Shown here in pieces: positions 1 through 64,000 of a DNA stretch of 64,000 bases. The stretch is from positions 4,960,001 to 5,024,000 of the forward strand of contig NZ_CP133671.1 of assembly GCF_031326345.1 (NCBI RefSeq). Reading direction: 5' to 3'. The position numbers and the translations under genes are program-made. This DNA comes from Aureispira sp. CCB-E. Its GTDB lineage: Bacteria > Bacteroidota > Bacteroidia > Chitinophagales > Saprospiraceae. Position 1 is the first letter of the stretch, and each line of letters begins with the position of its first letter. The notes under the pieces were generated by a model. That model searched no databases. It saw only the letters and a program-made list of their open reading frames with translations, and had not been told where the DNA came from.

Positions 1-1057
1 CTAATTTATATTGCTCATCTAGTTGTTCGCTTTGCAGCTCTATATTTTGTTCTGTCTCAGCAATTCTCTTTCTATTCGAGGCTATACGTTCATCTAATTT
101 TTCATTATTTTGTTGTAAGAACAACGATTTTTGGGTCAGAATCTTTTTATCATTTTCTTTCCCTTTGATTTTTCCTACTAAACTATTCAATTGCTTTTGA
201 GCATCTGCCAATGCCTTTTCTTTTTCCACATTGCCATTTTTTTCTCGCTCTACTCGTTTCTCCAATTGAATTACTTCCTGATCTAGAGCCTTTTTATTTT
301 CTCGCTCCTCATCAATTTGTTTGTCCAGTGTTTTATAAGCTGTCTTACACTCTGATATTTTAAAATAACTCAATTCCAAGCTTAGCCGACGATATTCGTC
401 CTTTAGCTCAAAATAGCGTTTGGCTCGTTTCGCTTGACGTTCCAAGCTCTTTAAGTTTTTTTGAATTTCAAACAACAAATCCTCCACCCTAGACAAGTCA
501 GCTTCTGTGGCTTTTAATTTGCTAAACGTTTCCTTTTTTCTTGTTTTGTATTTAGAAATACCTGCCGCCTGTTCAAACAATTTAAGACGCGAATTATCTT
601 TGTCTTGCAACAAATCATCCACCATCCCCAGCGCAATAATCGCATAAGAATCAGATCCCATACCCGTATCTACCAACAAGTTAGAAATATCTTTTAAACG
701 ACATTTCACACCATTCAATTGGTACTCACTAGACCCATCTTTGTACAAAATTCTCTTGATAGAAACTTCTTGGTATTCCAAAGGCAAAATACCTTTATCA
801 TTAATAAACGTCAAAGTTACCTCTGCCAAGCCAGATGCTTTACGACTTTTGGTTCCATTAAAGATAACACTAGTCATGCTTTCCGAGCGCAACTGACTTG
901 TTTTTTGCTCTCCCAACACCCAACGAATGGAATCTACAATATTTGACTTCCCACAACCATTAGAACCTACGATTCCAATAACATCTTCTCCAAAATTAAT
1001 TACCGTACGATCAGCAAAACTCTTGAAGCCTTTTATATCTAAACTTTTTAAACGCAT
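1..1057 (-). CDS. smc: Chromosome segregation protein SMC, N-terminal part (runs off the left edge)
   Basis: I translated this by hand from the ATG at 1057 leftwards; the reading frame stays open to base 1, giving about 352 residues of a protein normally near 1,180. The N-terminus MRLKSLDIKGFKSFADRT is the canonical SMC start. A Walker A motif GSNGCGKS lies at residues 31-38, followed by the usual SMC head segment (GMGSDSY and FEQAAGISKYKTRKKE). After about residue 170 the sequence becomes charged and heptad-like (first coiled-coil arm). SMC is the ATPase core of the SMC-ScpAB condensin, which compacts and segregates the chromosome. The hinge, second arm and Walker B/signature head lie outside the window. 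No partner gene is visible. Confidence 0.94.
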   Translation of the reverse strand, partial: MRLKSLDIKGFKSFADRTVINFGEDVIGIVGSNGCGKSNIVDSIRWVLGEQKTSQLRSESMTSVIFNGTKSRKASGLAEVTLTFINDKGILPLEYQEVSIKRILYKDGSSEYQLNGVKCRLKDISNLLVDTGMGSDSYAIIALGMVDDLLQDKDNSRLKLFEQAAGISKYKTRKKETFSKLKATEADLSRVEDLLFEIQKNLKSLERQAKRAKRYFELKDEYRRLSLELSYFKISECKTAYKTLDKQIDEERENKKALDQEVIQLEKRVEREKNGNVEKEKALADAQKQLNSLVGKIKGKENDKKILTQKSLFLQQNNEKLDERIASNRKRIAETEQNIELQSEQLDEQYKL

Positions 1058-1197
1058 TTAATTATGATTAAACATTCTTCATTCTCAGCAACTTAACTCA
1101 AACAAACCTTACTTTAAAGATTCTATAAATTGCTCTATTTTTTGAAAGCCTGTAAAGATAATCAGCTAAAAGGACATTTCAGTATAAAGCATAAAAA

Positions 1198-1230
1198 AAG
1201 TCATTTCCAATCTAATATTGAAAATGACTT
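1198..1230 (-). terminator. Rho-independent terminator after the 1352-1960 gene
   Basis: A 14-bp stem with one mismatch (arms 1198-1211 and 1217-1230) and a 5-base loop. On the minus strand it is followed by a run of seven Ts. It lies about 120 bp after the stop of the secreted-protein gene and before smc, so it should separate the two transcripts. Confidence 0.72.
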
Positions 1231-1351
1231 TAAGATACTCAAAGGTATCGTGTATCTATAATTTTTTATGATTGTCTAGCACCTCCTTTTAAGCCAATAC
1301 ATTGTCAAAGGTACCAACAAATAGATTACTGTTGTCTCAAAAGAAATTATC

Positions 1352-1960
1352 TTAAAACTTGATTTGATCGGCAGTTACCTCTTTTCCATCTATAACTAAC
1401 TTGTATTTAGACAAATCCACCTCTCCTTTGTATTTAGAAGTAGAGATCACCTTAACTTCCATATTCAAATCTTCTTTAATTGCCTTCATTTTTTTAATCA
1501 TCTCGGCAGCCTCCTCAGCATTATTAGAGCGAGCAGCAATTGTTTCTGTATTGATTTCTTTAGACAATATACCTGCATCATTCAAAGCAAAGTACCCCGG
1601 TGTCTTAACCGTAATATTAATCTCTTCTTCTAGGTCTTTTCCACCAATTGTAATAGACTTAGACAAATTAGGTGCTGAAACTATATACACCTCTCCATCT
1701 TTTCCACCATCAATTGAATAACGACCAGCTTTTACCAGTTGTCCTAAAATTGCATCTGGAACATTTGCCTTAATTTCTAACTCTACTCGAATAGTACCTT
1801 CGTCCCATGGTGCGGACTCCATTCCTTTGTTTTTAATGTCAATTTGTACATTAGGACAATCTTCAGGATTTAAAGTTTTCACCAAAGTTTTGTCAGAGTC
1901 TTGAGCAAAAATAGTAGATGTAGTAAAAAGAAGAGCGAATAAAAAAGAAAATACTTTCAT
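1352..1960 (-). CDS. Secreted or periplasmic protein of unknown function, paralog A
   Basis: 202 residues. The N-terminus MKVFSFLFALLFTTSTIFAQ is a signal peptide with probable cleavage after the AQ. The mature protein is acidic/lysine-rich and looks like an all-beta region (about 25-130) followed by a helical stretch (about 140-170). It shares long conserved blocks with the neighbouring 242-residue protein: SDKTLVKT, NKG.ES.PWDEG, QLVKAGRY and KTPGY. The layout is loosely reminiscent of the auto-adhesin/DUF4097-type proteins of Bacteroidota, but I do not recognise a named family. It is transcribed with the same polarity as paralog B, about 280 bp downstream, and ends at its own terminator. 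Confidence 0.8.
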   Translation of the reverse strand: MKVFSFLFALLFTTSTIFAQDSDKTLVKTLNPEDCPNVQIDIKNKGMESAPWDEGTIRVELEIKANVPDAILGQLVKAGRYSIDGGKDGEVYIVSAPNLSKSITIGGKDLEEEINITVKTPGYFALNDAGILSKEINTETIAARSNNAEEAAEMIKKMKAIKEDLNMEVKVISTSKYKGEVDLSKYKLVIDGKEVTADQIKF

Positions 1961-2163
1961 GTTGTTGAAGTTTTATTTTTAGGAATGGTCAAAAATAAGT
2001 TATTTAGGTGTGGATTTTAGCAGGATAACAAGAATAGCATTCCTAACATTTAAATCTATTCTCATCAAAAAAGGGGCTCTTTCTCTATTAAGGAATTGTT
2101 ATAATAGAGAAAAAAAATGAATTGAAAAAATTATAATTGTTAACTTTTGCAATAATTAGCTAG

Positions 2164-2202
2164 GCTGCTACTTCGCAGTCGTTGAAACTATGCAGTAGCA
2201 GC
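2164..2202. repeat. Short extragenic inverted repeat (GCTGCTAC/GTAGCAGC module)
   Basis: A perfect 8-bp inverted repeat, gctgctac and gtagcagc, encloses a spacer containing cgttgaaac. The same words (ctgctacttcg, gtagcagcg, gttgaaac) occur in the other dispersed elements of this window, so this is probably a degenerate short member. It lies just downstream of the stop of paralog B. Confidence 0.6.
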
Positions 2203-2237
2203 GTAACAAACTAGTGCTTTTGCTAGTGGCGTTTTTA

Positions 2238-2966
2238 TTAGTCCTCAAAATCATTCAATGACATTCCACCAATAATAATATCTCCATACATAGCTTCCAC
2301 TTCTTTTAGAGTAGAGTTTGGAGTCAATGTTTTTTTCTTGCCTTGAATAAAACCTGCGTTGCCTGCTTCTCCTTCTTTAGAAAGTGCAGGATTAGCTTTG
2401 CTTGCTTCGTTATCCTTTTGGGCATCTTTAGATTTTTTATACACAAAGCGATATTGTACGTCCACCTTTTCTTTAATTTGACGCATTTCCTTAATCATCT
2501 TTGTTGCTTCTTTCATATTTTCTGATCGACCAACAACAGCTTCCACCATTCCTCCAGGGAAATTCTTCTGAAGTACTCCTTCCGAAACAGCATAATATCC
2601 AGGCGTTTTGATAAAAATTCGAACATGATCGTCTAAATCTGTCCCACCAATAGAAACAGCTTTATCTAGGTTTTTAGCTTTAATAATAAATGTCTCGCCA
2701 TCAATTTCAGAAGACAACGTATAACGCCCAGCTTTTACTAATTGTGCCAAAACAGCTTCTGGAAAATTGGCTGTAATCTCTAATTCAACACGAATAAACC
2801 CTTCATCCCAAGGTGTAGACTCAATCCCTTTGTTTCTAAAATCAAAGTTAATGGATGAAGTTCCCTTAGGATCCATTGTTTTTACTAATGTTTTGTCAGA
2901 TTCTTTTTGTGCAAACGTGGTACTTACAGTTAATAATAGTGCAAGAAATAGCATTGCTTTTTTCAT
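2238..2966 (-). CDS. Secreted or periplasmic protein of unknown function, paralog B
   Basis: 242 residues with a signal peptide (MKKAMLFLALLLTVSTTFAQ). Residues about 22-165 align throughout with paralog A, including SDKTLVKT, NKGIESTPWDEG, QLVKAGRY, IGGTDLDD and KTPGYYA. A C-terminal extension of about 60 residues, rich in Lys, Ala, Asn and Glu (about 175-242), is absent from paralog A. The pair probably arose by local gene duplication. Function unknown; the Sec signal suggests an envelope or periplasmic role. A short inverted repeat lies right after the stop. Confidence 0.82.
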   Translation of the reverse strand: MKKAMLFLALLLTVSTTFAQKESDKTLVKTMDPKGTSSINFDFRNKGIESTPWDEGFIRVELEITANFPEAVLAQLVKAGRYTLSSEIDGETFIIKAKNLDKAVSIGGTDLDDHVRIFIKTPGYYAVSEGVLQKNFPGGMVEAVVGRSENMKEATKMIKEMRQIKEKVDVQYRFVYKKSKDAQKDNEASKANPALSKEGEAGNAGFIQGKKKTLTPNSTLKEVEAMYGDIIIGGMSLNDFED

Positions 2967-3226
2967 ACTTAAGATATATGTTTTTTATTTTGGGTAAAAA
3001 AACGACCTCTAGAGAAGTTCTGTTTCTAAAACGATAAATGATGTATAATATTGTTTTTTATTATAGACATTCACTTACAGTCATTTTGTTATTGTATAGT
3101 CAATATATTTGACCTTTTATGTTCTTACATTTTTTTGACACTACAGTTTAACGAAGAAGAGTCAAAAATGATTCCGTTTTTTGTATTTTATTATTTTTTT
3201 TCTGGTGGTATAATTGACTAATCCAG

Positions 3227-4501
3227 CTAAAGAATTTCTGCTTTATTCATAACCAACTGTATATTAGTCCCTATCTTTTCTTCTAGATAAATTTCACGTG
3301 TTCCTACAATTCGTCCCAAAAGAGCCTCTGAGGTGTGGCGAATGGTTACTAATTTTAAATTTTCTGTTTTTTCAATTTCATAGTCCATTTCCAAATCAGC
3401 TACTAATGCCTTTATTTTTTCAGGGTCATCATTCACACAAACAGAAAAAGCTAATGCTGTATTTTGGGTCATATTTACTTTAATGCGATGTTTTGCCAAT
3501 GCTTCAAAGAGTTTTGCAAATTTGGTTTCATCAACAAAGAAAAAATCTTTAGAAATTATTCTTAGCAAAGCCTGTTCCTTCTTAACAACAATCATTGGAG
3601 GGTATTGAACCAAATCAAAAGCCCCTATTACCGTACCTTTTCCTTCGGGATGCACAAAAGACTTGACATACAAAGGAATTTTTTTATTCTGTAAAGGACG
3701 AATAGTTTTAGGATGAATAACTTGTGCTCCATAATAGGTCATCTCAATCGCCTCTGAATAAGAAAGTTGTTCGATTAATGTCGTATCATCAAATAACCGA
3801 GGATCTGCTGTCAACACACCTGGTACATCTTTCCAAATTGACATATCTTGCGCATTCAAACAATAAGAAAAAATAGCTGCTGTAAAATCAGAACCTTCTC
3901 GTCCTAAAGTAGTTGTAAAATTCTCTGTCGTTCCTCCCAAAAAACCTTGCGTTATAACCAAGCCTTTTTTTAATAAAGCTGGCACCGTTGCTTGAATGGC
4001 TCGCTCTGTTTCTTCCCAATTTATATTGGCATCTCTATAAGTATTGTCTGTCTGAATACAATCTCTAACATCCAACCAAGTTGTTTTTAGATTTACTTCA
4101 TTAAAATAAGCACTAACAATGGTTGTTGATAGCAACTCCCCTACGCTTACAATCTGATCATACAGATAATCAAACTCATCCTGTGGCTCTTCCTCTAGTA
4201 TCCATTGCAAGTCAATAAAAATATCATGTATCTCACTATAAACAGGATGATCTGTATTATCAAACAAACCTTCAAGCAAGGCTTTGTGATGCTCCTTTAC
4301 CTTATTTAAACACGCTTCCATCTGTTTTATATCCCACTCCCAATAAGCCTTCAAAACCAATTCCATTGCATTGGTGGTCTTGCCTGAAGCTGAGATAACA
4401 ATAGCTAACTGGTCGTTAGGAAAACGACGCACAATACTGGCTACATTTCGAATTGATTCAGCATCTTTGATAGATGCTCCTCCAAATTTAAATACTCGCA
4501 T
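3227..4501 (-). CDS. lysC: Aspartate kinase (monofunctional)
   Basis: 424 residues. It phosphorylates L-aspartate, the first step to lysine, threonine and methionine (and diaminopimelate for the cell wall). The amino-acid kinase domain begins with KFGGASI at residues 5-11 (usual KFGGTS). It continues with the TTLGREGSDFTA substrate/ATP loop near 200 and the KDVPGVLTADPR block near 225-237. The last ~120 residues form the ACT regulatory region (two ACT repeats expected; VRKR-type signatures are weak). Length is at the short end for monofunctional enzymes. No other pathway gene is adjacent, so it is probably transcribed alone. Confidence 0.93.
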   Translation of the reverse strand: MRVFKFGGASIKDAESIRNVASIVRRFPNDQLAIVISASGKTTNAMELVLKAYWEWDIKQMEACLNKVKEHHKALLEGLFDNTDHPVYSEIHDIFIDLQWILEEEPQDEFDYLYDQIVSVGELLSTTIVSAYFNEVNLKTTWLDVRDCIQTDNTYRDANINWEETERAIQATVPALLKKGLVITQGFLGGTTENFTTTLGREGSDFTAAIFSYCLNAQDMSIWKDVPGVLTADPRLFDDTTLIEQLSYSEAIEMTYYGAQVIHPKTIRPLQNKKIPLYVKSFVHPEGKGTVIGAFDLVQYPPMIVVKKEQALLRIISKDFFFVDETKFAKLFEALAKHRIKVNMTQNTALAFSVCVNDDPEKIKALVADLEMDYEIEKTENLKLVTIRHTSEALLGRIVGTREIYLEEKIGTNIQLVMNKAEIL

Positions 4502-5456
4502 TTTTAAATTAGTTTGTACGATTATTCGCCCGCTAAAAAATCAAATTAAATCAGTTATTGCAGGAGCTTCGTTTCACGAGTGCTGCGCAATTGATCATTA
4601 ACGGACTATTAATGATAGAATGTTTAGTAAAGCAAAAAAGTCACCTTTCGATTTACCTAATATTTTTGCCTGTTACTTAATTAAATTAATAACTCCCATC
4701 AACCTATTTAAAATTGATGATGTAGGCACTTTAGTAAATAGTTATGATCACTATTCCTTAAGACTACTCAAAGATAGATTTAATGTATAAAGTCTCAATT
4801 TTTTCTTACATTTTTGAAAAAAAAAGCCCGTACAGATTTTAATTCATTACAGTCCATCTTATAAAAAGAAGCATTAATCTTTTTCTAGTATTTATTTGTA
4901 GAATTGATTGTAATAGCGTTAAGAACTTTGTTACTTTTGCTTAAAAATTTGTTATTCGCTTGTAGAGGATAAGGCATACCTATTTTTTATTTTTAGATTT
5001 GTGTTACCTTTATATTTTTTTTACAATAAGTTTTTTTTCTTTAAAAATACTGAAAACCAATTCTGTACCCAATAGAATAGTACTATCAAATAGTATCTAT
5101 TTTTTAATTCCTTTTAATCCAATATGGTGAACTATAATAGCTTTGCAAGCTCAAAGCTTCAACATAAAAAGAAACAAAAAATTAAGTGCGTCAATAAATT
5201 ATTGCTTTAGAGTTATGGAGTCAGAATAAGGGATTTGAAGATCCTTATATTTGGCATATTTTTAGAATCAATAAATAACATTTGGGGATTTTTTGTATTG
5301 AGAAAGAACTACGAATAGTATTATTTTTTCATTTTAATCAATTCAGAGGGTCATTCTTAATCATGCCTAATCGCCCATTTGACATAATTTTCTTGTAAAG
5401 TATTCATAAACTAAAAGTGTTTTTTACTGTTATCATTCCAAAAGACAAAGACCAAT
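4502..5456. other. Long AT-rich intergenic region with a degenerate repeat fragment
   Basis: About 950 bp between the divergent aspartate kinase and OmpA-like genes, with no convincing ORF. At 4566-4600 the words cttcg..cacgagtgctgcgcaattgatcatta resemble, in reverse, the 'gattatcaactgcgcagcactca' module of the dispersed elements (compare 11635-11660 and 31130-31153). A small perfect hairpin (atcattaa/ttaatgat, 4594-4616) sits inside it. The rest is low-complexity AT-rich sequence that must hold the promoters of both flanking genes. Confidence 0.5.
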
Positions 5457-6671
5457 TTGTATATGTATAAAATATCAATCATACTACTTTCAATCATACT
5501 TGTTGTTATCTCTAATACTTGTGCAGCACAAGAAACCCAAGTTATTTATTTAGAAAACCCATCGTTTGAAGATCAGCCTCGTCCTGGTCGTACTCCTGAT
5601 GGATGGGCAGATTGTGGTCACAGCCAAGAATCTCCTCCAGATGTTCAGCCTTATGGTGGATTTAATGTAACACGTCCTGCCCAAGACGGTAGAACTTATA
5701 TTGGCTTGGTTAGTCGAGATAACAAAACATGGGAAGCCGTGGCGCAACGATTGACAGATCCACTAAAGCAAGGCTCTTGTTATAAATTTAGTTTGCATGC
5801 TTGCAAATCACCAATTTATATGAGTCCGACACGTAAAAACCAAAGTCAACCTATTAATTTTAACAAAGGCTTAGTTTTGAGAATTTGGGGAGGAAACAGC
5901 TACTGTGATCGGGCAGAATTGTTAGATGAATTAAAAGATCCTATTGATCATGTTGATTGGAGAAGTTATGACTTTGAATTTAATCCTAAAGATGGTGATT
6001 ATAACTATATTTGTATCGAAGCATACTACAAAACACCTACTTTTTCTTGGTATAATGGCAATGTATTGATTGATAACGCTTCTGAAATTTTTTCTTGTGA
6101 AATTCCAACAGATCCTATTGCTATCAACGAACCAATAGATAATACACCTCCCAAAAACAATCCTAAACCACAAGATAAAACAACCACTCCCAAAGAAGAT
6201 CCTTTGGATAAAAATAGGAAACCAAATGTTTCGGCAGAGAACATCAAAACAATAGATAAAGGAAATTTTGAACCCGATAACATTAATAGCAAAGACATAA
6301 AGGTAGGACACAAATTCCGCCTAGAAAAACTTTATTTCCCTGCAGACTCTTCTTCAATTACCAATAACGGAGAAAAAGTGCTTATAGAACTCTATCGATT
6401 CTTAAAAGACAACCCCAATTTAGCATTAGAAATAGGCGGTCATACAAATGGTTTGCCTCCTGATGACTACTGCGATCGTTTATCGACACAACGTGCTAAA
6501 AATGTAGTCAATTATCTGAAAAGAGAAGGGATTAGCTTGGATCGAATGAGTTATAAAGGCTACGGTAAACGACAACCAATTGGCGACAACAAAACCAAAG
6601 CTGGGCAAAGGCAAAACCAACGAGTAGAAATCATTATTACAGATATTTCGGTGCGAACCAATAACAAGTGA
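5457..6671 (+). CDS. OmpA-family outer-membrane protein with an N-terminal jellyroll-like domain
   Basis: 404 residues; an in-frame ATG two codons further on (5463) is an alternative start. A signal peptide ends near CAAQ (about residue 24). Residues about 28-215 hold a domain opening with LENPSFEDQPRPGRTPDGW, a pattern typical of secreted carbohydrate-binding/jellyroll modules, with several Cys and Trp residues. A Pro/Lys/Asn-rich linker spans about 220-285. An OmpA C-terminal peptidoglycan-binding domain covers about 290-395 (FPADSS, EIGGHTNG, LSTQRAKNV, GYGKRQPIGDN, RQNQRVEI). It should be periplasmic or outer-membrane attached and tethered to peptidoglycan. It is monocistronic and ends at a strong terminator. 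Confidence 0.88.
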   Translation: MYMYKISIILLSIILVVISNTCAAQETQVIYLENPSFEDQPRPGRTPDGWADCGHSQESPPDVQPYGGFNVTRPAQDGRTYIGLVSRDNKTWEAVAQRLTDPLKQGSCYKFSLHACKSPIYMSPTRKNQSQPINFNKGLVLRIWGGNSYCDRAELLDELKDPIDHVDWRSYDFEFNPKDGDYNYICIEAYYKTPTFSWYNGNVLIDNASEIFSCEIPTDPIAINEPIDNTPPKNNPKPQDKTTTPKEDPLDKNRKPNVSAENIKTIDKGNFEPDNINSKDIKVGHKFRLEKLYFPADSSSITNNGEKVLIELYRFLKDNPNLALEIGGHTNGLPPDDYCDRLSTQRAKNVVNYLKREGISLDRMSYKGYGKRQPIGDNKTKAGQRQNQRVEIIITDISVRTNNK

Positions 6672-6698
6672 TATTAGTGCGCTTGCACCTCACTAACA

Positions 6699-6733
6699 AG
6701 CAGCCCTGTTAATCAAAGATTAACAGGGCTGCT
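6699..6733. terminator. Strong bidirectional terminator between convergent genes
   Basis: A perfect 16-bp stem (arms 6699-6714 and 6718-6733, agcagccctgttaatc) with a 3-base loop. It lies between the ends of the OmpA-like gene (+) and the 366-codon minus-strand gene, and can serve both. T-tracts on either side are short. Confidence 0.85.
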
Positions 6734-6757
6734 CTCTATTATTCATATTCAAACTTC

Positions 6758-7855
6758 CTACTTGATTAATTTAACAACCGAATTAGCCAAGGGCAGTGTG
6801 CGGGATTCGTTTCCTTCTTTGTATTTCAAATCAACCACTACCTTTACAGTATGCTCTCCTGCTTTTAATTCTTGGATTTTTGTTCTAAATTTGGAAGCAC
6901 TGTTTGAATCTCTTCCCCACAACACAATAGGCAAAGAAGTCTCTTTTTCACAAATAGAAGCTGTTAATTCTACATCAACAGACTCTATCAATACTCCATC
7001 TATATAATAGTGCGTTGTGTACGAACATGATTTGCTTTCCCCCACACCTCTATTCAGATTTTGAATAGATTTAGGCAGGTAGATACGACCATAAACGGTC
7101 TCTTCTGCTGTTTTAAACGTCGATTGAAGCAGCTTTTTATCCACATCTTTGACTGGAACAAATTGAGTCGACCACAAAATATTGGTTACATTCTCTTGAT
7201 GCAAATCATCTATCAAACCATTGTCTTTAACGGGTTGATACATTGCAGGAATTTTAGTTCCATACAAAGGCAACAAGGCATTTTTACCAACTGTTAGATC
7301 AAAGCTTCCCGTTGCCAAAGGCGTGGCTAGATCATAAGGCTCTTTTTTATCCTTCATTACATACAATGCCACTTTTATGGAATGTGTATGAACAGGCAGC
7401 GCACGTGCGGCAACCGCTCTCATCCATGTAACAAGTGGATTATTTTTTTGAGACAACACATAAAGTAATAAATCATCTTTAGGTCCCCAACTATCCTTAT
7501 AGTCCATTGCCAAAGCATGGAATTCCTTCATATTAACACTTAAAGCTACATCAAACTCATCAATAGAAGCAGCTTTAGTTGATCCTAAGGCAAATGCATC
7601 TGTCAAGAACTCTAAGCCATCAAAGTCTATCTTAAGCACCCCATAGACATCTTGACCGTCCCCTTCTTGCTCTTTGATCAATTGCTCTAAAGGCTGTTCT
7701 AGGCTAATTCTTAAATATAAGTCATCCTCAACAGGAATTGTTTTTTGAGCTTTTGTACTACGGAATTCATTATGTGCTGTAATTTGTTGTCCTACAGAAG
7801 AAAACGCCAATAACAAAAAAAGAAAACTGCAAGCTCCAAATTTTAGCTTTTGCAT
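6758..7855 (-). CDS. Secreted protein of unknown function
   Basis: 365 residues counted from the ATG at 7855. I prefer this start over the in-frame ATG at 7921 because it begins with a clean signal peptide (MQKLKFGACSFLFLLLAFSS, cleavage near VGQQ) and because the longer form reads into a dispersed repeat. The mature part is mixed alpha/beta, with no transmembrane segment after the signal. No catalytic motif was recognised. The C-terminal third (about 270-360: YYIDGVL, VELTASICEKE, VKVVVDLKYKEG) looks like a beta-sandwich. Convergent with the OmpA-like gene, sharing its terminator. Function unknown. Confidence 0.82.
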   Translation of the reverse strand: MQKLKFGACSFLFLLLAFSSVGQQITAHNEFRSTKAQKTIPVEDDLYLRISLEQPLEQLIKEQEGDGQDVYGVLKIDFDGLEFLTDAFALGSTKAASIDEFDVALSVNMKEFHALAMDYKDSWGPKDDLLLYVLSQKNNPLVTWMRAVAARALPVHTHSIKVALYVMKDKKEPYDLATPLATGSFDLTVGKNALLPLYGTKIPAMYQPVKDNGLIDDLHQENVTNILWSTQFVPVKDVDKKLLQSTFKTAEETVYGRIYLPKSIQNLNRGVGESKSCSYTTHYYIDGVLIESVDVELTASICEKETSLPIVLWGRDSNSASKFRTKIQELKAGEHTVKVVVDLKYKEGNESRTLPLANSVVKLIK

Positions 7856-7890
7856 AATTATGGTTTTATATAAAATTCGATATACAATTT

Positions 7891-8027
7891 TAGTAGTTCG
7901 TTGATTATTCCCTGCGGTCATGAGGTCGCAAGCTTAGTTACCTGCGGTGCTACTTCGTGGTAGCTCCCTGCGGTCATGAGCTCGCACAGCTCGGTTCGCT
8001 GCTACTGCGTGGTTTCAACGAACTATT
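7891..8027. repeat. Dispersed inverted-repeat element, short class
   Basis: It starts with tagtagttcgttga and ends with tcaacgaactatt, so the termini are inverted copies of each other (AGTTCGTTGA/TCAACGAACT). The interior carries two copies of ccctgcggtcatgag.tcgc and of the ctgctact.cgtgg words found in the other elements. No ORF. It sits about 35 bp upstream of the 6758-7855 gene. Confidence 0.85.
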
Positions 8028-8111
8028 GCAAGTTACTAGGCAACAATTATTTTAAGTAATTCTTTAACATAAATATATGTAGCTCCACGATATAGTTTGG
8101 TACGTTTCTTT

Positions 8112-8780
8112 TTATTGCTCAAAAGCAAATTGGACAATATTAGCCCCCATTTGAAGTGCTTTGGTACGCATTTCTTCGGTATCGTTGTGCACTTCTTGAT
8201 CTTCCCATCCATCACCTAAATCTGTTTCATAACTATAATAACAAACCACTCTACCTTCCCATATCAAAGCAAATCCTTGTGCGGGTTTGCCATCATGTTT
8301 ATGAATTTTAGGTATTCCCGTTTTAAATTCAAACGTCTTGTGATAAATTTCGTGCGTAAAAGGTAGCTCTACCCAATCCAATTCAGGAAAGACTTGTTTC
8401 ATTGCGATACGAACAAAAGGATCCATACCATAATTATCATCAATATGCAAAAAGCCCCCAGACTGTAAGTACAATCTCAAATTTTCTGCATCAGCATCCG
8501 AAAAAACGACGTTTCCATGCCCAGTCATGTGCATAAAAGCATAGTTAAAAATCTCTGCACTTCCCACTTCAACAGTTTCATAATTAGGATCAATATTCGT
8601 GTGCAATTTTTCATTGCAAAATTTCGCTAAGTTAGGCAAAGCGGTTGGATTGGAATACCAGTCCCCTCCTCCGTTGTATTTTAATAAACCAAACTTTAGT
8701 GCAGGAGCTTCCTCCATCGGTTTAAATGAAAAAGAAACACCTATGGCGATCATGATTACCAATAAGCTTATATATTTCAT
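8112..8780 (-). CDS. DUF4159 domain-containing secreted protein
   Basis: 222 residues. The N-terminus (MKYISLLVIMIAIGVSFSF) is a signal peptide or anchor. The rest matches the DUF4159 pattern: KYNGGGDWY near 35, the MHMTGHGNVVFS segment near 85, then LRLYLQSGGFLHIDDNYG near 105-122, ELPFTHEIYH, and a closing ALIWEGRVVCYYSYETDLGDGWED. The family has a glutamine-amidotransferase-like fold and is widespread in Bacteroidota next to MoxR/von Willebrand-type membrane genes, none of which are present here. Its biochemical role is unknown. Transcribed alone, downstream of def on the same strand. Confidence 0.86.
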   Translation of the reverse strand: MKYISLLVIMIAIGVSFSFKPMEEAPALKFGLLKYNGGGDWYSNPTALPNLAKFCNEKLHTNIDPNYETVEVGSAEIFNYAFMHMTGHGNVVFSDADAENLRLYLQSGGFLHIDDNYGMDPFVRIAMKQVFPELDWVELPFTHEIYHKTFEFKTGIPKIHKHDGKPAQGFALIWEGRVVCYYSYETDLGDGWEDQEVHNDTEEMRTKALQMGANIVQFAFEQ

Positions 8781-8912
8781 ATTCTATATTTTTAGTCGTT
8801 CTCTAATTATCTATATGCTGTTTTATTGTTTCAACAAACTATTGTATTCTAGTTCTTTAGCAATTTCGCCCTCAATGCTCTACAAAAAGCATTCAAATAA
8901 TTCCTAAACTAA

Positions 8913-8951
8913 AAAATCTTAGCAACAATTTGTGTTTATTACTAAGATTTT
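8913..8951 (-). terminator. Terminator after def
   Basis: A 10-bp stem (aaaatcttag/ctaagatttt, arms 8913-8922 and 8942-8951), followed on the minus strand by a T-run. It lies 27 bp past the def stop. Confidence 0.7.
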
Positions 8952-8977
8952 AATTTTTTTCTAACAGAGTTATTATT

Positions 8978-9544
8978 TTATTTTTTGGCATAAACCAATT
9001 TATAATCTGCTTGAATTTGTCCTTTCTGAATTTTATCCAAGCGCTTTTTCACAAAACGCTTTTTTAAAGGTTTCAACAAATCTACAAATAAAATGCCCTC
9101 CAAGTGATCGTATTCATGTTGAATAACACGCGCTGTAATTCCATCAAAAATTTTATCTTGCAATTCAAAATTGGCATCGTAATATTCAATTCTCACTTTG
9201 GGTTTTCTAGAAACGTTCCCACGCACATCAGGTATACTTAGGCAACCTTCTTCGTATTCCCATTTTTTGCCAGACTCATCCAAAATGATTGGATTGATAA
9301 AAACTTCTTTAATAAATTCCTCTGCTTCCTCTTCTCTATCATCGGTATCCAACTGCTCCGTGTCTACCAAAAACAAGCGAATGTTACGACCAATTTGAGG
9401 TGCTGCCAAGCCCATTCCTTTAGAATGATACATTGTTTCAAACATATCTTCTAATAATTTTTCTAAATCTGGGTAATTTTCATCAATTTCCTCTGTTTCT
9501 TTTCTTAAAATAGGGTGACCGTAAGCGTATATTGGTAATTTCAT
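8978..9544 (-). CDS. def: Peptide deformylase
   Basis: 188 residues, normal length. It removes the formyl group from the N-terminal methionine of new proteins in the cytoplasm. All three metal/active-site motifs are present: GMGLAAPQ near 43-50, EEGCLSIP near 97-104 (metal-binding Cys) and QHEYDH near 141-146 (two metal His and the catalytic Glu). The insert TDDREEEAEEFI between motifs 1 and 2 is usual for Bacteroidota enzymes. Followed by a terminator; the nearest upstream gene is divergent, so it appears monocistronic. Confidence 0.96.
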   Translation of the reverse strand: MKLPIYAYGHPILRKETEEIDENYPDLEKLLEDMFETMYHSKGMGLAAPQIGRNIRLFLVDTEQLDTDDREEEAEEFIKEVFINPIILDESGKKWEYEEGCLSIPDVRGNVSRKPKVRIEYYDANFELQDKIFDGITARVIQHEYDHLEGILFVDLLKPLKKRFVKKRLDKIQKGQIQADYKLVYAKK

Positions 9545-9935
9545 TTTTTTGTACTAATTTTCTAGAAAGAATAACATTATTTTGGGAATCTTGTTTTTTA
9601 CAACGTCCAAAATAGACTGCAAATATAAGAACATTTTTGTTAGTGACAATTTGTCCATTAATTATTCCATCAAAACAAAAGATAAGTTATAAAAATAAGA
9701 GACTTAGACGAGGTACAAAGAAACAGTTCATAAAGTACCACATAGTAGTAACTAAGTAAGTGGGCAGAAAAAAATATAGCTAAAAAATAGACTTATTTTT
9801 AGTGCTAATCGAAGAGAAACAGTGCAGCTTTAGCGGGCTAAAACAAAATGCTTCGATGAAGAGTAGTGCAAAAAGAAGGTTATTTTTATATAATTTTTTC
9901 TGAGCGATTACTTATGCTAAACAAAACGAACATTT
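9545..9935. other. Intergenic region between def and a divergent gene
   Basis: About 390 bp, AT-rich and without a convincing ORF. It must contain the promoters of two divergent genes. I see no strong repeat or hairpin and no confident -7/-33 pair. Confidence 0.5.
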
Positions 9936-10406
9936 ATGATAAAATCACACAATATTACAGCTATTATTCAAAGTACATCGAAGGGAGGTGCTTATATTGA
10001 AATCCCCTTTGATGTAGAAGAAGCTTTTGGTGCAAAGCGACCTAAAGTAAGTGTACTTTTTGAAGGGCAAGAACCCTATAGGGGTACACTCTCTCGAATG
10101 GGAACAGTTAATCACATTCTAATTGTTAGAAAAGACATTCGAAACAAACTCAATAAGGAAGTTGGTGATCATATACAAGCCTCAATATCACTAGACACTG
10201 CTCCTAGAGTGGTAGAAGTTCCTCCTGAACTACAAGAAGCATTTGCAAAAGCTCCAAAAGCAGCGGCTTTTTATCAACAACTTTCCTATACTTGCCAAAA
10301 AGAATACGCCAACTATATCAATCAGGCTAAACGAGCAACAACCAAAGAACGACGCGCCTTAAAAACTATAGAATTATTAAATAAAGAAATAAAAACTCCT
10401 TTCTAG
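9936..10406 (+). CDS. DUF1905/YdeI-type (OmpD-associated-like) protein
   Basis: 156 residues. Residues about 1-90 form a small beta-barrel DUF1905 domain (GGAYIEIPFDVEEAFG, then RGTLSRMG and the closing GDHIQASISLD). Residues about 95-156 are a helical YdeI/OmdA-like region with the pattern VEVPPELQEAF.KAPKAAAF followed by KEYANYINQAKRATTKERR, typical of 'bacteriocin-protection' YdeI/OmpD-associated proteins. Cytoplasmic; the molecular role is poorly known. The next gene, rluD-like, starts 38 bp later but has its own probable -7 box in that gap. Confidence 0.85.
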   Translation: MIKSHNITAIIQSTSKGGAYIEIPFDVEEAFGAKRPKVSVLFEGQEPYRGTLSRMGTVNHILIVRKDIRNKLNKEVGDHIQASISLDTAPRVVEVPPELQEAFAKAPKAAAFYQQLSYTCQKEYANYINQAKRATTKERRALKTIELLNKEIKTPF

Positions 10407-10429
10407 GTTTAGTAGTCGACTGAAATGCG

Positions 10430-10437
10430 TATCTTTG
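10430..10437 (+). promoter_or_regulatory. Probable -7 box of the rluD-like gene
   Basis: TATCTTTG followed by C matches the Bacteroidota -7 consensus TAnnTTTG. The -33 element is not clear. If used, transcription would begin around 10441-10443, only a few bases before the ATG at 10445, making the mRNA essentially leaderless. Confidence 0.45.
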
Positions 10438-10444
10438 CAAGATT

Positions 10445-11473
10445 ATGAAAGAAGAAAAAATAATCAACAACGAAGTTTATCTCCTACAAACCTTTATCGC
10501 TGACCCTGGACAAGAACCCATTCGACTTGATAAGTTCTTAATGGGCAGGCTCGAAAATGTAACGAGAAATCGAGTGCAAAAAGCCATTGATGATGGTTGG
10601 ATCATGGTGAATGGGAAAAATATCAAAAGCAACCACAAGGTCAAACCTGGGCATAAAATTACCGTCCGCTGGAAAAAACAAAAAACAGAAGGAGGACCAA
10701 CTCCTCAAGAAATGGAGTTGGATATTCGCTATGAGGACAACGACTTTTTGATTCTGCACAAACCTGCGGGATTAGTCGTTCACCCTGGTATTGGTAATGC
10801 CGATGGAACCTTAGTCAATGGCTTGGTGCATTACCTAAAAGGGCTTCCAATTACTCAGGACAACGAGCGACCTGGTATTGTGCACCGAATTGATAAAAAT
10901 ACCACTGGATTAATGATTGTCGCTAAGACAGAAGAAGCTATGTCGAATATTGCTAAACAATTTTTTGATCATAGTATCGAACGTCGTTACCAAGCATTGG
11001 TCTGGGGAGATATTGAAGAGGACGAAGGCACGATTACAGGCCACATTGATCGTCATCCAAGACATCGCAAATTAAGACAAGTTTATCCAGATGGAGAACG
11101 TGGAAAACACGCTGTTACCCACTACAAAGTTTTGGAACGCTTTGGTTATGTTACCTTAGTAGAATGTCGATTGGAAACAGGTCGTACGCACCAAATCCGT
11201 GTTCACTTTAAACACATCGGACATCCTTTGTTTGGTGATGTTGAATATGGTGGTGATAAAATCGTTAAAGGAACTGTATTTAGCAAGTACAAACATTTTG
11301 TTTTAAACTGCTTTAAGCTACTCCCTAGACAAGCACTTCATGCCAAAACAATTGGTTTAATACACCCGTCTACGGGGCAGTTTGTTGGGCAAGATTCTGA
11401 ACTTCCAGAAGACATGAGTGCTGTTTTGGAACGCTGGCGAGCTTACACGCAAGGAAGATTGGTATTAAAATAG
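10445..11473 (+). CDS. rluD: RluA/RluD-family 23S rRNA pseudouridine synthase
   Basis: 342 residues. An S4 RNA-binding domain occupies about residues 25-90 (RLDKFLMGRLENVTRNRVQ, then GHKITVRW). The catalytic domain follows: LHKPAGLVVHPG near 105, the invariant GIVHRIDKNTTGLM near 143-157 with the catalytic Asp, YQALVWG near 180, and the GRTHQIRVHFKHIGHPLFGD block near 250. It isomerises uridines, in RluD those of helix 69 of 23S rRNA; the exact target cannot be read from sequence, so the symbol marks the closest family. The start at 10445 follows the -7 box directly. Confidence 0.9.
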   Translation: MKEEKIINNEVYLLQTFIADPGQEPIRLDKFLMGRLENVTRNRVQKAIDDGWIMVNGKNIKSNHKVKPGHKITVRWKKQKTEGGPTPQEMELDIRYEDNDFLILHKPAGLVVHPGIGNADGTLVNGLVHYLKGLPITQDNERPGIVHRIDKNTTGLMIVAKTEEAMSNIAKQFFDHSIERRYQALVWGDIEEDEGTITGHIDRHPRHRKLRQVYPDGERGKHAVTHYKVLERFGYVTLVECRLETGRTHQIRVHFKHIGHPLFGDVEYGGDKIVKGTVFSKYKHFVLNCFKLLPRQALHAKTIGLIHPSTGQFVGQDSELPEDMSAVLERWRAYTQGRLVLK

Positions 11474-11484
11474 CTCTTTTAGTA

Positions 11485-11713
11485 AATAGTAGTTCGTTGA
11501 TTAGCTCCCTGCGGTCGTGAGATCGCTATCGCTTAGTTGTTTACTTTTTTACCAAAAAGATAAAAAAGCACATTTATATTAGTTTGATAATCATTTTTTT
11601 TAACACAAAACACAACAAAGACATAACCTATTGATTATCAACTGCGCAGCACTCATGCAATAAACTAATAAAGTTTAGCTGCGCTGCTACTCCGTGGTTT
11701 CAACGAACTATTG
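11485..11713. repeat. Dispersed inverted-repeat element, long class (mosaic)
   Basis: It begins aatagtagttcgttga and ends ttcaacgaactattga. The interior holds the ctccctgcggtcgtgag module, the ccaaaaagataaaaaagcac module, an inner inverted repeat built on gtttgataatca/tgattatcaa, the ctgcgcagcactca module and gctgcgctgctact.cgtgg. It has no ORF and fills most of the gap between the rluD-like and FKBP genes. Confidence 0.87.
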
Positions 11714-11806
11714 AGTAAACCCACATTTGGCAAATCATGTGGTAGCATTAAATAACTAAAATTAATAGATGACCATTTAACTGACCAAAGAATCAAATAA
11801 ATTATT

Positions 11807-12265
11807 ATGAAAGCAATATTTTCACTCTTTGTATTATTAATAGTAAGTTACTCATTTACTAGCTGTAGCGAAGACATTCGATCAAAAGACGAAGAACGCA
11901 TCCAACAATATATTCAAGATAACAACCTTACGGTTATTGAGGCACAAGATGGATTATATTACACCATGGATGTTGTGGGCACAGGAGATCAACCAAGTGG
12001 TGTTTACAGCACGGTCACGGTTCACTATACCGGTAGACTCCTTGATGGAACTGTTTTTGATAGCTCTATTGGGCGCAATCCTTTTACAAGCCCGCTAACC
12101 AATGTTATTAAAGGGTGGCAATATGGTATTCCTTATTTTAAAGTTGGTGGAAAAGGTAAATTATTGATTCCTTCCCACTTAGCTTATGGTTCTTCGGGTT
12201 CGGGTGCTATTGGACCTAACGAGCCTTTGGTTTTTGACATCGAACTACTCGCTGTTCAGAATTAA
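11807..12265 (+). CDS. FKBP-type peptidyl-prolyl isomerase, lipoprotein
   Basis: 152 residues. The signal peptide ends in the lipobox FTSC (Cys near 20), so the mature protein is a lipoprotein on the periplasmic or outer membrane. The FKBP domain covers about residues 45-150: VTVHYTGRLLDGTVFDSS, FTSPLTNVIKGWQYGIPYFKVGGKGKLLIPSHLAYG and IGPNEPLVFDIELL, with the aromatic and Asp residues of the active pocket present. It probably helps fold outer-membrane or secreted proteins. Single FKBP domain, no dimerisation arm. Followed by a strong terminator; a mosaic repeat precedes it. Confidence 0.93.
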   Translation: MKAIFSLFVLLIVSYSFTSCSEDIRSKDEERIQQYIQDNNLTVIEAQDGLYYTMDVVGTGDQPSGVYSTVTVHYTGRLLDGTVFDSSIGRNPFTSPLTNVIKGWQYGIPYFKVGGKGKLLIPSHLAYGSSGSGAIGPNEPLVFDIELLAVQN

Positions 12266-12304
12266 GTTGATGCTTATTTAAAAATATTACTCCGTTAATT
12301 TTTT

Positions 12305-12347
12305 AAAATGCCTAGGTTCTTTGTGATAAGAGCAGCCTAGGCATTTT
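12305..12347. terminator. Terminator after the FKBP gene
   Basis: A 12-bp stem (aaaatgcctagg/cctaggcatttt, arms 12305-12316 and 12336-12347) followed by a T-run reaching 12353. It also lies just past the end of the convergent 12377-12754 gene, so it may act in both directions. Confidence 0.88.
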
Positions 12348-12376
12348 TTTTTTACTAGAGTCCTTTTTGACACCAC

Positions 12377-12754
12377 CTACAACACACTATCTTCCACCTC
12401 CTTCCAAGTCCAAGCGGTAACAAGAATTATAACAAGCAAGAGAATTTCAATACTTGCAATTATCAGATAATGCCATGCGGTATCTCCTCCACCAATAATA
12501 TATAATATTGTAAATAATGCAGCTCCAATATTAGCCCGACGATTGGCAACAGGGCGTAAATACCTTGAAAGAAAAACCATTATGATGGGAATGTTGGTCA
12601 AAATAGCTGCTATCGCCATGATAAAATGTACATCTCCTGGTATATCTAGAATACCTCCATGCACAAGTTCTATTATAATGCTATAGATATCTGCATAAAT
12701 CATATTGAATAACAAAATCATCCACAAAGTCGAAAGCTTAATTTTTACATCCAT
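12377..12754 (-). CDS. Small four-helix membrane protein (DUF6326-like)
   Basis: 125 residues with four predicted transmembrane helices (about 8-30, 43-63, 72-90 and 97-118). The N-terminal LSTLWMILLFNMIYADIY and the pattern IAAILTNIPIIMVFLSRYL resemble small integral membrane proteins of the DUF6326 type; I hold that family name only tentatively. No catalytic residues. It lies upstream of the FKBP terminator and downstream of a Crp/Fnr regulator on the same strand, with about 120 bp between the two genes. Function unknown. Confidence 0.75.
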   Translation of the reverse strand: MDVKIKLSTLWMILLFNMIYADIYSIIIELVHGGILDIPGDVHFIMAIAAILTNIPIIMVFLSRYLRPVANRRANIGAALFTILYIIGGGDTAWHYLIIASIEILLLVIILVTAWTWKEVEDSVL

Positions 12755-12876
12755 TGTTCTATATTTAGTATTAAATTCTAGCTTCGTTAGGTCTAATTTT
12801 TAACGAAGTACTGTTAAATAGAACAATGATAAGGGATCATTTGGTCAAATAAATTGACTTGAGTTAAGAACGAAAA

Positions 12877-13449
12877 TTATTTATCATTAAGTCGTTTTCG
12901 AATGCGGCTCAATGATTCTGGCTTAATTCCTATATAACTGGCAATTTGATACTGAGGGACTCTTTGTAATAATTGAGGTTTCGTTTTAATCAAATGCAAG
13001 TACCTTTCTTCTGGAGTGGAGTTAAACATCTTAGCAAAAGCGACTTGTTGATTGGCAAGTTCTTTTTCAGACAAGATTCGGCATAGTGTTTCAAATTTCG
13101 GGAACTTTTGAAAAATGGTTTGTTCCATTTGAGGAGTTGAAACCAACACAACTGACGTTTCTTCACAAGAAATATAATACGTAGAAGGGCTCTGATTAAT
13201 TAAACTTTCTGGCGTAACACCTTCTTCCTCCATATAAAAAGCGGTTGTTTTTTCTTCTCCTTCGTCCAAATAATAGCATCTCAAGCAGCCTTTGATAACA
13301 AAATAAGCTGCTTGAGCAAATGCTCCTTCATGAAGTAAAATATGTCCTTTCGGATACGTTCTAAATAGATCAAAATCCAACAAAGCAACTTTCTCCTCTT
13401 CTGTCAATACGATGTGTTTGGCTAAAAATTGAAATAAGGCTGCTTCCAT
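12877..13449 (-). CDS. Crp/Fnr-family transcriptional regulator
   Basis: 190 residues. A cyclic-nucleotide-binding-type beta barrel spans about residues 20-115 (FRTYPKGHILLHEGAFAQAAYFVIKGCLRCYY). A short helix-turn-helix region lies at the end (about 145-185: TPEERYLHLI, VPQYQIASYIGIKPESLSRIRKRL). The canonical cAMP-contact Arg-Ser pair is not evident, as in most Bacteroidota members, so the ligand is unknown. It may regulate the adjacent DUF6326-like membrane protein. It starts 11 bp after the stop of the RlmD-type gene, so co-transcription with that gene is likely. Confidence 0.88.
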   Translation of the reverse strand: MEAALFQFLAKHIVLTEEEKVALLDFDLFRTYPKGHILLHEGAFAQAAYFVIKGCLRCYYLDEGEEKTTAFYMEEEGVTPESLINQSPSTYYISCEETSVVLVSTPQMEQTIFQKFPKFETLCRILSEKELANQQVAFAKMFNSTPEERYLHLIKTKPQLLQRVPQYQIASYIGIKPESLSRIRKRLNDK

Positions 13450-13460
13450 AGTATCTAAGT

Positions 13461-14918
13461 TTAAGGGCGCTCAAATAAAGCAATACTTTCGATATGGGCT
13501 GTATGAGGAAATTGATCGGCCAAACAAAATCGCTTTAGCTCATAACCAGCTTCCATCAAGGTTGCTGCATCTCTAGCTTGTGTAGAAGGATTGCAAGAGA
13601 CATATACAATAGATTTTGCCCCCAACTCAATAATTCGTTGCAAAGCTTTGGGAACAATCCCTCCTCTCGGTGGATCCAATACAATCGTTCCAATCTTTCC
13701 TTTGTATTGAGGATAATCAAACAAGAACTTGCGCACATCTGCGGCATAAAACTGAATGCCGTCAATACCATTTCGTTTGGCATTTTCTTTTGCATCTTCA
13801 ATCGCTTCTGCTACGATGTCAACACCAATCACTTGGTCAATATTTGAATCATTGGCTAGTAATTGGGCAATTGTCCCTGTTCCGCAAAACAAATCCATAG
13901 CAACAGCATTGGTTGTTCCCGAATGCTCCATCCCTGCTTGAACGTATTCGATTACTTTAGAATATAATTTTTCAGCGCATTTAGGGTTTGTTTGAAAGAA
14001 ACTTTGCATGCTAATTTCAAAATCCAAGCCCAAGATGTTTTCTACAATTTTTTCTTTGCCATACAACAGTGTCGATTGTTCCGCAGGTTGTTTGGCGACA
14101 TCTCCAATTTCATCGTTAATCGTATGAATAACTCCTGCTAAGCGTTCGCCTAAAATCCCTTTTAGTAAATCAACAAAAGCCATTTTATCAAACTGCTCTA
14201 ATTTCGAGCTGGTCGTTACCAAATTAAACAACAACTCATCATGTGCATAACTCTTTCGAACGACCAAAAATCGAAAGAAACCTTCACTTTTGGCAGGATT
14301 CCAAGGTGGCAAATTGGTTTGTTCACAATATTGACGAATTGAAAGCATTGCCCCTTCAAATTGTGCATCAAACAAGCCCGAATCTGCTTCCAAATTTTCG
14401 ACAGCCCACCATTGTCCTCTCCGTTTGAATCCCAATGCAAAGCCTTCCGACTCTTCTCCTGTTCCTAACTCTGAAACTAGCGTAGAAAAAGAATATTCCA
14501 TCTTATTTCTATAATGCCATACAAGTGGAGAACTGATGTAAGTTTCGTACAAATCCTTAATTTCCTCTATTCCACTCAATCGCTTGAACATTTCCAAGGT
14601 AGAAGACTCCTTGTATTGCTCCTGTTTTTCGATTGGCAACCTAGCAAAAGGAGCACCAGGAATGGGTTGGTAAGGCAAATTTATTTCATCCTTGGAGGGC
14701 TGCACTACTTTTATCAATTTACACTTTGCAAATCGCTTTTTCTTTTTAACAATTTTTGCATGAACCAATTGCCCAGGTAAGCTATTTTTTACAAACAAAA
14801 CATAATCTCCATGTTCTGTTTTTAATTTAGCCAAGCCCTCACCACCAAATGCAACATCCTCAATTTGAACGTTTTCTAAAATCGCTCCTTTTTTTATTTT
14901 TACTGTATTTGTATCCAC
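13461..14918 (-). CDS. rlmD: 23S rRNA (uracil-5-)-methyltransferase, RlmD/TrmA family
   Basis: 485 residues. An N-terminal TRAM domain (about 1-65: ENVQIEDVAFGGEGLAKL) is followed by the insert and SAM-dependent methyltransferase core: LQSFFQTNP-like SMQSFFQTNPKCAEKLY near 300, DLFCGTGTIAQLLA near 345, VLDPPRGG near 412, and the catalytic SCNPSTQARD near 440 that supplies the nucleophilic Cys. The family methylates C5 of a uracil in 23S rRNA or tRNA. I see no CxxC iron-sulfur cluster motif in the N-terminal half, so it may be a cluster-less RlmD/RumA variant. Precedes the Crp/Fnr gene. Confidence 0.9.
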   Translation of the reverse strand: MDTNTVKIKKGAILENVQIEDVAFGGEGLAKLKTEHGDYVLFVKNSLPGQLVHAKIVKKKKRFAKCKLIKVVQPSKDEINLPYQPIPGAPFARLPIEKQEQYKESSTLEMFKRLSGIEEIKDLYETYISSPLVWHYRNKMEYSFSTLVSELGTGEESEGFALGFKRRGQWWAVENLEADSGLFDAQFEGAMLSIRQYCEQTNLPPWNPAKSEGFFRFLVVRKSYAHDELLFNLVTTSSKLEQFDKMAFVDLLKGILGERLAGVIHTINDEIGDVAKQPAEQSTLLYGKEKIVENILGLDFEISMQSFFQTNPKCAEKLYSKVIEYVQAGMEHSGTTNAVAMDLFCGTGTIAQLLANDSNIDQVIGVDIVAEAIEDAKENAKRNGIDGIQFYAADVRKFLFDYPQYKGKIGTIVLDPPRGGIVPKALQRIIELGAKSIVYVSCNPSTQARDAATLMEAGYELKRFCLADQFPHTAHIESIALFERP

Positions 14919-15009
14919 TCTTTATAATTCTATGTTTTTTTGCTAATCTATTTTCTTCCCTAAGCTTTGTTTGGGAGTAGCAAAAATAAGCAATGCGCGC
15001 TGAATAAAA

Positions 15010-15070
15010 AATAAAAGTAGAAAGTAGTCTCTTGATATTGTAAGAATACCAGCTACTTTCTACTTTTATT
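15010..15070 (-). terminator. Long perfect inverted repeat, terminator of the GNAT gene
   Basis: Perfect 18-bp arms (15010-15027 and 15053-15070, aataaaagtagaaagtag) enclose a 25-base loop. It is 72 bp after the GNAT stop (TAA) but only 5 bp after a second in-frame stop (TAG at 15076-15078). Confidence 0.75.
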
Positions 15071-15141
15071 ATCAACTAAATTTCAAATTGATGTTCTACA
15101 ACATCAGCAATGTCAACGTTTTTTTTAGAAATACCAAACAA

Positions 15142-15651
15142 TTAAGAATAAGCCGTTCCAACAGCTTCCAACTTGTCTAATTTTTCAGATTTTTTCTGAA
15201 TTTTTTTCTTCATAACATGTTGCTTAATACCGTTGCCCGTAAATTCTTTTCCATGTTTAGTGTAGCCAAACTTTGTATAAAAATCTAAGGCACCTACATG
15301 AGCATACAAACGAATTTCTTTATAGCCTTTTTCTATCAACAACTTTTCAATAGATTCCAAAACATCTCTTCCCACTCCAATTCCTTGTAAATCCTTGCGA
15401 ACGACAACCTGACGCAGCAAACAAATTTTACGCTTGTTTAGAAATTCATCTTCCTCTTCACAAACCTTTGCTACAATGGCACCAATTAAAACATGTTGCT
15501 CATTCTGAACCATCAAATGTACATCCTTGTATTCCTCTGCAAAATCTTCGATTGTAATTTCAGCATTAAGAGGTTCATAAAGCGTTTCAATACGCATGGC
15601 TACCAACTGATCGTATTCAGGGGTGGCAAACATAACTGATGTAATATTCAT
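15142..15651 (-). CDS. GNAT-family N-acetyltransferase
   Basis: 169 residues. The GNAT core includes the acetyl-CoA-binding segment VVRKDLQGIGVGRDVLESIE near 85-105 (Q/RxxGxG/A-type loop) and the closing IRLYAHVGALDFYTKFGYTKHGKEF near 118-142. The substrate is unknown. After about residue 150 there is a Lys-rich tail ending in VGTAYS. The reading frame continues past the TAA for 21 sensible codons, to a TAG that lies right beside the long terminator hairpin, so the stop may be recent. The gene stands alone; divergent AT-rich sequence precedes it. Confidence 0.85.
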   Translation of the reverse strand: MNITSVMFATPEYDQLVAMRIETLYEPLNAEITIEDFAEEYKDVHLMVQNEQHVLIGAIVAKVCEEEDEFLNKRKICLLRQVVVRKDLQGIGVGRDVLESIEKLLIEKGYKEIRLYAHVGALDFYTKFGYTKHGKEFTGNGIKQHVMKKKIQKKSEKLDKLEAVGTAYS

Positions 15652-16122
15652 AAGTACTTAATTTTAGTAAGTAGAAAGACAAAATTAGTAACAAAATATA
15701 GACAGCTTTTGTTTTTCTACTTATGTCTATGATTACTTAATATAAGTAAGAAAGCAGAATTAGTTTAAATTATAGTTTGTATTAGATTTTGAGTTTAGAA
15801 TAGTCAAAAAACGAAACTTTAATGCACGAAAGCTTTAGACCAAGATAATTTCAAAAATATTGCTACTTTTTTCGATCTCTTATTACTTCTTCTCTACTAA
15901 ATATACAATTTACATTCGTGAGAACAGAAAAATATAAAAAAAATATCTCAAAGGGAATTTTTTTTAACCAATGCCCGTTTAACTATTAGCTTGTTTATCA
16001 AAGACTAAAAGAAACACAATTATTTTTTTGTTTTTTTTATTAAAAAATAACGACATTCTTTTTCTTTTTTTGACAAAAGCGTGTATATTTGCAATCGCTT
16101 AATAAAACAAGCACAACAAAAC
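15652..16122. other. AT-rich intergenic region with the tRNA promoter
   Basis: No ORF. A strong -7-like box TATATTTG (16084-16091) followed by C lies about 30 bp upstream of the tRNA-Arg and is its probable promoter. The -33 position is only T-rich, although TTGACA occurs closer, at 16070-16075. The remaining bases show only A/T runs. Confidence 0.5.
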
Positions 16123-16196
16123 GGTTCGATAGCTCAGCTGGATAGAGCATCTGCCTTCTAAGCAGACGGTCGCAGGTTCGAATCCTGCTCGAATCA
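16123..16196 (+). tRNA. tRNA-Arg(TCT)
   Basis: A 74-nt cloverleaf read directly. The 7-bp acceptor stem (ggttcga with tcgaatc, one G-T pair) is closed by discriminator A16196; CCA is not encoded. The D arm is gctcagctggatagagc. The anticodon stem tctgc/gcaga holds loop cttctaa, giving anticodon TCT at 16157-16159, which reads AGA/AGG. The T arm is gcagg-ttcgaat-cctgc. A terminator follows immediately. Confidence 0.97.
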
Positions 16197-16200
16197 CTTA

Positions 16201-16230
16201 AAAGTCATCTAGTTTATACTAGATGGCTTT
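16201..16230 (+). terminator. Terminator after tRNA-Arg
   Basis: A 13-bp stem with one wobble (arms 16201-16213 and 16218-16230, aaagtcatctagt) and a 4-base loop, followed by a T-run. It ends the tRNA transcript within 35 bp. Confidence 0.85.
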
Positions 16231-16375
16231 TTTTGTTTTACTCCAGTTCCTCATATTAACGCAATAAAAAAGTCTGTTCCATGCCTTCTAAAAGCATCAA
16301 ACAGACTTATATTTTATATCCTAGTTCTTGCCCCTTTCGCAAGATTGTGCGGTTCTCAATATTATCACACAAAAA

Positions 16376-19300
16376 CTATGGATTAAAATCTTTGATAATT
16401 TTCATCGCAGCGGCGTGTCGATCGTTTAAATCTTTGGCAGGAATTGTCATTAAAAGTGCTGCTGCTGTTTTCCAATATCCCTTTCGGGCAATTTCTAGCG
16501 CATAATCCTTCATCCCATATTTTCGATTAGCTGGCGTCTGCTTTTTAAACATTTTATAGGATGCTTCTAACAATTCCAAATCTAAATATAGCTTTTGCAA
16601 TTCACTAGCAGAATAACGATCATCTGCCTTACTTTGATTAGCCAATGCATTGGCTTTTTCCAATAAGTTATTCGCTTGATCTTCCTTGCCCAATCGACTG
16701 GCAGCCTTCGATAATTCAATACAGAACTTTATCGTTTCTTGAACAACCATCTCCTCTTTTGTCACCAAATCTATAGCTTGATTCAAAATTTGCAGTTGCA
16801 CCTCGGTGTTATCTGCTGGGCATTCTAACAAACCAACCAAGTAAAGTACTCGGTTACGAACATCGCTTATTTTTTCTGAAGTTAACAACCCATCATCAAC
16901 CAAACCAAGATTAGATTTTGTTCTTCCCAAATCCTCATAATAACGATCTTTATAATAAGCATTGGTCGTTGTTGTATAATTTAGAATACTTTCCTTAGCT
17001 TTTTCAGGATTGATATAACTCATCAACTTTAAGTACTCCATTACGCTACCATCGTATCCTTTGGAAGCTTCCATTTTTGTTAACAAATAATCCGTCCCCA
17101 ACTCTTTCTCACCAACTTCTATATATTTTTGAATCAGCAAAGCTTCACAATGGCTCGTGCTCAACCCTGGAAATTTCTCCATCCAAGCAATCGCTTCTTG
17201 ATACCGTTTTTGTTCTAATAGCGCTTCAAATCCTTTATCTAGCAAGTCAAATTCATCAATCTTGCCACATTTCTGAATCCCCAAATCAAAATATTCCATT
17301 GCCAAATCTAAATGCCCCAAATCCATTAATAACAAAATAAATTGTACTTGATAGGAACTAAACCATCCCTCGTTCCAAGGGCCATTCGACATAACATCCA
17401 TTGCCTTTTCATGTTGATGGCACAGAAGATAACTAGTCGCCAAGTGGGTATATTTTTCAAAGGTATTCGATTCCTTTTCTATTTTTTGATACGATAGGTC
17501 AAAATATGTTTTGGATGTTTCGCTTAAACCTAACAAAGCTGCGGCGGCTGCCAATGGTGCATAAACAAAGGTAGCAGCCCAATCATTTCGATCTTTTTCA
17601 GGCATATTTTCTAGCGCATTGACACCCTTTTCAAATGCTTCTTTTGCCAAATCAAGCACCCCGTTTTGAGCCAAATCAACAGCTACAAAACCTAAATTCG
17701 ACACCAACACATAAGGTTCGGAACTGGCAGCAGCAATTTTAATAGCTTTTTTATACGCACCTATCTTAATCAATTGACGAGCAATAATACCATTGTGTTT
17801 GCTAATGTGATAATGCCAACCTCCTTTCAATTCCGCCAAGGATTTTTGGTGTACTTGTACAATATCCAACAAGGATCCTCCTTTAGAAAAAGAGATGCCC
17901 GCCTTTTTCGGTTTGGTTTTCTTAGGAGCTTTTATAAGTGCTTTTTCTTTACTTGTCAATCCCAGCTTAGGATCTTCTTTAGCTTCATATAGCGTTGTAT
18001 ACAGATGCTTTTTACTGCCCCAACAATACGACCAAGCATATTTATTTTCATATACATACGCCAAATGTTGATCTAACCCATCTACATTCAAATCATTGCC
18101 GATTACGACTCCTGTTGGAACAACCGCAATCCACTGCTTCCGCCCCTTATCATCTAAAGGGTAATTAGGAACCACATCGTATTTAATCGAGAAATCTTTT
18201 TTCCCTACTTGAAGCGGACTCGCTTGATCATACAATGCATTATAAGCCTTCGCTTGCTGATCCTTATCACAAGATTGAATACACGTCCCATCTTCCTTGT
18301 AAAAAGAAATCCCATAGGCACCTACGACTACAATTGTAGCCCCCCAATAAATTCCTTCAGCAGTAACCACAAACTCACTAAGCAAAGATTGTGTTTCGAT
18401 GGACCAGACTTGTGCTTTCCCTGACTCTAATAATACCACAAGTTTGTCACCTTCTTGATTGAATTGAACACTTCTAAGTTCTGAATAAGATGCTGCTTCT
18501 TTGAGTACATTATCATTAAGAGTCCATCGAGCAATTTGCTTTTCTGCCTCATAAACCAACAATGTTTTTTCGCCATAGACCACACACCGTTGAGCTTCTT
18601 CTGAAAACTGTATTCCTTTAACACTCATCAAGCAACTAGTTTTAGAAACAATCTCCCCTGTTTGGATAGTTGCCCAAACCAATTTGTCAGAGTCTTGATA
18701 AACCATTCTATCATTGCACGCACTAAATCCAACAGGTTGGCTGATAGATTTCAACCAAACAACTTGTTTGGAATCCAAATCTACCCCATATACCTGATTT
18801 TGGTAGTTATAACCATAAGCAAACCGACCATCAGGGGTCGTTCTACACCATTTGTAAGGTTGCAAATCGTTTCCATTAAGCAAGGGCTTGATATTGGCTG
18901 CTAATTTCATAGACATCCACTTGGCATTATCTTCATACGTGTTCTGCCTTTTGTTGGAGGTTATTGCTAGAGGAATTTCAGAATTGTGCCAACAACTAAT
19001 GACAAAAGCATCTTTGTTTCCTTGCCATGTCCATGCTGGGGGTCTTGACCAACCATTTGTTACTGATGCCGATGCCAAAGGGCTAGAAGCATCTGAAAAA
19101 GGGTTTAATTTTGCTACAGTATTGGTATTTAAACCCGCACCAATGTATCGACTGCTGGCACTCCATTGAAGCATATGAGGATAATCAGGCCAACCAATAC
19201 CACCATAAGACTCTTTTAACAAATTCACACAACGCCCAGTAGCCGTTTCCCATATTTGTACCGTTCCATCTTCTTCATAATTATCTCCTACCCAAGTTCC

Positions 19301-21637
19301 AACTGCCAAATATTGCCCATCTGGACTCATAGCAAAACTGTTTATTTTTTCTTCGTGTGCAAAAGAGTGTCTCAGCAAAGCACCAGACTCCAACATACGT
19401 TCTGTAAAATATTCGTGTGCAGCTCCAACACCATCCTCTATTGCTATCTTTTCTAGTGCACTTCGTAACCTTAAGAATAACGGAACATCCAACGTTTTCC
19501 AATCCATAGATTTCAAAAAACGAAACACTTCTTTTTCTGTTGGAGTGCCATTCAAAATACTAGTATTTATCTCTAGTGTACTGCTTGCTTTTTTTTCTTC
19601 TTGTTTAAGTTGTAACAACGAAGATAAATCAGTCTTCAAAATTTCTAACTCCTCTGTTGCCGCATATAAGATTCCTGTTCGACTAAGTGTAGCGGTTGTA
19701 ATCGGTTGTTTTAAATTGGCAATTTGCCTCAAAAGTTGTTGTTCTACCTCCAATACATACACATTCCCTAGTTTATCAACGATTAGCAATTCTGATAGGT
19801 AATCTTTTTTAAGAACTGTCTTAATCGTATCCAATGCCAGATCAAAAAACAAGGAAGTTGTAGATTTTCCATCCCATAATCTAATTTCATTATCCGCAAT
19901 AGACAATACTAGAGAACAATTAGGGAACGTATGTAATACTTGAATTCCCTTACTATGCGCATTTTTAATCACCAAAGAAGCTTTCTTTTCCCCCATCGTC
20001 CAAAATTCCAGTGTTTTACCTTGCACCACAACAAACTCATCATCTTTCCAGAGATAAGCCTTTACATTTTTGCTTGGCTTAAAAGCCTGTAATTCTCTCC
20101 CCGAGTGGCTCCAAAGTTTGGTCATTTTCTTTTCTCTCGAAAAATAACCTGAAGTAGAGAGCAATCGCCGTTCATCAAAATCAATACTTTCAAACAAACC
20201 AGATAAAATAGGTGTTTCTTCTCCCGTTTTTAGATCGAACCAAGCATAAGTACCTCCATAATTTTGGTATCGACGCTTGAGCAAAAGTTTGCCCGATGTT
20301 TTTTCAGCGACAAAAGATTCTATATCCAACGCATGTTTTACGGAACCATCTGCCTCAAAACAATGCGCTATTTTCCCTGCCATTGTCCACAATTCATTTT
20401 GTGCATCGTCAATATACAACGTACGACACGCGGCTGTCAATCCTTTCGATACCAACAAAGGTTCACCCGATTCCAAACCAATTGGTTGCAACCTATTTCC
20501 CGCAGACTGATACAATGTTCCCGACCCTCCAAAAGCAATGTTTGCCCAAAGTGCTTCATTCGTTCTTACCCAAGCAACCGAAGCTTCTTCTACATTCCAT
20601 AAAATAATATCTACTCCTGCCACTCGAATAGCCAACCACTTATCATCTCTCGATACCTCAAAAGACAAAACGCCCCCACTACTAGAATAATTCACCAATT
20701 CTTGGAGCAAATTGCCTTTTTCGACTTCCCATAGCTGCGCTTTTGTTTTATAATTAGCCGCTGAAACAGTATATAAAATTGTCCCTGTAGCGTTGAACTT
20801 TACTGCTATTCCATTCGATCCATGCGCTTTGGCTTCAAACTGAGCCACTTCATTGCCATCCAAATCCATGATCAATATTTGCTCTAAACTTTCTCGACCA
20901 CCGTATTCAATGAACGCAATTCGTTGACTAACCGCACTAACCACCGTTCCACTAGAATTATTATGATTTTGCGGAGAAACTAAAGTTTTTAGTGTATTAA
21001 ATTCATAATCTAGCAACATAAATCCCCCCGTATACCCCAAATAAATGTAGTTCTCATCCACATCTATATCACCAAAATAGCCTTTTATCGGTATTTCAAT
21101 TAGCTGTTCTCGAATAAGCTCTAGTTTGTGTTGAGCACAATCAAAAAGATAGATATGGTTATCTCGATAAGTATCTTTCTTATAAATCAACAATTGTTCA
21201 GAATTAGGCACTGCTTGGACAAAAAAGGAACCAAAAAAATGCGTACTTTCTGCAAATTCATATTGGTCTAACAACGTTCCATCTAGTTGCCACAAGTAAA
21301 AATGATTCCTACTGGCTGTTACTACAACACCTTTTTGTTCATAATAATAGATATGCTCAACTTCCGCTTCGTGCTTAAAAATCGTATCGTTAAAAGGAGT
21401 ATTTTCTAAATCTAAAGCAATAATAGGCATAGCAGGGTCTTCATAGCCACTCTTCTTTTTTTTAATAATTTCTCTTTTAAAAGCTAGCAATGCTTTTTCT
21501 TCCGTTTTGAGGTCTTTCTTAGTCAAGCGACCTTTCCCTCCAATTTTTCCATTTTGAATGGTTAGAAATTGTCCATCTAATTCTATTTCCCAAAACTTAG
21601 AAGATTTTCCTTGCTTATTTTCTAGATATTGTTTCAT
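16376..21637 (-). CDS. Giant WGR-domain, beta-propeller and TPR protein
   Basis: 1,753 residues, no signal peptide, probably cytoplasmic. Residues 1-70 form a WGR domain (KFWEIELDGQFLTIQNGKIG then GKGRLTKKD and KKKKSGYEDP), a module known from PARP proteins and MolR-like bacterial proteins that can bind nucleic acid ends. Residues about 75-1300 are WD40-like propeller repeats (recurring DG..YLAVGTW, VQIWETATGR, EIRLWDG, AQLWEVEKGNLL), enough for two or three propellers. Residues about 1330-1750 are helical TPR-like repeats (YLLCHQHEKAMDVM, YQEAIAWMEKFPGL, LEKANALANQSK). It is divergent from a second helical-repeat gene. The function is unknown; the build suggests a scaffold or sensor. Confidence 0.85.
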   Translation of the reverse strand: MKQYLENKQGKSSKFWEIELDGQFLTIQNGKIGGKGRLTKKDLKTEEKALLAFKREIIKKKKSGYEDPAMPIIALDLENTPFNDTIFKHEAEVEHIYYYEQKGVVVTASRNHFYLWQLDGTLLDQYEFAESTHFFGSFFVQAVPNSEQLLIYKKDTYRDNHIYLFDCAQHKLELIREQLIEIPIKGYFGDIDVDENYIYLGYTGGFMLLDYEFNTLKTLVSPQNHNNSSGTVVSAVSQRIAFIEYGGRESLEQILIMDLDGNEVAQFEAKAHGSNGIAVKFNATGTILYTVSAANYKTKAQLWEVEKGNLLQELVNYSSSGGVLSFEVSRDDKWLAIRVAGVDIILWNVEEASVAWVRTNEALWANIAFGGSGTLYQSAGNRLQPIGLESGEPLLVSKGLTAACRTLYIDDAQNELWTMAGKIAHCFEADGSVKHALDIESFVAEKTSGKLLLKRRYQNYGGTYAWFDLKTGEETPILSGLFESIDFDERRLLSTSGYFSREKKMTKLWSHSGRELQAFKPSKNVKAYLWKDDEFVVVQGKTLEFWTMGEKKASLVIKNAHSKGIQVLHTFPNCSLVLSIADNEIRLWDGKSTTSLFFDLALDTIKTVLKKDYLSELLIVDKLGNVYVLEVEQQLLRQIANLKQPITTATLSRTGILYAATEELEILKTDLSSLLQLKQEEKKASSTLEINTSILNGTPTEKEVFRFLKSMDWKTLDVPLFLRLRSALEKIAIEDGVGAAHEYFTERMLESGALLRHSFAHEEKINSFAMSPDGQYLAVGTWVGDNYEEDGTVQIWETATGRCVNLLKESYGGIGWPDYPHMLQWSASSRYIGAGLNTNTVAKLNPFSDASSPLASASVTNGWSRPPAWTWQGNKDAFVISCWHNSEIPLAITSNKRQNTYEDNAKWMSMKLAANIKPLLNGNDLQPYKWCRTTPDGRFAYGYNYQNQVYGVDLDSKQVVWLKSISQPVGFSACNDRMVYQDSDKLVWATIQTGEIVSKTSCLMSVKGIQFSEEAQRCVVYGEKTLLVYEAEKQIARWTLNDNVLKEAASYSELRSVQFNQEGDKLVVLLESGKAQVWSIETQSLLSEFVVTAEGIYWGATIVVVGAYGISFYKEDGTCIQSCDKDQQAKAYNALYDQASPLQVGKKDFSIKYDVVPNYPLDDKGRKQWIAVVPTGVVIGNDLNVDGLDQHLAYVYENKYAWSYCWGSKKHLYTTLYEAKEDPKLGLTSKEKALIKAPKKTKPKKAGISFSKGGSLLDIVQVHQKSLAELKGGWHYHISKHNGIIARQLIKIGAYKKAIKIAAASSEPYVLVSNLGFVAVDLAQNGVLDLAKEAFEKGVNALENMPEKDRNDWAATFVYAPLAAAAALLGLSETSKTYFDLSYQKIEKESNTFEKYTHLATSYLLCHQHEKAMDVMSNGPWNEGWFSSYQVQFILLLMDLGHLDLAMEYFDLGIQKCGKIDEFDLLDKGFEALLEQKRYQEAIAWMEKFPGLSTSHCEALLIQKYIEVGEKELGTDYLLTKMEASKGYDGSVMEYLKLMSYINPEKAKESILNYTTTTNAYYKDRYYEDLGRTKSNLGLVDDGLLTSEKISDVRNRVLYLVGLLECPADNTEVQLQILNQAIDLVTKEEMVVQETIKFCIELSKAASRLGKEDQANNLLEKANALANQSKADDRYSASELQKLYLDLELLEASYKMFKKQTPANRKYGMKDYALEIARKGYWKTAAALLMTIPAKDLNDRHAAAMKIIKDFNP

Positions 21638-21774
21638 AAGGTGTGTTTATTTCTTTTTTGTGCTATTGATTGGTTTGTTTTGTTTTTTTAATTTAATACT
21701 ACGTTCATTTTCTAGTTTAATTATCAATTTTTTAAACCTAAAGCAAACAAAATTATGTCTTGCTAATAATCAAC

Positions 21775-21889
21775 TTCGAAGCCCCATGCAACACCACGTA
21801 GTAGCAGCGTATAACTAAAAACTCAGTGCTCATGAAGTACCACGTAGTAGCAGCGAAGCTAAACTAATACGATTTTCCAACGGAGTAAT
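21775..21889. repeat. Dispersed repeat fragment plus AACGGAGTAAT terminal motif
   Basis: It holds two copies of ccacgtagtagcagcg and the words gtgctcatgaagtacc shared with the other elements, and ends tccaacggagtaatg. It lies within the 522-bp gap (21638-22159) between the WGR gene and its divergent neighbour; the rest of that gap is AT-rich and must hold both promoters. Confidence 0.7.
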
Positions 21890-22159
21890 GATTTTTAGTT
21901 ATCATATAACAATTAGCGAAACAATAATAAACTTTTTGAAAACAAAAAGCAAGATCTAAAACTATTTTGATTATATATTTGCTAGAATTGTAGTTTATAT
22001 TTTTCCTTAACCTCTATCTATCCAATAAAAAAGCAACTATCCTACTCAACTAAAAAAACAACCTTCACAATACATTAACAATCTATAGCACAGCACTCAC
22101 AGAACAAATTCATATATTTTCCATAAAAAAGACATACTGTGTACTAAAGTTTTAAAATT

Positions 22160-23656
22160 ATGCGAAAAACATCCTCCCAAATTCACACCTTGATTCGTTC
22201 TTTAAGTAAGGAAGAAAAAAGAAAAGTTACCATGCATCTTAGAGGATTAGGCAAGAAGGGTATCAAGCATCTAAAACTTTTTAAAGCCATAGACAAACAA
22301 GAAATCTATGATGAAGAAACATTAAAAAAAGCCTTTAGAGGTACTTCTTTTAGCATCGAAAAAAAACGCTTATACGATTTGGTTCGTGAGGTTTTAATTG
22401 TTTTTCACGGTCAAGTAGATACAAGCCAAGAAATATTGGCAGGCTTGCAGTATTTTCGAATTTTAGTCCATAAGGAACTTTACAAAGCCGCTGAAAAAGA
22501 AATTTATAAACTCAAAAAAATAGCGGAAGAACAACAACTCTTTCTTTATGTTCAATTGATTGATCAAGAAATTTTAAAATTAGAAAACAAAGTGCTGCAA
22601 TTTTATTCCTTTAAAGATGATTCTTTTACGGAGTTTATAGATGCGATTCAAACCAACTCATTGTTAGCTAATAATTTATATCATTACAACCTCCTAAAAA
22701 CCCAATTGCATTATCTTTATCGAAAAAAGACTCGAATTCCCAAAGATTTATTGTTAGCAGAACAATTGATTCAACACCCTATTTTGGCTTCCCCTACTCA
22801 AGCACATAGTGCGCTCGCCCAATTGGAATACCATCAAATACACTTAATTTATGATGCCCTCAAAGGCAATTTAGAAAATGCGTTGGAACACAGTATAGAA
22901 TCACTGTCTATTTTTGAGGCAGAGCTTATCAATATACGACCACCAGAAGAATACATCAGCCACTTATACAACCTTGCTAGCCGAGCACTTTTTTATAGAA
23001 AAATTGATTTAATCTTGTCCTTGATTGCCAAAATAGAAAAAAGTCAATATGCTTTAAAAACTCAACATCCAATTGAGCAACTACGTTTAATTGAGCTTAA
23101 AGCCAACATTTATGCCATTACAGGAAATACCCAAGAAGGTCTAAAATTAATTGCAGAACAAAGTGATTGGTTGGAAAAAACGCCCTTGGATGTTTTGGTT
23201 CCTTATTCCTGTTTTGTTTCCATCTATTTTGTAGTTCCTGATTATGAGAAAGCCTTGTTTTATATAGAAAAAATATTGGATAAAAAACAAAATAAATCTT
23301 ATTTGGCGTTACAACTCAATGCTAATATCACCAAGTTATTGATCTATTTTGAGACACAAGAAGACTCCCTTCTCGAAAGCGCTCTCCGTTCGCTTCATCG
23401 ACAACTCTATCCTCATAAAGAAAACTACAACTTAGAATTACGAATCATTCGATTTTTGAAAAAAATTCTTTCCACAAAAAAGAACGAACATCCTATCCTA
23501 TTTCAGGAAATGTATGAAGAGCTATCTACTCTTTTTAATCATACGCCTAACAATAAAATCACCCAATTATCTATGATTCGTTCTTGGTTAAAAAGTAAAA
23601 TACAGGGCTGCTCTTTAGCACTTATTTTGCAGCAGCATAACTCCCATGTACTCTAA
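22160..23656 (+). CDS. Helical-repeat (TPR-like) protein of unknown function
   Basis: 498 residues, all helical by eye, without a signal peptide or membrane segment. The opening SQIHTLIRSLSKEEKRKVTMHL and the following LFKAIDKQEIYDEETLKKAF form a conserved-looking N-terminal module. The remainder is a series of about 35-residue helical pairs (EIYKLKKIAEEQQLF, LAQLEYHQIHLIYDAL, LIELKANIYAITGNTQEGL, CFVSIYFVVPDYEKALFYI). I recognise no named family. Divergent from the giant WGR protein, so a regulatory or functional link is possible but unproven. Its 3' end overlaps the convergent ABC ATPase gene by 4 bp. Confidence 0.78.
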   Translation: MRKTSSQIHTLIRSLSKEEKRKVTMHLRGLGKKGIKHLKLFKAIDKQEIYDEETLKKAFRGTSFSIEKKRLYDLVREVLIVFHGQVDTSQEILAGLQYFRILVHKELYKAAEKEIYKLKKIAEEQQLFLYVQLIDQEILKLENKVLQFYSFKDDSFTEFIDAIQTNSLLANNLYHYNLLKTQLHYLYRKKTRIPKDLLLAEQLIQHPILASPTQAHSALAQLEYHQIHLIYDALKGNLENALEHSIESLSIFEAELINIRPPEEYISHLYNLASRALFYRKIDLILSLIAKIEKSQYALKTQHPIEQLRLIELKANIYAITGNTQEGLKLIAEQSDWLEKTPLDVLVPYSCFVSIYFVVPDYEKALFYIEKILDKKQNKSYLALQLNANITKLLIYFETQEDSLLESALRSLHRQLYPHKENYNLELRIIRFLKKILSTKKNEHPILFQEMYEELSTLFNHTPNNKITQLSMIRSWLKSKIQGCSLALILQQHNSHVL

Positions 23657-24384
23657 AAATTGTAAGAAATACCTTCAATGGCAAATACTTCTTGAATTTG
23701 CTTTGTTTGCGTTAAGTTTTTGGACAAGTCTACGGTTATTTTGCCTTGATGAAAAAGCATTATTTGATGTGCAAATCGGAGTGCAATGTCTAGTTCATGT
23801 GTAGCTAAAAAAATAAGTTTTTGCTGCTTTTTTGCCAAGCGCTGTAAGGTTTGAAAAATTTTAATTCGATTGACAAAATCGAGGTGTGCAGTAGCCTCAT
23901 CCAACAAAATAATAGGGGTATCTTGTGCTAAGGCTCTTGCCAAAAGTACCATTTGCTGTTCACCATCACTACATGCTGTAATATACTTGTTTGTCAAATG
24001 ATTGATTTCTAAGTTCTCGATAATCGCCTGAATCGCTTGATGATCCTCTGCTCTCAATTTGCCCAAGAAACCCAAATAAGGATACCTTCCTAGAGCAATT
24101 AAGTCATACACTTTCATATAAGGTGTCTGAATTCGTTCTGTCGTGACAATGCTCAATTGAGTAGAAAAATCTTTTGCTGAAAAATCCTCTATTCTTTGTT
24201 CATTTAATAACAGCTGACCAGCTATAGGTTTCAGGAAATTCCCCAATGTTCTTAGCAAAGTGGTCTTTCCACAGCCATTTCGCCCCAATAAAGCCACCAA
24301 ATTCCCTAGGGAAAAATCAGCATCCAAGGGGATTGAGTTAATTGCTTTTGAGTGCCCCACTTGCAATTTTTTTAGTTGTATCAT
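23653..24384 (-). CDS. ABC transporter ATP-binding protein, FecE-like (iron complex type)
   Basis: 243 residues from the ATG at 24384. I prefer it to the in-frame ATG at 24414 because the latter lies inside the upstream methyltransferase gene. Walker A is LGRNGCGKTT (residues 33-42), the signature is CSDGEQQMVLLARAL near 135, Walker B is PIILLDEATAHLD near 155, and the switch His is LATHELD near 190. The DGEQQ signature and overall length fit the siderophore/heme/B12 import ATPases (FecE/BtuD-like). No permease or binding protein is in the window, so it must pair with subunits elsewhere. It follows the methyltransferase gene by only a few bases. Confidence 0.88.
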   Translation of the reverse strand: MIQLKKLQVGHSKAINSIPLDADFSLGNLVALLGRNGCGKTTLLRTLGNFLKPIAGQLLLNEQRIEDFSAKDFSTQLSIVTTERIQTPYMKVYDLIALGRYPYLGFLGKLRAEDHQAIQAIIENLEINHLTNKYITACSDGEQQMVLLARALAQDTPIILLDEATAHLDFVNRIKIFQTLQRLAKKQQKLIFLATHELDIALRFAHQIMLFHQGKITVDLSKNLTQTKQIQEVFAIEGISYNF

Positions 24385-24391
24385 GTCGTAT

Positions 24392-25021
24392 TTAATCCTT
24401 TTTGGTGAAGACAAAAGATACTATTCTTGGCGGCAAGGTTCGGTTGTTGTCATCAAACCATTCTTGCAAATCAACACATTCAAACCCTGTCCTTTTAGCC
24501 ACTTCTAAATATTCAGAAATGTGATGTATGTAACAATCCAACGTTTGCAAATCTCCACCTGCTTCAAATCGTGCCTTGCTTCCTAAGTATTGCTTAATAG
24601 GATGCAACTCCGAAACAAAAAAGGTACCTCCACTTTTAAGGACACGAGCCGCCTCCTTAAAAATAAATGTCAAGTCTTGTATGTGTTCCAACACAAGATT
24701 CGTTGTTGCCAAATCTACTTGTTGACTGGCAATAGGCCAAATACGTTGTATGTCGACTTCATAAAGATTCAACTTGTCCGTATCCAATTTTTCCTTTAAC
24801 TTCCCTAACATTTCTGAAGAAAAATCCATCGCCCAAATTTCCTTTGCGTGCTTGGCTAGCCACACGGTATTTTTGCCCGTTCCACAGCCTATTTCCAAGA
24901 CATTTTCAAAGGCATATTGACCTAATACTTTTTGAGTCACTAGAGCATCCAAATCTCTAGTTTTATTATGATTATCATCATAAATAGCTGCCCAACTATT
25001 ATACGCTTCTTGATTGTTCAT
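24392..25021 (-). CDS. Class I SAM-dependent methyltransferase
   Basis: 209 residues from ATG 25021; a longer in-frame start at 25081 would overlap the DUF1361 gene by more than 80 bp. The methyltransferase_11 fold is clear: NVLEIGCGTGKNTVWLA (motif I), MDFSSEMLGKLKEKL (motif II region), VDLATTNLVLEHIQD (motif IV) and ARVLKSGGTFFVSELHP. The substrate is unknown. It overlaps the 3' end of the DUF1361 gene by 23 bp and is followed within 7 bp by the ABC ATPase, so the three genes look like one transcript. Confidence 0.88.
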   Translation of the reverse strand: MNNQEAYNSWAAIYDDNHNKTRDLDALVTQKVLGQYAFENVLEIGCGTGKNTVWLAKHAKEIWAMDFSSEMLGKLKEKLDTDKLNLYEVDIQRIWPIASQQVDLATTNLVLEHIQDLTFIFKEAARVLKSGGTFFVSELHPIKQYLGSKARFEAGGDLQTLDCYIHHISEYLEVAKRTGFECVDLQEWFDDNNRTLPPRIVSFVFTKKD

Positions 25022-25700
25022 TTTGTATGGTTTGTTGAAATAATTTGATACAGCAATATCCCACTCCAAATAACATCCCATAAGTAAAGGTAATTCCCCA
25101 AATTCTAGGGTACCCCATTGGATTGCTTAAATATCGTAAGATTTCTTCAATAAGTCCTATTGGATTACTGATAATATCCCAGCTGTTAAAACGCATATAA
25201 CGTCCCAAATAAATCCCAAAAGCATTTAAAAATATAATTCCTAAAAGTATTAGAATAGCTGTATGTGTCTTAAAGTACATTTTTAGTAGTTGTTCCATCA
25301 TTAGTAATGTAGCATAAAATAAAACAACTCCTGTACTTGCATAAGAAAAAATCAATAGTGTATCAAACCAAAGTGGTGCGGTGTGTTTCCAATATATTAG
25401 ATGAAATAAATCAGTGATAATGTAAGGAGAATTGGGTAAAAAAAGTAAACTAACTCCTCCCACGCCCCATACAAGTACTTCAGAAGCGTGTTGCTGTTTT
25501 AAGTACTTTGCACTGTGTATAAATAGTAATGGCAAAAATGCTAGAAATAAATTCCATACTAAAAATAAAAAATACCGCTCTTGAGCGTATACAATTCTAC
25601 TGATAACCAGACAAAAATTAAATAAAAATAACAAGCTTAAAGCTGTAAAAAAGGGATATTTTGAGATAAAACCTTGACAAAATAGAACAAACGATTTCAT
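24999..25700 (-). CDS. DUF1361 integral membrane protein
   Basis: 233 residues with about six or seven transmembrane helices. The family hallmarks are present: FLPNSPYIITDLFHL near 105-120 and YLGRYMRFNSWDIISNP near 165-182. DUF1361 proteins are widespread in Bacteroidota and Firmicutes and have no known activity. First gene of a probable three-gene operon with the methyltransferase and the ABC ATPase. Confidence 0.88.
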   Translation of the reverse strand: MKSFVLFCQGFISKYPFFTALSLLFLFNFCLVISRIVYAQERYFLFLVWNLFLAFLPLLFIHSAKYLKQQHASEVLVWGVGGVSLLFLPNSPYIITDLFHLIYWKHTAPLWFDTLLIFSYASTGVVLFYATLLMMEQLLKMYFKTHTAILILLGIIFLNAFGIYLGRYMRFNSWDIISNPIGLIEEILRYLSNPMGYPRIWGITFTYGMLFGVGYCCIKLFQQTIQNEQSRSV

Positions 25701-25955
25701 ACGATAAACATTGCTGCTCCGTAGTACATTTATTTCCTACTTCTCCAACTTGATATTCCAGTATTGGATTGGAGTTAGGCTATAATTGAATGGAACAATA
25801 GGGTTATTAAAAACAATACATTATTTAACTTTGAAATTCAAAGCACTTTCACTAATGTAGTTTCTATTTATCACAAAAACAACTTTATCAATGATAATTC
25901 CCATCCAAAAGTATCAACAACTAGTATTTGGTTTTTCCCCCTATTATTTGGTTAA

Positions 25956-26999
25956 CTATTTATTGGATGCTGTTCCTAACCATCGCAAAACATTATCATG
26001 CCAGATCTCCTCTTGCTCATTGATCGTAATCATTCCATGAGCAACGGCTTCATCCAAAACTTTTCCTGGATAAGAATTCGGTACATCTTCCATTTCTCCT
26101 AAAGGATAAGGATCATCAATCCCAGCAATGATTTGAGCAACACCACAACGATTTTTTAATAACTGAAAGGTATATACATCATGTACCAAGGTATCAAAAA
26201 ATAAATTGGGATGCCCTACCGAAGCCTGAGGGTGTTGCGTATTTGGAAACAAATCGGGTCTTCCATTAAATCCCTGTACTCTTCGTCCTAGATTGGCTTG
26301 TCCTAACATACAACCGTGTGCAAAACAAGTTCTAATGTTGGGAAAACGATTGGGAATATCTTTTAAGGTATACAAATGCAAAGTATCGGCTGTTTGCGCC
26401 ATCATCCACACCAAATGAAAACGCCAATAAGTATCTTCCAACTGAATCATCTTTTGACCATCATAAGGATGTATTTCAATCGCCAATCCATAATGATTGG
26501 CCAAATCATAAATTGGAAGAACACTATCATCCGCAACAGAAGTCCATTTTCCTTCCGCGTTAATAAAATGTGTCGGCAAGCATAATACGGACATTCCCAA
26601 TGTTTCTACACAACGCTCTATTTCTGCCAAAGCAAAGTCGATGTATCTAGGCTGTACAACAAAACCACAGGTCAATCTATTGGGATGATTCCGTTGCACC
26701 TCCGCATTAAAATCATTCTGAAATCGTATGGCATCTTTTGTATCTTCTAATGTCAGACCATTACAATATAACTGCGACAGGTTCAAAATTACAGTTCGCT
26801 CTATCTCATTTTTATCCATCCACTCCAACTTTTCTTTAAGAAAGAAGCTTGGTGCTGTAATCGGTCTAGCCCAATTTCCTTGTCGCATAAATTTTTTATC
26901 CTCATCAATCCAAAAAAGCTTTTTAGCTTTCATAAATTGTGGAATTTGGTGGGGTTCTGGCAATAAATGCCCATGCCCATTTATTTTCGATTTTTTCAT
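25956..26999 (-). CDS. Amidohydrolase-family protein (ACMSD-like, amidohydrolase_2)
   Basis: 347 residues, no signal. The N-terminal NGHGHLLPEP gives the HxH metal site near residues 9-11. Further metal or active-site candidates are EIHPYDG near 175, CFAHGCMLG near 228 and GIDDPYPLGEM near 290. The order resembles amidohydrolase_2 TIM-barrel enzymes such as the ACMSD/4-oxalomesaconate group; the substrate is not assignable. This is the intact copy. Its first 91 codons are duplicated 998 bp to the right in a broken copy. It is divergent from kdsB, sharing the promoter region 27000-27163. Confidence 0.85.
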   Translation of the reverse strand: MKKSKINGHGHLLPEPHQIPQFMKAKKLFWIDEDKKFMRQGNWARPITAPSFFLKEKLEWMDKNEIERTVILNLSQLYCNGLTLEDTKDAIRFQNDFNAEVQRNHPNRLTCGFVVQPRYIDFALAEIERCVETLGMSVLCLPTHFINAEGKWTSVADDSVLPIYDLANHYGLAIEIHPYDGQKMIQLEDTYWRFHLVWMMAQTADTLHLYTLKDIPNRFPNIRTCFAHGCMLGQANLGRRVQGFNGRPDLFPNTQHPQASVGHPNLFFDTLVHDVYTFQLLKNRCGVAQIIAGIDDPYPLGEMEDVPNSYPGKVLDEAVAHGMITINEQEEIWHDNVLRWLGTASNK

Positions 27000-27723
27000 T
27001 TTATATTGGTATCAATTGTTAGGTAAAAATCGCATTTTTCAATACTTTCCACAAGATAAATATTGTATCAAGCTTTTTAATAATAGTTCGTTGAAAAACT
27101 TTATTAGTTATCACAAACAAAACAAATAGCATAAAATTACAACGGAGTAAAATTTTATTATAAATGAAAAAATCAATTGGAATTATTCCTGCTCGCTATG
27201 CCTCTACTCGATTTCCAGGAAAACCTTTGATAGATATAGCGGGAAAAAGTATGATTCAACGTGTTTATGAGCAAGCGATGCAATCCAATTTGGATAAAGT
27301 AATTGTTGCTACAGATGACGCTCGGATTTACCAAGCTGTACAAAACTTTGGTGGTACTGTAGTTATGACTGGACTTCATGAAAACGGTACATCAAGGTGC
27401 ATAGAAGCCTACTTAAAAGAGACAACTACTTACGACATATTGGTCAACATCCAAGGGGATGAGCCATTTATTGCACCTAGCCAAATCAATAGTATTCTCT
27501 CTGCCTTTAACGTTCCCGATACGCCTATTGCCACCTTAGCCAAACAAATTGACAATTTAGACGATTTGCTCAGTCCTAATGTTGTAAAAGTTGTTTTTTC
27601 TACTCCTATTGCAGCAGGTATTCACAACGCTCTATACTTTAGCCGTAGTCCAATTCCCTTTGTTCGAGACTTGCCTCAAGAGGCATGGCTTACACAGCAA
27701 CATTTCTACAAACACATTGGTTT
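26726..27723. repeat. 998-bp tandem duplication, left copy
   Basis: It contains the first 91 codons of the intact amidohydrolase gene, the divergent promoter region and the first ~187 codons of kdsB. Every base I compared matches the right copy, except A26763 versus G27761. The left junction lies inside the amidohydrolase, at cg|tatggcatc. Confidence 0.95.
27082..27107. repeat. Solo end of the dispersed element in the kdsB/amidohydrolase promoter region
   Basis: The run aatagttcgttgaaaaactt followed by tattag is the exact reverse complement of the right end of the element at 47167-47310. A duplicate lies at 28080-28105. It is therefore a fragment or half-element between two divergent genes and may contribute to their promoters. 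Confidence 0.7.
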
Positions 27724-27748
27724 GTATGGCATCTTTTGTATCTTCTAA
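27164..27748 (+). pseudogene. Truncated copy of kdsB (left copy of the tandem duplication)
   Basis: 194 codons. Codons 1-188 are identical to the intact kdsB at 28162. After HIGLY the frame runs into antisense amidohydrolase sequence, adds GIFCIF and stops. The missing 66 residues include the DTPEDLNKAL segment, which carries the second metal-binding Asp, and the dimerisation region, so activity is unlikely. It keeps a full copy of the promoter region, so it may still be transcribed. Confidence 0.9.
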
Positions 27749-27997
27749 TGTCAGACCATTGCAATATAACTGCGACAGGTTCAAAATTACAGTTCGCTCT
27801 ATCTCATTTTTATCCATCCACTCCAACTTTTCTTTAAGAAAGAAGCTTGGTGCTGTAATCGGTCTAGCCCAATTTCCTTGTCGCATAAATTTTTTATCCT
27901 CATCAATCCAAAAAAGCTTTTTAGCTTTCATAAATTGTGGAATTTGGTGGGGTTCTGGCAATAAATGCCCATGCCCATTTATTTTCGATTTTTTCAT
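27632..27997 (-). pseudogene. Truncated copy of the amidohydrolase gene
   Basis: 121 codons. Codons 1-91 equal the intact amidohydrolase, with one synonymous TGT to TGC change in a Cys codon. It then crosses the duplication junction and reads 30 codons of antisense kdsB before a stop. Most of the TIM barrel is lost, so it cannot be active. It overlaps the broken kdsB copy head-on across the junction. Confidence 0.9.
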
Positions 27998-28721
27998 TTT
28001 ATATTGGTATCAATTGTTAGGTAAAAATCGCATTTTTCAATACTTTCCACAAGATAAATATTGTATCAAGCTTTTTAATAATAGTTCGTTGAAAAACTTT
28101 ATTAGTTATCACAAACAAAACAAATAGCATAAAATTACAACGGAGTAAAATTTTATTATAAATGAAAAAATCAATTGGAATTATTCCTGCTCGCTATGCC
28201 TCTACTCGATTTCCAGGAAAACCTTTGATAGATATAGCGGGAAAAAGTATGATTCAACGTGTTTATGAGCAAGCGATGCAATCCAATTTGGATAAAGTAA
28301 TTGTTGCTACAGATGACGCTCGGATTTACCAAGCTGTACAAAACTTTGGTGGTACTGTAGTTATGACTGGACTTCATGAAAACGGTACATCAAGGTGCAT
28401 AGAAGCCTACTTAAAAGAGACAACTACTTACGACATATTGGTCAACATCCAAGGGGATGAGCCATTTATTGCACCTAGCCAAATCAATAGTATTCTCTCT
28501 GCCTTTAACGTTCCCGATACGCCTATTGCCACCTTAGCCAAACAAATTGACAATTTAGACGATTTGCTCAGTCCTAATGTTGTAAAAGTTGTTTTTTCTA
28601 CTCCTATTGCAGCAGGTATTCACAACGCTCTATACTTTAGCCGTAGTCCAATTCCCTTTGTTCGAGACTTGCCTCAAGAGGCATGGCTTACACAGCAACA
28701 TTTCTACAAACACATTGGTTT
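27724..28721. repeat. 998-bp tandem duplication, right copy
   Basis: A direct repeat of 26726-27723. The junction reads ggttt|gtatggcatc. The kdsB parent reads ggtttatatgcc and the amidohydrolase parent reads aatcgtatggc. Only the four bases TATG are common to both parents at the join, which suggests a microhomology-mediated event rather than recombination between long repeats. Confidence 0.95.
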
Positions 28722-28926
28722 ATATGCCTTTAGCCGTTCTTTTTTGTTGAAAACTTATCCAATTTTGGCTTCTGGTCAATTGGAAGCAATCGAAAAATTA
28801 GAGCAGCTTGCTTGGCTAGAACACAATCAGTCCATCCGTATTTTAAAAACGGACTATGAGGCTCCTAATATCGATACGCCTGAAGATTTGAATAAGGCTT
28901 TGGCTTGGTTGAAAAGTAATTGTTGA
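28162..28926 (+). CDS. kdsB: 3-deoxy-manno-octulosonate cytidylyltransferase
   Basis: 254 residues, full length for the family. It activates Kdo with CTP to CMP-Kdo for lipopolysaccharide inner-core synthesis in the cytoplasm. Motifs: IPARYASTRFPGKPL (residues 7-21, nucleotide loop), VVMTGLHENGTSRCIEA near 65, NIQGDEPFI near 92 (metal site), the HIGLYAFSR segment near 184, and DTPEDLNKAL near 238. This is the only intact copy. It now reads from the duplicated promoter, with the broken copy 998 bp upstream on the same strand. Confidence 0.95.
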   Translation: MKKSIGIIPARYASTRFPGKPLIDIAGKSMIQRVYEQAMQSNLDKVIVATDDARIYQAVQNFGGTVVMTGLHENGTSRCIEAYLKETTTYDILVNIQGDEPFIAPSQINSILSAFNVPDTPIATLAKQIDNLDDLLSPNVVKVVFSTPIAAGIHNALYFSRSPIPFVRDLPQEAWLTQQHFYKHIGLYAFSRSFLLKTYPILASGQLEAIEKLEQLAWLEHNQSIRILKTDYEAPNIDTPEDLNKALAWLKSNC

Positions 28927-29055
28927 TGGAAAAAACAGCTTGCTATTCCTAAACTCTCGTACAATTGGATGGAGCAATACCAAAATAGCAACATATGAGA
29001 TTTCCCCAAACTGTACCATTCGTATTGTAGAAAAAAGACGGCAACGTTAAAGTTA

Positions 29056-30762
29056 TCACTCTACATTACTGATGACCCAAAAGTCGTGTGCTTTTAAAGC
29101 ATCATCTGTAGAACGGTGTTGTATTTTTTGAGCCTTAAATGGCAGTTTGGCTTTTTTGAATGCTTTTTGAAGTGGTTGAATGGCATCTTGTCCAATAATT
29201 AAAACAGTAGGCTGTTGTTCTAAAAAAGCGTTCATTGCCTTAGGAGAATGCATTTCTTCATAAGTTCCAAAGTGTTGTTCGGCATAAACCAATAGACTTA
29301 TTTTTTGTTGCTTGATATTCAAACCCGTAAAAATAAGCCTTGCCTTGTTATTTTGTCCACTTTTTTCGTACGCTGTTGCTATGATATCGTCAAACGATTT
29401 GATTGGTGATTGCTCTATCAGCGGGCTAACACAAGTCCAAAGTAAAAACATAAAAACGCCTCCTAATACAGCGGTCTGCTGATACAACTGTTGAATATTT
29501 TCTCGTGCTTTTAACAAGGATATCAAAAGCAACAAAAGCACCATACTCATGGGGAGTAAATATACCAGCGTCCCATTTCCGACTAAGTAAACACCTGCTA
29601 TAGGGAGTCCTATAATAATGAGTGCAAAAATTAAAGTATACAATACTAAGCCTATTTTTAGCAAGTTGGATTCAGCCTTTTTGTTTTCTAAATAACCAAT
29701 TTGTAACGCCATTAAAAAAGCTAGTGCAGGCTGTGCCCCCATTGAGTAAGAAGGTAACTTACTACTCATAAATTCCCAAAAGAACCACCCCATTACCAAC
29801 CAAATGACCAACATCAGCTCTTTGTTAGAGGGCTTTATAAAACCTTTAACAGATGCTTTGAGCGTTGGGAGCCAAAAAGGTAACCATGTCAAAAATGCAA
29901 TGGATAGCACAACCAAATGATAGCCCCAAAAACCTGATTGTCCCAAGACAGATCCTCCAATTCTTCTCAATACATACCACTCCCACAAAAAAGGTAGTAA
30001 GTGAATTTTGTGTCCGTTCGCTTCCTCTTGCCACCAATCAGCAAAAGGAACGCCATTACCTGTTTGCTCCCACAGTAAGACGTCTTGACTATACGACGCA
30101 TAACACCAACCAACAAAAGGAGTAATTGCCAACCAAGCAAAAAACCAAGGGTGGGTTTTTATTAAATTTTTCCTATTAGGATGAAAAATAGCTAATAATA
30201 CCCACATCCCTCCTATTAATAAAATAATTGGAGGTCCTTTGACTAAAATTCCCATTGCAATAGCTCCCCACAAGCCTAGATTCCACTTCCATGAGGGGCG
30301 ATAAATAAAATTCAGCAATGAAAGTGCAGCAATTGTTTGAAATAATAACAACGAAGCATCGGTTAGCGCAACTTTTCCCATCAATGGAAGTTGAATAGAA
30401 GTTGCTAGAATTATGGCTGCTCGACAAGCGTTTTTTTGCCCAAACAACGACCGTCCCAACAAAAACACCATCCAACAGGTCAATAAAATGGCAAGTACAC
30501 TAGGCAACCTAAGCGCAAATTCGTTGACACCAAATAGTCGATAAGATAATGCAATGGTCCAAAAATGAAAAGGAGTTTTTCTATGAATTACAGACCATTG
30601 GTAACTAGGTTCTACCCAATCTCCTGTTTCCAGTATTGTCATTCCGAATCCTGCATAAGCTGCTTCGTCCTCATCCCACAAACTTACAGAATGGTTCATC
30701 CAAAGTAGATTAACAACAAACAAAAATCCAATGAACCAAACAAATTTAGGGTACTTTCTCAT
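29056..30762 (-). CDS. GT39/ArnT-like membrane glycosyltransferase
   Basis: 568 residues. A polytopic N-terminal region of 10-12 helices (to about 430) is followed by a soluble domain of about 140 residues. The first loop has LWDEDEAAYAGFGM (residues about 28-41), the acidic catalytic-loop signature of GT39/PMT-type enzymes such as ArnT, which transfer a sugar from a polyprenyl phosphate to an extracytoplasmic acceptor (lipid A or protein). Additional family-like blocks are HRKTPFHFWTIALSYRLFG and NEFALRLPSVLAIL. It lies downstream of kdsB on the opposite strand, which fits an outer-membrane glycolipid theme without proving it. Confidence 0.85.
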   Translation of the reverse strand: MRKYPKFVWFIGFLFVVNLLWMNHSVSLWDEDEAAYAGFGMTILETGDWVEPSYQWSVIHRKTPFHFWTIALSYRLFGVNEFALRLPSVLAILLTCWMVFLLGRSLFGQKNACRAAIILATSIQLPLMGKVALTDASLLLFQTIAALSLLNFIYRPSWKWNLGLWGAIAMGILVKGPPIILLIGGMWVLLAIFHPNRKNLIKTHPWFFAWLAITPFVGWCYASYSQDVLLWEQTGNGVPFADWWQEEANGHKIHLLPFLWEWYVLRRIGGSVLGQSGFWGYHLVVLSIAFLTWLPFWLPTLKASVKGFIKPSNKELMLVIWLVMGWFFWEFMSSKLPSYSMGAQPALAFLMALQIGYLENKKAESNLLKIGLVLYTLIFALIIIGLPIAGVYLVGNGTLVYLLPMSMVLLLLLISLLKARENIQQLYQQTAVLGGVFMFLLWTCVSPLIEQSPIKSFDDIIATAYEKSGQNNKARLIFTGLNIKQQKISLLVYAEQHFGTYEEMHSPKAMNAFLEQQPTVLIIGQDAIQPLQKAFKKAKLPFKAQKIQHRSTDDALKAHDFWVISNVE

Positions 30763-30809
30763 TCAAATAACAATTTCTACTGTACTGAACCTGTTTTAAA
30801 TCAAAAAAA

Positions 30810-30831
30810 GAGTGCTTCCGAAAAAGCACTC
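30810..30831 (-). terminator. Terminator downstream of the DUF5686 gene
   Basis: An 8-bp stem (gagtgctt/aagcactc) with a loop of about 6 bases, followed on the minus strand by seven Ts. It is the first good terminator for transcripts coming from 31183-33681, about 350 bp after that stop and just ahead of the GT39 start. Confidence 0.7.
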
Positions 30832-30964
30832 CAAATTATAATTTTCTTTTGAGTTATTATTTATAATGCTCCATTGATTTTTTAGTTTTTCCATAAAAAA
30901 TATACAGTGCACTTCTGATTGGCAAAATAGGGTACTAGTTTTTTTAGTAGAGTTATCTTGTCTA

Positions 30965-31180
30965 TTAGTAGTTAGCTGCGCTGCTACTTCGTGGTCGTTG
31001 ATTAGTTCGCTACGCTCATGAGGGCACAAGCTTAGTTTTTTACTTCTTACCAAAAAGATAAAAAATCACATTTATATTATTTTGATAATCAGAATTTTAA
31101 CACAAGATGCAATAAATTTACAACTTATTGATTATCAACTGCGCAGCACTCACGAAGTACCACGAAGTATTGGTCTATTG
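30965..31180. repeat. Dispersed inverted-repeat element, long class
   Basis: It carries tagtagttagctgcgctgct, acttcgtggtcgttgattag, the ccaaaaagataaaaaatcac module, the gataatca...tgattatcaa inner inverted repeat, ctgcgcagcactcacgaagt and accacgaagtattg. The right terminus is degenerate. It lies between the GT39 and DUF5686 genes. Confidence 0.82.
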
Positions 31181-31182
31181 GA

Positions 31183-33681
31183 CTAGAGTGAAAAATTAAA
31201 CCCTAATACAGCCCCATATCTCAACGGTTCGCCTACTTTATAGCCCATCACAAAATCGGCTCGCAAAAATCGAAATATTCCCCAGCCTATACGATCTAAA
31301 CCTATATTGAACTCCATATACTCTCTATTTTCAGGCGTATACAGTACATGATAACCTGCTACAAACTCAAAACCTAAGACTTTTAAACCTGGAATCTTAT
31401 TCCAAATTGCCCCATTAAAATGATGCTCGGCGTGCAGCATAACGAATGCTGAATTGGTGCTATTTTGATAATAGGGCAACAGTTGAAACGTTCTCAAATA
31501 AGCATCATTCTTTGCAAAAATAGTCTGATTACCATTAAAATGATGATAATCCATAAAATAAGTCTTCGCTCTATTAGGAAACCATCCTCCCGTCAGATTG
31601 AAGCTAAACAGACCTGATGTTCCTAGGGCTATTTTTTCCTTTGTCAATTTTAATTCTAAATAGTCATAATTGGTTGTTCCTCCTAACCAAGGTACTCCCT
31701 TTTTGTAGCTGATCCAAATATCAGGAAATTGAGAAGGCTTGTAAACTCTTCGATTGGGGTACGTTACATATTTTTGCCCTAAACGAATCCGCAGTTTTAA
31801 GGCTAGTTCCAAATGTTGGTGTGTCAAGAAACTAGGATTGTCTTTATTAATATTCGGTTGCCCTATATCTTGAGGATGATTAGAAAAGTAGGCTCTTGTA
31901 TTTTTAGGAACAAACGACCAATCGGTTGTATTGACCAATGCCGAACGTTGTGCATATTTTATCCCCCCTTCTACATACAAACCATTCAAAATCTCTTGTG
32001 AATAAGTTGCACTGCCATACACTTCGTCATAAAGCTTGAGGTAATTGCGCTTCTCCAATAACGTATAGTAGTTATTAATCATGGGCATAATCGGATTATC
32101 GGAGTTGAACTGCAACGCTTTTTTACCACCTTCTATTTTTAGTTTGGCCTTACTAATAGCGCTGAACTGCATTTCAAACGCTCCTGATCCTCTAAACTGC
32201 TGCTCCGAAAAAGCATAATTTCCCTCACCACTAATTCGATACCATTGATATTTTTCGGCATTTACTGTATGTTTAAAATTAGCATTGAGACCTAAAACAA
32301 ACCCTTGAACAGTATTAAAATAAAAGTTTTGGAGAATAGATGAAACATTAAAAGCATATCCTTTGTGTGTATTTTGGTAAGTATACCCTGTTGCTAAATC
32401 CATCAACTTAAACTTATTGGCAATTCGATCCATCGAATCTTTATAAGCTTTGGAATTGTAGATTTTTTGCAAACTATCTTTTTCGTGATAATCTTCTATT
32501 TCATCCTTCCCTAAAGGTACAGGACGAATGGAATCCCAAGCTGCTTGGTCTTGCTTATTGGCATTATCTTCCACTTTAAATATTTCGGCATTAAAGAACT
32601 TTTTGTCAAAGTTAGGGTTTAAATCATAGTTGCTAAATACACTCGCAAAATAACCATAGAGTTTGATAAATAGCACTTTCAATGTAAATGTTAAGTTTCT
32701 AGAAAAAACGGTCCAAGTTTTATCGTCTAATTTGATGTGCGTTTCTCTAAAATGTAAGGTATCTAAAATAGAAATATTTGCGCTTTTTCCTGTTGTAAAT
32801 AAGTCTGTGCTATGAATTGCCCAGTCCTTGTCAACAATATAGATGTACCCCGCCACTACTGCTCCCAACTTATTTTTAGGAATCACTTCTATTTTATATA
32901 CTAAATGACCTTTCTCATCATAAAAAGAAGTCTCCATTCGATATTTGTAAGCACTCAAAGCATCGTTTGCTATGGGAGATAAAATTTGAGCTTCGCCCAA
33001 TTGAATGGTATTTTGATAAAACGACAGTTTGGCCAAATCACTCCCCGAATTAAAACTAAATCCTTTGTCATCTCCACTTACTTTAGAAAAAACCATGACT
33101 TCCTTGTACTGACCTTTTTTGTAGTGCAATCGCGATAAAGATTCGGAAAGATACAATATTCCAAAATCTAGGGAATCAACGTCCAACGAATCATCTTCCA
33201 AAGAAAATCCCATAAACGATTTGGGCAATTCATCTACTCCCACAGAGTGTTTTCCTTTTACATAAGCATCGCAACTATACTCTTTTCTTTGGTTGAGGTA
33301 AAATTTTCGTTTTTTAATTGCTTTCCGAATCACCCTGTAAGCAGGGTCTTCTCCTGCCGTTACGACAACTTCTTGAATATTGTTAACCAAAGGTTCTAAC
33401 ACAACATTCAATTCTATGGCTTGTTTTCCTATTGTTACAGACTCTACCTTAGAAGTATATCCAACATATTGAAACACTAATTGATACGTTCCTTCCTCTA
33501 GTTCCAATTCGTAAAATCCATCGATATTACTAGTCGTACCTATTGAAGTTCCTTCTACATGGATACTGGCAAAGGATAAAATTTCACCACTAGAATCTAC
33601 GATTTTTCCTTTAATGGGGGTGGCTGAAAGAGTGGATATAAAAAGGGATAAAAAACAAAAAAACGAATTTAAATATTTCAT
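31183..33681 (-). CDS. DUF5686 outer-membrane protein with CarboxypepD_reg domain
   Basis: 832 residues from ATG 33681, preferred over 33708 because a signal peptide (MKYLNSFFCFLSLFISTLSA) begins there. Residues about 20-110 form a CarboxypepD_reg beta-sandwich (IKGKIVDSSGEILSFASIHV, GTTSNIDGFYELELEEGTYQLVFQYVGY). Then EVVVTAGEDPAYRVIRKAIKKRK begins the DUF5686 region, whose last ~450 residues look like an outer-membrane barrel (alternating aromatic strands, closing GAVLGFNFSL with terminal Leu). In Bacteroidota such proteins sit in the outer membrane; the activity is unknown. A dispersed element follows the stop immediately. Confidence 0.88.
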   Translation of the reverse strand: MKYLNSFFCFLSLFISTLSATPIKGKIVDSSGEILSFASIHVEGTSIGTTSNIDGFYELELEEGTYQLVFQYVGYTSKVESVTIGKQAIELNVVLEPLVNNIQEVVVTAGEDPAYRVIRKAIKKRKFYLNQRKEYSCDAYVKGKHSVGVDELPKSFMGFSLEDDSLDVDSLDFGILYLSESLSRLHYKKGQYKEVMVFSKVSGDDKGFSFNSGSDLAKLSFYQNTIQLGEAQILSPIANDALSAYKYRMETSFYDEKGHLVYKIEVIPKNKLGAVVAGYIYIVDKDWAIHSTDLFTTGKSANISILDTLHFRETHIKLDDKTWTVFSRNLTFTLKVLFIKLYGYFASVFSNYDLNPNFDKKFFNAEIFKVEDNANKQDQAAWDSIRPVPLGKDEIEDYHEKDSLQKIYNSKAYKDSMDRIANKFKLMDLATGYTYQNTHKGYAFNVSSILQNFYFNTVQGFVLGLNANFKHTVNAEKYQWYRISGEGNYAFSEQQFRGSGAFEMQFSAISKAKLKIEGGKKALQFNSDNPIMPMINNYYTLLEKRNYLKLYDEVYGSATYSQEILNGLYVEGGIKYAQRSALVNTTDWSFVPKNTRAYFSNHPQDIGQPNINKDNPSFLTHQHLELALKLRIRLGQKYVTYPNRRVYKPSQFPDIWISYKKGVPWLGGTTNYDYLELKLTKEKIALGTSGLFSFNLTGGWFPNRAKTYFMDYHHFNGNQTIFAKNDAYLRTFQLLPYYQNSTNSAFVMLHAEHHFNGAIWNKIPGLKVLGFEFVAGYHVLYTPENREYMEFNIGLDRIGWGIFRFLRADFVMGYKVGEPLRYGAVLGFNFSL

Positions 33682-33856
33682 TAAATTATAATAATTTGAA
33701 TTCGACAATCCTTAGATACACAAAAGGTAAATACGCTTTTATAAGTAATAATTGCTCAGAAAATGAAATCAATAAAACTTTATCAGCGGATTGTCATGGA
33801 GTAATAACAGAATATATTGAGTGAATGTGTAAGAATGGGAATACTTTTGATAAAAC

Positions 33857-33904
33857 GGACTGTAACTACCAAAAGACGATTCAAGTAAAGAAATGTTACA
33901 GTCC
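33857..33904. repeat. Inverted repeat downstream of the AraC gene
   Basis: Perfect 10-bp arms (ggactgtaac, 33857-33866 and gttacagtcc, 33895-33904) with a 28-base loop. It lies 58 bp past the AraC stop. Only a weak T-tract follows on the minus strand, so it could be a terminator or an operator in the promoter of the DUF5686 gene. Confidence 0.5.
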
Positions 33905-33961
33905 CTTTTCAAAAAACGTTAAAACATTGCAATAATGAAAGTAATTTACGTTACAAAACAC

Positions 33962-34810
33962 TTAGGATAATGTCCAAAAAGTATCCTCACTTCCTAATTG
34001 CTGAATGTTGCCCAATAATTTACTTGGATTAAATCCAGTTATTTTTTTAAAATGGTTAATAAATTCTGACTGATCGTAATAACCAACGTCATAAGCTAAA
34101 TTGGTTAATAAAGGCTTTTGATGCGCTGTTTGATACCTTTGCAATGCTTTTCTAAACTGAACTACATTAATATAATCCTTTACCGAGCAACATAAATGTT
34201 TATTAAATAATCGAAGCAATGTTTTTCGACTAATTGCTAAGTCTTGTGCCAATGTATTGACCGTATACTTATCGCTCGCATTCAACAATAACGTTATAGC
34301 GCATTCTAAGCGGGATTCTTGAAACCCTACATACTGTGCTTCAAAATATTCGTCTAAAAAATGAATTTTATCAGCTATATTTTCTGCTGCATAGATTTTA
34401 TCTAAAAAAGGGTTCATAGAAACTCTAAAATACTCAAAACTTTCTCCTTCTTTTGTTGCCATAAAACGAACGAGTGGCGCGCTCAAAAAATGATTGATCC
34501 CTAAAGATTGAAAAACAATGCCTATTTTATAAAATGGTGGTTGTTGTACCACTTGTTTGAATACTTTGTTGACGCTCTGATAAGCATAATGATAATTTTC
34601 GTTCTTGCTAGGGACTACTTCATATAGATTATTAGAATAAGAAATGGCTGCATTTTTATAAATACTTAAAGCATTCTTATAATGAGGATAAAAAATATAC
34701 TGTCTTTTTTGGGTTGCATCAATGCATTCTTGAAAATAATAATAAGCAATATACTTTTGTAAAAAGGTACTAGCAGGTTTTTGGGCAACAAAAAGCTTTT
34801 TATCTATCAT
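33962..34810 (-). CDS. AraC-family transcriptional regulator
   Basis: 282 residues. An N-terminal sensing region of unknown ligand (about 1-170) is followed by a C-terminal double helix-turn-helix (about 185-275): VNTLAQDLAISRKTLLRLFNKHL, VQFRKALQRYQ, and LTNLAYDVGYYDQSEFINHFKKITGFNPSKL, the classic AraC signature. Acts as a cytoplasmic DNA-binding activator or repressor. It stands alone, with unknown targets; the DUF5686 gene downstream on the same strand is a possible one. Confidence 0.92.
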   Translation of the reverse strand: MIDKKLFVAQKPASTFLQKYIAYYYFQECIDATQKRQYIFYPHYKNALSIYKNAAISYSNNLYEVVPSKNENYHYAYQSVNKVFKQVVQQPPFYKIGIVFQSLGINHFLSAPLVRFMATKEGESFEYFRVSMNPFLDKIYAAENIADKIHFLDEYFEAQYVGFQESRLECAITLLLNASDKYTVNTLAQDLAISRKTLLRLFNKHLCCSVKDYINVVQFRKALQRYQTAHQKPLLTNLAYDVGYYDQSEFINHFKKITGFNPSKLLGNIQQLGSEDTFWTLS

Positions 34811-34947
34811 TGATTACAAACACAAGTTATGGATTAAATATTGACAGTATAGAACGTTTGACAAACGCCCTGTACCAATTTCAAGATACACCCACTACAA
34901 GAAAATCAGTAATTTTCTTATTATTTTTTATTATGTTTTTTTGTGAA

Positions 34948-35655
34948 TTACTTAGTTAATAATAAGGTCTGAATGGTATCCACAATTACGGCTTTAAATG
35001 CGTCTAAAGATTTGTATTGATGGGGATTTTGACGAATTTGCTGATATGAAAATGCTCCCTCTGCTTCTGGAAACAGAACAATCGTTTCCCCAAATCTTAA
35101 ATCAAAGAGTTTCATATTCACAAAACAAAAGGAAAAACCGTCAGGGCTTTTAGCGTAAACCCAATCAAAATGATGTTTTTGAGAAGCAAAAATGCCTTGT
35201 GCTGTCAAATAAGGATAATTTCTAGATTGCACAAAAACATCCTCTGAGTAGGTCTCATTTTGGGCAACAACCACGATTGTCAAGCCGTACTGCGGCTCCT
35301 CACTGTCCACTGTAGCAAACTCTCCCACACAAATCCCTTTTAACGTTTTGGTGCTATCTTGTATAGAAAAAGGCATGCTTGCCACTGCATATTCGTACTC
35401 TGCAACAGGAAAAGGACTACAATTTAAAGGGTAAACACTAAAAACTTCTTTGTATTGGGCATACATTTTCTTGTCTTCTTGAAAACGTTCCAAATTCCAT
35501 GTCTCGCTATTTAAATTATCTGCTGCTCTTTTCTCCAGACCTTGCAGTAAGGCAGTTTCTTTTTCATTGCTTTGAGGTGGTTCAGAAGTTGAGCAAGCAC
35601 ACAGCAAACTAAGGCTACCCAACAGCCATAATTTTAGTTGTATAGTTATATTCAT
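34948..35655 (-). CDS. Lipoprotein of unknown function
   Basis: 235 residues. The signal peptide ends in the lipobox LCAC (Cys near 21), so it is a membrane-anchored lipoprotein. The mature part is mixed alpha/beta with no recognised motif; it is Phe/Tyr-rich near 175-200 (DWVYAKSPDGFSFCFVNMKLF). Its ATG overlaps the TGA of the small upstream gene (ATGA, 35652-35655), indicating translational coupling. Function unknown. Confidence 0.82.
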   Translation of the reverse strand: MNITIQLKLWLLGSLSLLCACSTSEPPQSNEKETALLQGLEKRAADNLNSETWNLERFQEDKKMYAQYKEVFSVYPLNCSPFPVAEYEYAVASMPFSIQDSTKTLKGICVGEFATVDSEEPQYGLTIVVVAQNETYSEDVFVQSRNYPYLTAQGIFASQKHHFDWVYAKSPDGFSFCFVNMKLFDLRFGETIVLFPEAEGAFSYQQIRQNPHQYKSLDAFKAVIVDTIQTLLLTK

Positions 35656-35843
35656 TTACTAACTATTATTAATCGGTTGTGAAGCCAATAAGTTGTTGTT
35701 ATTGGATTTAGTGTTTCTTTATTAGCCTTGCCATCCATTTCATATGTCATAACAGCCTTGATCTTTCCTTCCAAATTTTGTGCTGAAAACCAGTAACCAA
35801 TACAGATCAAAACAATTGACACCGATATACCTTTTATGTTCAT
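35652..35843 (-). CDS. Small secreted or anchored protein, coupled to the lipoprotein gene
   Basis: 63 residues with an N-terminal hydrophobic segment (ISVSIVLICIGYWFSAQ) that reads as a signal peptide or anchor, then about 40 polar residues (IKAVMTYEMDGKANKETLN). The 4-bp ATGA overlap with the next gene argues that it is real. The motif MTYEMDGKANKET recalls small periplasmic DUF4412-like starts but is too short to classify. It may be a truncated gene. Confidence 0.6.
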   Translation of the reverse strand: MNIKGISVSIVLICIGYWFSAQNLEGKIKAVMTYEMDGKANKETLNPITTTYWLHNRLIIVSK

Positions 35844-35966
35844 TGATTTATATTTTAGTTTTTAGAATCAATAGTTAGCTTCATTAATACTATATAAAAA
35901 TCCAAGCACAAAGATAAATGACAACCCTGTTTTATAATTGGTAAAATGAGACAGCTTTTAATAAAA

Positions 35967-35996
35967 AAGGATTTGAATGCGTACATCCAAATCCTT
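35967..35996 (-). terminator. Terminator after porT
   Basis: A 13-bp stem with one wobble (arms 35967-35979 and 35984-35996, aaggatttgaatg) and a 4-base loop, followed on the minus strand by a T-run. It lies 35 bp past the porT stop. Confidence 0.85.
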
Positions 35997-36031
35997 CTAT
36001 GCTAATCTATCAAAGATTACATTTTTTATTT

Positions 36032-36769
36032 TTAACCTTCAAAATGCAACGAAATGGCAAAACCTCTAGAAAATAATTTGTCTATTGTAGAAGAAAATGT
36101 AATATTTTCATCTCTAGCATGGATGTCCAAAACGCCATAAGAAAACTTAATTTCTGGTGACAAAATGAAATAAGGGAAAAATACTTGGAATCCAACTCCT
36201 AGTTCAATCGCTAAGTCACTTTGGTTTAATTTTAATAAATCTTCTGCTTTTCGAGAACGAGAATTAGACGCCAAATCAATGCTGTATTTTATTCCACCAA
36301 CGACAAAAACACGGAAATCTTTATAAGGTTTTGATTTGTATCTAAAATGCACAGGAAACTCCAGAAAAACTGACTCTATTCGTTTTTCAACAATAGAATT
36401 ATCCGTCATTACATATTGCAATTTTCGGTCTGCAAACGAAAGTGTTGGCAATAAAAAACGAAAATCAAAACGTTTTCCTAATTTGATATTTGCTACAATC
36501 CCTAAGTTGAACCCTGGTCCATAAAGCGAGTTAATAGTTTTGACAGAATCGTTGTTGATTAGTTGTAAATCTTTCTCTACTCGATACTTAGAAGCGTTAA
36601 AGCCCAACGTAATGCCAAAATAGTAGGATTTTTTAGAAAATTTATTGTCGTAATTAAAAGATCCTTTTTGGGCATTAGAAGCCAATGGAGCTGAAAAAAA
36701 AAGTAGTACAACTACAGCTATTTTGTAGCGGTATAAATTGAACAAATTCCTAATGAAAGCTTTTTGCAT
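36032..36769 (-). CDS. porT: Type IX secretion protein PorT
   Basis: 245 residues. Signal peptide to about SNAQ (residue 34), then an eight-strand-like outer-membrane barrel. The blocks YYFGITLGFNASKY, FLEFPVHFRYKSK, FRVFVVGGIKYSIDLAS and ILSPEIKFSYG match the PorT/SprT pattern as I know it. PorT is needed for the type IX secretion system that exports proteins with C-terminal sorting domains; one such cargo lies at 52103-54058. The start lies inside ubiE (52-bp overlap). The ubiE-porT order is a conserved pair in many Bacteroidota, which strengthens the call. Confidence 0.88.
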   Translation of the reverse strand: MQKAFIRNLFNLYRYKIAVVVLLFFSAPLASNAQKGSFNYDNKFSKKSYYFGITLGFNASKYRVEKDLQLINNDSVKTINSLYGPGFNLGIVANIKLGKRFDFRFLLPTLSFADRKLQYVMTDNSIVEKRIESVFLEFPVHFRYKSKPYKDFRVFVVGGIKYSIDLASNSRSRKAEDLLKLNQSDLAIELGVGFQVFFPYFILSPEIKFSYGVLDIHARDENITFSSTIDKLFSRGFAISLHFEG

Positions 36770-37464
36770 GTTGCGTTTTTTAATCCAATGTTAGTTAATA
36801 AATCTAGAAAGTCTTGCCCTTCGGGAAAGGCTTGAACAGATTCATAGAGATATCCATAGGCTTTTTTGTCTTTTGAAGTTATTTTTCCGATGAAAGGTAA
36901 TATATATTTAAAATACATATTAAACAATTGCTTAAACGGGAACATAGTTGGTTTCGAAAACTCCAAAACTACTAATTTTGAGTTAGGTTGCAAAACTCGC
37001 ACCATATCTCTTAAACCTGCTTCTACATTTGCAAAGTTACGGACACCAAAAGCAACGATTGCTGCATCAAAAGTATTGTCCTCAAATGGCAAATTCTCTG
37101 AATCTCCTTCTTGTAGAGTTATAACGTCATCTATACCTAGTTTTTGTATTTTTTTATTGCCGACTTCTAACATTTTAACAGAAATATCTATTCCTGTAAT
37201 TTTATCAGGATTCAATTGGCGTTTTGCTTCAATTGCCAAATCTCCTGTTCCTGTTGCTACATCCAAAATATTTTTAGGGGCATCTTCTTGTAGAGTTGCA
37301 ATTGCTTTTTTTCTCCAGCTTTTATCAATCCCTAATGACAAAAAATGATTTAGAAAGTCATAGTATTTCGCAATATTATTAAACATAGTCGATACTTGAC
37401 CTTTCTTTTCGGCATTTTCTTCGTATGGTTTTACTTCTTCTGCTTTTACTTCTTTTACGCTCAT
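36718..37464 (-). CDS. ubiE: Demethylmenaquinone methyltransferase
   Basis: 248 residues. It methylates demethylmenaquinone in the last step of menaquinone synthesis (also called menG). Motifs: SLGIDKSWRKKAI near 43, DVATGTGDLAIEAKRQ near 67 (SAM loop), GIDISVKMLEVGNKK near 90, FDAAIVAFGVRNFANVEAGL near 130 and KLVVLEFSKPTMFPFKQLF near 160. The N-terminal 20 residues (SVKEVKAEEVKPYEENAEKK) are a charged tail. Translated together with porT, whose start lies inside it. Confidence 0.95.
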   Translation of the reverse strand: MSVKEVKAEEVKPYEENAEKKGQVSTMFNNIAKYYDFLNHFLSLGIDKSWRKKAIATLQEDAPKNILDVATGTGDLAIEAKRQLNPDKITGIDISVKMLEVGNKKIQKLGIDDVITLQEGDSENLPFEDNTFDAAIVAFGVRNFANVEAGLRDMVRVLQPNSKLVVLEFSKPTMFPFKQLFNMYFKYILPFIGKITSKDKKAYGYLYESVQAFPEGQDFLDLLTNIGLKNATCKKLSLGICSIYTATK

Positions 37465-37565
37465 AGTTTATTGATAATTATATTTTTGTGCAATAGATTC
37501 AAGGCATCTTATCAACCTATCCACAATTTAAACGAAACTAGCCCTTTCAGGTTCATATTTCTTGT

Positions 37566-37573
37566 TATCTTTG
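37566..37573 (+). promoter_or_regulatory. Probable -7 box in the ubiE-engB divergent region
   Basis: TATCTTTG followed by C fits TAnnTTTG, with TTTC 18 bp upstream (37544-37547) as a poor -33. It points towards engB, which begins about 375 bp later, so the leader would be long. A perfect 14-bp palindrome, tctatctagataga (37640-37653), lies in that leader. Confidence 0.35.
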
Positions 37574-37823
37574 CAGGCACAAATTTACTACATTAATTAT
37601 TAATAATCCATAAGGTATTGTGAATTCTTAAACTATATGTCTATCTAGATAGATTCTATACTAGAAAAAATATAAAACTTCCCGTTTATATAATAACGGT
37701 CATCACTTATATTGTGCAAGTTTTTTTGATAGATTTTTGGGTTTTAAACCAAAACTAACAACCTAAAGAACTAATTTTTAAATTATTAAAACAACTTGCA
37801 TTGATTAAATAAAATAAATGCAA

Positions 37824-37890
37824 ATAGTTAGCTACACTGCTATTGTGTCGTATTCCCTACAGTCGTGCAGGTGTCAACTTAGTTAGCAAA
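37824..37890. repeat. Degenerate dispersed-element fragment
   Basis: The words tagttagctacactgctatt, tattccctacagtcgtgcag and cttagttagc are diverged versions of the tagttagctgcgctgct and ccctgcggtcgtgag modules. No clear termini. It lies 59 bp before engB. Confidence 0.55.
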
Positions 37891-37948
37891 AAAAAGAAGC
37901 ACGTTCACATTAGACTGGCAATTATAAATTTATCTAAAATTCAGAAAA

Positions 37949-38572
37949 ATGGAAATCTTTCATTCTAAATATATATCTAGTCATACTAAAATAGAACAAT
38001 GCCCAACCGCAGATCGTCCAGAATATGCTTTTATTGGTCGCTCTAATGTTGGCAAATCGTCTTTAATTAATATGGTTTGCAACAACAAATCATTGGCTAA
38101 AATATCTGGTCAACCTGGAAAAACCCAAACCATCAACTACTACGATGTTGATGACACTTGGTATTTGGTTGATTTGCCCGGATATGGCTATGCACGTATT
38201 GCTCAACGCACTCGTCAAGTTTGGCGCGAAATGATCCATACTTACTTTACTTCTCGTCCGAACTTACAATGCGCTTTTTTATTGATTGATAGCTGTATTC
38301 CTCCACAAGAGAAAGATATTGAATTTGCCAACTGGATGGGAGAAAATCGAGTTCCTTTTGTCATTGTTTTTACCAAAAATGATAAAAAGAAATCGTCCAA
38401 AAACAAGAACTTCTTCCAAGAGTTCAAAAAAGCATTTCTAGAATATTGGAACGAAATGCCACAGACCTTTATTACTTCATCTAAGACAAAAATGGGTCGA
38501 GAACCTATTTTGGAGTTTATAGAAACCCTTAATGAGCAATATTATGACTACGAGGATACCCTAGAGGAGTAA
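37949..38572 (+). CDS. engB: Ribosome-biogenesis GTP-binding protein EngB (YsxC)
   Basis: 207 residues. All five GTPase motifs are visible: GRSNVGKSS (30-38), GKTQTINYY near 58, DLPGYG near 76, FTKNDK near 145 and SSKTKMG near 183. It assists late assembly of the large ribosomal subunit. Cytoplasmic, normal length, with the acidic C-tail seen in Bacteroidota. It stands alone between ubiE (divergent) and the MATE gene. Confidence 0.95.
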   Translation: MEIFHSKYISSHTKIEQCPTADRPEYAFIGRSNVGKSSLINMVCNNKSLAKISGQPGKTQTINYYDVDDTWYLVDLPGYGYARIAQRTRQVWREMIHTYFTSRPNLQCAFLLIDSCIPPQEKDIEFANWMGENRVPFVIVFTKNDKKKSSKNKNFFQEFKKAFLEYWNEMPQTFITSSKTKMGREPILEFIETLNEQYYDYEDTLEE

Positions 38573-38837
38573 GTACTTGTTTTATTATTCCCCCTACACA
38601 AATTTAAGACACCTATACACAAGTACGGTTGACTCCACTAAAATTAATACTTCGTGCGGCTTAGTTTTTAATTGATTCGCTTTTTTCAAAATAATGTTGT
38701 TAGACTATATACAATGCTGTTTAGCACACACATATAGCTATTGTTAAATATGTTATCATTTTTTCACAAAATGAAAGTTAAAAGCGAATACACAAAACAA
38801 CTTTTTGCATTGAGGTAATGTAAAATGATAGACAATT

Positions 38838-40232
38838 TTGAAAACCAACATCTCATACTCAGAAATATTTAAGCTATCCATTCCAATTATGATTGGATCG
38901 GCTGTTCAAAATTTAATTACACTTACCGATACTATTTTCTTAGGTCGAGTAGGCGAAATTGAATTAGGTGCCATTGGTTTGGTCGGTGTATTTTATCTAA
39001 TGATTGCTTCCATTGGGTACAGTTTTTCCAAAGCAGGACAGATTATGATTGCTCGGAGAATGGGAGCACAAGAACTAGACAAAATTGCGCCCATCTATTA
39101 TTCTATGCTAGCTTTTGCCCTTTCTTTGGCACTGTTGCTTTTTTTGTTTATGCAGTTCGGCGGAGATTATTTCTTTGCACTTTTTATCAATAACCAAGAT
39201 ATTTATACTGCTTGTATTGCTTATTTAGATTATCGCTCGGCTGGAATATTTTTTAGTTATGCGGGGGTCATTATTGTTGCCCTCTACACAGGAGTAGCGC
39301 GCACTCAGGTTATTATTTACAATGCTATTGTATTGGGACTCGCTAATATGTTTTTAAACTATGGTTTAATTTTTGGTAAATGGGGTTTTCCTGAAATGGG
39401 TATTGCTGGTGCAGGACTAGCTAGTACCATTGCAGAAGGTCTGGCCTTTATTATTTTTATCGTTTATATCTTATTGGACAAAAAAAACAGAGCATACGGT
39501 ATCTTTGGTCGTAAAGCATTGATCCGATATACTACTATTTTAGACGATAATACAGACGATTTACCACCACCACCGCCGAAAATCAACTTTCAAATTATCA
39601 AAGCTCAGCTCAAATTATCAATGCCTATTGTCTTGCAATCTGTTGTAGGAATGGGCAGTTGGTTTATTTTCTTTATTATTATAGAGGACATGGGAAAAAC
39701 AGAATTAGCCATTTCTAATATCATGAGAGCTGTTTATTTGCTCTTTATGATTCCTTGTTGGGGGTTTGCTTCTAGCATTAATACATTAGCCTCTAATTTG
39801 ATTGGGCAAAACAAGCTAGACGAAGTGTTTGAGGTAACCACTAAGACAGCTATTTTATCCTTTGGTGTGACCATGCTTTGTGCTGCTTCTATGCTTGTGG
39901 CACCAGAAGTAGTTCTTAGAGTAGGGACTGACAACGTCGATTTAATTCAAAAATCCATTCGTTTAACAGGAGTTTTGACCGCTATTTTAGCTTTGTTTTC
40001 TATTGGTGCCATTTATTTTAATGGCTTGGTAGGTACAGGGGCAACGAACCAAGCCCTATTCTTTCAAATTGGCTGTGTTATCTTTTATCTAGCTTATATT
40101 TATATTGTCGTTCATCTCTTAGGTTGTAGTTTAGAAACAGCTTGGATGGCAGAATTTTACTACTGGATTATCTCATTAGCGACATCTATTTGGTACCTTC
40201 GTTCTAAACGTTGGCAAAACATTAAAGTATAA
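38838..40232 (+). CDS. MATE-family efflux transporter
   Basis: 464 residues with 12 transmembrane helices in two MATE repeats. Helix 1 has SIPIMIGSAVQNLITLTDTIF, and the second half begins with LKLSMPIVLQSVVGMGSWF near 255. The central loop has DDLPPPPPKINFQ. It exports cationic drugs or metabolites with Na+ or H+. The start is TTG at 38838: the in-frame upstream codons meet a stop at 38829 and the next ATG would delete most of helix 1, so TTG is the best choice. Substrate unknown. Confidence 0.9.
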   Translation: MKTNISYSEIFKLSIPIMIGSAVQNLITLTDTIFLGRVGEIELGAIGLVGVFYLMIASIGYSFSKAGQIMIARRMGAQELDKIAPIYYSMLAFALSLALLLFLFMQFGGDYFFALFINNQDIYTACIAYLDYRSAGIFFSYAGVIIVALYTGVARTQVIIYNAIVLGLANMFLNYGLIFGKWGFPEMGIAGAGLASTIAEGLAFIIFIVYILLDKKNRAYGIFGRKALIRYTTILDDNTDDLPPPPPKINFQIIKAQLKLSMPIVLQSVVGMGSWFIFFIIIEDMGKTELAISNIMRAVYLLFMIPCWGFASSINTLASNLIGQNKLDEVFEVTTKTAILSFGVTMLCAASMLVAPEVVLRVGTDNVDLIQKSIRLTGVLTAILALFSIGAIYFNGLVGTGATNQALFFQIGCVIFYLAYIYIVVHLLGCSLETAWMAEFYYWIISLATSIWYLRSKRWQNIKV

Positions 40233-40316
40233 CTTTTTCGATCATTGCCATAAAGCAATCTAGCAGCAACAAGCCGTCTCTTTGCAATTCAATACTTGTC
40301 TAAAAAATACGTCCCC

Positions 40317-41018
40317 ATGCTTAATTTTGTACTATCACTATTGCCAGGTATTCTGATTGTTTTGTTTATTTACCACAAAGACAAACACGAAAAAGAACCT
40401 TATCGCTACGTGTTTTTTTGTCTTTTGTTTGGGATGTTAAGTTGTATTCCTGCAATCATGGGGACACTTGCCGTTGAATATGCAATGGGCATGCCTGCCC
40501 CTGCTCAATCTTTAGACTTGAGAGTGGTGGCATTTTATGCCTTCATAGCTGTTGGACTAAGTGAAGAATTGGCAAAATATATTTTTCTACGGTTATACAT
40601 TTATCGCAAAGAAGAATTTGATGAGCCTATGGACGGAATTGTATATGCCGTAATTATTAGCATGGGATTTGCCATCTTAGAAAATGTGCTGTATGTCTAT
40701 GAAGGGGGCTTGAATGTAGCTATTTTAAGAATGTTTACGGCTGTTCCTGGTCATGCTGCTTTTGGTGTCATCATGGGCTATTACATAGGGCTCGCAAAAT
40801 TTCACCCAAGTCCTAGTCAATCATTTCGTTTGCATTTACAAGGCATCTTTTCTGCCGCTCTCGTTCATGGGGCTTATGACTTTTTCTTGTTCCAAAATAA
40901 TTTTATTCTACTTTCTTTTTTAGCCTTTGCCATCTTGATTATAGGAATTTGGATGTCCAACCGACTTATTCATTTGCATTTGGAAAATTCTCCTCATAAT
41001 GAAGAAAACAAGATCTAA
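40317..41018 (+). CDS. PrsW-family intramembrane metalloprotease
   Basis: 233 residues from ATG 40317; a TTG at 40296 would add seven residues. About eight helices. The family signature is complete: KDKHEKEP in the first loop, GLSEELAKY (EExxK) near 90, DEPMDGIVYAVIISMGFAILEN (with the Asp and Glu) near 105-126, VPGHAAFGVIMGYYIGLA (HxxxF type) near 145, and HGAYDFFLF near 188. PrsW of Bacillus cleaves an anti-sigma factor; the target here is unknown. It follows the MATE gene by about 85 bp on the same strand. Confidence 0.88.
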   Translation: MLNFVLSLLPGILIVLFIYHKDKHEKEPYRYVFFCLLFGMLSCIPAIMGTLAVEYAMGMPAPAQSLDLRVVAFYAFIAVGLSEELAKYIFLRLYIYRKEEFDEPMDGIVYAVIISMGFAILENVLYVYEGGLNVAILRMFTAVPGHAAFGVIMGYYIGLAKFHPSPSQSFRLHLQGIFSAALVHGAYDFFLFQNNFILLSFLAFAILIIGIWMSNRLIHLHLENSPHNEENKI

Positions 41019-41294
41019 AGTTGATCAACTTGCGACAATCTTTAATATAAGCCAAAGTTACTTTAAGGTCAAATAATAAGTCCATTTCATCGATACTTCT
41101 TGCTGAATTAACAACATGGTTAAATCCCTTTTAACATACAATTAACATAAAAATATTTACAAAACCTTATACATAAACAACTAAAAAACATACTAAAGCT
41201 CCAAAAGCAATAAATAGAAGCTCTTATACTTGCCTATTAAGCCTCTGAAAGTGTTTTTTTTTGTTAAAAAAAGTTCACCTCCCATATTTTTTAC

Positions 41295-41302
41295 TACTTT
41301 TG
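41295..41302 (+). promoter_or_regulatory. Possible -7 box of the DUF4856-receptor operon
   Basis: TACTTTTG fits TAnnTTTG; GTTCACCT 18-22 bp upstream could be a weak -33 region. Transcription would begin about 220 bp ahead of the GTG start. The 41019-41529 gap otherwise shows only AT-rich sequence, with no recognisable cobalamin or other riboswitch motif. Confidence 0.35.
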
Positions 41303-41529
41303 TGCCGTTAAGCAATTAGTCCCCCTCTATTCAAGCTGTTTTGAATACGCCCTTAATTTTAAATTATACTTTATTCTCATTATTTAGTTAAATCTGCTTG
41401 GATGACAATGTTATAGCCTATTTTAGGTTAAAAACAAACCAACTCCTATAACGAATAATGCGTCTATATTCCTAAATGTTCAAACGAAACACTTTAGTAA
41501 TTAATTAACTATAAATAAAAAATTTTAGC

Positions 41530-42636
41530 GTGTTTAGTAACCACAACTTCATTGCATTTCTTGCAGTAACATTGCTTTGTTTTTTCTCCTGTGAAAAAAA
41601 AGAAATTATTTACGATGTTCCTAGTTCTTACAACTTTGAAAACGTCAATTACGAAGGTCAAAACCAGCGCATTGAAATGCTTACTGAGTTTATGGCTTAT
41701 GTCAAATCAGCGAGTAATGCGGGTATCTCAACTATCAGCAAAGCAACAATGCTGAACATGTATCAAAACACCAATGCTCCTTTTTCTAATCCAGCCCTCA
41801 ATCAAGCTTCGACTCAACTAAAAAATAAGACACATCCTGAAGCACAGTTTTATGCAGAGGACTTAATTGAAGAATTAGAAATTGTTAGCCAAAACATGAA
41901 TGTGGCAGCAAGTGTAGGCAACTCTGGTGTAATGGTTGATGCGGCTTCTGGTGGTCGCTATTTACTAAACGAAAATGGTGTAGAATTAGGGCAAGTTTTA
42001 GAAAAACTCTTGGTTGGTGCCACATTTTATTATCAAATCACTCAAGTTTATCTAGGTGAAAATAAAATTAACACTGACAACAAAGGTGTGATAGCAGGAC
42101 GAGGTACTAATATGGAACACCACTGGGATGAAGCATTTGGCTATTTTGGAGTTCCAAAAGATTTTCCCTCTACAACAAGTGACTTGCTTTACTTAGGCAA
42201 TTATTCGGACAAAACCAATAGTATTATCGGCTCTAACTCTAAAATCATGGATGAGTTTTTGAAAGGACGTGCTGCTATTTCGGCAAAAGATTATCCGACA
42301 AGAGATAGTGCTCGTGTTTCTTTGAAAAAATCTTTTGAAATCTTAATGGCTGCGACTAGTATTTCTTTCCTAAATGATGCCAAAGCCAATGTTTCTAGAT
42401 TAGCACTTTATTATCATAATCTAAGCAAAGCTTATGGCAATATTATGGGGTTGAGGTATGGAGCTTATACCACCCTATCGGACGCAGAAATAGATCTAAT
42501 ATTAACTTATATAGGTGGCAGTCCTGATCCTTTAGATGCCGACTTTTATAATGCTTCAGGTCAAAACATAGATAAAGCTATTGATGCGATTGCCGATGCT
42601 TTCTCCGATCTAACAGCTGTAAAAAATAGCTTATAA
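41530..42636 (+). CDS. DUF4856 lipoprotein
   Basis: 368 residues starting at GTG 41530, the only start that gives the full signal peptide (MFSNHNFIAFLAVTLLCFFSCEK, lipobox FFSC at about residue 21). The mature protein has the DUF4856 features: YNFENVNYEGQNQRIEMLTEF near 35, HHWDEAFGYFGVPKDFP near 200 (the key HHWDEAFGY block), and FLKGRAAISAKDY near 240. DUF4856 is often found beside imelysin-like proteins and TonB receptors and is suspected to act in iron or cofactor uptake, but the ligand is unproven. It forms an operon with the receptor 147 bp downstream. No imelysin gene is present here. Confidence 0.88.
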   Translation: MFSNHNFIAFLAVTLLCFFSCEKKEIIYDVPSSYNFENVNYEGQNQRIEMLTEFMAYVKSASNAGISTISKATMLNMYQNTNAPFSNPALNQASTQLKNKTHPEAQFYAEDLIEELEIVSQNMNVAASVGNSGVMVDAASGGRYLLNENGVELGQVLEKLLVGATFYYQITQVYLGENKINTDNKGVIAGRGTNMEHHWDEAFGYFGVPKDFPSTTSDLLYLGNYSDKTNSIIGSNSKIMDEFLKGRAAISAKDYPTRDSARVSLKKSFEILMAATSISFLNDAKANVSRLALYYHNLSKAYGNIMGLRYGAYTTLSDAEIDLILTYIGGSPDPLDADFYNASGQNIDKAIDAIADAFSDLTAVKNSL

Positions 42637-42782
42637 ATTCATTATTATTAATCTACCAATCTAGTAGGAATTGAATAGAAAATGTTCCCATCTTTTATTC
42701 AAAACTCAAAGTGTAAAAAACCATTCTTTTGTATTGGTTTCTTATCAGCCTATTCCTACAATAATAACAGAACTATTAAATT

Positions 42783-45377
42783 ATGAAGGCGATTCATATA
42801 GTAATGCTTTTATTATTTTCCTATAATATTACATTTGCTTGGACTGAAATCAATGGCAATATACGTGGCTTAGTTAGCAATCTAGATTCTGGGAGACCTA
42901 TTCGAGGGGCAACGCTTAAGCTCGTTTATTTTGAAGATAAAAAAGAGATTACTAAAACTTATTCACAAGACGCAGGAGAATTTATTTTTTCAAATATCAA
43001 GCCTGGTATCTATGATGTAGAATGCTCTGCTTTTGGTTTTAAAACAACCCGTTTGATAGGCTTACAAGTCAAGGAAGATCAAACCAAACTGGCTTACATC
43101 AAGCTAGTGAGAGGTCCTGCTGCTGAAATCAACGAAGTTTACTCCTATGCTTCAATTCAAGCACAACAAAAAATAGCTCTAGAAACTAGTTCTAGTATCA
43201 AAGAATCTATTGAGGATGCGCCAGCCACAGTATATATTGTGACTTCAGATGACATAGAAAGTCGTGGTTATACGGGGCTTAATGAGTTGCTCTTAGATGT
43301 TCCTGAATTTGAAATACAAGAACGTCATAGCAATCAATCCTATAATGCAATTTCTGCAAGGGGTATTTATGGCAATGAAAAAATATTGATCTTGATTAAT
43401 GGTGTTCGATACAATAGTATGACAAACAACCAATATGCCATTACCGAAAACTATAATATTAGATATGCCAAGCGAGTTGAAATTATACTTGGTCCTGCAT
43501 CTGCCTTATACGGTGCCGATGCTTATATGGGAGTGATCAATATTATTACCAAAGAAGGCGACGCTGCCAAAGGCTTGTCATTGAGTAGTAGTTATGGTAT
43601 GTACAACACCACCAACAATTCCTTTCAATTTGGTGTGGGCAACAAAGATGTCTCTTTTGCTATGTCTGGAGGGGCTTATTACTCAGATGGTGTTAATTTG
43701 AATGCACACTACCCTGAGGAGTTTTATTTTTACAATCAACAGTATTTGCAAAATGGAACCATTCTTAGTAGCCCAGTAGACCCTACAGGAGCAACACAAA
43801 CCATTCCTATCAAACCCTTTGATTTGAGCCGTTTTTCTTATTTTGTGGAAGGTAATTTAAAATTCAAAGACTTTAATATTGGTATCTTCCACAACCAAGA
43901 ACAACACAGCAGTTCAACAGGTGCTTTGCCATACTATTCTCCTTATTGGAAAGAAGCTCGATATGGAAGTTCTTTGACGAGTATTAATGCTCAACATACT
44001 TACAAGCCTAAAAAATCTAGAAAATGGACCTTAAAATCATTGCTTAATGCAACGTTTATGTTTACTCCTAATAATAGCAAAATCATCAATACTTTTTCTA
44101 ATTATCAGGATGCTTATAATGTGGGTACCAATGCAGGAGTTCGACTATCTGAAACCTTTAATTACAAAATCAACGACCAACATCAGCTTGCCTTTGGTTT
44201 AACAGGACAATATTCAGCAGCACTTCCTAGAACAGGAGGTATTTCCCAACAACAAACTACCGTTTTCTTTCCTATGCGGACAGTAAATGCAGCTGACTTA
44301 GATATTTACTACCTAGGAACTAATGCAACTGATGTTGATGGAAACAGCTTAAAACTTTATCAAGAGCTATACTATATTCGTCGGACTATTTTAGGAGCAT
44401 TTGGAGAATACAAGCTCAAACTGCACAAAAAACTTTTGCTTACTTTGGGAGCTAGATTCGATCAAGTTATTGACATTAGTGAATATGCACCGACTAAAGA
44501 TCCTAATGCTTATAATTCGATCAATCCTAGACTTGGCATTGTCTACAAACCAATGAGCAATCTTAATATTAAGCTGTTTTATGGAGAAGGCTTTTTACAA
44601 CCCTCTCCAGATCACAAATACGATCACTTTGGTGCCTTCTACCCTGTCGCGGACGAAAGTGGAGGGTACACACACATAGAGGGAGATGTTTGGAGAATTC
44701 CAAACGAACAACTAAAACCAGAAAAAGTACGTAGTTTTGAGTTATCAAGTAAATATGCCAAAGGTGATTTCTCTATTAGTTTAAACAGTTATTTCAACCT
44801 AATAGAAAATTCGATTATTTATGAGACGAATTTTATCAATCAAACGTTTAATGGCATTCCTGTCAAAGCTGCCGAGAAACCTGTTAATTCTACTAGCAAT
44901 ACCTTAAGCTATGGTTCTACATTGCGGGTTGATTATAGATATATTTTAGAAAGAAAAGAACGAGCAGAATTTAGAATACATGGTAGTTATAGCTATGCTG
45001 ATGGCAATATAGAAGGCTTAGAACATTTGCCTTTTACAGCAAAACATACTGTTAAGGCTGGTTTGTTGTTTAAATTTTACAACTTTAGCCTTAATAACAG
45101 TTTGATTTATCGTTCTAGTACTTATAATGAAGGTTTTACAGATACTGAGGGTGAGTTTTTCCAAGTAGGAAATGCTTCTTTTGTTCTATGGAATTTGTTT
45201 TCTAAATATACGGTAGTCAAGAAAAGAAAATTCTCAATGGATATTTTTGTTAAGATCAACAATGTATTGAATAGCAAATATTATCATACTACAGACAATA
45301 CTCCTATTTCCTTTGGAGCTTCGCCACAAGATCCCATTCGTTTCTCAGCCGGTTTGAGTATAAATATAGGGAAATAA
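42783..45377 (+). CDS. TonB-dependent outer-membrane receptor
   Basis: 864 residues. Signal peptide to about residue 20, then a CarboxypepD_reg-type domain (about 25-105: IRGLVSNLDSGRPIRGATLKL, FIFSNIKPGIYDVECSAFGF). The plug (about 130-245: DAPATVYIVTSDDIESRGYTG, LLLDVPEFEIQERHSNQ, KRVEIILGPASALYGADAYMGVINIITK) and the 22-strand barrel follow, ending RFSAGLSINIGK. No SusD-like partner is adjacent, so it is not a canonical polysaccharide-uptake pair; with the DUF4856 lipoprotein it more likely takes up a metal chelate or cofactor. Ends at a strong terminator. Confidence 0.93.
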   Translation: MKAIHIVMLLLFSYNITFAWTEINGNIRGLVSNLDSGRPIRGATLKLVYFEDKKEITKTYSQDAGEFIFSNIKPGIYDVECSAFGFKTTRLIGLQVKEDQTKLAYIKLVRGPAAEINEVYSYASIQAQQKIALETSSSIKESIEDAPATVYIVTSDDIESRGYTGLNELLLDVPEFEIQERHSNQSYNAISARGIYGNEKILILINGVRYNSMTNNQYAITENYNIRYAKRVEIILGPASALYGADAYMGVINIITKEGDAAKGLSLSSSYGMYNTTNNSFQFGVGNKDVSFAMSGGAYYSDGVNLNAHYPEEFYFYNQQYLQNGTILSSPVDPTGATQTIPIKPFDLSRFSYFVEGNLKFKDFNIGIFHNQEQHSSSTGALPYYSPYWKEARYGSSLTSINAQHTYKPKKSRKWTLKSLLNATFMFTPNNSKIINTFSNYQDAYNVGTNAGVRLSETFNYKINDQHQLAFGLTGQYSAALPRTGGISQQQTTVFFPMRTVNAADLDIYYLGTNATDVDGNSLKLYQELYYIRRTILGAFGEYKLKLHKKLLLTLGARFDQVIDISEYAPTKDPNAYNSINPRLGIVYKPMSNLNIKLFYGEGFLQPSPDHKYDHFGAFYPVADESGGYTHIEGDVWRIPNEQLKPEKVRSFELSSKYAKGDFSISLNSYFNLIENSIIYETNFINQTFNGIPVKAAEKPVNSTSNTLSYGSTLRVDYRYILERKERAEFRIHGSYSYADGNIEGLEHLPFTAKHTVKAGLLFKFYNFSLNNSLIYRSSTYNEGFTDTEGEFFQVGNASFVLWNLFSKYTVVKKRKFSMDIFVKINNVLNSKYYHTTDNTPISFGASPQDPIRFSAGLSINIGK

Positions 45378-45396
45378 GTTTTGCCAAAAAATATCC

Positions 45397-45436
45397 AAAA
45401 ATAAGTCGCTGGTTGATTGACTAGCGACTTATTTTT
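45397..45436. terminator. Terminator between convergent genes
   Basis: A stem of at least 14 bp (arms 45397-45410 and 45423-45436, aaaaataagtcgct) flanked by A and T runs. It serves the receptor gene on the plus strand and lies just past the stop of the convergent GNAT-nitrilase gene. Confidence 0.88.
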
Positions 45437-45440
45437 TAGT

Positions 45441-47012
45441 TTAGCGTTTCTCTTTAAGCCTTAATTCAAAAATATCCTTTCTCCTATCCTTGAGATTTCG
45501 GACACTACCAAAACGGTTCAACTCTCTGAGCAAATCTAAGTCCACATCAGCAATTAAAATCATTTCTGTATTTGGAGTAGCCTCTGCTTTAATTCCATTA
45601 GTCGGAAAGGCAAAATCACAGGGTGTAAAGACCATAGATTGTGCAAATTGAATGTCCATATTATGAACATTAGGCAGATTTCCTACGCTTCCAGCAATTG
45701 CGACATAACATTCGTTCTCAATTGCTCTTGCCTGCGAACAATGCCGAACTCTCGAATAACTGTTTTGAGTATCTGTCAAAAAAGGCACAAACAAGATGTT
45801 CATTCCTTCATCAGCCAAAATACGTCCCAATTCTGGAAATTCTGAATCGTAGCAAATCAACACGCCAATTTTGCCACAATCGGTATCAAAAGCTTGTATC
45901 GTATTTCCGCCCTGCATGCCCCAAACCTTGGCTTCATCAGGGGTTACATGTATTTTTTCATAACGCTCAACGGTTCCATCTCTTCTACATAAATAACCTA
46001 CATTGTACAAAAGTCCGTCCTTCATTTCTGGCATGCTTCCAGAGATAATGTTAATATTACAAGAAATTGCCCATTCCGAAAACTTCTGTACAATCGCATC
46101 GGTATACTTGGCTAGCTCTCGAATGGCCACAGGTTCTGATAAATGATTGTTTCCCGCCATCAATGGGGCATTAAAAAACTCTGGAAATAGTACAAAATCA
46201 GCATGATAAGCTGCTACAGCATCAATAAAGTATTTAGACTGTTGCAACAATTCGTCGAAAGTCCGATAAGGTCTCATCTGCCATTGTATCAATCCTAAAC
46301 GAACGATTTTCTTTTTGATAGAGGCTGCCTTGTGGCTAGGCTGTTGATAATAGATATTGTCCCATTCTAGCAACACCGCAAATTCATTCGACGCTTTATC
46401 CCCCTCCAAATAACCACGCAAAATTTTGGACGGGTGAAAATCATTTGATATCTGAAAGTTCAAAACAGGATCGTTAATTTCTTTTCGTTTTACTTTATCA
46501 ATATACTCCTTAGGTGTCAAATGAGCCGCATATTTGTGATAATTAGGAATTCTACCTCCAAAAGCAATTCCTTTTAGATTCAATTTCTCACAAAGCTCTT
46601 TCCGATAATCGTATAATCGTCTCCCCAAACGCAATCCTCGAAATTGTGGCTTAATAAAAACATCAATTCCATACAAAATATCTCCGTCATCAGTGTGGGT
46701 ATCAAAACTATAATTTTGTGTAATTTCTCTGTAAGTATGAGTATCCGAACAGTCTTCGTAATTCACAATAATAGACAAGGCGCACCCTGCTAATTCGCCA
46801 TTGATCTTAATAACAACTTGCCCCTCTGAGAATTTTTGAATTAAGGCATTAATCTGATATTTTTCCCAATAATTATCCTCCACCGAAGTATAAGCGGCTA
46901 TCATTGCCTCTTTCAATTCTTGATAATCATCTAGACTCAAAAATTTCAATTCTATATTTTCTATATCTTGCATTCTTTTCTCTCTTTTAATTTTTGAAGA
47001 CTGCTCTGTCAA
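45441..47012 (-). CDS. Fused GNAT N-acetyltransferase / carbon-nitrogen hydrolase
   Basis: 523 residues; an in-frame ATG at 46973 is an equally good start. Residues about 20-215 form a GNAT domain (IDVFIKPQFRGLRLGRRLYDYRKELCEKLNLKG). Residues about 235-520 form a nitrilase-superfamily domain with the full Glu-Lys-Cys triad: LFPEFFNAP near 280, RYEKIHVTPDE near 345 and IGVLICYDSEFPELGR near 380. This architecture is a known bacterial fusion; the substrate is unknown, but it could couple amine acetylation with amide hydrolysis. Convergent with the receptor gene. A long element-bearing gap precedes it. Confidence 0.9.
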   Translation of the reverse strand: MTEQSSKIKREKRMQDIENIELKFLSLDDYQELKEAMIAAYTSVEDNYWEKYQINALIQKFSEGQVVIKINGELAGCALSIIVNYEDCSDTHTYREITQNYSFDTHTDDGDILYGIDVFIKPQFRGLRLGRRLYDYRKELCEKLNLKGIAFGGRIPNYHKYAAHLTPKEYIDKVKRKEINDPVLNFQISNDFHPSKILRGYLEGDKASNEFAVLLEWDNIYYQQPSHKAASIKKKIVRLGLIQWQMRPYRTFDELLQQSKYFIDAVAAYHADFVLFPEFFNAPLMAGNNHLSEPVAIRELAKYTDAIVQKFSEWAISCNINIISGSMPEMKDGLLYNVGYLCRRDGTVERYEKIHVTPDEAKVWGMQGGNTIQAFDTDCGKIGVLICYDSEFPELGRILADEGMNILFVPFLTDTQNSYSRVRHCSQARAIENECYVAIAGSVGNLPNVHNMDIQFAQSMVFTPCDFAFPTNGIKAEATPNTEMILIADVDLDLLRELNRFGSVRNLKDRRKDIFELRLKEKR

Positions 47013-47166
47013 GCATTACTTTACAAAACACGCTAAACTAACTATCAGACGCATAAACAAACCAACAGCGACCTTATGAACTCAGCTAAGTATTATGCTA
47101 ATATAACTCAATTTCAAATCTCTGTTGCTTCGATACTCAAGATTTTTTTGCACTGTTAATTATAAT

Positions 47167-47310
47167 TAGTAGTTCGTTGATTTTTTTCTTTTTACCAAAA
47201 AGATAAAAAAGCACATTTATATTAGTTTGATAATCAAAACTTTAACACAAAACACAACAAAAGCACAACTTGTTGATTATCAAACTAATAAAGTTTTTCA
47301 ACGAACTATT
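47167..47310. repeat. Dispersed inverted-repeat element, long class (cleanest copy)
   Basis: 144 bp. Outer termini tagtagttcgttga and tcaacgaactatt. The inner inverted repeat attagtttgataatcaa (47221-47237) pairs with ttgattatcaaactaat (47273-47289), perfect over 17 bp. No ORF. A smaller fragment (tagtagttagttgtgctgct at 47347-47366) lies downstream. The rest of the 47013-47649 gap is AT-rich with no gene. Confidence 0.9.
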
Positions 47311-47649
47311 GTTATAATAATTATTACAAATAATTTTTACAAGAATAGTAGTTAGTTGTGCTGCTACTTTATTAAAAAAAGAGGTAAAAACAAGAATTGT
47401 TGTGCCTTTTAATAATGTAATAAGGGAAAGTAGCGACAACAAGTACGTGCCCCTAAAAAAGTATTAGAGAATAATACGCTTACTTTTAAAAGGGGTAAGG
47501 TGTTCGAGATAAGAAATTAATGGATGAGTATTTTTCTTTAAAAAAAAGAAATTTAAGCATCAAAAATAATAGAATCACATACAACAACAAGTGTTGAAAT
47601 GGATACAAAATACCCTATTATTAAGATTAAACTACCATCGCTACTTCTA

Positions 47650-48411
47650 CTAAAGTATGCCATTGGAGGAGGTTAAAATAATAGGCGCTCCATCTGTGAT
47701 AAGAATGGTGTGTTCATGTTGCGTTACAAAACCTCCTTTATTTCCAACCAATGTCCAGCCATCTGCCATTTCTAAAGCATAATCAGAGCGAGTAGAAATA
47801 AATGTTTCGATAGCAACGACAGTATTTTTCTTAAATCGTTGACGATTAAAACGATCTCTATAATTTAAGATGTTTTCGGGTTTCTCGTGCAAGCTTCGAC
47901 CAATTCCATGACCTGCTAAATTTTTAATCACTTTAAAACCTGCTTTTTTAGCATTGGTCTCCATTAAGTGCCCTATATCTGCTATTTTAACCCCACCTCT
48001 AATTTGTCGAATTGCTTTTAGTAAGGTGTCTTTGGAGGCATCTACCAAAGGTTGATGTTGGTGAATGTCTTTTCCCAAAACAAAAGAGCTCCCGTTATCT
48101 CCAAAAAAGCCATTGAGTTCTGCTGAAACATCAATATTAACCAAATCACCTTCTTTTAGTATTTTTGTAGCAGAAGGGATACCATGTGCAATTTCGTTGT
48201 TAACACTAATACATGTCCAACCAGGAAAACCATAGGTCACATAAGGCGCGGATTGAGCACCATATTTTTTTAGCAGTTCTCCACCAAAGTTATCAAGTTC
48301 TTTGGTTGACATTCCAGGTTTAGCAAAAGCCATCATTTTACTTAATGTCGTACCAACGACTTTACTAATTTCCTGCATTCCCACTAATTCTGATTCTTTT
48401 GTTATCGACAT
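47650..48411 (-). CDS. map: Type I methionine aminopeptidase
   Basis: 253 residues from ATG 48411. The in-frame ATG at 48477 would overlap the PepSY gene and adds a non-conserved tail. It removes the initiator Met in the cytoplasm. The pita-bread motifs are present: YVTYGFPGWTCISVNNEIAHGIP near 58-80, NIDVSAELNGFFGDNGSSFV near 93-112 (metal Asp residues), GHGIGRSLHEKP near 166 (His), FISTRSDY with ETF near 200 (Glu), and the closing EHTILIT (Glu) near 235. It is unusual only in lacking any neighbouring ribosomal or secY genes. Confidence 0.94.
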   Translation of the reverse strand: MSITKESELVGMQEISKVVGTTLSKMMAFAKPGMSTKELDNFGGELLKKYGAQSAPYVTYGFPGWTCISVNNEIAHGIPSATKILKEGDLVNIDVSAELNGFFGDNGSSFVLGKDIHQHQPLVDASKDTLLKAIRQIRGGVKIADIGHLMETNAKKAGFKVIKNLAGHGIGRSLHEKPENILNYRDRFNRQRFKKNTVVAIETFISTRSDYALEMADGWTLVGNKGGFVTQHEHTILITDGAPIILTSSNGIL

Positions 48412-48436
48412 GATTGTAGCATTTATAGTTTGATCA

Positions 48437-49012
48437 TTAACGTTTTCGTTGTTCTTTACGCATTCTCTTAGGACCATACCAAAGCCAGAAGCCTGTAATG
48501 GTAAACAATAGTAACGCTAATCCCATTATGGTTGTATAAAATAATTTGAACCACCCTTTAGAAATTCCTAAAGCAGCATCCACAATAGAGCCATCGTGAA
48601 CATTTTCAATCCAATCAGAATGTCGCTTGCCTATATTTAATACGGTTCCTGTAGTGCCATCTAATTGAATTTCCCAATGATGTTCACTATAAACAAACTT
48701 CAACATTCCTTTGTTCTGTCGAATATCAATTCTGCTCAACTTATTTGAAAGCTTCGGATTGATAGAATCCTTTAAAATTTGAGTAGCAATTTCATTCAAT
48801 TGATCAATTGGTTGCCAGTCTTTCAAGTTGGTCGATGTCCCTTTATAACTTTTTGGTAAAAGAACACCTGCGCTATGCTTTTTCCATCCCAAAAACACGC
48901 CTGTTATTGCTATTATAAAAAAAAAGACAAACAACAAAGCGCCTGTTAAACGATGTACTTTTCGAAAAGTACGTAAAGTTTGCGCCTGTTTTTTTCGTTG
49001 AAGGGTGGTCAT
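48437..49012 (-). CDS. PepSY-associated transmembrane protein
   Basis: 191 residues from ATG 49012; TTG at 49024 would add four. Two transmembrane helices (about 22-44 and 155-177) flank a periplasmic PepSY-like domain (about 50-145: LPKSYKGTST, DIRQNKGMLKFVYSEHHWEIQLDGTTGTVLNIG). It ends in a short basic tail (GPKRMRKEQRKR). The opening RTFRKVHRLTGALLFVFFF is the common PepSY-TM start; relatives often accompany ferric-siderophore receptors or reductases. It starts 12 bp after the upstream 191-codon gene, with which it probably shares a transcript. Confidence 0.85.
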   Translation of the reverse strand: MTTLQRKKQAQTLRTFRKVHRLTGALLFVFFFIIAITGVFLGWKKHSAGVLLPKSYKGTSTNLKDWQPIDQLNEIATQILKDSINPKLSNKLSRIDIRQNKGMLKFVYSEHHWEIQLDGTTGTVLNIGKRHSDWIENVHDGSIVDAALGISKGWFKLFYTTIMGLALLLFTITGFWLWYGPKRMRKEQRKR

Positions 49013-49024
49013 AGTGAGCTGCAA

Positions 49025-49600
49025 CTACTTTAATTTCTTTAATACCTTTTTAGGCAATATTTTTTCCAAAAGAGAAAGTAATCCTTCCTTTCGCTCCAAC
49101 AATTTCCAGCCCTCATATTCAGGATTATTAATTAGATATGTAGCTCGATTTACTTGGATACTAAATGTACTATTTTCTGTATCTAAAGAAACATTCTTTT
49201 TTCCATAACTGCCCTCGAACAATATTTGCATCATTTTTAAGCCTTCCTCATCTTTTCCTTTTATAGTCATTTTCATCAAAAAAGAGTAATCAACTAATGC
49301 GTATTTTATTCCTTTCAGAAGCAAAACTTTAGAAATTTTTTCAATGGTATTATTTTCAAACTCTATCTGTATTGTCGTGTCTTGAGCTTGATTTTTTAAA
49401 CTTTCTTCCAAAACACTTCGAGGCACAAGATCAAACAATTTAGGATATAGATAATCCATTGTTTTGACATAATCTTTGGCTTTGACTACTGCCATATAAT
49501 TTTCTATGGTTTCTTTTATAAAGTCTGCATCAGACTGCGCCCCAATAGTCGTATTAAATAAAAAAAGAATACCAATAAGTAGGTGTTTTTTCATGGTCAT
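49025..49600 (-). CDS. Secreted protein of unknown function
   Basis: 191 residues from ATG 49600, chosen because MTMKKHLLIGILFLFNTTIG is a signal peptide; in-frame ATGs at 49594, 49615 and 49672 exist. The mature protein resembles a small NTF2-like or periplasmic fold (IKETIENYMAVVKAKDYVKTMDYLYPKLFDLVPR). No catalytic motif. In an operon with the PepSY gene (12-bp gap) and possibly map. Function unknown. Confidence 0.8.
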   Translation of the reverse strand: MTMKKHLLIGILFLFNTTIGAQSDADFIKETIENYMAVVKAKDYVKTMDYLYPKLFDLVPRSVLEESLKNQAQDTTIQIEFENNTIEKISKVLLLKGIKYALVDYSFLMKMTIKGKDEEGLKMMQILFEGSYGKKNVSLDTENSTFSIQVNRATYLINNPEYEGWKLLERKEGLLSLLEKILPKKVLKKLK

Positions 49601-49655
49601 TTTAGTCTTAAACATTACTTCCTCGAAACTACACAATAGTACTAAAAACAAAGTA

Positions 49656-49694
49656 CCCATGCGGTACCACATAGCAGCAGCGAACCGAGCTCAC
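49656..49694. repeat. Dispersed-element fragment
   Basis: catgcggtaccacatagcag followed by cagcgaaccgagctcac is a reverse-complement version of the gagctcg...tcggttcgctgctact module of the other elements. It lies upstream of the 49025-49600 gene. Confidence 0.6.
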
Positions 49695-49756
49695 AAAATA
49701 AATTGCATTCATTATCAACAAGATCCCCCTTTCCAACCTTTACAATAAAAAAGTGC

Positions 49757-50554
49757 TTAATAAAAGCGAACATCTTCTTGAGTTTCTGGCGTATAAATAT
49801 AAATTGGCAAGGTAATTCCAATTCTAAAGCCAATTAAAATATCAATTCTATTTTTGGTATCTTCTTGACGGGTATCAAAATTATACCCTCTCCTATTTTT
49901 AGTAAAGGCTTGCATAATATCAAAACCACCAAAGAAATTCAGTAAACGGTTTCTGTCCAAATGGCGATAACCAATGTATTGACGCATAGCAAAACCTGTT
50001 GTCATTCGATCATATCCTTTTTTGTATTCATCCGACAAGCCAAAAATATCACCACCTAGTACCTCTATACGCACCCAATGTTGCTGGTACCCCCCTTCAA
50101 ATCGAACTTCTATTCCCGAACGTTTGTATTTTTTTAGAACAGGAATCAAATAACTAACACTACCTCCTAAAAAGAATCCGCGTTGTCCTAATTGAACATC
50201 GGACAACTGACCAAATCGGTCAATAATAAACCCTTCTTCTTCTCTCAAATTCGCAACTACATCTGTTTTAACATCGTCAATAAATTGAAAATCTCCTACC
50301 AAGCCAAACGCCAAGTTATTGGACAAGATATACTGTACTTTTCCTGCCAAAGAGAAATTGTACTTAAAATTCTCTGCCATATCTGCCAATGGCAAGTGGA
50401 TTCCGTAAGAAAAATCAATCAAAAAGCCACTTGGTGGCTTTGCATTTTCATCAAAAATCTTTTGTTCTATTCTTCGTCTTTTCTGTTGAGCCCATATATC
50501 ATTGGCTTGTCCTAATAAAACGAGCAAAATCACTAAGCTAAATAAACTGCGCAT
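49757..50554 (-). CDS. Outer-membrane beta-barrel protein of unknown function
   Basis: 265 residues. The signal peptide ends near IWAQQ (about residue 23). The mature protein shows alternating strand patterns typical of a porin-like barrel: GFLIDFSYGIHLPLADMAENF, GFFLGGSVSYLIPVLKKYK, IEVRFEGGYQQHWVRIEVLGG and LIGFRIGITLPIYIYTP. It has about eight to ten strands. No named family recognised; probably an OmpW/PorT-like small barrel. Alone between an element fragment and the OsmC gene. Confidence 0.8.
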   Translation of the reverse strand: MRSLFSLVILLVLLGQANDIWAQQKRRRIEQKIFDENAKPPSGFLIDFSYGIHLPLADMAENFKYNFSLAGKVQYILSNNLAFGLVGDFQFIDDVKTDVVANLREEEGFIIDRFGQLSDVQLGQRGFFLGGSVSYLIPVLKKYKRSGIEVRFEGGYQQHWVRIEVLGGDIFGLSDEYKKGYDRMTTGFAMRQYIGYRHLDRNRLLNFFGGFDIMQAFTKNRRGYNFDTRQEDTKNRIDILIGFRIGITLPIYIYTPETQEDVRFY

Positions 50555-50684
50555 ACGGTTGTTGTTTAATCATTTGTAATGTTGTTAGAGCAGTTGGGGA
50601 ACGTTATTTTGTAATCTATACCTAAGTACACTATTAATTAAAGATGCACGAAAAGGTCAAAAAGGTTGTTTTCAAGCAAAATTA

Positions 50685-51086
50685 TTACCAAACAAAGCGA
50701 ACAACTTGTTCTATGTCTGGGTGCAAACTTTGCGCTACTGGACAACTTTTAGCTGCTGCCTCTAGTACTTCTTGAAAATTTTCTTCTATCCCCACTTTAG
50801 GCATTGTTACAGTAACTTCTATTTTCGAAATTCTTCTTGGGTTAGAAGCCATTGTTTTGGTTATTTCGGCTGTTGCACCTTGTATATTAATATTTTTTTT
50901 ACTGGCACGAATCCCCATAATGGTTAGCATACAGGTAGCTAATGCTGTTGCTACAGTATCTGTTGGAGAAAATGCTTGCCCTTTTCCATTATTATCCGTA
51001 GGAGCATCTGTAATCATAATTTCGCCTGATTTCAGATGGGTTGCTTCTACTCTCAATTCTCCTAAATAAATTGCTTTTGATGTCAT
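50685..51086 (-). CDS. OsmC-family peroxiredoxin-like protein
   Basis: 133 residues. The two OsmC cysteines are present: FSPTDTVATALATCMLTIMGI (Cys near 53) and EAAAKSCPVAQSLHPDI (Cys near 117), with the conserved ISKIEVTV strand between them. The family reduces organic hydroperoxides or transfers sulfur groups using a thiol partner. The bacillithiol biosynthesis gene bshB1 lies about 210 bp upstream on the same strand, a plausible functional link because low-molecular-weight thiols can resolve such enzymes. Confidence 0.9.
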   Translation of the reverse strand: MTSKAIYLGELRVEATHLKSGEIMITDAPTDNNGKGQAFSPTDTVATALATCMLTIMGIRASKKNINIQGATAEITKTMASNPRRISKIEVTVTMPKVGIEENFQEVLEAAAKSCPVAQSLHPDIEQVVRFVW

Positions 51087-51126
51087 TCTTATTATTATTA
51101 TTTGAAATGCCTAATTTGAATAAATC

Positions 51127-51297
51127 ATTACTCCGTAAAAAACCATATCAATTTGATTATCAAAAAACACACCTTCCCCTTACCTTTTAAAAAACTGATA
51201 ATAAACCATACAGAACTCACAAAGTATTAATAATACAATCACCTATTACTTCGTGGTTTCAACGACCACATAGTAGCAGCGCAGCCAACTATTGCTA
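51127..51297. repeat. Composite extragenic element between osmC and bshB1
   Basis: It begins attactccgt, holds tttgattatcaaa and gaactcacaaagtatta, then tacttcgtggtttcaacgac followed by cacatagtagcagcgcagcc, and ends aactattg at the bshB1 stop codon. It mixes both terminal motifs found in this window. Confidence 0.65.
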
Positions 51298-52011
51298 TTT
51301 TAAATCGAAAAGGTTATTGACGCCAATCGTTCGAGCAACAGTGAATCCCTCTCCGTACAAGAAACCAGCAGGACGACCATACATAGCATTTTTACCTTTG
51401 ATAAACTCTAAGAAACTCTTTCCTGAAATAGGTGTATCAGGCTCCTTAGATTCTGGATCGTAAAACTGTGATTTATATGCTTGAATCACTTCCATTTTTT
51501 GATCTATGTAAGGGCTTATATCCACAACAAAATCAGGCGTTAAATTATGATCTTGGATGTAGTGATAAACTGCTTTGGGTCTCCAAGCCTCTTGTGGTTT
51601 ATCTTCCCATTCTGTTTCAATTCGGCGCAAACCTGCATAAAAACAGGCATCCGCTGTTAATTTAGCGGCACGACCATGGTCTGGATGGCGATCAGAGACC
51701 GCATTAGCCAAGACAATTTCAGGGCGCATCAAACGAATAATTTCAACAATTTTGAGCATGTTTTCTTTCGTGTATTGAAAAAAGCCATCTGCCATTTCTA
51801 AATTTCCTCGCACGGCTGCTCCTATTAATTTAGACGCTATTGCGGCCTCTTTCAAACGAATTTCAGCACTTCCTCTTGTCCCTAACTCTCCACACGTAAG
51901 ATCCAATAATCCGACAGTTTTTCCCATTGCAATATGATGCAGTAAAGTTCCGCAACAAGAGAGTTCAATATCATCAGGATGCACTCCAATTGCCAAGATA
52001 TCTATTTTCAT
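51295..52011 (-). CDS. bshB1: Bacillithiol biosynthesis deacetylase BshB1
   Basis: 238 residues. LmbE-like metal-dependent deacetylase that removes the acetyl group from GlcNAc-malate on the way to bacillithiol. The metal site GVHPDD is at residues 9-14. LTCGELGTRGSAEIRLKEA near 38-56 is the family signature (T.GELGTRG), and the second site VSDRHPDHGRAA near 105 provides His ligands. bshA and bshC are not in this window. Its right neighbour on the same strand is the T9SS cargo gene, with about 90 bp between; osmC lies downstream. Confidence 0.95.
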   Translation of the reverse strand: MKIDILAIGVHPDDIELSCCGTLLHHIAMGKTVGLLDLTCGELGTRGSAEIRLKEAAIASKLIGAAVRGNLEMADGFFQYTKENMLKIVEIIRLMRPEIVLANAVSDRHPDHGRAAKLTADACFYAGLRRIETEWEDKPQEAWRPKAVYHYIQDHNLTPDFVVDISPYIDQKMEVIQAYKSQFYDPESKEPDTPISGKSFLEFIKGKNAMYGRPAGFLYGEGFTVARTIGVNNLFDLK

Positions 52012-52102
52012 TGTTTGTTCTTTTCTTTGTAGTGAATCTAACTTTTGCTACTTGACCAATGAAGCTTTTTTGAACCTCCATTAGCAAGGTAGACCCGCTA
52101 AT

Positions 52103-54058
52103 TTAGTATTTTATAATTTTATGTTGAGCCATGACATTGCCTTGCTCATCTCTTAATGTTAAAATATACAAACCAGATTGCCAACTACCTACATTCAGTT
52201 GTCTTTCAAAGTTTGAACCGTGTATTTCTTGTCCAACGGCATTGTGAATATACAATTGATAATCTTCAGCTACTTCATAATTTGTCAACTCTAAATTTAG
52301 GATATTATCTGTTGGATTAGGATATACCCTTAGTTCGTTTTCGATTACCTCCACTTCATCTACTGCAATTGTAGAAAAATTAGGATCTATAGAAACTAGA
52401 GGGCGGATCATAACCGAGCCACTTACAGTCGATTGAGACCAAGTAGTGCCAACACCAACCCACGTTTTTTCTTTTGTATCGGTGCTTCTATCAAAACCAA
52501 CAGGAACTTCTGTACCAAACGATTGTTGCCAACCAACATAGAAAGTTTGCCCTGCTGCTAAATCAATAGGAGTCGCATTGCCTAAAAAATCGACTAAATC
52601 TACAAAATAAAAGCCATTAAAACCATATCTATACTGCAACTTGTGCAAATCTCTTGAAAACACTTCAGAGTCATCAGACAAACTATCCACCCAAACTTTG
52701 ATATTAATCAAATGGTTTTGAGAATCTTCGATAAAATAAGGCATATGAAAATAAATCCCCCTCAATTTATCTGCTTGTTCTGCTTTATATTCTACTGCAA
52801 TCTTTGTCCCTAAATTTTGTGCAACAATACGGGTTTCTGCGGTTCCATCGTCATAAGCAAAATAGTTGTCTAACACTGTTCTTCGCTTAACCGTATCGTT
52901 GGCTTCAAATATAGGATTACTTTGAAAACCAGATGGATTCAAAATAACATATGTTGTCTCTAAAGTTGTTTTTTCTGTCGGATTAAGCGTATTGTGCGTC
53001 CCAACAATGGTATGTGTCAAACTATCATCAGTATTTGGGCTTGGAGCATACGCCCCAACAGCAGGAATTCCTTCTGTTAAGATTGACGTTGTATTGGGAA
53101 GTATTTCTTCGATGGTGCAGCTCCTATCCAAAGTGGCAATTTGACTGTGATTTCTATTATAATTTTGAATTGTCAATTCGGTTGCCCAACAAGTAGCCCC
53201 ATCAAAATGGGTCCAAGGCATGGCCATCAACTTGTCTTTTAGTGGTGTCGTTGGGCGATGTGTAAACGCAACATCAGCATAACTACCATAGGTTGGGTGC
53301 AAGGTATCGGCATTGTTAGAACGATTTTCATCCAACATGACATAATCCAAGTGCCAGTGGTCGTTGCTTCCTGTAACACTTGCTAAATTTCTAAACCGAA
53401 ACTGAAATCCATTGTACAAATAATACCCACTATCAATAGCAATATATTTTTGCTCAAAGGGCAGAATTGTTTGAGAAGAAACAGAGTTGTCAATTCCTGC
53501 TTCTGACCAAACCTTTACCCAAGTATTGCTAGTATCTTTAAATTCTAAAATAAAAGAATCTTGTACCTCTGGACGGTCTCCTAGTCCTTGTTTTTGATAA
53601 AAGAAGCTTAGATAGATCGCATCTGAAGCCGTTTTGCCACTCAAATCTAAGTGCTGAGAGGTTAAAGTATCGGCTGGGGTTCCTAACGACACATTGCCTT
53701 GGATGTTATAAGGGGAGCCATCTGGAGATAATCCATCAAAAGTAGCAACTCCTACAGAAGGAGGATTCGAAGCCATGTCTCCATTAATAAAAACATGGTT
53801 GTCTTGCCAATTCGAGCAACTTGGATAGATATTGCCTATTGGTGCAGCAAAATCGTCAAAAAATGGTAGTCCTAAAGTATCGTTTGGACAAAGTTGATTG
53901 TTTCTTGAATTGGGTCGAGGGTTATCTTCTAGGTATTTTACAATAACAGGATTATTCTCTAACGGTACTTGAATCAAGTTTTGGGCATTGCTACTATACC
54001 CGCATAAAACCAAAAGGCTACCCATAGATAGCCTGAAAAGCGCTTTCAGAATGGTCAT
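52103..54058 (-). CDS. Secreted protein with type IX secretion sorting domain
   Basis: 651 residues from ATG 54058, where a signal peptide (MTILKALFRLSMGSLLVLCG, cleavage near SNAQ) starts; the in-frame ATG at 54130 would read through an element. Residues about 50-260 hold a lectin-like or propeller-like beta region (GLPFFDDFAAPIGNIYP, DTLTSQHLDLSGKTASDAIYLSFFYQ). The last ~75 residues (ELRVYPNPTDNILNLELTNY onward to MAQHKIIKY) are a type A sorting domain. It should pass the outer membrane through the PorT-dependent machinery and stay on the surface or be released. Enzymatic role unknown. Confidence 0.9.
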   Translation of the reverse strand: MTILKALFRLSMGSLLVLCGYSSNAQNLIQVPLENNPVIVKYLEDNPRPNSRNNQLCPNDTLGLPFFDDFAAPIGNIYPSCSNWQDNHVFINGDMASNPPSVGVATFDGLSPDGSPYNIQGNVSLGTPADTLTSQHLDLSGKTASDAIYLSFFYQKQGLGDRPEVQDSFILEFKDTSNTWVKVWSEAGIDNSVSSQTILPFEQKYIAIDSGYYLYNGFQFRFRNLASVTGSNDHWHLDYVMLDENRSNNADTLHPTYGSYADVAFTHRPTTPLKDKLMAMPWTHFDGATCWATELTIQNYNRNHSQIATLDRSCTIEEILPNTTSILTEGIPAVGAYAPSPNTDDSLTHTIVGTHNTLNPTEKTTLETTYVILNPSGFQSNPIFEANDTVKRRTVLDNYFAYDDGTAETRIVAQNLGTKIAVEYKAEQADKLRGIYFHMPYFIEDSQNHLINIKVWVDSLSDDSEVFSRDLHKLQYRYGFNGFYFVDLVDFLGNATPIDLAAGQTFYVGWQQSFGTEVPVGFDRSTDTKEKTWVGVGTTWSQSTVSGSVMIRPLVSIDPNFSTIAVDEVEVIENELRVYPNPTDNILNLELTNYEVAEDYQLYIHNAVGQEIHGSNFERQLNVGSWQSGLYILTLRDEQGNVMAQHKIIKY

Positions 54059-54081
54059 AAATTTTTGTTCTATTTTTGAAT

Positions 54082-54248
54082 TAGTAGTTCGTTGATTTTT
54101 TACTTTTTTACCAAAAAGATAAAAAAGCACATTTATATTAGTTTGATAATCAAAATTTTAACATAAAACGCAATAAAATCGCAACTTACTGATTATCAAA
54201 CTAATAAAGTTTAGCTGCGCTGCTACTGCGTGGTTTCAATGAACTATT
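54082..54248. repeat. Dispersed inverted-repeat element, long class
   Basis: Termini tagtagttcgttga and ttcaatgaactatt (one mismatch to the consensus). Inner inverted repeat attagtttgataatcaa / tgattatcaaactaataaag. It also has the ccaaaaagataaaaaagcac and gctgcgctgctactgcgtgg modules. It lies 24 bp upstream of the sorting-domain gene. Confidence 0.88.
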
Positions 54249-54256
54249 GTGAATAT

Positions 54257-54333
54257 TAGTAGTTCGTTAATTACTTCATGCAATCGCAGGTTTAGCTAGC
54301 GACGCTGCTACTATGTAGTTTTAACGAACTATT
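54257..54333. repeat. Dispersed inverted-repeat element, short class, in tandem
   Basis: 77 bp with termini tagtagttcgttaa and ttaacgaactatt. It starts 8 bp after the neighbouring long element. The words gaactattgtgaatatta follow both elements, suggesting a duplicated insertion site or a tandem copying event. Confidence 0.85.
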
Positions 54334-54492
54334 GTGAATATTATAGCCTACCAATTAACCCGCTATACTTGTACGGTTAGGTTGTGTTTTAGTAAACTAA
54401 TGTGAATAGTAATACTCCTATTGAAGTTAGTAGAATATCTGCTTATTATGAACTTCCTCATTGAGTTCGCCAAATTTACAAAGAAGTTCGCC

Positions 54493-54643
54493 AAAAAAAA
54501 ACTTGAAGCATTATTCTCTACTAGCAAGGATTGTTTTTTACCTTACAAACGAGAAGATGCTTCAAGTTGTATAGCTGAAGTAGCTACTTTAAGACTTTTT
54601 TTAGCAAAATTGAGTCATTCAAGTTGCTTGAAGTCCTCAATTT
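54493..54643 (-). terminator. Three-hairpin region ending in a terminator, after the DUF4197 gene
   Basis: On the minus strand, directly after the DUF4197 stop, three hairpins follow. The first is caaaattgag...ctcaattt with an inner ttcaag/cttgaa (54606-54643). The second is a small tagct/agcta stem (54572-54586). The third is a 17-bp near-perfect stem (arms 54501-54518 and 54551-54567, acttgaagcat..) followed by eight Ts (54500-54493). The last is a good terminator; the others make a structured 3' end or a small RNA. Confidence 0.65.
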
Positions 54644-54659
54644 GATTTTTTTGTGGCTC

Positions 54660-55394
54660 TTATTTGTTATCCTGCAATGCAAATACCTTTTTCAACAGGT
54701 CTGTTACTCGTTTTACAGGATCTTTTCGGATAAGCTTTTCTTCTTTCTCAATCATTAAGAAAACGCCATCCATTGCTTTGTTGGTAACATAATCATCCAA
54801 ATCAGGATTAATTTTTTCTACAAAAGGAATTCTATTGTAATTGGTCATAACAGTTGACCAAGCATCTGAAGCTCCCACTTGATTTAATGATTTTTGAATC
54901 ACAGGATTAAACGAAGAAAACAGTGCCGAAGAAGTTGTTTTTCTCAAGTAGTTGGTACAAGCATTATCCGTTCCCATCAAGATATCCATTGCATCCGTTA
55001 CGGTCATTTTTGTGATTGCATTGATAAAAATATCTTTGGCTCCAGAAGCGGCATCTTCTGCGGCTCGATTAATTTTTTCTATAGCAACATCTACCAATTG
55101 TCCTGCGCCTACATCACGCAGCGTTTTTTCTACTTTTTGAGCCTCAGGTGGAAACAATACTTTAACAGCAGCATTTTTGAAAAAACCATCTTTAACAGCC
55201 AACACGTTGACTCCTTTTGAAGTTCCTTGTATCAAGGCTTGTTTTAAGCCTGAAATAATCTGATCATTGCTCAAGCCCTTCCCCCCACTAGAAGAACTTC
55301 CAAGTGTAGAATTAGCAATATCTTGAAGCGTGTCACAATTAGATAAAGAGAATATGGATAAAAAACAAAACATCCAAATAGTAATTCTTTTCAT
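54660..55394 (-). CDS. DUF4197 lipoprotein
   Basis: 244 residues. The N-terminus MKRITIWMFCFLSIFSLSNC has a lipobox LSNC (Cys 20). The mature protein is helical and matches DUF4197 throughout: LSNDQIISGLKQALIQGTSKGVN near 40, LFPPEAQKVEKTLRDVGAG near 82, AITKMTVTDAMDILMG near 125, NPVIQKSLNQVGAS near 162 and DDYVTNKAMDGVFLMIEKEEK near 198. The family has no known function. Transcribed alone, ending in the three-hairpin region. Confidence 0.9.
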   Translation of the reverse strand: MKRITIWMFCFLSIFSLSNCDTLQDIANSTLGSSSSGGKGLSNDQIISGLKQALIQGTSKGVNVLAVKDGFFKNAAVKVLFPPEAQKVEKTLRDVGAGQLVDVAIEKINRAAEDAASGAKDIFINAITKMTVTDAMDILMGTDNACTNYLRKTTSSALFSSFNPVIQKSLNQVGASDAWSTVMTNYNRIPFVEKINPDLDDYVTNKAMDGVFLMIEKEEKLIRKDPVKRVTDLLKKVFALQDNK

Positions 55395-55566
55395 TATTCC
55401 TTGTCTATTATAGGTTATTAAATTTGTTCTTTGAAATCTCTGTCTAAAATTTCATTCTCATTTTAGACAGTTTTTTTGGAACTTGTATGTTTTACTAAAA
55501 TAATAATACTTAGTTGCGAGTGTTACTGTGATTTTCTAACAAAGTAATACTAAAAGCAAGCCAAAC

Positions 55567-56094
55567 TTAATCTTCTCTACTTTTAATAAAGTGTGGCAAC
55601 AAACAATTTCGGCAAATATTAGGACCAAAATTACGGGTTAAAGTAGCTCTTGTTTCTGGATATACTTGTCCGTATTTTGTCCAACAATCACCTCTCGCAT
55701 GAGAAAGAAATGGACGAGAACACTTATTGCACTTAACCACATAGCTTTCTTCTATTTCTATAAATGCGCGTTGCACACTAGCTCCTAAAGGGGGATTTTT
55801 CTTGGTTACCCGTATTTTTAGAGCTTGTACCGTTGTGCAAATTCCAATTATTTTATTGATAATGCGCCTTGCTATTGTTTCTAATAACTTAGATTTTTTT
55901 TGCATTTCTACTTTTACGATACGATAGATGGTCTCATAATTAATCGTTACATCCAAAGCATCGCCTGCTGCTGCTGCCTCAAAATCTGTTTCCAAATAAA
56001 CATCAATAATATAATCCCCTCCTATTAATTGCTCCTCTGGATAAAATCCATGGTAAGCATAAAACTCCATTCCTTCTAATGCTATTAATCCCAT
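55567..56094 (-). CDS. folB: Dihydroneopterin aldolase with a cysteine-rich C-terminal extension
   Basis: 175 residues against about 120 for ordinary FolB. Residues 1-116 are a complete FolB: IALEGMEFYAYHGFYPEEQ with the active-site Glu, INYETIYRIV with Tyr53, LLETIARRII and KIRVTKKNPPLGA with the active-site Lys. It cleaves 7,8-dihydroneopterin in folate synthesis. The added segment (about 118-175) has Cys122, Cys125, Cys137, Cys161 and Cys164 in a CxxC-n11-C-n23-CxxC pattern that looks like a zinc-binding knuckle or ribbon. Other folate genes are not adjacent. Confidence 0.9.
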   Translation of the reverse strand: MGLIALEGMEFYAYHGFYPEEQLIGGDYIIDVYLETDFEAAAAGDALDVTINYETIYRIVKVEMQKKSKLLETIARRIINKIIGICTTVQALKIRVTKKNPPLGASVQRAFIEIEESYVVKCNKCSRPFLSHARGDCWTKYGQVYPETRATLTRNFGPNICRNCLLPHFIKSRED

Positions 56095-56120
56095 AATCCC
56101 ATAGTTATAGTTATTTTCAA

Positions 56121-56237
56121 TAGTAGTTAGCTTTGTTACTCCCTACGGTCGTGAGCTCGCATAGCTCGGTTCGCTGCTACTTCGTGGTCGTTGATTACCT
56201 ACTAAAAATCAAGCCAATACGTTTCTCCAACGAAGTA
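56121..56237. repeat. Dispersed-element copy, short class, with AACGAAGTAAT end
   Basis: tagtagttagctttgttact, ccctacggtcgtgagctcgc, atagctcggttcgctgctac and ttcgtggtcgttgatta, ending ccaacgaagtaatg. It lies between folB and the peptidase gene. Confidence 0.78.
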
Positions 56238-56273
56238 ATGTAAAACAGCAAATCACTCTACAAATCTGGTAAT

Positions 56274-58412
56274 CTATTTCAATTTATCATCAATATAAGT
56301 CAATACTTTATTCATCAAATGAACTCGATCTTTGCCCCTTACATTATGTGGGTGCATTGGATAAGGAAAGAAATCCATCAAAATGCCATTATCAACAAAA
56401 GCTTTGACCAAACTCAAATTATGCTGCATTACAACAACATCATCTACCGTTCCATGAATAAGCAATAAATCTCCTTTTAAGTTTTGTACATGATTCTTTA
56501 GTTGTGTTTCTTTGTACCCTTCAGGATTTTCTTTGGGCATATCCATATAACGCTCTCCATACATTACCTCATAATAATTCCAATCCGTAACAGGTCCACC
56601 AGCAACTCCTACTTTAAAGACATCTGGATGCTTTAACATCAGGGAAGTTGTCATAAAACCACCATACGACCAGCCATGCACCGCCATTCTATCCGTATCA
56701 GCATAAGCCAAAGATTTTAGATAGTCGACTCCAACCAACTGATCTTCCATTTCATGCTTGCTCAACTGTCTGTGAATGACATTTTCAAATTCTAACCCTC
56801 TATTGGCTGATCCTCTATTGTCCAAGGTAAATACCAAATACCCCTTGTTAGCTGCATAATACATCCATAGTCGAGCATTCCCCAGCCAACTATTGGTCAC
56901 CATTTGAGCATGAGGTCCTCCATAAACATAGACAATAACAGGATATTTTTTAGATGGATCAAAATTAGCTGGTTTTATCAAACGTGCTTGCAATGGTGTG
57001 CCATCTTTCGCTTTAAGACTAACCAATTCTGGGCTAGATATTTGATAATCTTTATAAGGATTTTCAGCTGTATGCAAGGTATTTTTTACTTTTCCTTTTA
57101 AAGTAACAATACGTGTTACATGAGGTGTTTTAATATCAGAATAATCATCTATTAAATATTTTCCAGAGCTACTCAAAGAAAAGCTATGCACACCATCTTC
57201 TTTGACCAAACGCTTAGAAGGCTTTCCACCTTCCAATGGCGCACAATAAACAGTTGTATTCAAGCCACTTTCGTCCGTGCCTTGCACCAAAATCATTTTT
57301 TTAGTATCATCCAAACCCAACACTTTTAACGTTACCCATTTGCCTTTGGTCACTTGTCCTAGGTATTTCCCTTCTGTATTATAACGATGCAAATGCATAA
57401 AGCCATCTCTTTCTGACCACCACAAAAATTCTTTGTTATTGCCAGGAATAAACCAAACTGGATGCTCTGGTTCTACGTATTTATCATGTTTTTCTTCAAA
57501 AAGTGTTTTAACTAAATTACCTGTTTTGACATCATATTGATTTAACCAAACGTGATTTTGTTCTCTATTAACAACAGCTACGTAAACATACTTATTCTCA
57601 GGTCCCCATCCCAAATTGGTCAAATATTGATCTTTAGGACCATCTACTTTTAGATAAATTGTTTTTTTAGTCGCTACATTAAAAATTCCAACTCGAGCAT
57701 ACTCGCTTTTTTGCCCCGCCATAGGATATTTAATTGTTTTTAAAGCTCCTGGTGTTGTTGTAATATCTAGTAGAGGATAATCTGCTACATCTGTTTCATC
57801 TTTTTGATAAAAAGCCAAGTGCGACCCATCAGGAGACCAAAAGGTACCTTTCCCAATTCCAAATTCGTATCGAGCAATCGCTTGACCACTAACAATATTA
57901 GGATCTTCAAAAGCAGTTACTTCCAATTCACCTCCATTTTTATCTTGAACATATAAATTATGCGCTTTGGTATAGGCTATATTTTGAGATTTTTTATGAT
58001 AATCAATGTTGGCTTCTTTCGGCATACGGACGACTAATTTTCGACTAATATTGTCCCCTTCTAATGCCATCCAAAATCGTTGTCCTCCATAAACAAAACT
58101 AAACTCTTGCTCACTCTCCCATTGAATAAAAGGCATTCTAGATAGTTCTTCACCAAAAGCCTTATTTAGCGCTTTCAAATCAAACAGTTCCTGAGCTGTC
58201 TTAGCTCCTACTTTTTGCATCATAATCTGCTTGCTATCCTTAGAGTGGAATGTAACAACATCTTGTCCTTTTCTCCATGTCAAATTAGCAACACGTGTCG
58301 GATAAAACTGTCTCCACTGCCCCAAAACAGCATCTTCCAAAGTCAATTCTTTGTCTTGTGCCGTTATTCCTAAAGACACACCTAGTAAAATGATTAATAC
58401 GATTAGTTTCAT
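56274..58412 (-). CDS. S9-family peptidase, dipeptidyl-peptidase IV type
   Basis: 712 residues. Signal peptide MKLIVLIILLGVSLGITAQ. Residues about 35-480 form the eight-bladed DPP-IV propeller (for example SPDGSHLAFYQKDETDV and SSSGKYLIDDYSD). Residues about 490-712 form the alpha/beta hydrolase: VYGGPHAQMV, the nucleophile GWSYGGFMT near 568, GTVDDVV (Asp) near 665 and HPHNVRG (His) near 698. It removes N-terminal dipeptides, favouring X-Pro, in the periplasm. Length and triad are normal. Monocistronic. Confidence 0.94.
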   Translation of the reverse strand: MKLIVLIILLGVSLGITAQDKELTLEDAVLGQWRQFYPTRVANLTWRKGQDVVTFHSKDSKQIMMQKVGAKTAQELFDLKALNKAFGEELSRMPFIQWESEQEFSFVYGGQRFWMALEGDNISRKLVVRMPKEANIDYHKKSQNIAYTKAHNLYVQDKNGGELEVTAFEDPNIVSGQAIARYEFGIGKGTFWSPDGSHLAFYQKDETDVADYPLLDITTTPGALKTIKYPMAGQKSEYARVGIFNVATKKTIYLKVDGPKDQYLTNLGWGPENKYVYVAVVNREQNHVWLNQYDVKTGNLVKTLFEEKHDKYVEPEHPVWFIPGNNKEFLWWSERDGFMHLHRYNTEGKYLGQVTKGKWVTLKVLGLDDTKKMILVQGTDESGLNTTVYCAPLEGGKPSKRLVKEDGVHSFSLSSSGKYLIDDYSDIKTPHVTRIVTLKGKVKNTLHTAENPYKDYQISSPELVSLKAKDGTPLQARLIKPANFDPSKKYPVIVYVYGGPHAQMVTNSWLGNARLWMYYAANKGYLVFTLDNRGSANRGLEFENVIHRQLSKHEMEDQLVGVDYLKSLAYADTDRMAVHGWSYGGFMTTSLMLKHPDVFKVGVAGGPVTDWNYYEVMYGERYMDMPKENPEGYKETQLKNHVQNLKGDLLLIHGTVDDVVVMQHNLSLVKAFVDNGILMDFFPYPMHPHNVRGKDRVHLMNKVLTYIDDKLK

Positions 58413-58744
58413 GCTAATATTTTCAAATTAGTACTCCAAAAAATCTTAATTTTACAACTTGGGAACAAAAATACACTCCTAACAATGAAACTGTTTATGA
58501 AGTTGATTTTTTATCTGTTACTTATTGCTTTCCAATTATCTTTGGAGTATTGTTCATATGTAATTAGTTAAATAATATTCTACCTGCGGCTTGATTCTGC
58601 CCTCCTAAAAGCTAAAGATACAATAAACCACAAAACATCCTATATTTTAAGTCCTTCTCCTATTTTTACCTTTCATTTTTTATGAACACAATAAAGGTTA
58701 TTTAAGTAGATTTTGTATGAGCAATAAAAATGACCGTTAACGGA

Positions 58745-58839
58745 GATTAGACAATGATTTCTGCGCAGCTTTGCGTCCGAACTAGCTTGGCGAAGCATGC
58801 AAGCTAGTTCAGCAAACAAGCAGCAAAAATCATCTAATC
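58745..58839. repeat. Large imperfect palindrome (95 bp)
   Basis: Outer arms gattag/ctaatc and atgattt/aaatcat, inner perfect 11-bp arms gaactagcttg (58779-58789) and caagctagttc (58800-58810) around a 10-base loop. It would fold into one long hairpin. It shares ctgcgcag with the other elements but has its own ends. No ORF. It lies in the 830-bp gap between the peptidase and the 59243 gene. Confidence 0.75.
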
Positions 58840-58854
58840 GTAGTGTTGGGTCTT

Positions 58855-58932
58855 GATTACCTTCGGTGCTACTTCGTGGTTTGCTTCTTTTATCAAGAAC
58901 CCGAAGGCTCACGAAGTAAAAGAAGGACAGAG
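58855..58932. repeat. Dispersed-element fragment with nested inverted repeats
   Basis: attaccttcggtgctacttc and gtggtttgcttcttttatc, then ccgaaggctcacgaagtaaa and agaaggac. ccttcgg/ccgaagg, tacttcgtg/cacgaagta and cttctttta/aaaagaag are interleaved inverted pairs, so two alternative hairpins are possible. Confidence 0.6.
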
Positions 58933-59009
58933 GAGTAAACTATTCCCTACTGTTAAAAACCAAAAGATATAGTAACTATTCCCATAACTTTTTACATGCA
59001 TAACCTTTA

Positions 59010-59106
59010 ATAGTTAGCTTAGTTCCCCCTGCGATCATGAGCCAGCAAGCTGGGTTTCTTACTCCCTATGGTCGTGAGCTCGCTATGCTCGGTTCGCTGC
59101 TACTAA
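59010..59106. repeat. Dispersed-element copy, short class
   Basis: atagttagcttagttccccc, tgcgatcatgagccagcaag, tactccctatggtcgtgagc and tcgctatgctcggttcgctg. It has two copies of the cc..(c/g)gtcgtgag module, as in the element at 7891. Termini degenerate. Confidence 0.7.
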
Positions 59107-59242
59107 TGAATAAATAATGGAATAATATTAATAGAATAGATGATACATGATCTCCTTTTGAGAAGGATTTTCTATTTTACTAAAAAAACACAGCTATTTG
59201 TACTAAATAATAATTTGTTAAAGCCACACCATAACAACAAAT

Positions 59243-59890
59243 ATGAAAAACTTATCCCTTAAAAATATTGATTTAATCCCCTCTCCTATAGTATTAAAAA
59301 AACGATGTCAATCTATTGCCGTACTTGAAGCTATTATTTGCCAAGAGTGGGAATATAGGTATTATTCTTACAATAAAAACTGGGACAAAGAAGCGGCTTG
59401 TTGCCAAATGAGAAATGGCTCTGGTGATGAGATGCTCATTTTATTTCAACAAAATGGAGCGATTATAAATGGTTTTATCCATGAAAGTCCAGTACAAGAT
59501 AAAGGAAAAATAACTCAAAACCTCCCTAACGAATTTCATGAATTTATGTTTACAGAACCCGTCAAAAGTATTGGTACGACTTTTTGTATTTGGAATATTC
59601 CCTCTAACAGCAAATGGACAAGCGGCATTCACCTAGACAATACGCTTCATGAGGTGGTTTGCCGTGATTCGGAAAGCTTACTTCAATTATTAGATGGAAA
59701 TCCTGAAACATTTCACCAATGGGCAATGGAATATTATGAATTAGTCAGTTTGAATCTCAATGCAATTCAAGCAATTTATCAACATGCTCCTATTACGAAC
59801 TCTTTAATCAACCAACTTACCTCCCAAGGTATTGACTTTAAAACATTAAAAGAAGACTTAAACGAAATTGGTTACAGCTACATACTATAA
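59243..59890 (+). CDS. Protein of unknown function
   Basis: 215 residues, no signal peptide, probably cytoplasmic. It has three Cys residues in the first third (CQSIAVLEAIICQ, EAACCQMRNGSGDE) and Trp-rich stretches (WEYRYYSYNKNWDKE, FCIWNIPSNSKWTSG). The C-terminal part is helical (FHQWAMEYYELVSLNLNAIQ, LINQLTSQGIDFKTLKEDLNEIGYSYI). I recognise no family. It lies alone between repeats and the convergent YwbE gene. An immunity or SUKH-like fold is conceivable from its size, but I have no firm evidence. Confidence 0.78.
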   Translation: MKNLSLKNIDLIPSPIVLKKRCQSIAVLEAIICQEWEYRYYSYNKNWDKEAACCQMRNGSGDEMLILFQQNGAIINGFIHESPVQDKGKITQNLPNEFHEFMFTEPVKSIGTTFCIWNIPSNSKWTSGIHLDNTLHEVVCRDSESLLQLLDGNPETFHQWAMEYYELVSLNLNAIQAIYQHAPITNSLINQLTSQGIDFKTLKEDLNEIGYSYIL

Positions 59891-59903
59891 GCCCCATCAA
59901 CGA

Positions 59904-60110
59904 TTAAACATCGTCTTCTCCATAAATTTCTTTCACACGTCCGACTTCTCCTGTATCTAGGCGCACCTTTATTCCATGAGGGTGAAATTGGCTTTTTGTC
60001 AAAATGTTTTTCACATAGCCCTCCGTTAAAACACCTGAAACTTGGTCTTTTTTGAGCACAATAGCCACTTCCATTCCAGGTTTTATATCTGACCGATTTC
60101 TTCCATCCAT
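59904..60110 (-). CDS. ywbE: YwbE-family protein
   Basis: 68 residues, which is the usual length. The family signature is nearly complete: RNRSDIKPGMEVAIVLKKDQ, SGVLTEGYVKNILTKS, HPHGIKVRLDTGEVGRVK. It is a small SH3-like beta-barrel protein of unknown role, probably RNA- or nucleotide-associated. It starts 7 bp after the stop of the DEAD-box helicase on the same strand, which suggests co-transcription and an RNA-related job. Confidence 0.88.
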   Translation of the reverse strand: MDGRNRSDIKPGMEVAIVLKKDQVSGVLTEGYVKNILTKSQFHPHGIKVRLDTGEVGRVKEIYGEDDV

Positions 60111-60117
60111 TTTCTAC

Positions 60118-61416
60118 CTATGACTTATTTTTTGTTTTTTGAGTATTGGTTTTAGTAGATTTAGAGCTACTTTTTTTTCGGTTATTGTTGGATTTTTTAG
60201 TGGTCTGATGCCCTTTCTTCTTGTAATGCTTTTTATTACCTCCTTTTCGATTTCTTCCTCCTCCCCTAACTTTATATTCTGGCGCTTCTCCTAGTTCTTT
60301 TGGCAATGGAATTTGAGGTATTTTACTTTCAATCAATTTTTCTATTCTTGCAAATTTGTACATATCGTCTGGATTGACCAATGTCAATGCGACACCTGTC
60401 GTAGAAGCACGTGCTGTTCTCCCCACACGATGCACGTAATCAGCAGCATCTCCAGGCACATCGTAATTGATCACCAAATTAATATCTTTGATATCGACTC
60501 CTCTACTCAAAATATCTGTAGCTACTAAAATTCGTATCGATTTCTGCTTGAACTCCAAGAGTACTTTTTCACGTTCATCTTGGTCTAAATCGGAAGAGAT
60601 ACCTGCCACCGAGTACCCTTCTTTGCGCAGCGATCGCACAATATCAAATACTTTCCTTTTAGTAGATGTAAAAATCAGGATGCGTTCATAATTAGGTTTA
60701 TCAGAAATTAAGCTATGAATCAAGGGTGTTTTTTGATTATCATAAGCTAAATAGACGGCTTGTAGCACGCCTTCTGCTGGCTTATCTAAAGCAATGTTAA
60801 TTGTTTTGGGTTGGGTTAAAATTTGATTGGCTAAAGTTCTTATTTTGGGTGCCATGGTAGCACTAAACATCAAGTTTTGACGTTTTTTAGGTAAATAAGA
60901 AATGATCTTTTGGATATCATCTAAAAATCCCATATCCAACATTCGATCAGCCTCATCTAAAATTAAATGCTGTATATTATCAAACTTAACGTAACCCAAA
61001 TTTAGGTGTGAAATAAGTTTACCAGGAGTAGCAACAATAATATTACTTCCTTGTGTCAACGCACGTTTTTGTTGTGCAAAATCATCTCCTCCACTACCGC
61101 CATAAACAGCAATCGAACTTACTCCCACAAAATAGGCAAATCCTTGTACCTGTTTTTCAATTTGAATCGCCAATTCACGAGTTGGACAGATGACTAATGT
61201 ATTGGTATGTGCCGTAGGGTTTTCAGCTAACTTATTCAAGATTGGTAAAATAAAAGCTGCCGTTTTTCCAGTTCCTGTTTGAGCACAAGCAATCAAATCT
61301 TGTCCTTCTAATATCAATGGGATAGCTTGTTCTTGAATTGGTGTTGCCTCCACGAATCCCATATAATCCAACGCATCTAATAGATCATAATCTAACTCTA
61401 ATTCCTCAAATGTCAT
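60118..61416 (-). CDS. DEAD-box ATP-dependent RNA helicase (RhlE-like)
   Basis: 432 residues. Q-motif TFEELELDYDLLDALDYMGF then TPIQEQAIP, motif I AQTGTGKTA near 45, Ia PTRELAIQ, motif II DEAD near 152, motif III SAT near 184, motif IV-V IFTSTKRK and ATDILSRGVDI, motif VI HRVGRTAR near 340. The last ~60 residues are a Lys/Asn/Ser/Thr-rich RNA-binding tail (RGGGRNRKGGNKKHYKKKG). It unwinds RNA in ribosome assembly or cold adaptation. In an operon with ywbE. Confidence 0.94.
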   Translation of the reverse strand: MTFEELELDYDLLDALDYMGFVEATPIQEQAIPLILEGQDLIACAQTGTGKTAAFILPILNKLAENPTAHTNTLVICPTRELAIQIEKQVQGFAYFVGVSSIAVYGGSGGDDFAQQKRALTQGSNIIVATPGKLISHLNLGYVKFDNIQHLILDEADRMLDMGFLDDIQKIISYLPKKRQNLMFSATMAPKIRTLANQILTQPKTINIALDKPAEGVLQAVYLAYDNQKTPLIHSLISDKPNYERILIFTSTKRKVFDIVRSLRKEGYSVAGISSDLDQDEREKVLLEFKQKSIRILVATDILSRGVDIKDINLVINYDVPGDAADYVHRVGRTARASTTGVALTLVNPDDMYKFARIEKLIESKIPQIPLPKELGEAPEYKVRGGGRNRKGGNKKHYKKKGHQTTKKSNNNRKKSSSKSTKTNTQKTKNKS

Positions 61417-61508
61417 TTCTTATCAATATATAATATATGCAATTTTTTACGCCCGCGAGTGACGTTTTCTTTTTCTATCATTAGCTCACTTTAAAACATA
61501 CAAAATCA

Positions 61509-61630
61509 ATTACTCCGTTAATAACCAATACAATAAGCCTTCACAAAGCAAACAATAAGCAGTTAATTATCAAATTAACACACGATTTTTTTTATTTTTT
61601 GCTCAAACAGCTAAACTAACGGAGAATAAT
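61509..61630. repeat. Small AT-rich element with ATTACTCCGTTA / TAACGGAGAATAAT ends
   Basis: 122 bp with near-inverted termini (attactccgttaat at the left and ctaacggagaataat at the right; one extra A). The interior is AT-rich and has ttaattatcaaattaaca. The same terminal word occurs singly at other elements (12286, 21879, 27140, 51127, 56228). It lies in the 61417-61925 gap, which otherwise holds nothing recognisable. Confidence 0.6.
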
Positions 61631-61925
61631 GAACTCACGTAATATAGCAAGTAACTAAAAGAGTTACGATGAATAACACCATAGGTAATAAGTGAACTAT
61701 TACTATCAAAAGTAATATTTTTTTTTTAGAAAGTCTTAGTAAAGTAGCTTTCTATTATTTCTAGTCTATTTTTTGACAGATTTACAAGCCGTTAACATCA
61801 TTTGCTCTAATAATTGTCTCATTTTTAAGTTAATTTGAAAGTCTTGTCCTAAATAATTGCCTATCTTTAGTATGTACAGTATATCTAATGCCTCTTTAGT
61901 TCCTTTATTCCCCTTCTAAAAAGTT

Positions 61926-62654
61926 ATGAACTGGATCAAAAAAATAAAACAAATACGCTCCAATACACGCAAACGAAAGCAACAAGAAGCATTCTATCAA
62001 CAGTTTATAAAAAAAGGCGATTTGTGTTTTGATGTAGGTGCTAATGTAGGAAGTCGTACGCATACTTTTTCAACTTTGGGCGCAAAAGTAGTTGCCATAG
62101 AACCCACTCAAAATTGTTGTCAAATCCTAGAAAAAAAATTTGGTAATCATCCACTCGTTGACATACTTCCACTAGCTTTAGGTGCCCAAGCGGGAGAAGG
62201 CACGCTGCACTTAGCCAATTATCACGAAGTTTCAACACTTAGCACTTTGTTTATTGAGCAATATAGTCATCAAGAAAAGCATCCTATTGTATGGGACAAA
62301 ACAATAATAATTCCATTGTCAACCTTGGATCAACTTATTCAAAAATATGGATGCCCTCAATTTTGCAAAATTGATGTAGAAGGTTATGAAACAGAAGTGC
62401 TAAAAGGCTTGTCTCAACCGATTCCCTACCTTTCATTTGAATATAATAACCGTCTACAAAACAAGGCACTAGAATGTCTTAAAATTTTGTCTAAATTTTC
62501 TAATTTGGAATACAACTTCTCCCCTTATGAATCCATGCAACTATACTTAAAAAAGTGGCTGCCCCAAAACGATTTTTATCAATACATTCAAACATTACCT
62601 AAGCATATACTCACTGGAGATATTTATGTACATTGGAATCCAATAGAACGGTAA
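61926..62654 (+). CDS. FkbM-family methyltransferase
   Basis: 242 residues, no signal peptide; the N-terminus is basic. SAM motif LCFDVGANVGSRTHTFSTLGAKVVAIEPT near 37-65, then STLDQLIQKYGCPQFCKIDVEGYETEVLKGL near 138-168, the FkbM signature (KIDVEGYE). These enzymes O-methylate sugars or polyketides and often act in exopolysaccharide or lipid modification; the substrate here is unknown. Not clustered with glycan genes. Confidence 0.9.
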   Translation: MNWIKKIKQIRSNTRKRKQQEAFYQQFIKKGDLCFDVGANVGSRTHTFSTLGAKVVAIEPTQNCCQILEKKFGNHPLVDILPLALGAQAGEGTLHLANYHEVSTLSTLFIEQYSHQEKHPIVWDKTIIIPLSTLDQLIQKYGCPQFCKIDVEGYETEVLKGLSQPIPYLSFEYNNRLQNKALECLKILSKFSNLEYNFSPYESMQLYLKKWLPQNDFYQYIQTLPKHILTGDIYVHWNPIER

Positions 62655-62732
62655 ATTCATCAAAATATGATTCCCTATAGCCTCCTAGTAGACTGCCTAG
62701 CAATTATCTCATAATTTTTAACACCATACCAA

Positions 62733-63626
62733 CTATCGAATCACGCCAACTGGTATTTGATGTTTTTTGATACCGCTTGCTTGTACAAAGTGAATCTTTT
62801 GCTTCGGGAAAACAGCTTCTGCTCCCATATCAATCCACTTAGCTGCGCCACTTTCTGTTGTGTTGTGAATTACAACATTGGGGGATGAAACGACAGAAAA
62901 TGGCAGCCAATCTTCCAAATTTATTTTATCATCAACAACCAATCCCTTAATTGCCCAAAAAGGAACATACTCCCCCTCTTGGTAAGTTCCTAAGTCGTAA
63001 TTTCTAAATAACAACGAACTGCCTGCCTCAATATAAAAAGCTCGAAAGCTTTGCGCCTCTTTTCCATGGTAAATTAATTCAATTAGCTTGCTATTTGCAG
63101 AACCGTATTGCTTGACCAAAAAAGGAGGGCTAGCTTCTGGATTGGCATAAAACTGTCCATCACTAGGCATTGTTTTTTCACCCGAAACGGGCATTAGATA
63201 CCACATGGCATATTGATGATTATTTTTAATCATCAATTTCACTTTTTGACCTTGCACAGGCATTTTGGAAACCTCTTTTTCTATGATATTGTGATAAGAA
63301 ATAATAGAAGTACCTTCCATCTTATCTTCCAACTGAATAGTAGTCCCCCCACTATTGGCATTGACTTCGCCAGAAGTCTTTCCTTTATTACTTTGCACAA
63401 TACTCTCTTCCTCTGAATAAGCTGGTTTTTCAGTTGTTTCATCTGTTTTTAAATGCTCTGGTTCTTCTTCAACAGCATCTTCAACTTTAGGAGTAGTTTT
63501 AGGCAAAGCCCTCCCCTTGTTCTCTTGTTGTGGAATGGTCTCTTGTTTGAATGAATCTGACTGACTTGCACAAGACCACAATTGTACAATACATATTAAG
63601 CACAGACTAGGAATATATGATTTCAT
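62733..63626 (-). CDS. Lipoprotein of unknown function
   Basis: 297 residues from ATG 63626, where MKSYIPSLCLICIVQLWSC ends in the lipobox WSC; the in-frame ATG at 63659 adds eleven residues. Residues about 20-90 are Glu/Lys/Thr/Pro-rich and disordered. Residues about 110-290 look like a compact beta domain (VKLMIKNNHQYAMWYLMPVSGE, RAFYIEAGSSLLFRNYDLG). No family recognised. It follows the partial gene at the right edge by 33 bp and probably shares its transcript. Confidence 0.78.
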   Translation of the reverse strand: MKSYIPSLCLICIVQLWSCASQSDSFKQETIPQQENKGRALPKTTPKVEDAVEEEPEHLKTDETTEKPAYSEEESIVQSNKGKTSGEVNANSGGTTIQLEDKMEGTSIISYHNIIEKEVSKMPVQGQKVKLMIKNNHQYAMWYLMPVSGEKTMPSDGQFYANPEASPPFLVKQYGSANSKLIELIYHGKEAQSFRAFYIEAGSSLLFRNYDLGTYQEGEYVPFWAIKGLVVDDKINLEDWLPFSVVSSPNVVIHNTTESGAAKWIDMGAEAVFPKQKIHFVQASGIKKHQIPVGVIR

Positions 63627-63659
63627 AGTGGGGAACGTTAGTAAGAACGACTTCTTCAA

Positions 63660-64000
63660 TTAAAAAATAGGCGGAGGAAGATGTCTAGAAAATTCCCATC
63701 CACCTTTATCAGCAGCCTCTTTGATACTCCATGCCGTGTCAATCAAAGCAGCTTCTTCTGCTTCGTTTCGCCCTACAAATGGTGGTAAAACCAAAATAAA
63801 ATCTGCGGCCATTTTTAAGTTCATTGTTTCAATCAATTGCATTGCCTTTTGTACAGCATCTGCTATATCTTGGCAGTTTGCAATTGTAAAATCACCTTTG
63901 GATAACAGTCCTCCATTAGTAGTATGTACTCCTAATCGGACTTGAAAAGGTGGTTGAACTCCTGGTGGCATCAAAAATAAAATTGATTGAGCCGTTATGT
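63660..64000 (-). CDS. Partial protein of unknown function (5' end beyond the right edge)
   Basis: The frame is open to the window end: the codons before MMPPGV read I-T-A-Q-S-I-L-F-L, so the ATG at 63974 is probably not the true start. At least 113 residues. It is Ala-rich and has the pattern TIANCQDIADAVQKAMQLIET, ADFILVLPPFVGRNEAEEA and IDTAWSIKEAADKGGWEFSRH. No signal peptide is visible and I do not recognise the family. It precedes the lipoprotein gene by 33 bp. Confidence 0.7.
   Translation of the reverse strand, partial: ITAQSILFLMPPGVQPPFQVRLGVHTTNGGLLSKGDFTIANCQDIADAVQKAMQLIETMNLKMAADFILVLPPFVGRNEAEEAALIDTAWSIKEAADKGGWEFSRHLPPPIF

Follow-up and report, generated by a model that had tools for sequence, protein, structure and literature searches.

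Fifteen sites in a 64,000-nt stretch of the Aureispira sp. CCB-E chromosome (the whole of this stretch is called the window below) were listed in an initial annotation as sharing terminal and internal words, which raises the question of what kind of repeat they represent and whether it is mobile. A MITE or a large REP-type family was suggested there. We propose, with a probability of about 0.7, that these sites are built from two nested layers of non-autonomous mobile DNA, namely MITEs and much shorter cassettes of 20-36 nt.

The family of shared words was indeed real. AGTTCGTTGA with at most one mismatch was found 21 times in the window, as against a mean of 3.4 in 100 shuffles (sd 2.0, maximum 8), and TAGTTCGTTGA occurred 290 times in the genome as against 15 times for the pattern read backwards, so that the 10-mer ends exceed chance both in the window and genome-wide. 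The element has the ends TAGTAGTTCGTTGA / TCAACGAACTATTG; its short form runs from TAGTAG to CTATTG, is mostly 146 nt in size and, as had been claimed for every copy, has no coding capacity for a protein. Paired inverted ends (AGTTCGTTGATT-N95..125-TCAACGAACTATT) were present 28 times in the genome and 0 times in the reversed control. When positions 54080-54256 were compared with the CCB-E genome, at least 43 matches came from the 40 candidates scored among 586 found at first look; as only these 40 were scored, the true copy number exceeds 40. The fold of the window MITE at 47167 (positions 47168-47312) was a closed stem bearing two arms, with z = -7.9 for RNA and -7.3 for DNA. Words and cassettes of this MITE family recur in two other families, whose ends are ACTCCGTTGA and AAGTAATCGTTCA.

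All 33 AGTTCGTTGA sites of a 460-kb genome block were located outside ORFs of at least 100 aa, although such ORFs cover 85% of the block. The claim that no gene is interrupted stood in the block, and in the window it stood for seven of nine sites, two being found in ORF calls. We take these two, by their position, to be the sites at 7895, within the first bases of the 6758-7921 ORF call, and at 27085, contained in a call (26728-27129) that is probably spurious. Gaps with MITE ends were tandem in 21 cases, divergent in 7, convergent in 6 and other in 1 (all gaps: 516/130/106), with no clear preference of the elements among gene orientations.

At the exact element boundary, 4-7 bp were common to both flanks in 69 of 117 flank pairs, while about 2.7 would be expected from shuffled flank pairs; the 117 pairs take in wrong pairings of nested ends, and 48 were without a match. 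The duplicated target was mostly 5-7 bp long (4, 5, 6 and 7 bp in 1, 14, 44 and 10 pairs, mode 6). The initial annotation had recommended a search for empty sites in sister strains, and these were found: the MITE at 47167 is absent from Aureispira sp. CCB-QB1, which has a single copy of the 7-bp target TTATAAT in its place. Conversely, MITE copies of CCB-QB1 absent from CCB-E were flanked by the duplications ATAAAAT, TAGTAA, ATATGT and TCCTAT(T), so precise empty sites exist in both directions. The assignment to MITEs is thus supported by inverted ends, target duplications, lack of coding capacity and strain-specific empty sites, and in its behaviour the element resembles a substrate of cut-and-paste transposition.

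Table 1. Positions of MITEs and cassettes in the window
Feature	Position	Strand	Remarks
MITE ends around cassette run	7891-8028	+	beta-type unit 7940-7961, core 8002-8012
MITE with three cassettes (alpha, gamma, beta)	11487-11713	+	both ends
Alpha cassette, 36 nt	11503-11538	+	different alpha version at the same place in CCB-QB1
Gamma cassette, 22 nt	11640-11661	-	absent from CCB-QB1
Beta cassette AGCTGCGCTGCTACTCCGTGGT	11677-11698	+	inside MITE 11487-11713
Cassette run	21785-21860	-	beta core 21794-21804, beta 21839-21860
MITE right-hand part (half copy)	27081-27109	-	repeated at 28079-28107
MITE, left end AGTT^CGTTGA split by beta 30974-30995	30969-31175	+	right part degraded; end approximate
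Cassette-free MITE, 145 nt	47167-47311	+	TTATAAT flanks 47160-47166 and 47312-47318; absent from CCB-QB1
MITE right end split by reversed beta-like unit	51260-51300	+	by eye; below ACTCCGT-type end at about 51127
MITE with beta 54213-54234	54082-54249	+	right end (54236-54245) has one mismatch
Second element, 78 nt, MITE ends (one mismatch each)	54257-54334	+	adjoins 54082 MITE; TGAATAT flanks
Left MITE end split by cassette run	56121-56195	+	beta core 56177-56187
Beta-type cassette ACCTTCGGTGCTACTTCGTGGT	58859-58880	+	outside any MITE; absent from CCB-QB1
Zeta cassette, 20 nt	58898-58917	-	absent from CCB-QB1
Cassette run between short AATAGTT / CTACTA ends	59010-59106	+	partly by eye

True inverted ends had been attributed to the best copies, and both ends were confirmed at five of the 15 listed sites (7891-8028, 11487-11713, 47167-47311, 54082-54249 and 54257-54334; Table 1). 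Eight others (2164, 21775, 37824, 49656, 51127, 56121, 58855 and 59010) had no intact end pair and were read by eye as cassette runs or as degraded or composite copies. The half MITE at 27082 was doubled at 28080 by a 998-bp tandem duplication. This duplication (26788-27785), single in CCB-QB1, adjoins two CTP_transf_3 genes. The window also encodes a protein of 1753 aa (16376-21637) in which a WGR domain at the N-terminus is combined with WD40-type repeats. Rfam gave one match at gathering scores, a tRNA.

The internal words were likewise truly shared, but many of them belong to separate units of 20-36 nt that come and go alone, both within MITEs and elsewhere. These cassettes comprise alpha (34-36 nt), beta (22), gamma (22), delta (26) and zeta (20). 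The best defined is beta, AGCTNCGCTGCTACTNCGTGGT (N free), with 20 fixed and two free positions; its core GCTACTNCGTGGT occurred 342 times in the genome as against once for the reversed control, and 30 of 32 cores in the 460-kb block were outside ORFs. The full beta was counted 196 times and TTAGCTNCGCTGCTACTNCGTGG 193 times, from which it follows that most full copies are preceded by TT. In 804 kb, all 49 exact beta-type copies followed TT. With up to three mismatches allowed, 89 copies were found in 1.204 Mb (none for the reversed control), of which 78 followed TT and 11 did not, the background frequency of TT being 9%. Alpha boundaries were CTTTTTT^ACC in three elements (34 nt) and GATT^ in three (34, 36 and 36 nt), while those of beta were AAAGTTT^TTCAACG, CAATAGTT^CGTTG inside an element end, and GATT^ACTTCG. 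Alpha had a 2-3 bp direct repeat at its flanks; beta had no clear target duplication, only a flanking repeat of about 1 bp.

Variation within the cassettes was not evenly distributed. Beta positions 5 and 16 were the most variable, followed by 2 and 8, which covaried (G-C 63, C-G 13, other 13), and the bases around the TNC of alpha were CC/GG in 13 and GC/GC in 11 copies. GNA loops in DNA are very stable, and both the 2/8 covariation and the alpha pairs would fit mini-hairpins whose loops are TNC, or GNA on the complementary strand. This must stay a conjecture, because 12 single-cassette strands folded no better than their shuffles, either as DNA or as RNA (24 folds, z = -0.65 to 1.69). A preference for hairpin loops as insertion sites was not seen: 14 of 39 distinct joints had a stem of at least 4, as compared with a fraction of 0.417 among random TT sites.

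We then turn to the two strains themselves. The 7.39-Mb CCB-E genome and the draft assembly of CCB-QB1 are about 99.5% identical, and twelve locus pairs aligned over their length showed 98.7 to 99.7% identity. In the two regions compared (384,461 aligned columns with 0.58% mismatch and 312,679 with 0.45%), 130 indels of at least 15 nt were detected. Three blocks that hold 85 of them were left out of the count, namely a coding region of variable sequence, an insertion resembling an IS and a block that only CCB-QB1 has. Among the 45 indels that remained, words of an element or cassette were present in 21 of 31 of 15-60 nt, in 9 of 11 of 61-300 nt and in one of three longer ones, the 998-bp duplication; random segments contained such a word in 51 of 6200 cases. 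Nineteen differences of cassette size were picked by eye for a test of their flanks, 12 being extra in CCB-E and 7 in CCB-QB1; two of them (CCB-QB1 39132 and CCB-E 265817) had no word by the strict rule. Among the strain differences, one event of 28 nt is better read as a 24-nt mini-element plus a 4-bp duplication. As single cassettes are present or absent between near-identical strains, very short DNA seems to be mobile. Two further differences were noticed along the way: a long coding region of CCB-QB1 contig 41 (about 52.4-56.2 kb) is strongly diverged from its CCB-E counterpart at about 3.90 Mb and looks, by eye, like a variable repeat-rich surface gene, and a 1240-bp insertion absent from CCB-QB1 lies outside the window, at about 83565 in window numbering (about 5.0436 Mb of contig C1 of CCB-E, G000).

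Could the MITEs alone be mobile, with the cassettes spread among their copies by homologous recombination (gene conversion)? Many cassettes do occupy the same places in MITEs. Moreover, the alpha block at 11503 differs as a whole between the strains, as if exchanged in place, with a few further differences in the element 11487-11713, and gene conversion is possible there. Mismatch in the ungapped 60-nt flanks of the events (25/1800; 8 of 38 flanks were omitted for gaps) was also above the 0.45-0.58% background, hence some cassette events may be conversions. As a general explanation, however, we regard this as improbable, since cassettes differ between the strains also at the non-MITE sites 58859 and 58898, are found in unrelated contexts in another genus (see below), and have unchanged flanks at several events; one element, for example, contains alpha and beta in CCB-E and neither in CCB-QB1, and the 104-nt interior between them is without a mismatch.

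The distribution of the two layers in other genomes was as follows. A scan of public genomes for the paired MITE ends gave 29 stretches, all from CCB-QB1 (the closest records were possibly excluded), and among 40 genomes, CCB-E included, the exact MITE end-pair pattern was found in CCB-E only. By BLAST, three of seven genomes of the same genus (G001, G003 and G006) had divergent copies, with identities of about 70-88% in the parts that matched. As for beta, GCTGCTACTNCGTGGT was present in 6 of 199 genomes of the family, i.e. in CCB-E (266 copies), in G149 of the same species (269), which is probably the same strain as CCB-QB1, and in four genomes of other genera (1-5 copies each). A 23-mer starting with TTAGCT occurred in 9 of 298 genomes of the order, including 29 sites in G337 (genus g7). 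The full AGCTNCGCTGCTACTNCGTGGT was found in one of 395 genomes of the phylum sample, CCB-E itself, and beta was without a match in viral contigs. Thirteen of the 29 G337 sites were read, all selected with TT in the pattern; the contexts were unlike those in Aureispira (for example an octamer array or a local repeat). At one of them (L195), a partial tRNA-Gly copy that covers the 3' part is interrupted by beta, the insertion being exactly 22 nt long, and the intact copy of this tRNA-Gly begins 69 nt ahead of the matching point. A further G337 copy (L190) does not follow TT. The three beta copies of G172, from another genus, are all on one contig, C6, and have Aureispira-like surroundings (L172, L199 and L200), for which transfer or misbinning are possible explanations.

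These data also bear on the alternative that the cassettes are old and only get lost, by precise deletion or slippage, so that the strain differences would all be losses. Two strains of the species were compared, which leaves the direction of events unpolarised, and the 2-3 bp repeats flanking alpha would suit such deletion. Nevertheless, we consider this slightly less probable still than conversion: the repeat flanking beta is only about 1 bp, the occurrence of one 22-mer in many unrelated contexts needs spreading at some time, and the split tRNA site of G337 has an unsplit counterpart. We infer that cassettes have been gained, not merely lost.

The search for the moving enzyme covered the Y1 (RAYT) profile PF01797, RVT_1 and the spans between end pairs, and no mover for either layer was found in the DNA read, nor was a transposase or RAYT with matching ends, for which the initial annotation had recommended to look. 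In 1.204 Mb, no parent transposase was recognized by eye in the five of seven spans between long end pairs that were examined; in the window, a Pfam scan of one such span returned DUF4159. Among the first 100 of the 290 end sites, the only two spaced like the ends of a transposon belonged to separate MITEs on either side of a gene. The sole RVT_1 match of the CCB-E genome (L176, 1003-2772, about 2.39 Mb of C1) had RT_UG19 as its best PADLOC model, looks like a UG19-type defence reverse transcriptase, and had no visible link to the cassettes. An insertion of 1.4 kb that CCB-QB1 lacks has an open frame of 458 codons, but its ends are not those of the MITE and it was rejected; by eye, we take it to be IS4-like.

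PF01797 had no match in CCB-E, CCB-QB1 or G149, and was present in two of the seven other genomes of the genus. An IS200/IS605-type single-strand (PATE-like) transposon is not supported on this ground, and neither is a REP/REPIN family with a RAYT, a Y1 tyrosine transposase, as its mover, with which the large REP-type family of the initial annotation would agree. The units are short, GC-rich, extragenic and of high copy number, and the complementary strand of beta has GTAG ahead of a small palindrome, which we take to be a REP-like motif; Y1 genes were also present in seven of eight carriers from other genera tested. However, they were present in all three non-carriers tested as well, so PF01797 does not track the carriers elsewhere, it is unmatched exactly where the copies are most numerous, and the 12 cassette strands folded showed no stable palindromic hairpin. 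We therefore hold a REP/REPIN origin to be very unlikely. Equally unlikely is retention of immobile cassettes for a function such as RNA or protein binding, for even though beta is strongly conserved at its fixed positions and covaries at positions 2 and 8, presence differs in both directions between near-identical strains and no gene orientation is clearly preferred.

The two-layer reading can be put as the following model. A transposase would cut and paste the MITE via its TAGTAGTTCGTTGA / CAATAGTTCGTTGA ends, generating a duplication of mostly 5-7 bp. Cassettes would be acquired whole and always the same way round, most often directly 3' of a run of T's, and the target would not be duplicated apart from one to a few ambiguous T's. 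The MITEs would serve as a frequent landing place, and a cassette lying between MITE ends would travel along. The cassette enzyme would act in trans, presumably reading the paired segments AGC-TNC-GCT and CTAC-TNC-GTGG (with GNA loops on the complement). More tentatively, and with less confidence than in the two layers as such, we suggest that the 22-bp beta (20 fixed and two free positions) and its 20-36 nt kin might be complete substrates of an undescribed trans-acting enzyme that, in several genera of a single family, inserts them 3' of TT and leaves no duplicated target. They would then belong to the smallest mobile units of DNA in bacteria, and the middle base of TNC, which is free (GNA on the complementary strand), could mark their recognition as single-stranded mini-hairpins.

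No description of the Aureispira repeat family turned up among the papers listed on Aureispira genomes (where no listed title concerns repeats), SDRs, Bacteroidetes MITEs, GNA loops, mitochondrial elements and Saprospira/Lewinella repeats, and four literal 15-mers matched no paper. Among known systems, MITEs in general resemble the outer layer in being short, with inverted ends, target duplication, no protein and empty sites, but here the cassettes inside the element vary independently and the parent transposase was not found. Y1 enzymes carry out single-strand transposition, whose outcome is similar to insertion 3' of TT without duplication; the difference lies in PF01797 being unmatched in both strains. 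The same difference applies to REPs/REPINs with RAYTs, which are likewise short extragenic units of high copy number (PMC3116915; see also PMC2817692 and PMC3733652). Mitochondrial hairpin-forming mobile elements, or GC clusters (see PMC2800124), are also short GC-rich units in AT-rich DNA, but the present cassettes reside in a bacterial chromosome and, singly, fold no better than shuffles.

The closest known kind for the cassettes appears to be the small dispersed repeats (SDR) of cyanobacteria, very small repeated elements that were reportedly described as mobile by Elhai et al. in 2008. SDRs also occur inside other repeats and tandem arrays, a location resembling that of beta in G337. To our knowledge, how units of 20-30 nt move has been an open question ever since. 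The two Aureispira strains, about 0.5% divergent and with clean single-unit empty sites, allow the process to be followed in one species and an enzyme to be sought; in the two regions compared, and with the three blocks left out, 30 of the 42 indels sized 15-300 nt contained an element or cassette word. As cited in PMC2884548 and PMC3116915, SDRs are about 20 nt long, dispersed and thought to be mobile. Beta, 22 nt long, dispersed and extragenic, matches this description, and the strain differences and the split tRNA copy point to mobility of single units here too. The likeness is one of description between different phyla, not of compared sequences. What distinguishes the present case is that single units come and go between near-identical strains, that several cassette types combine inside MITEs, and that one 22-mer is common to several genera.
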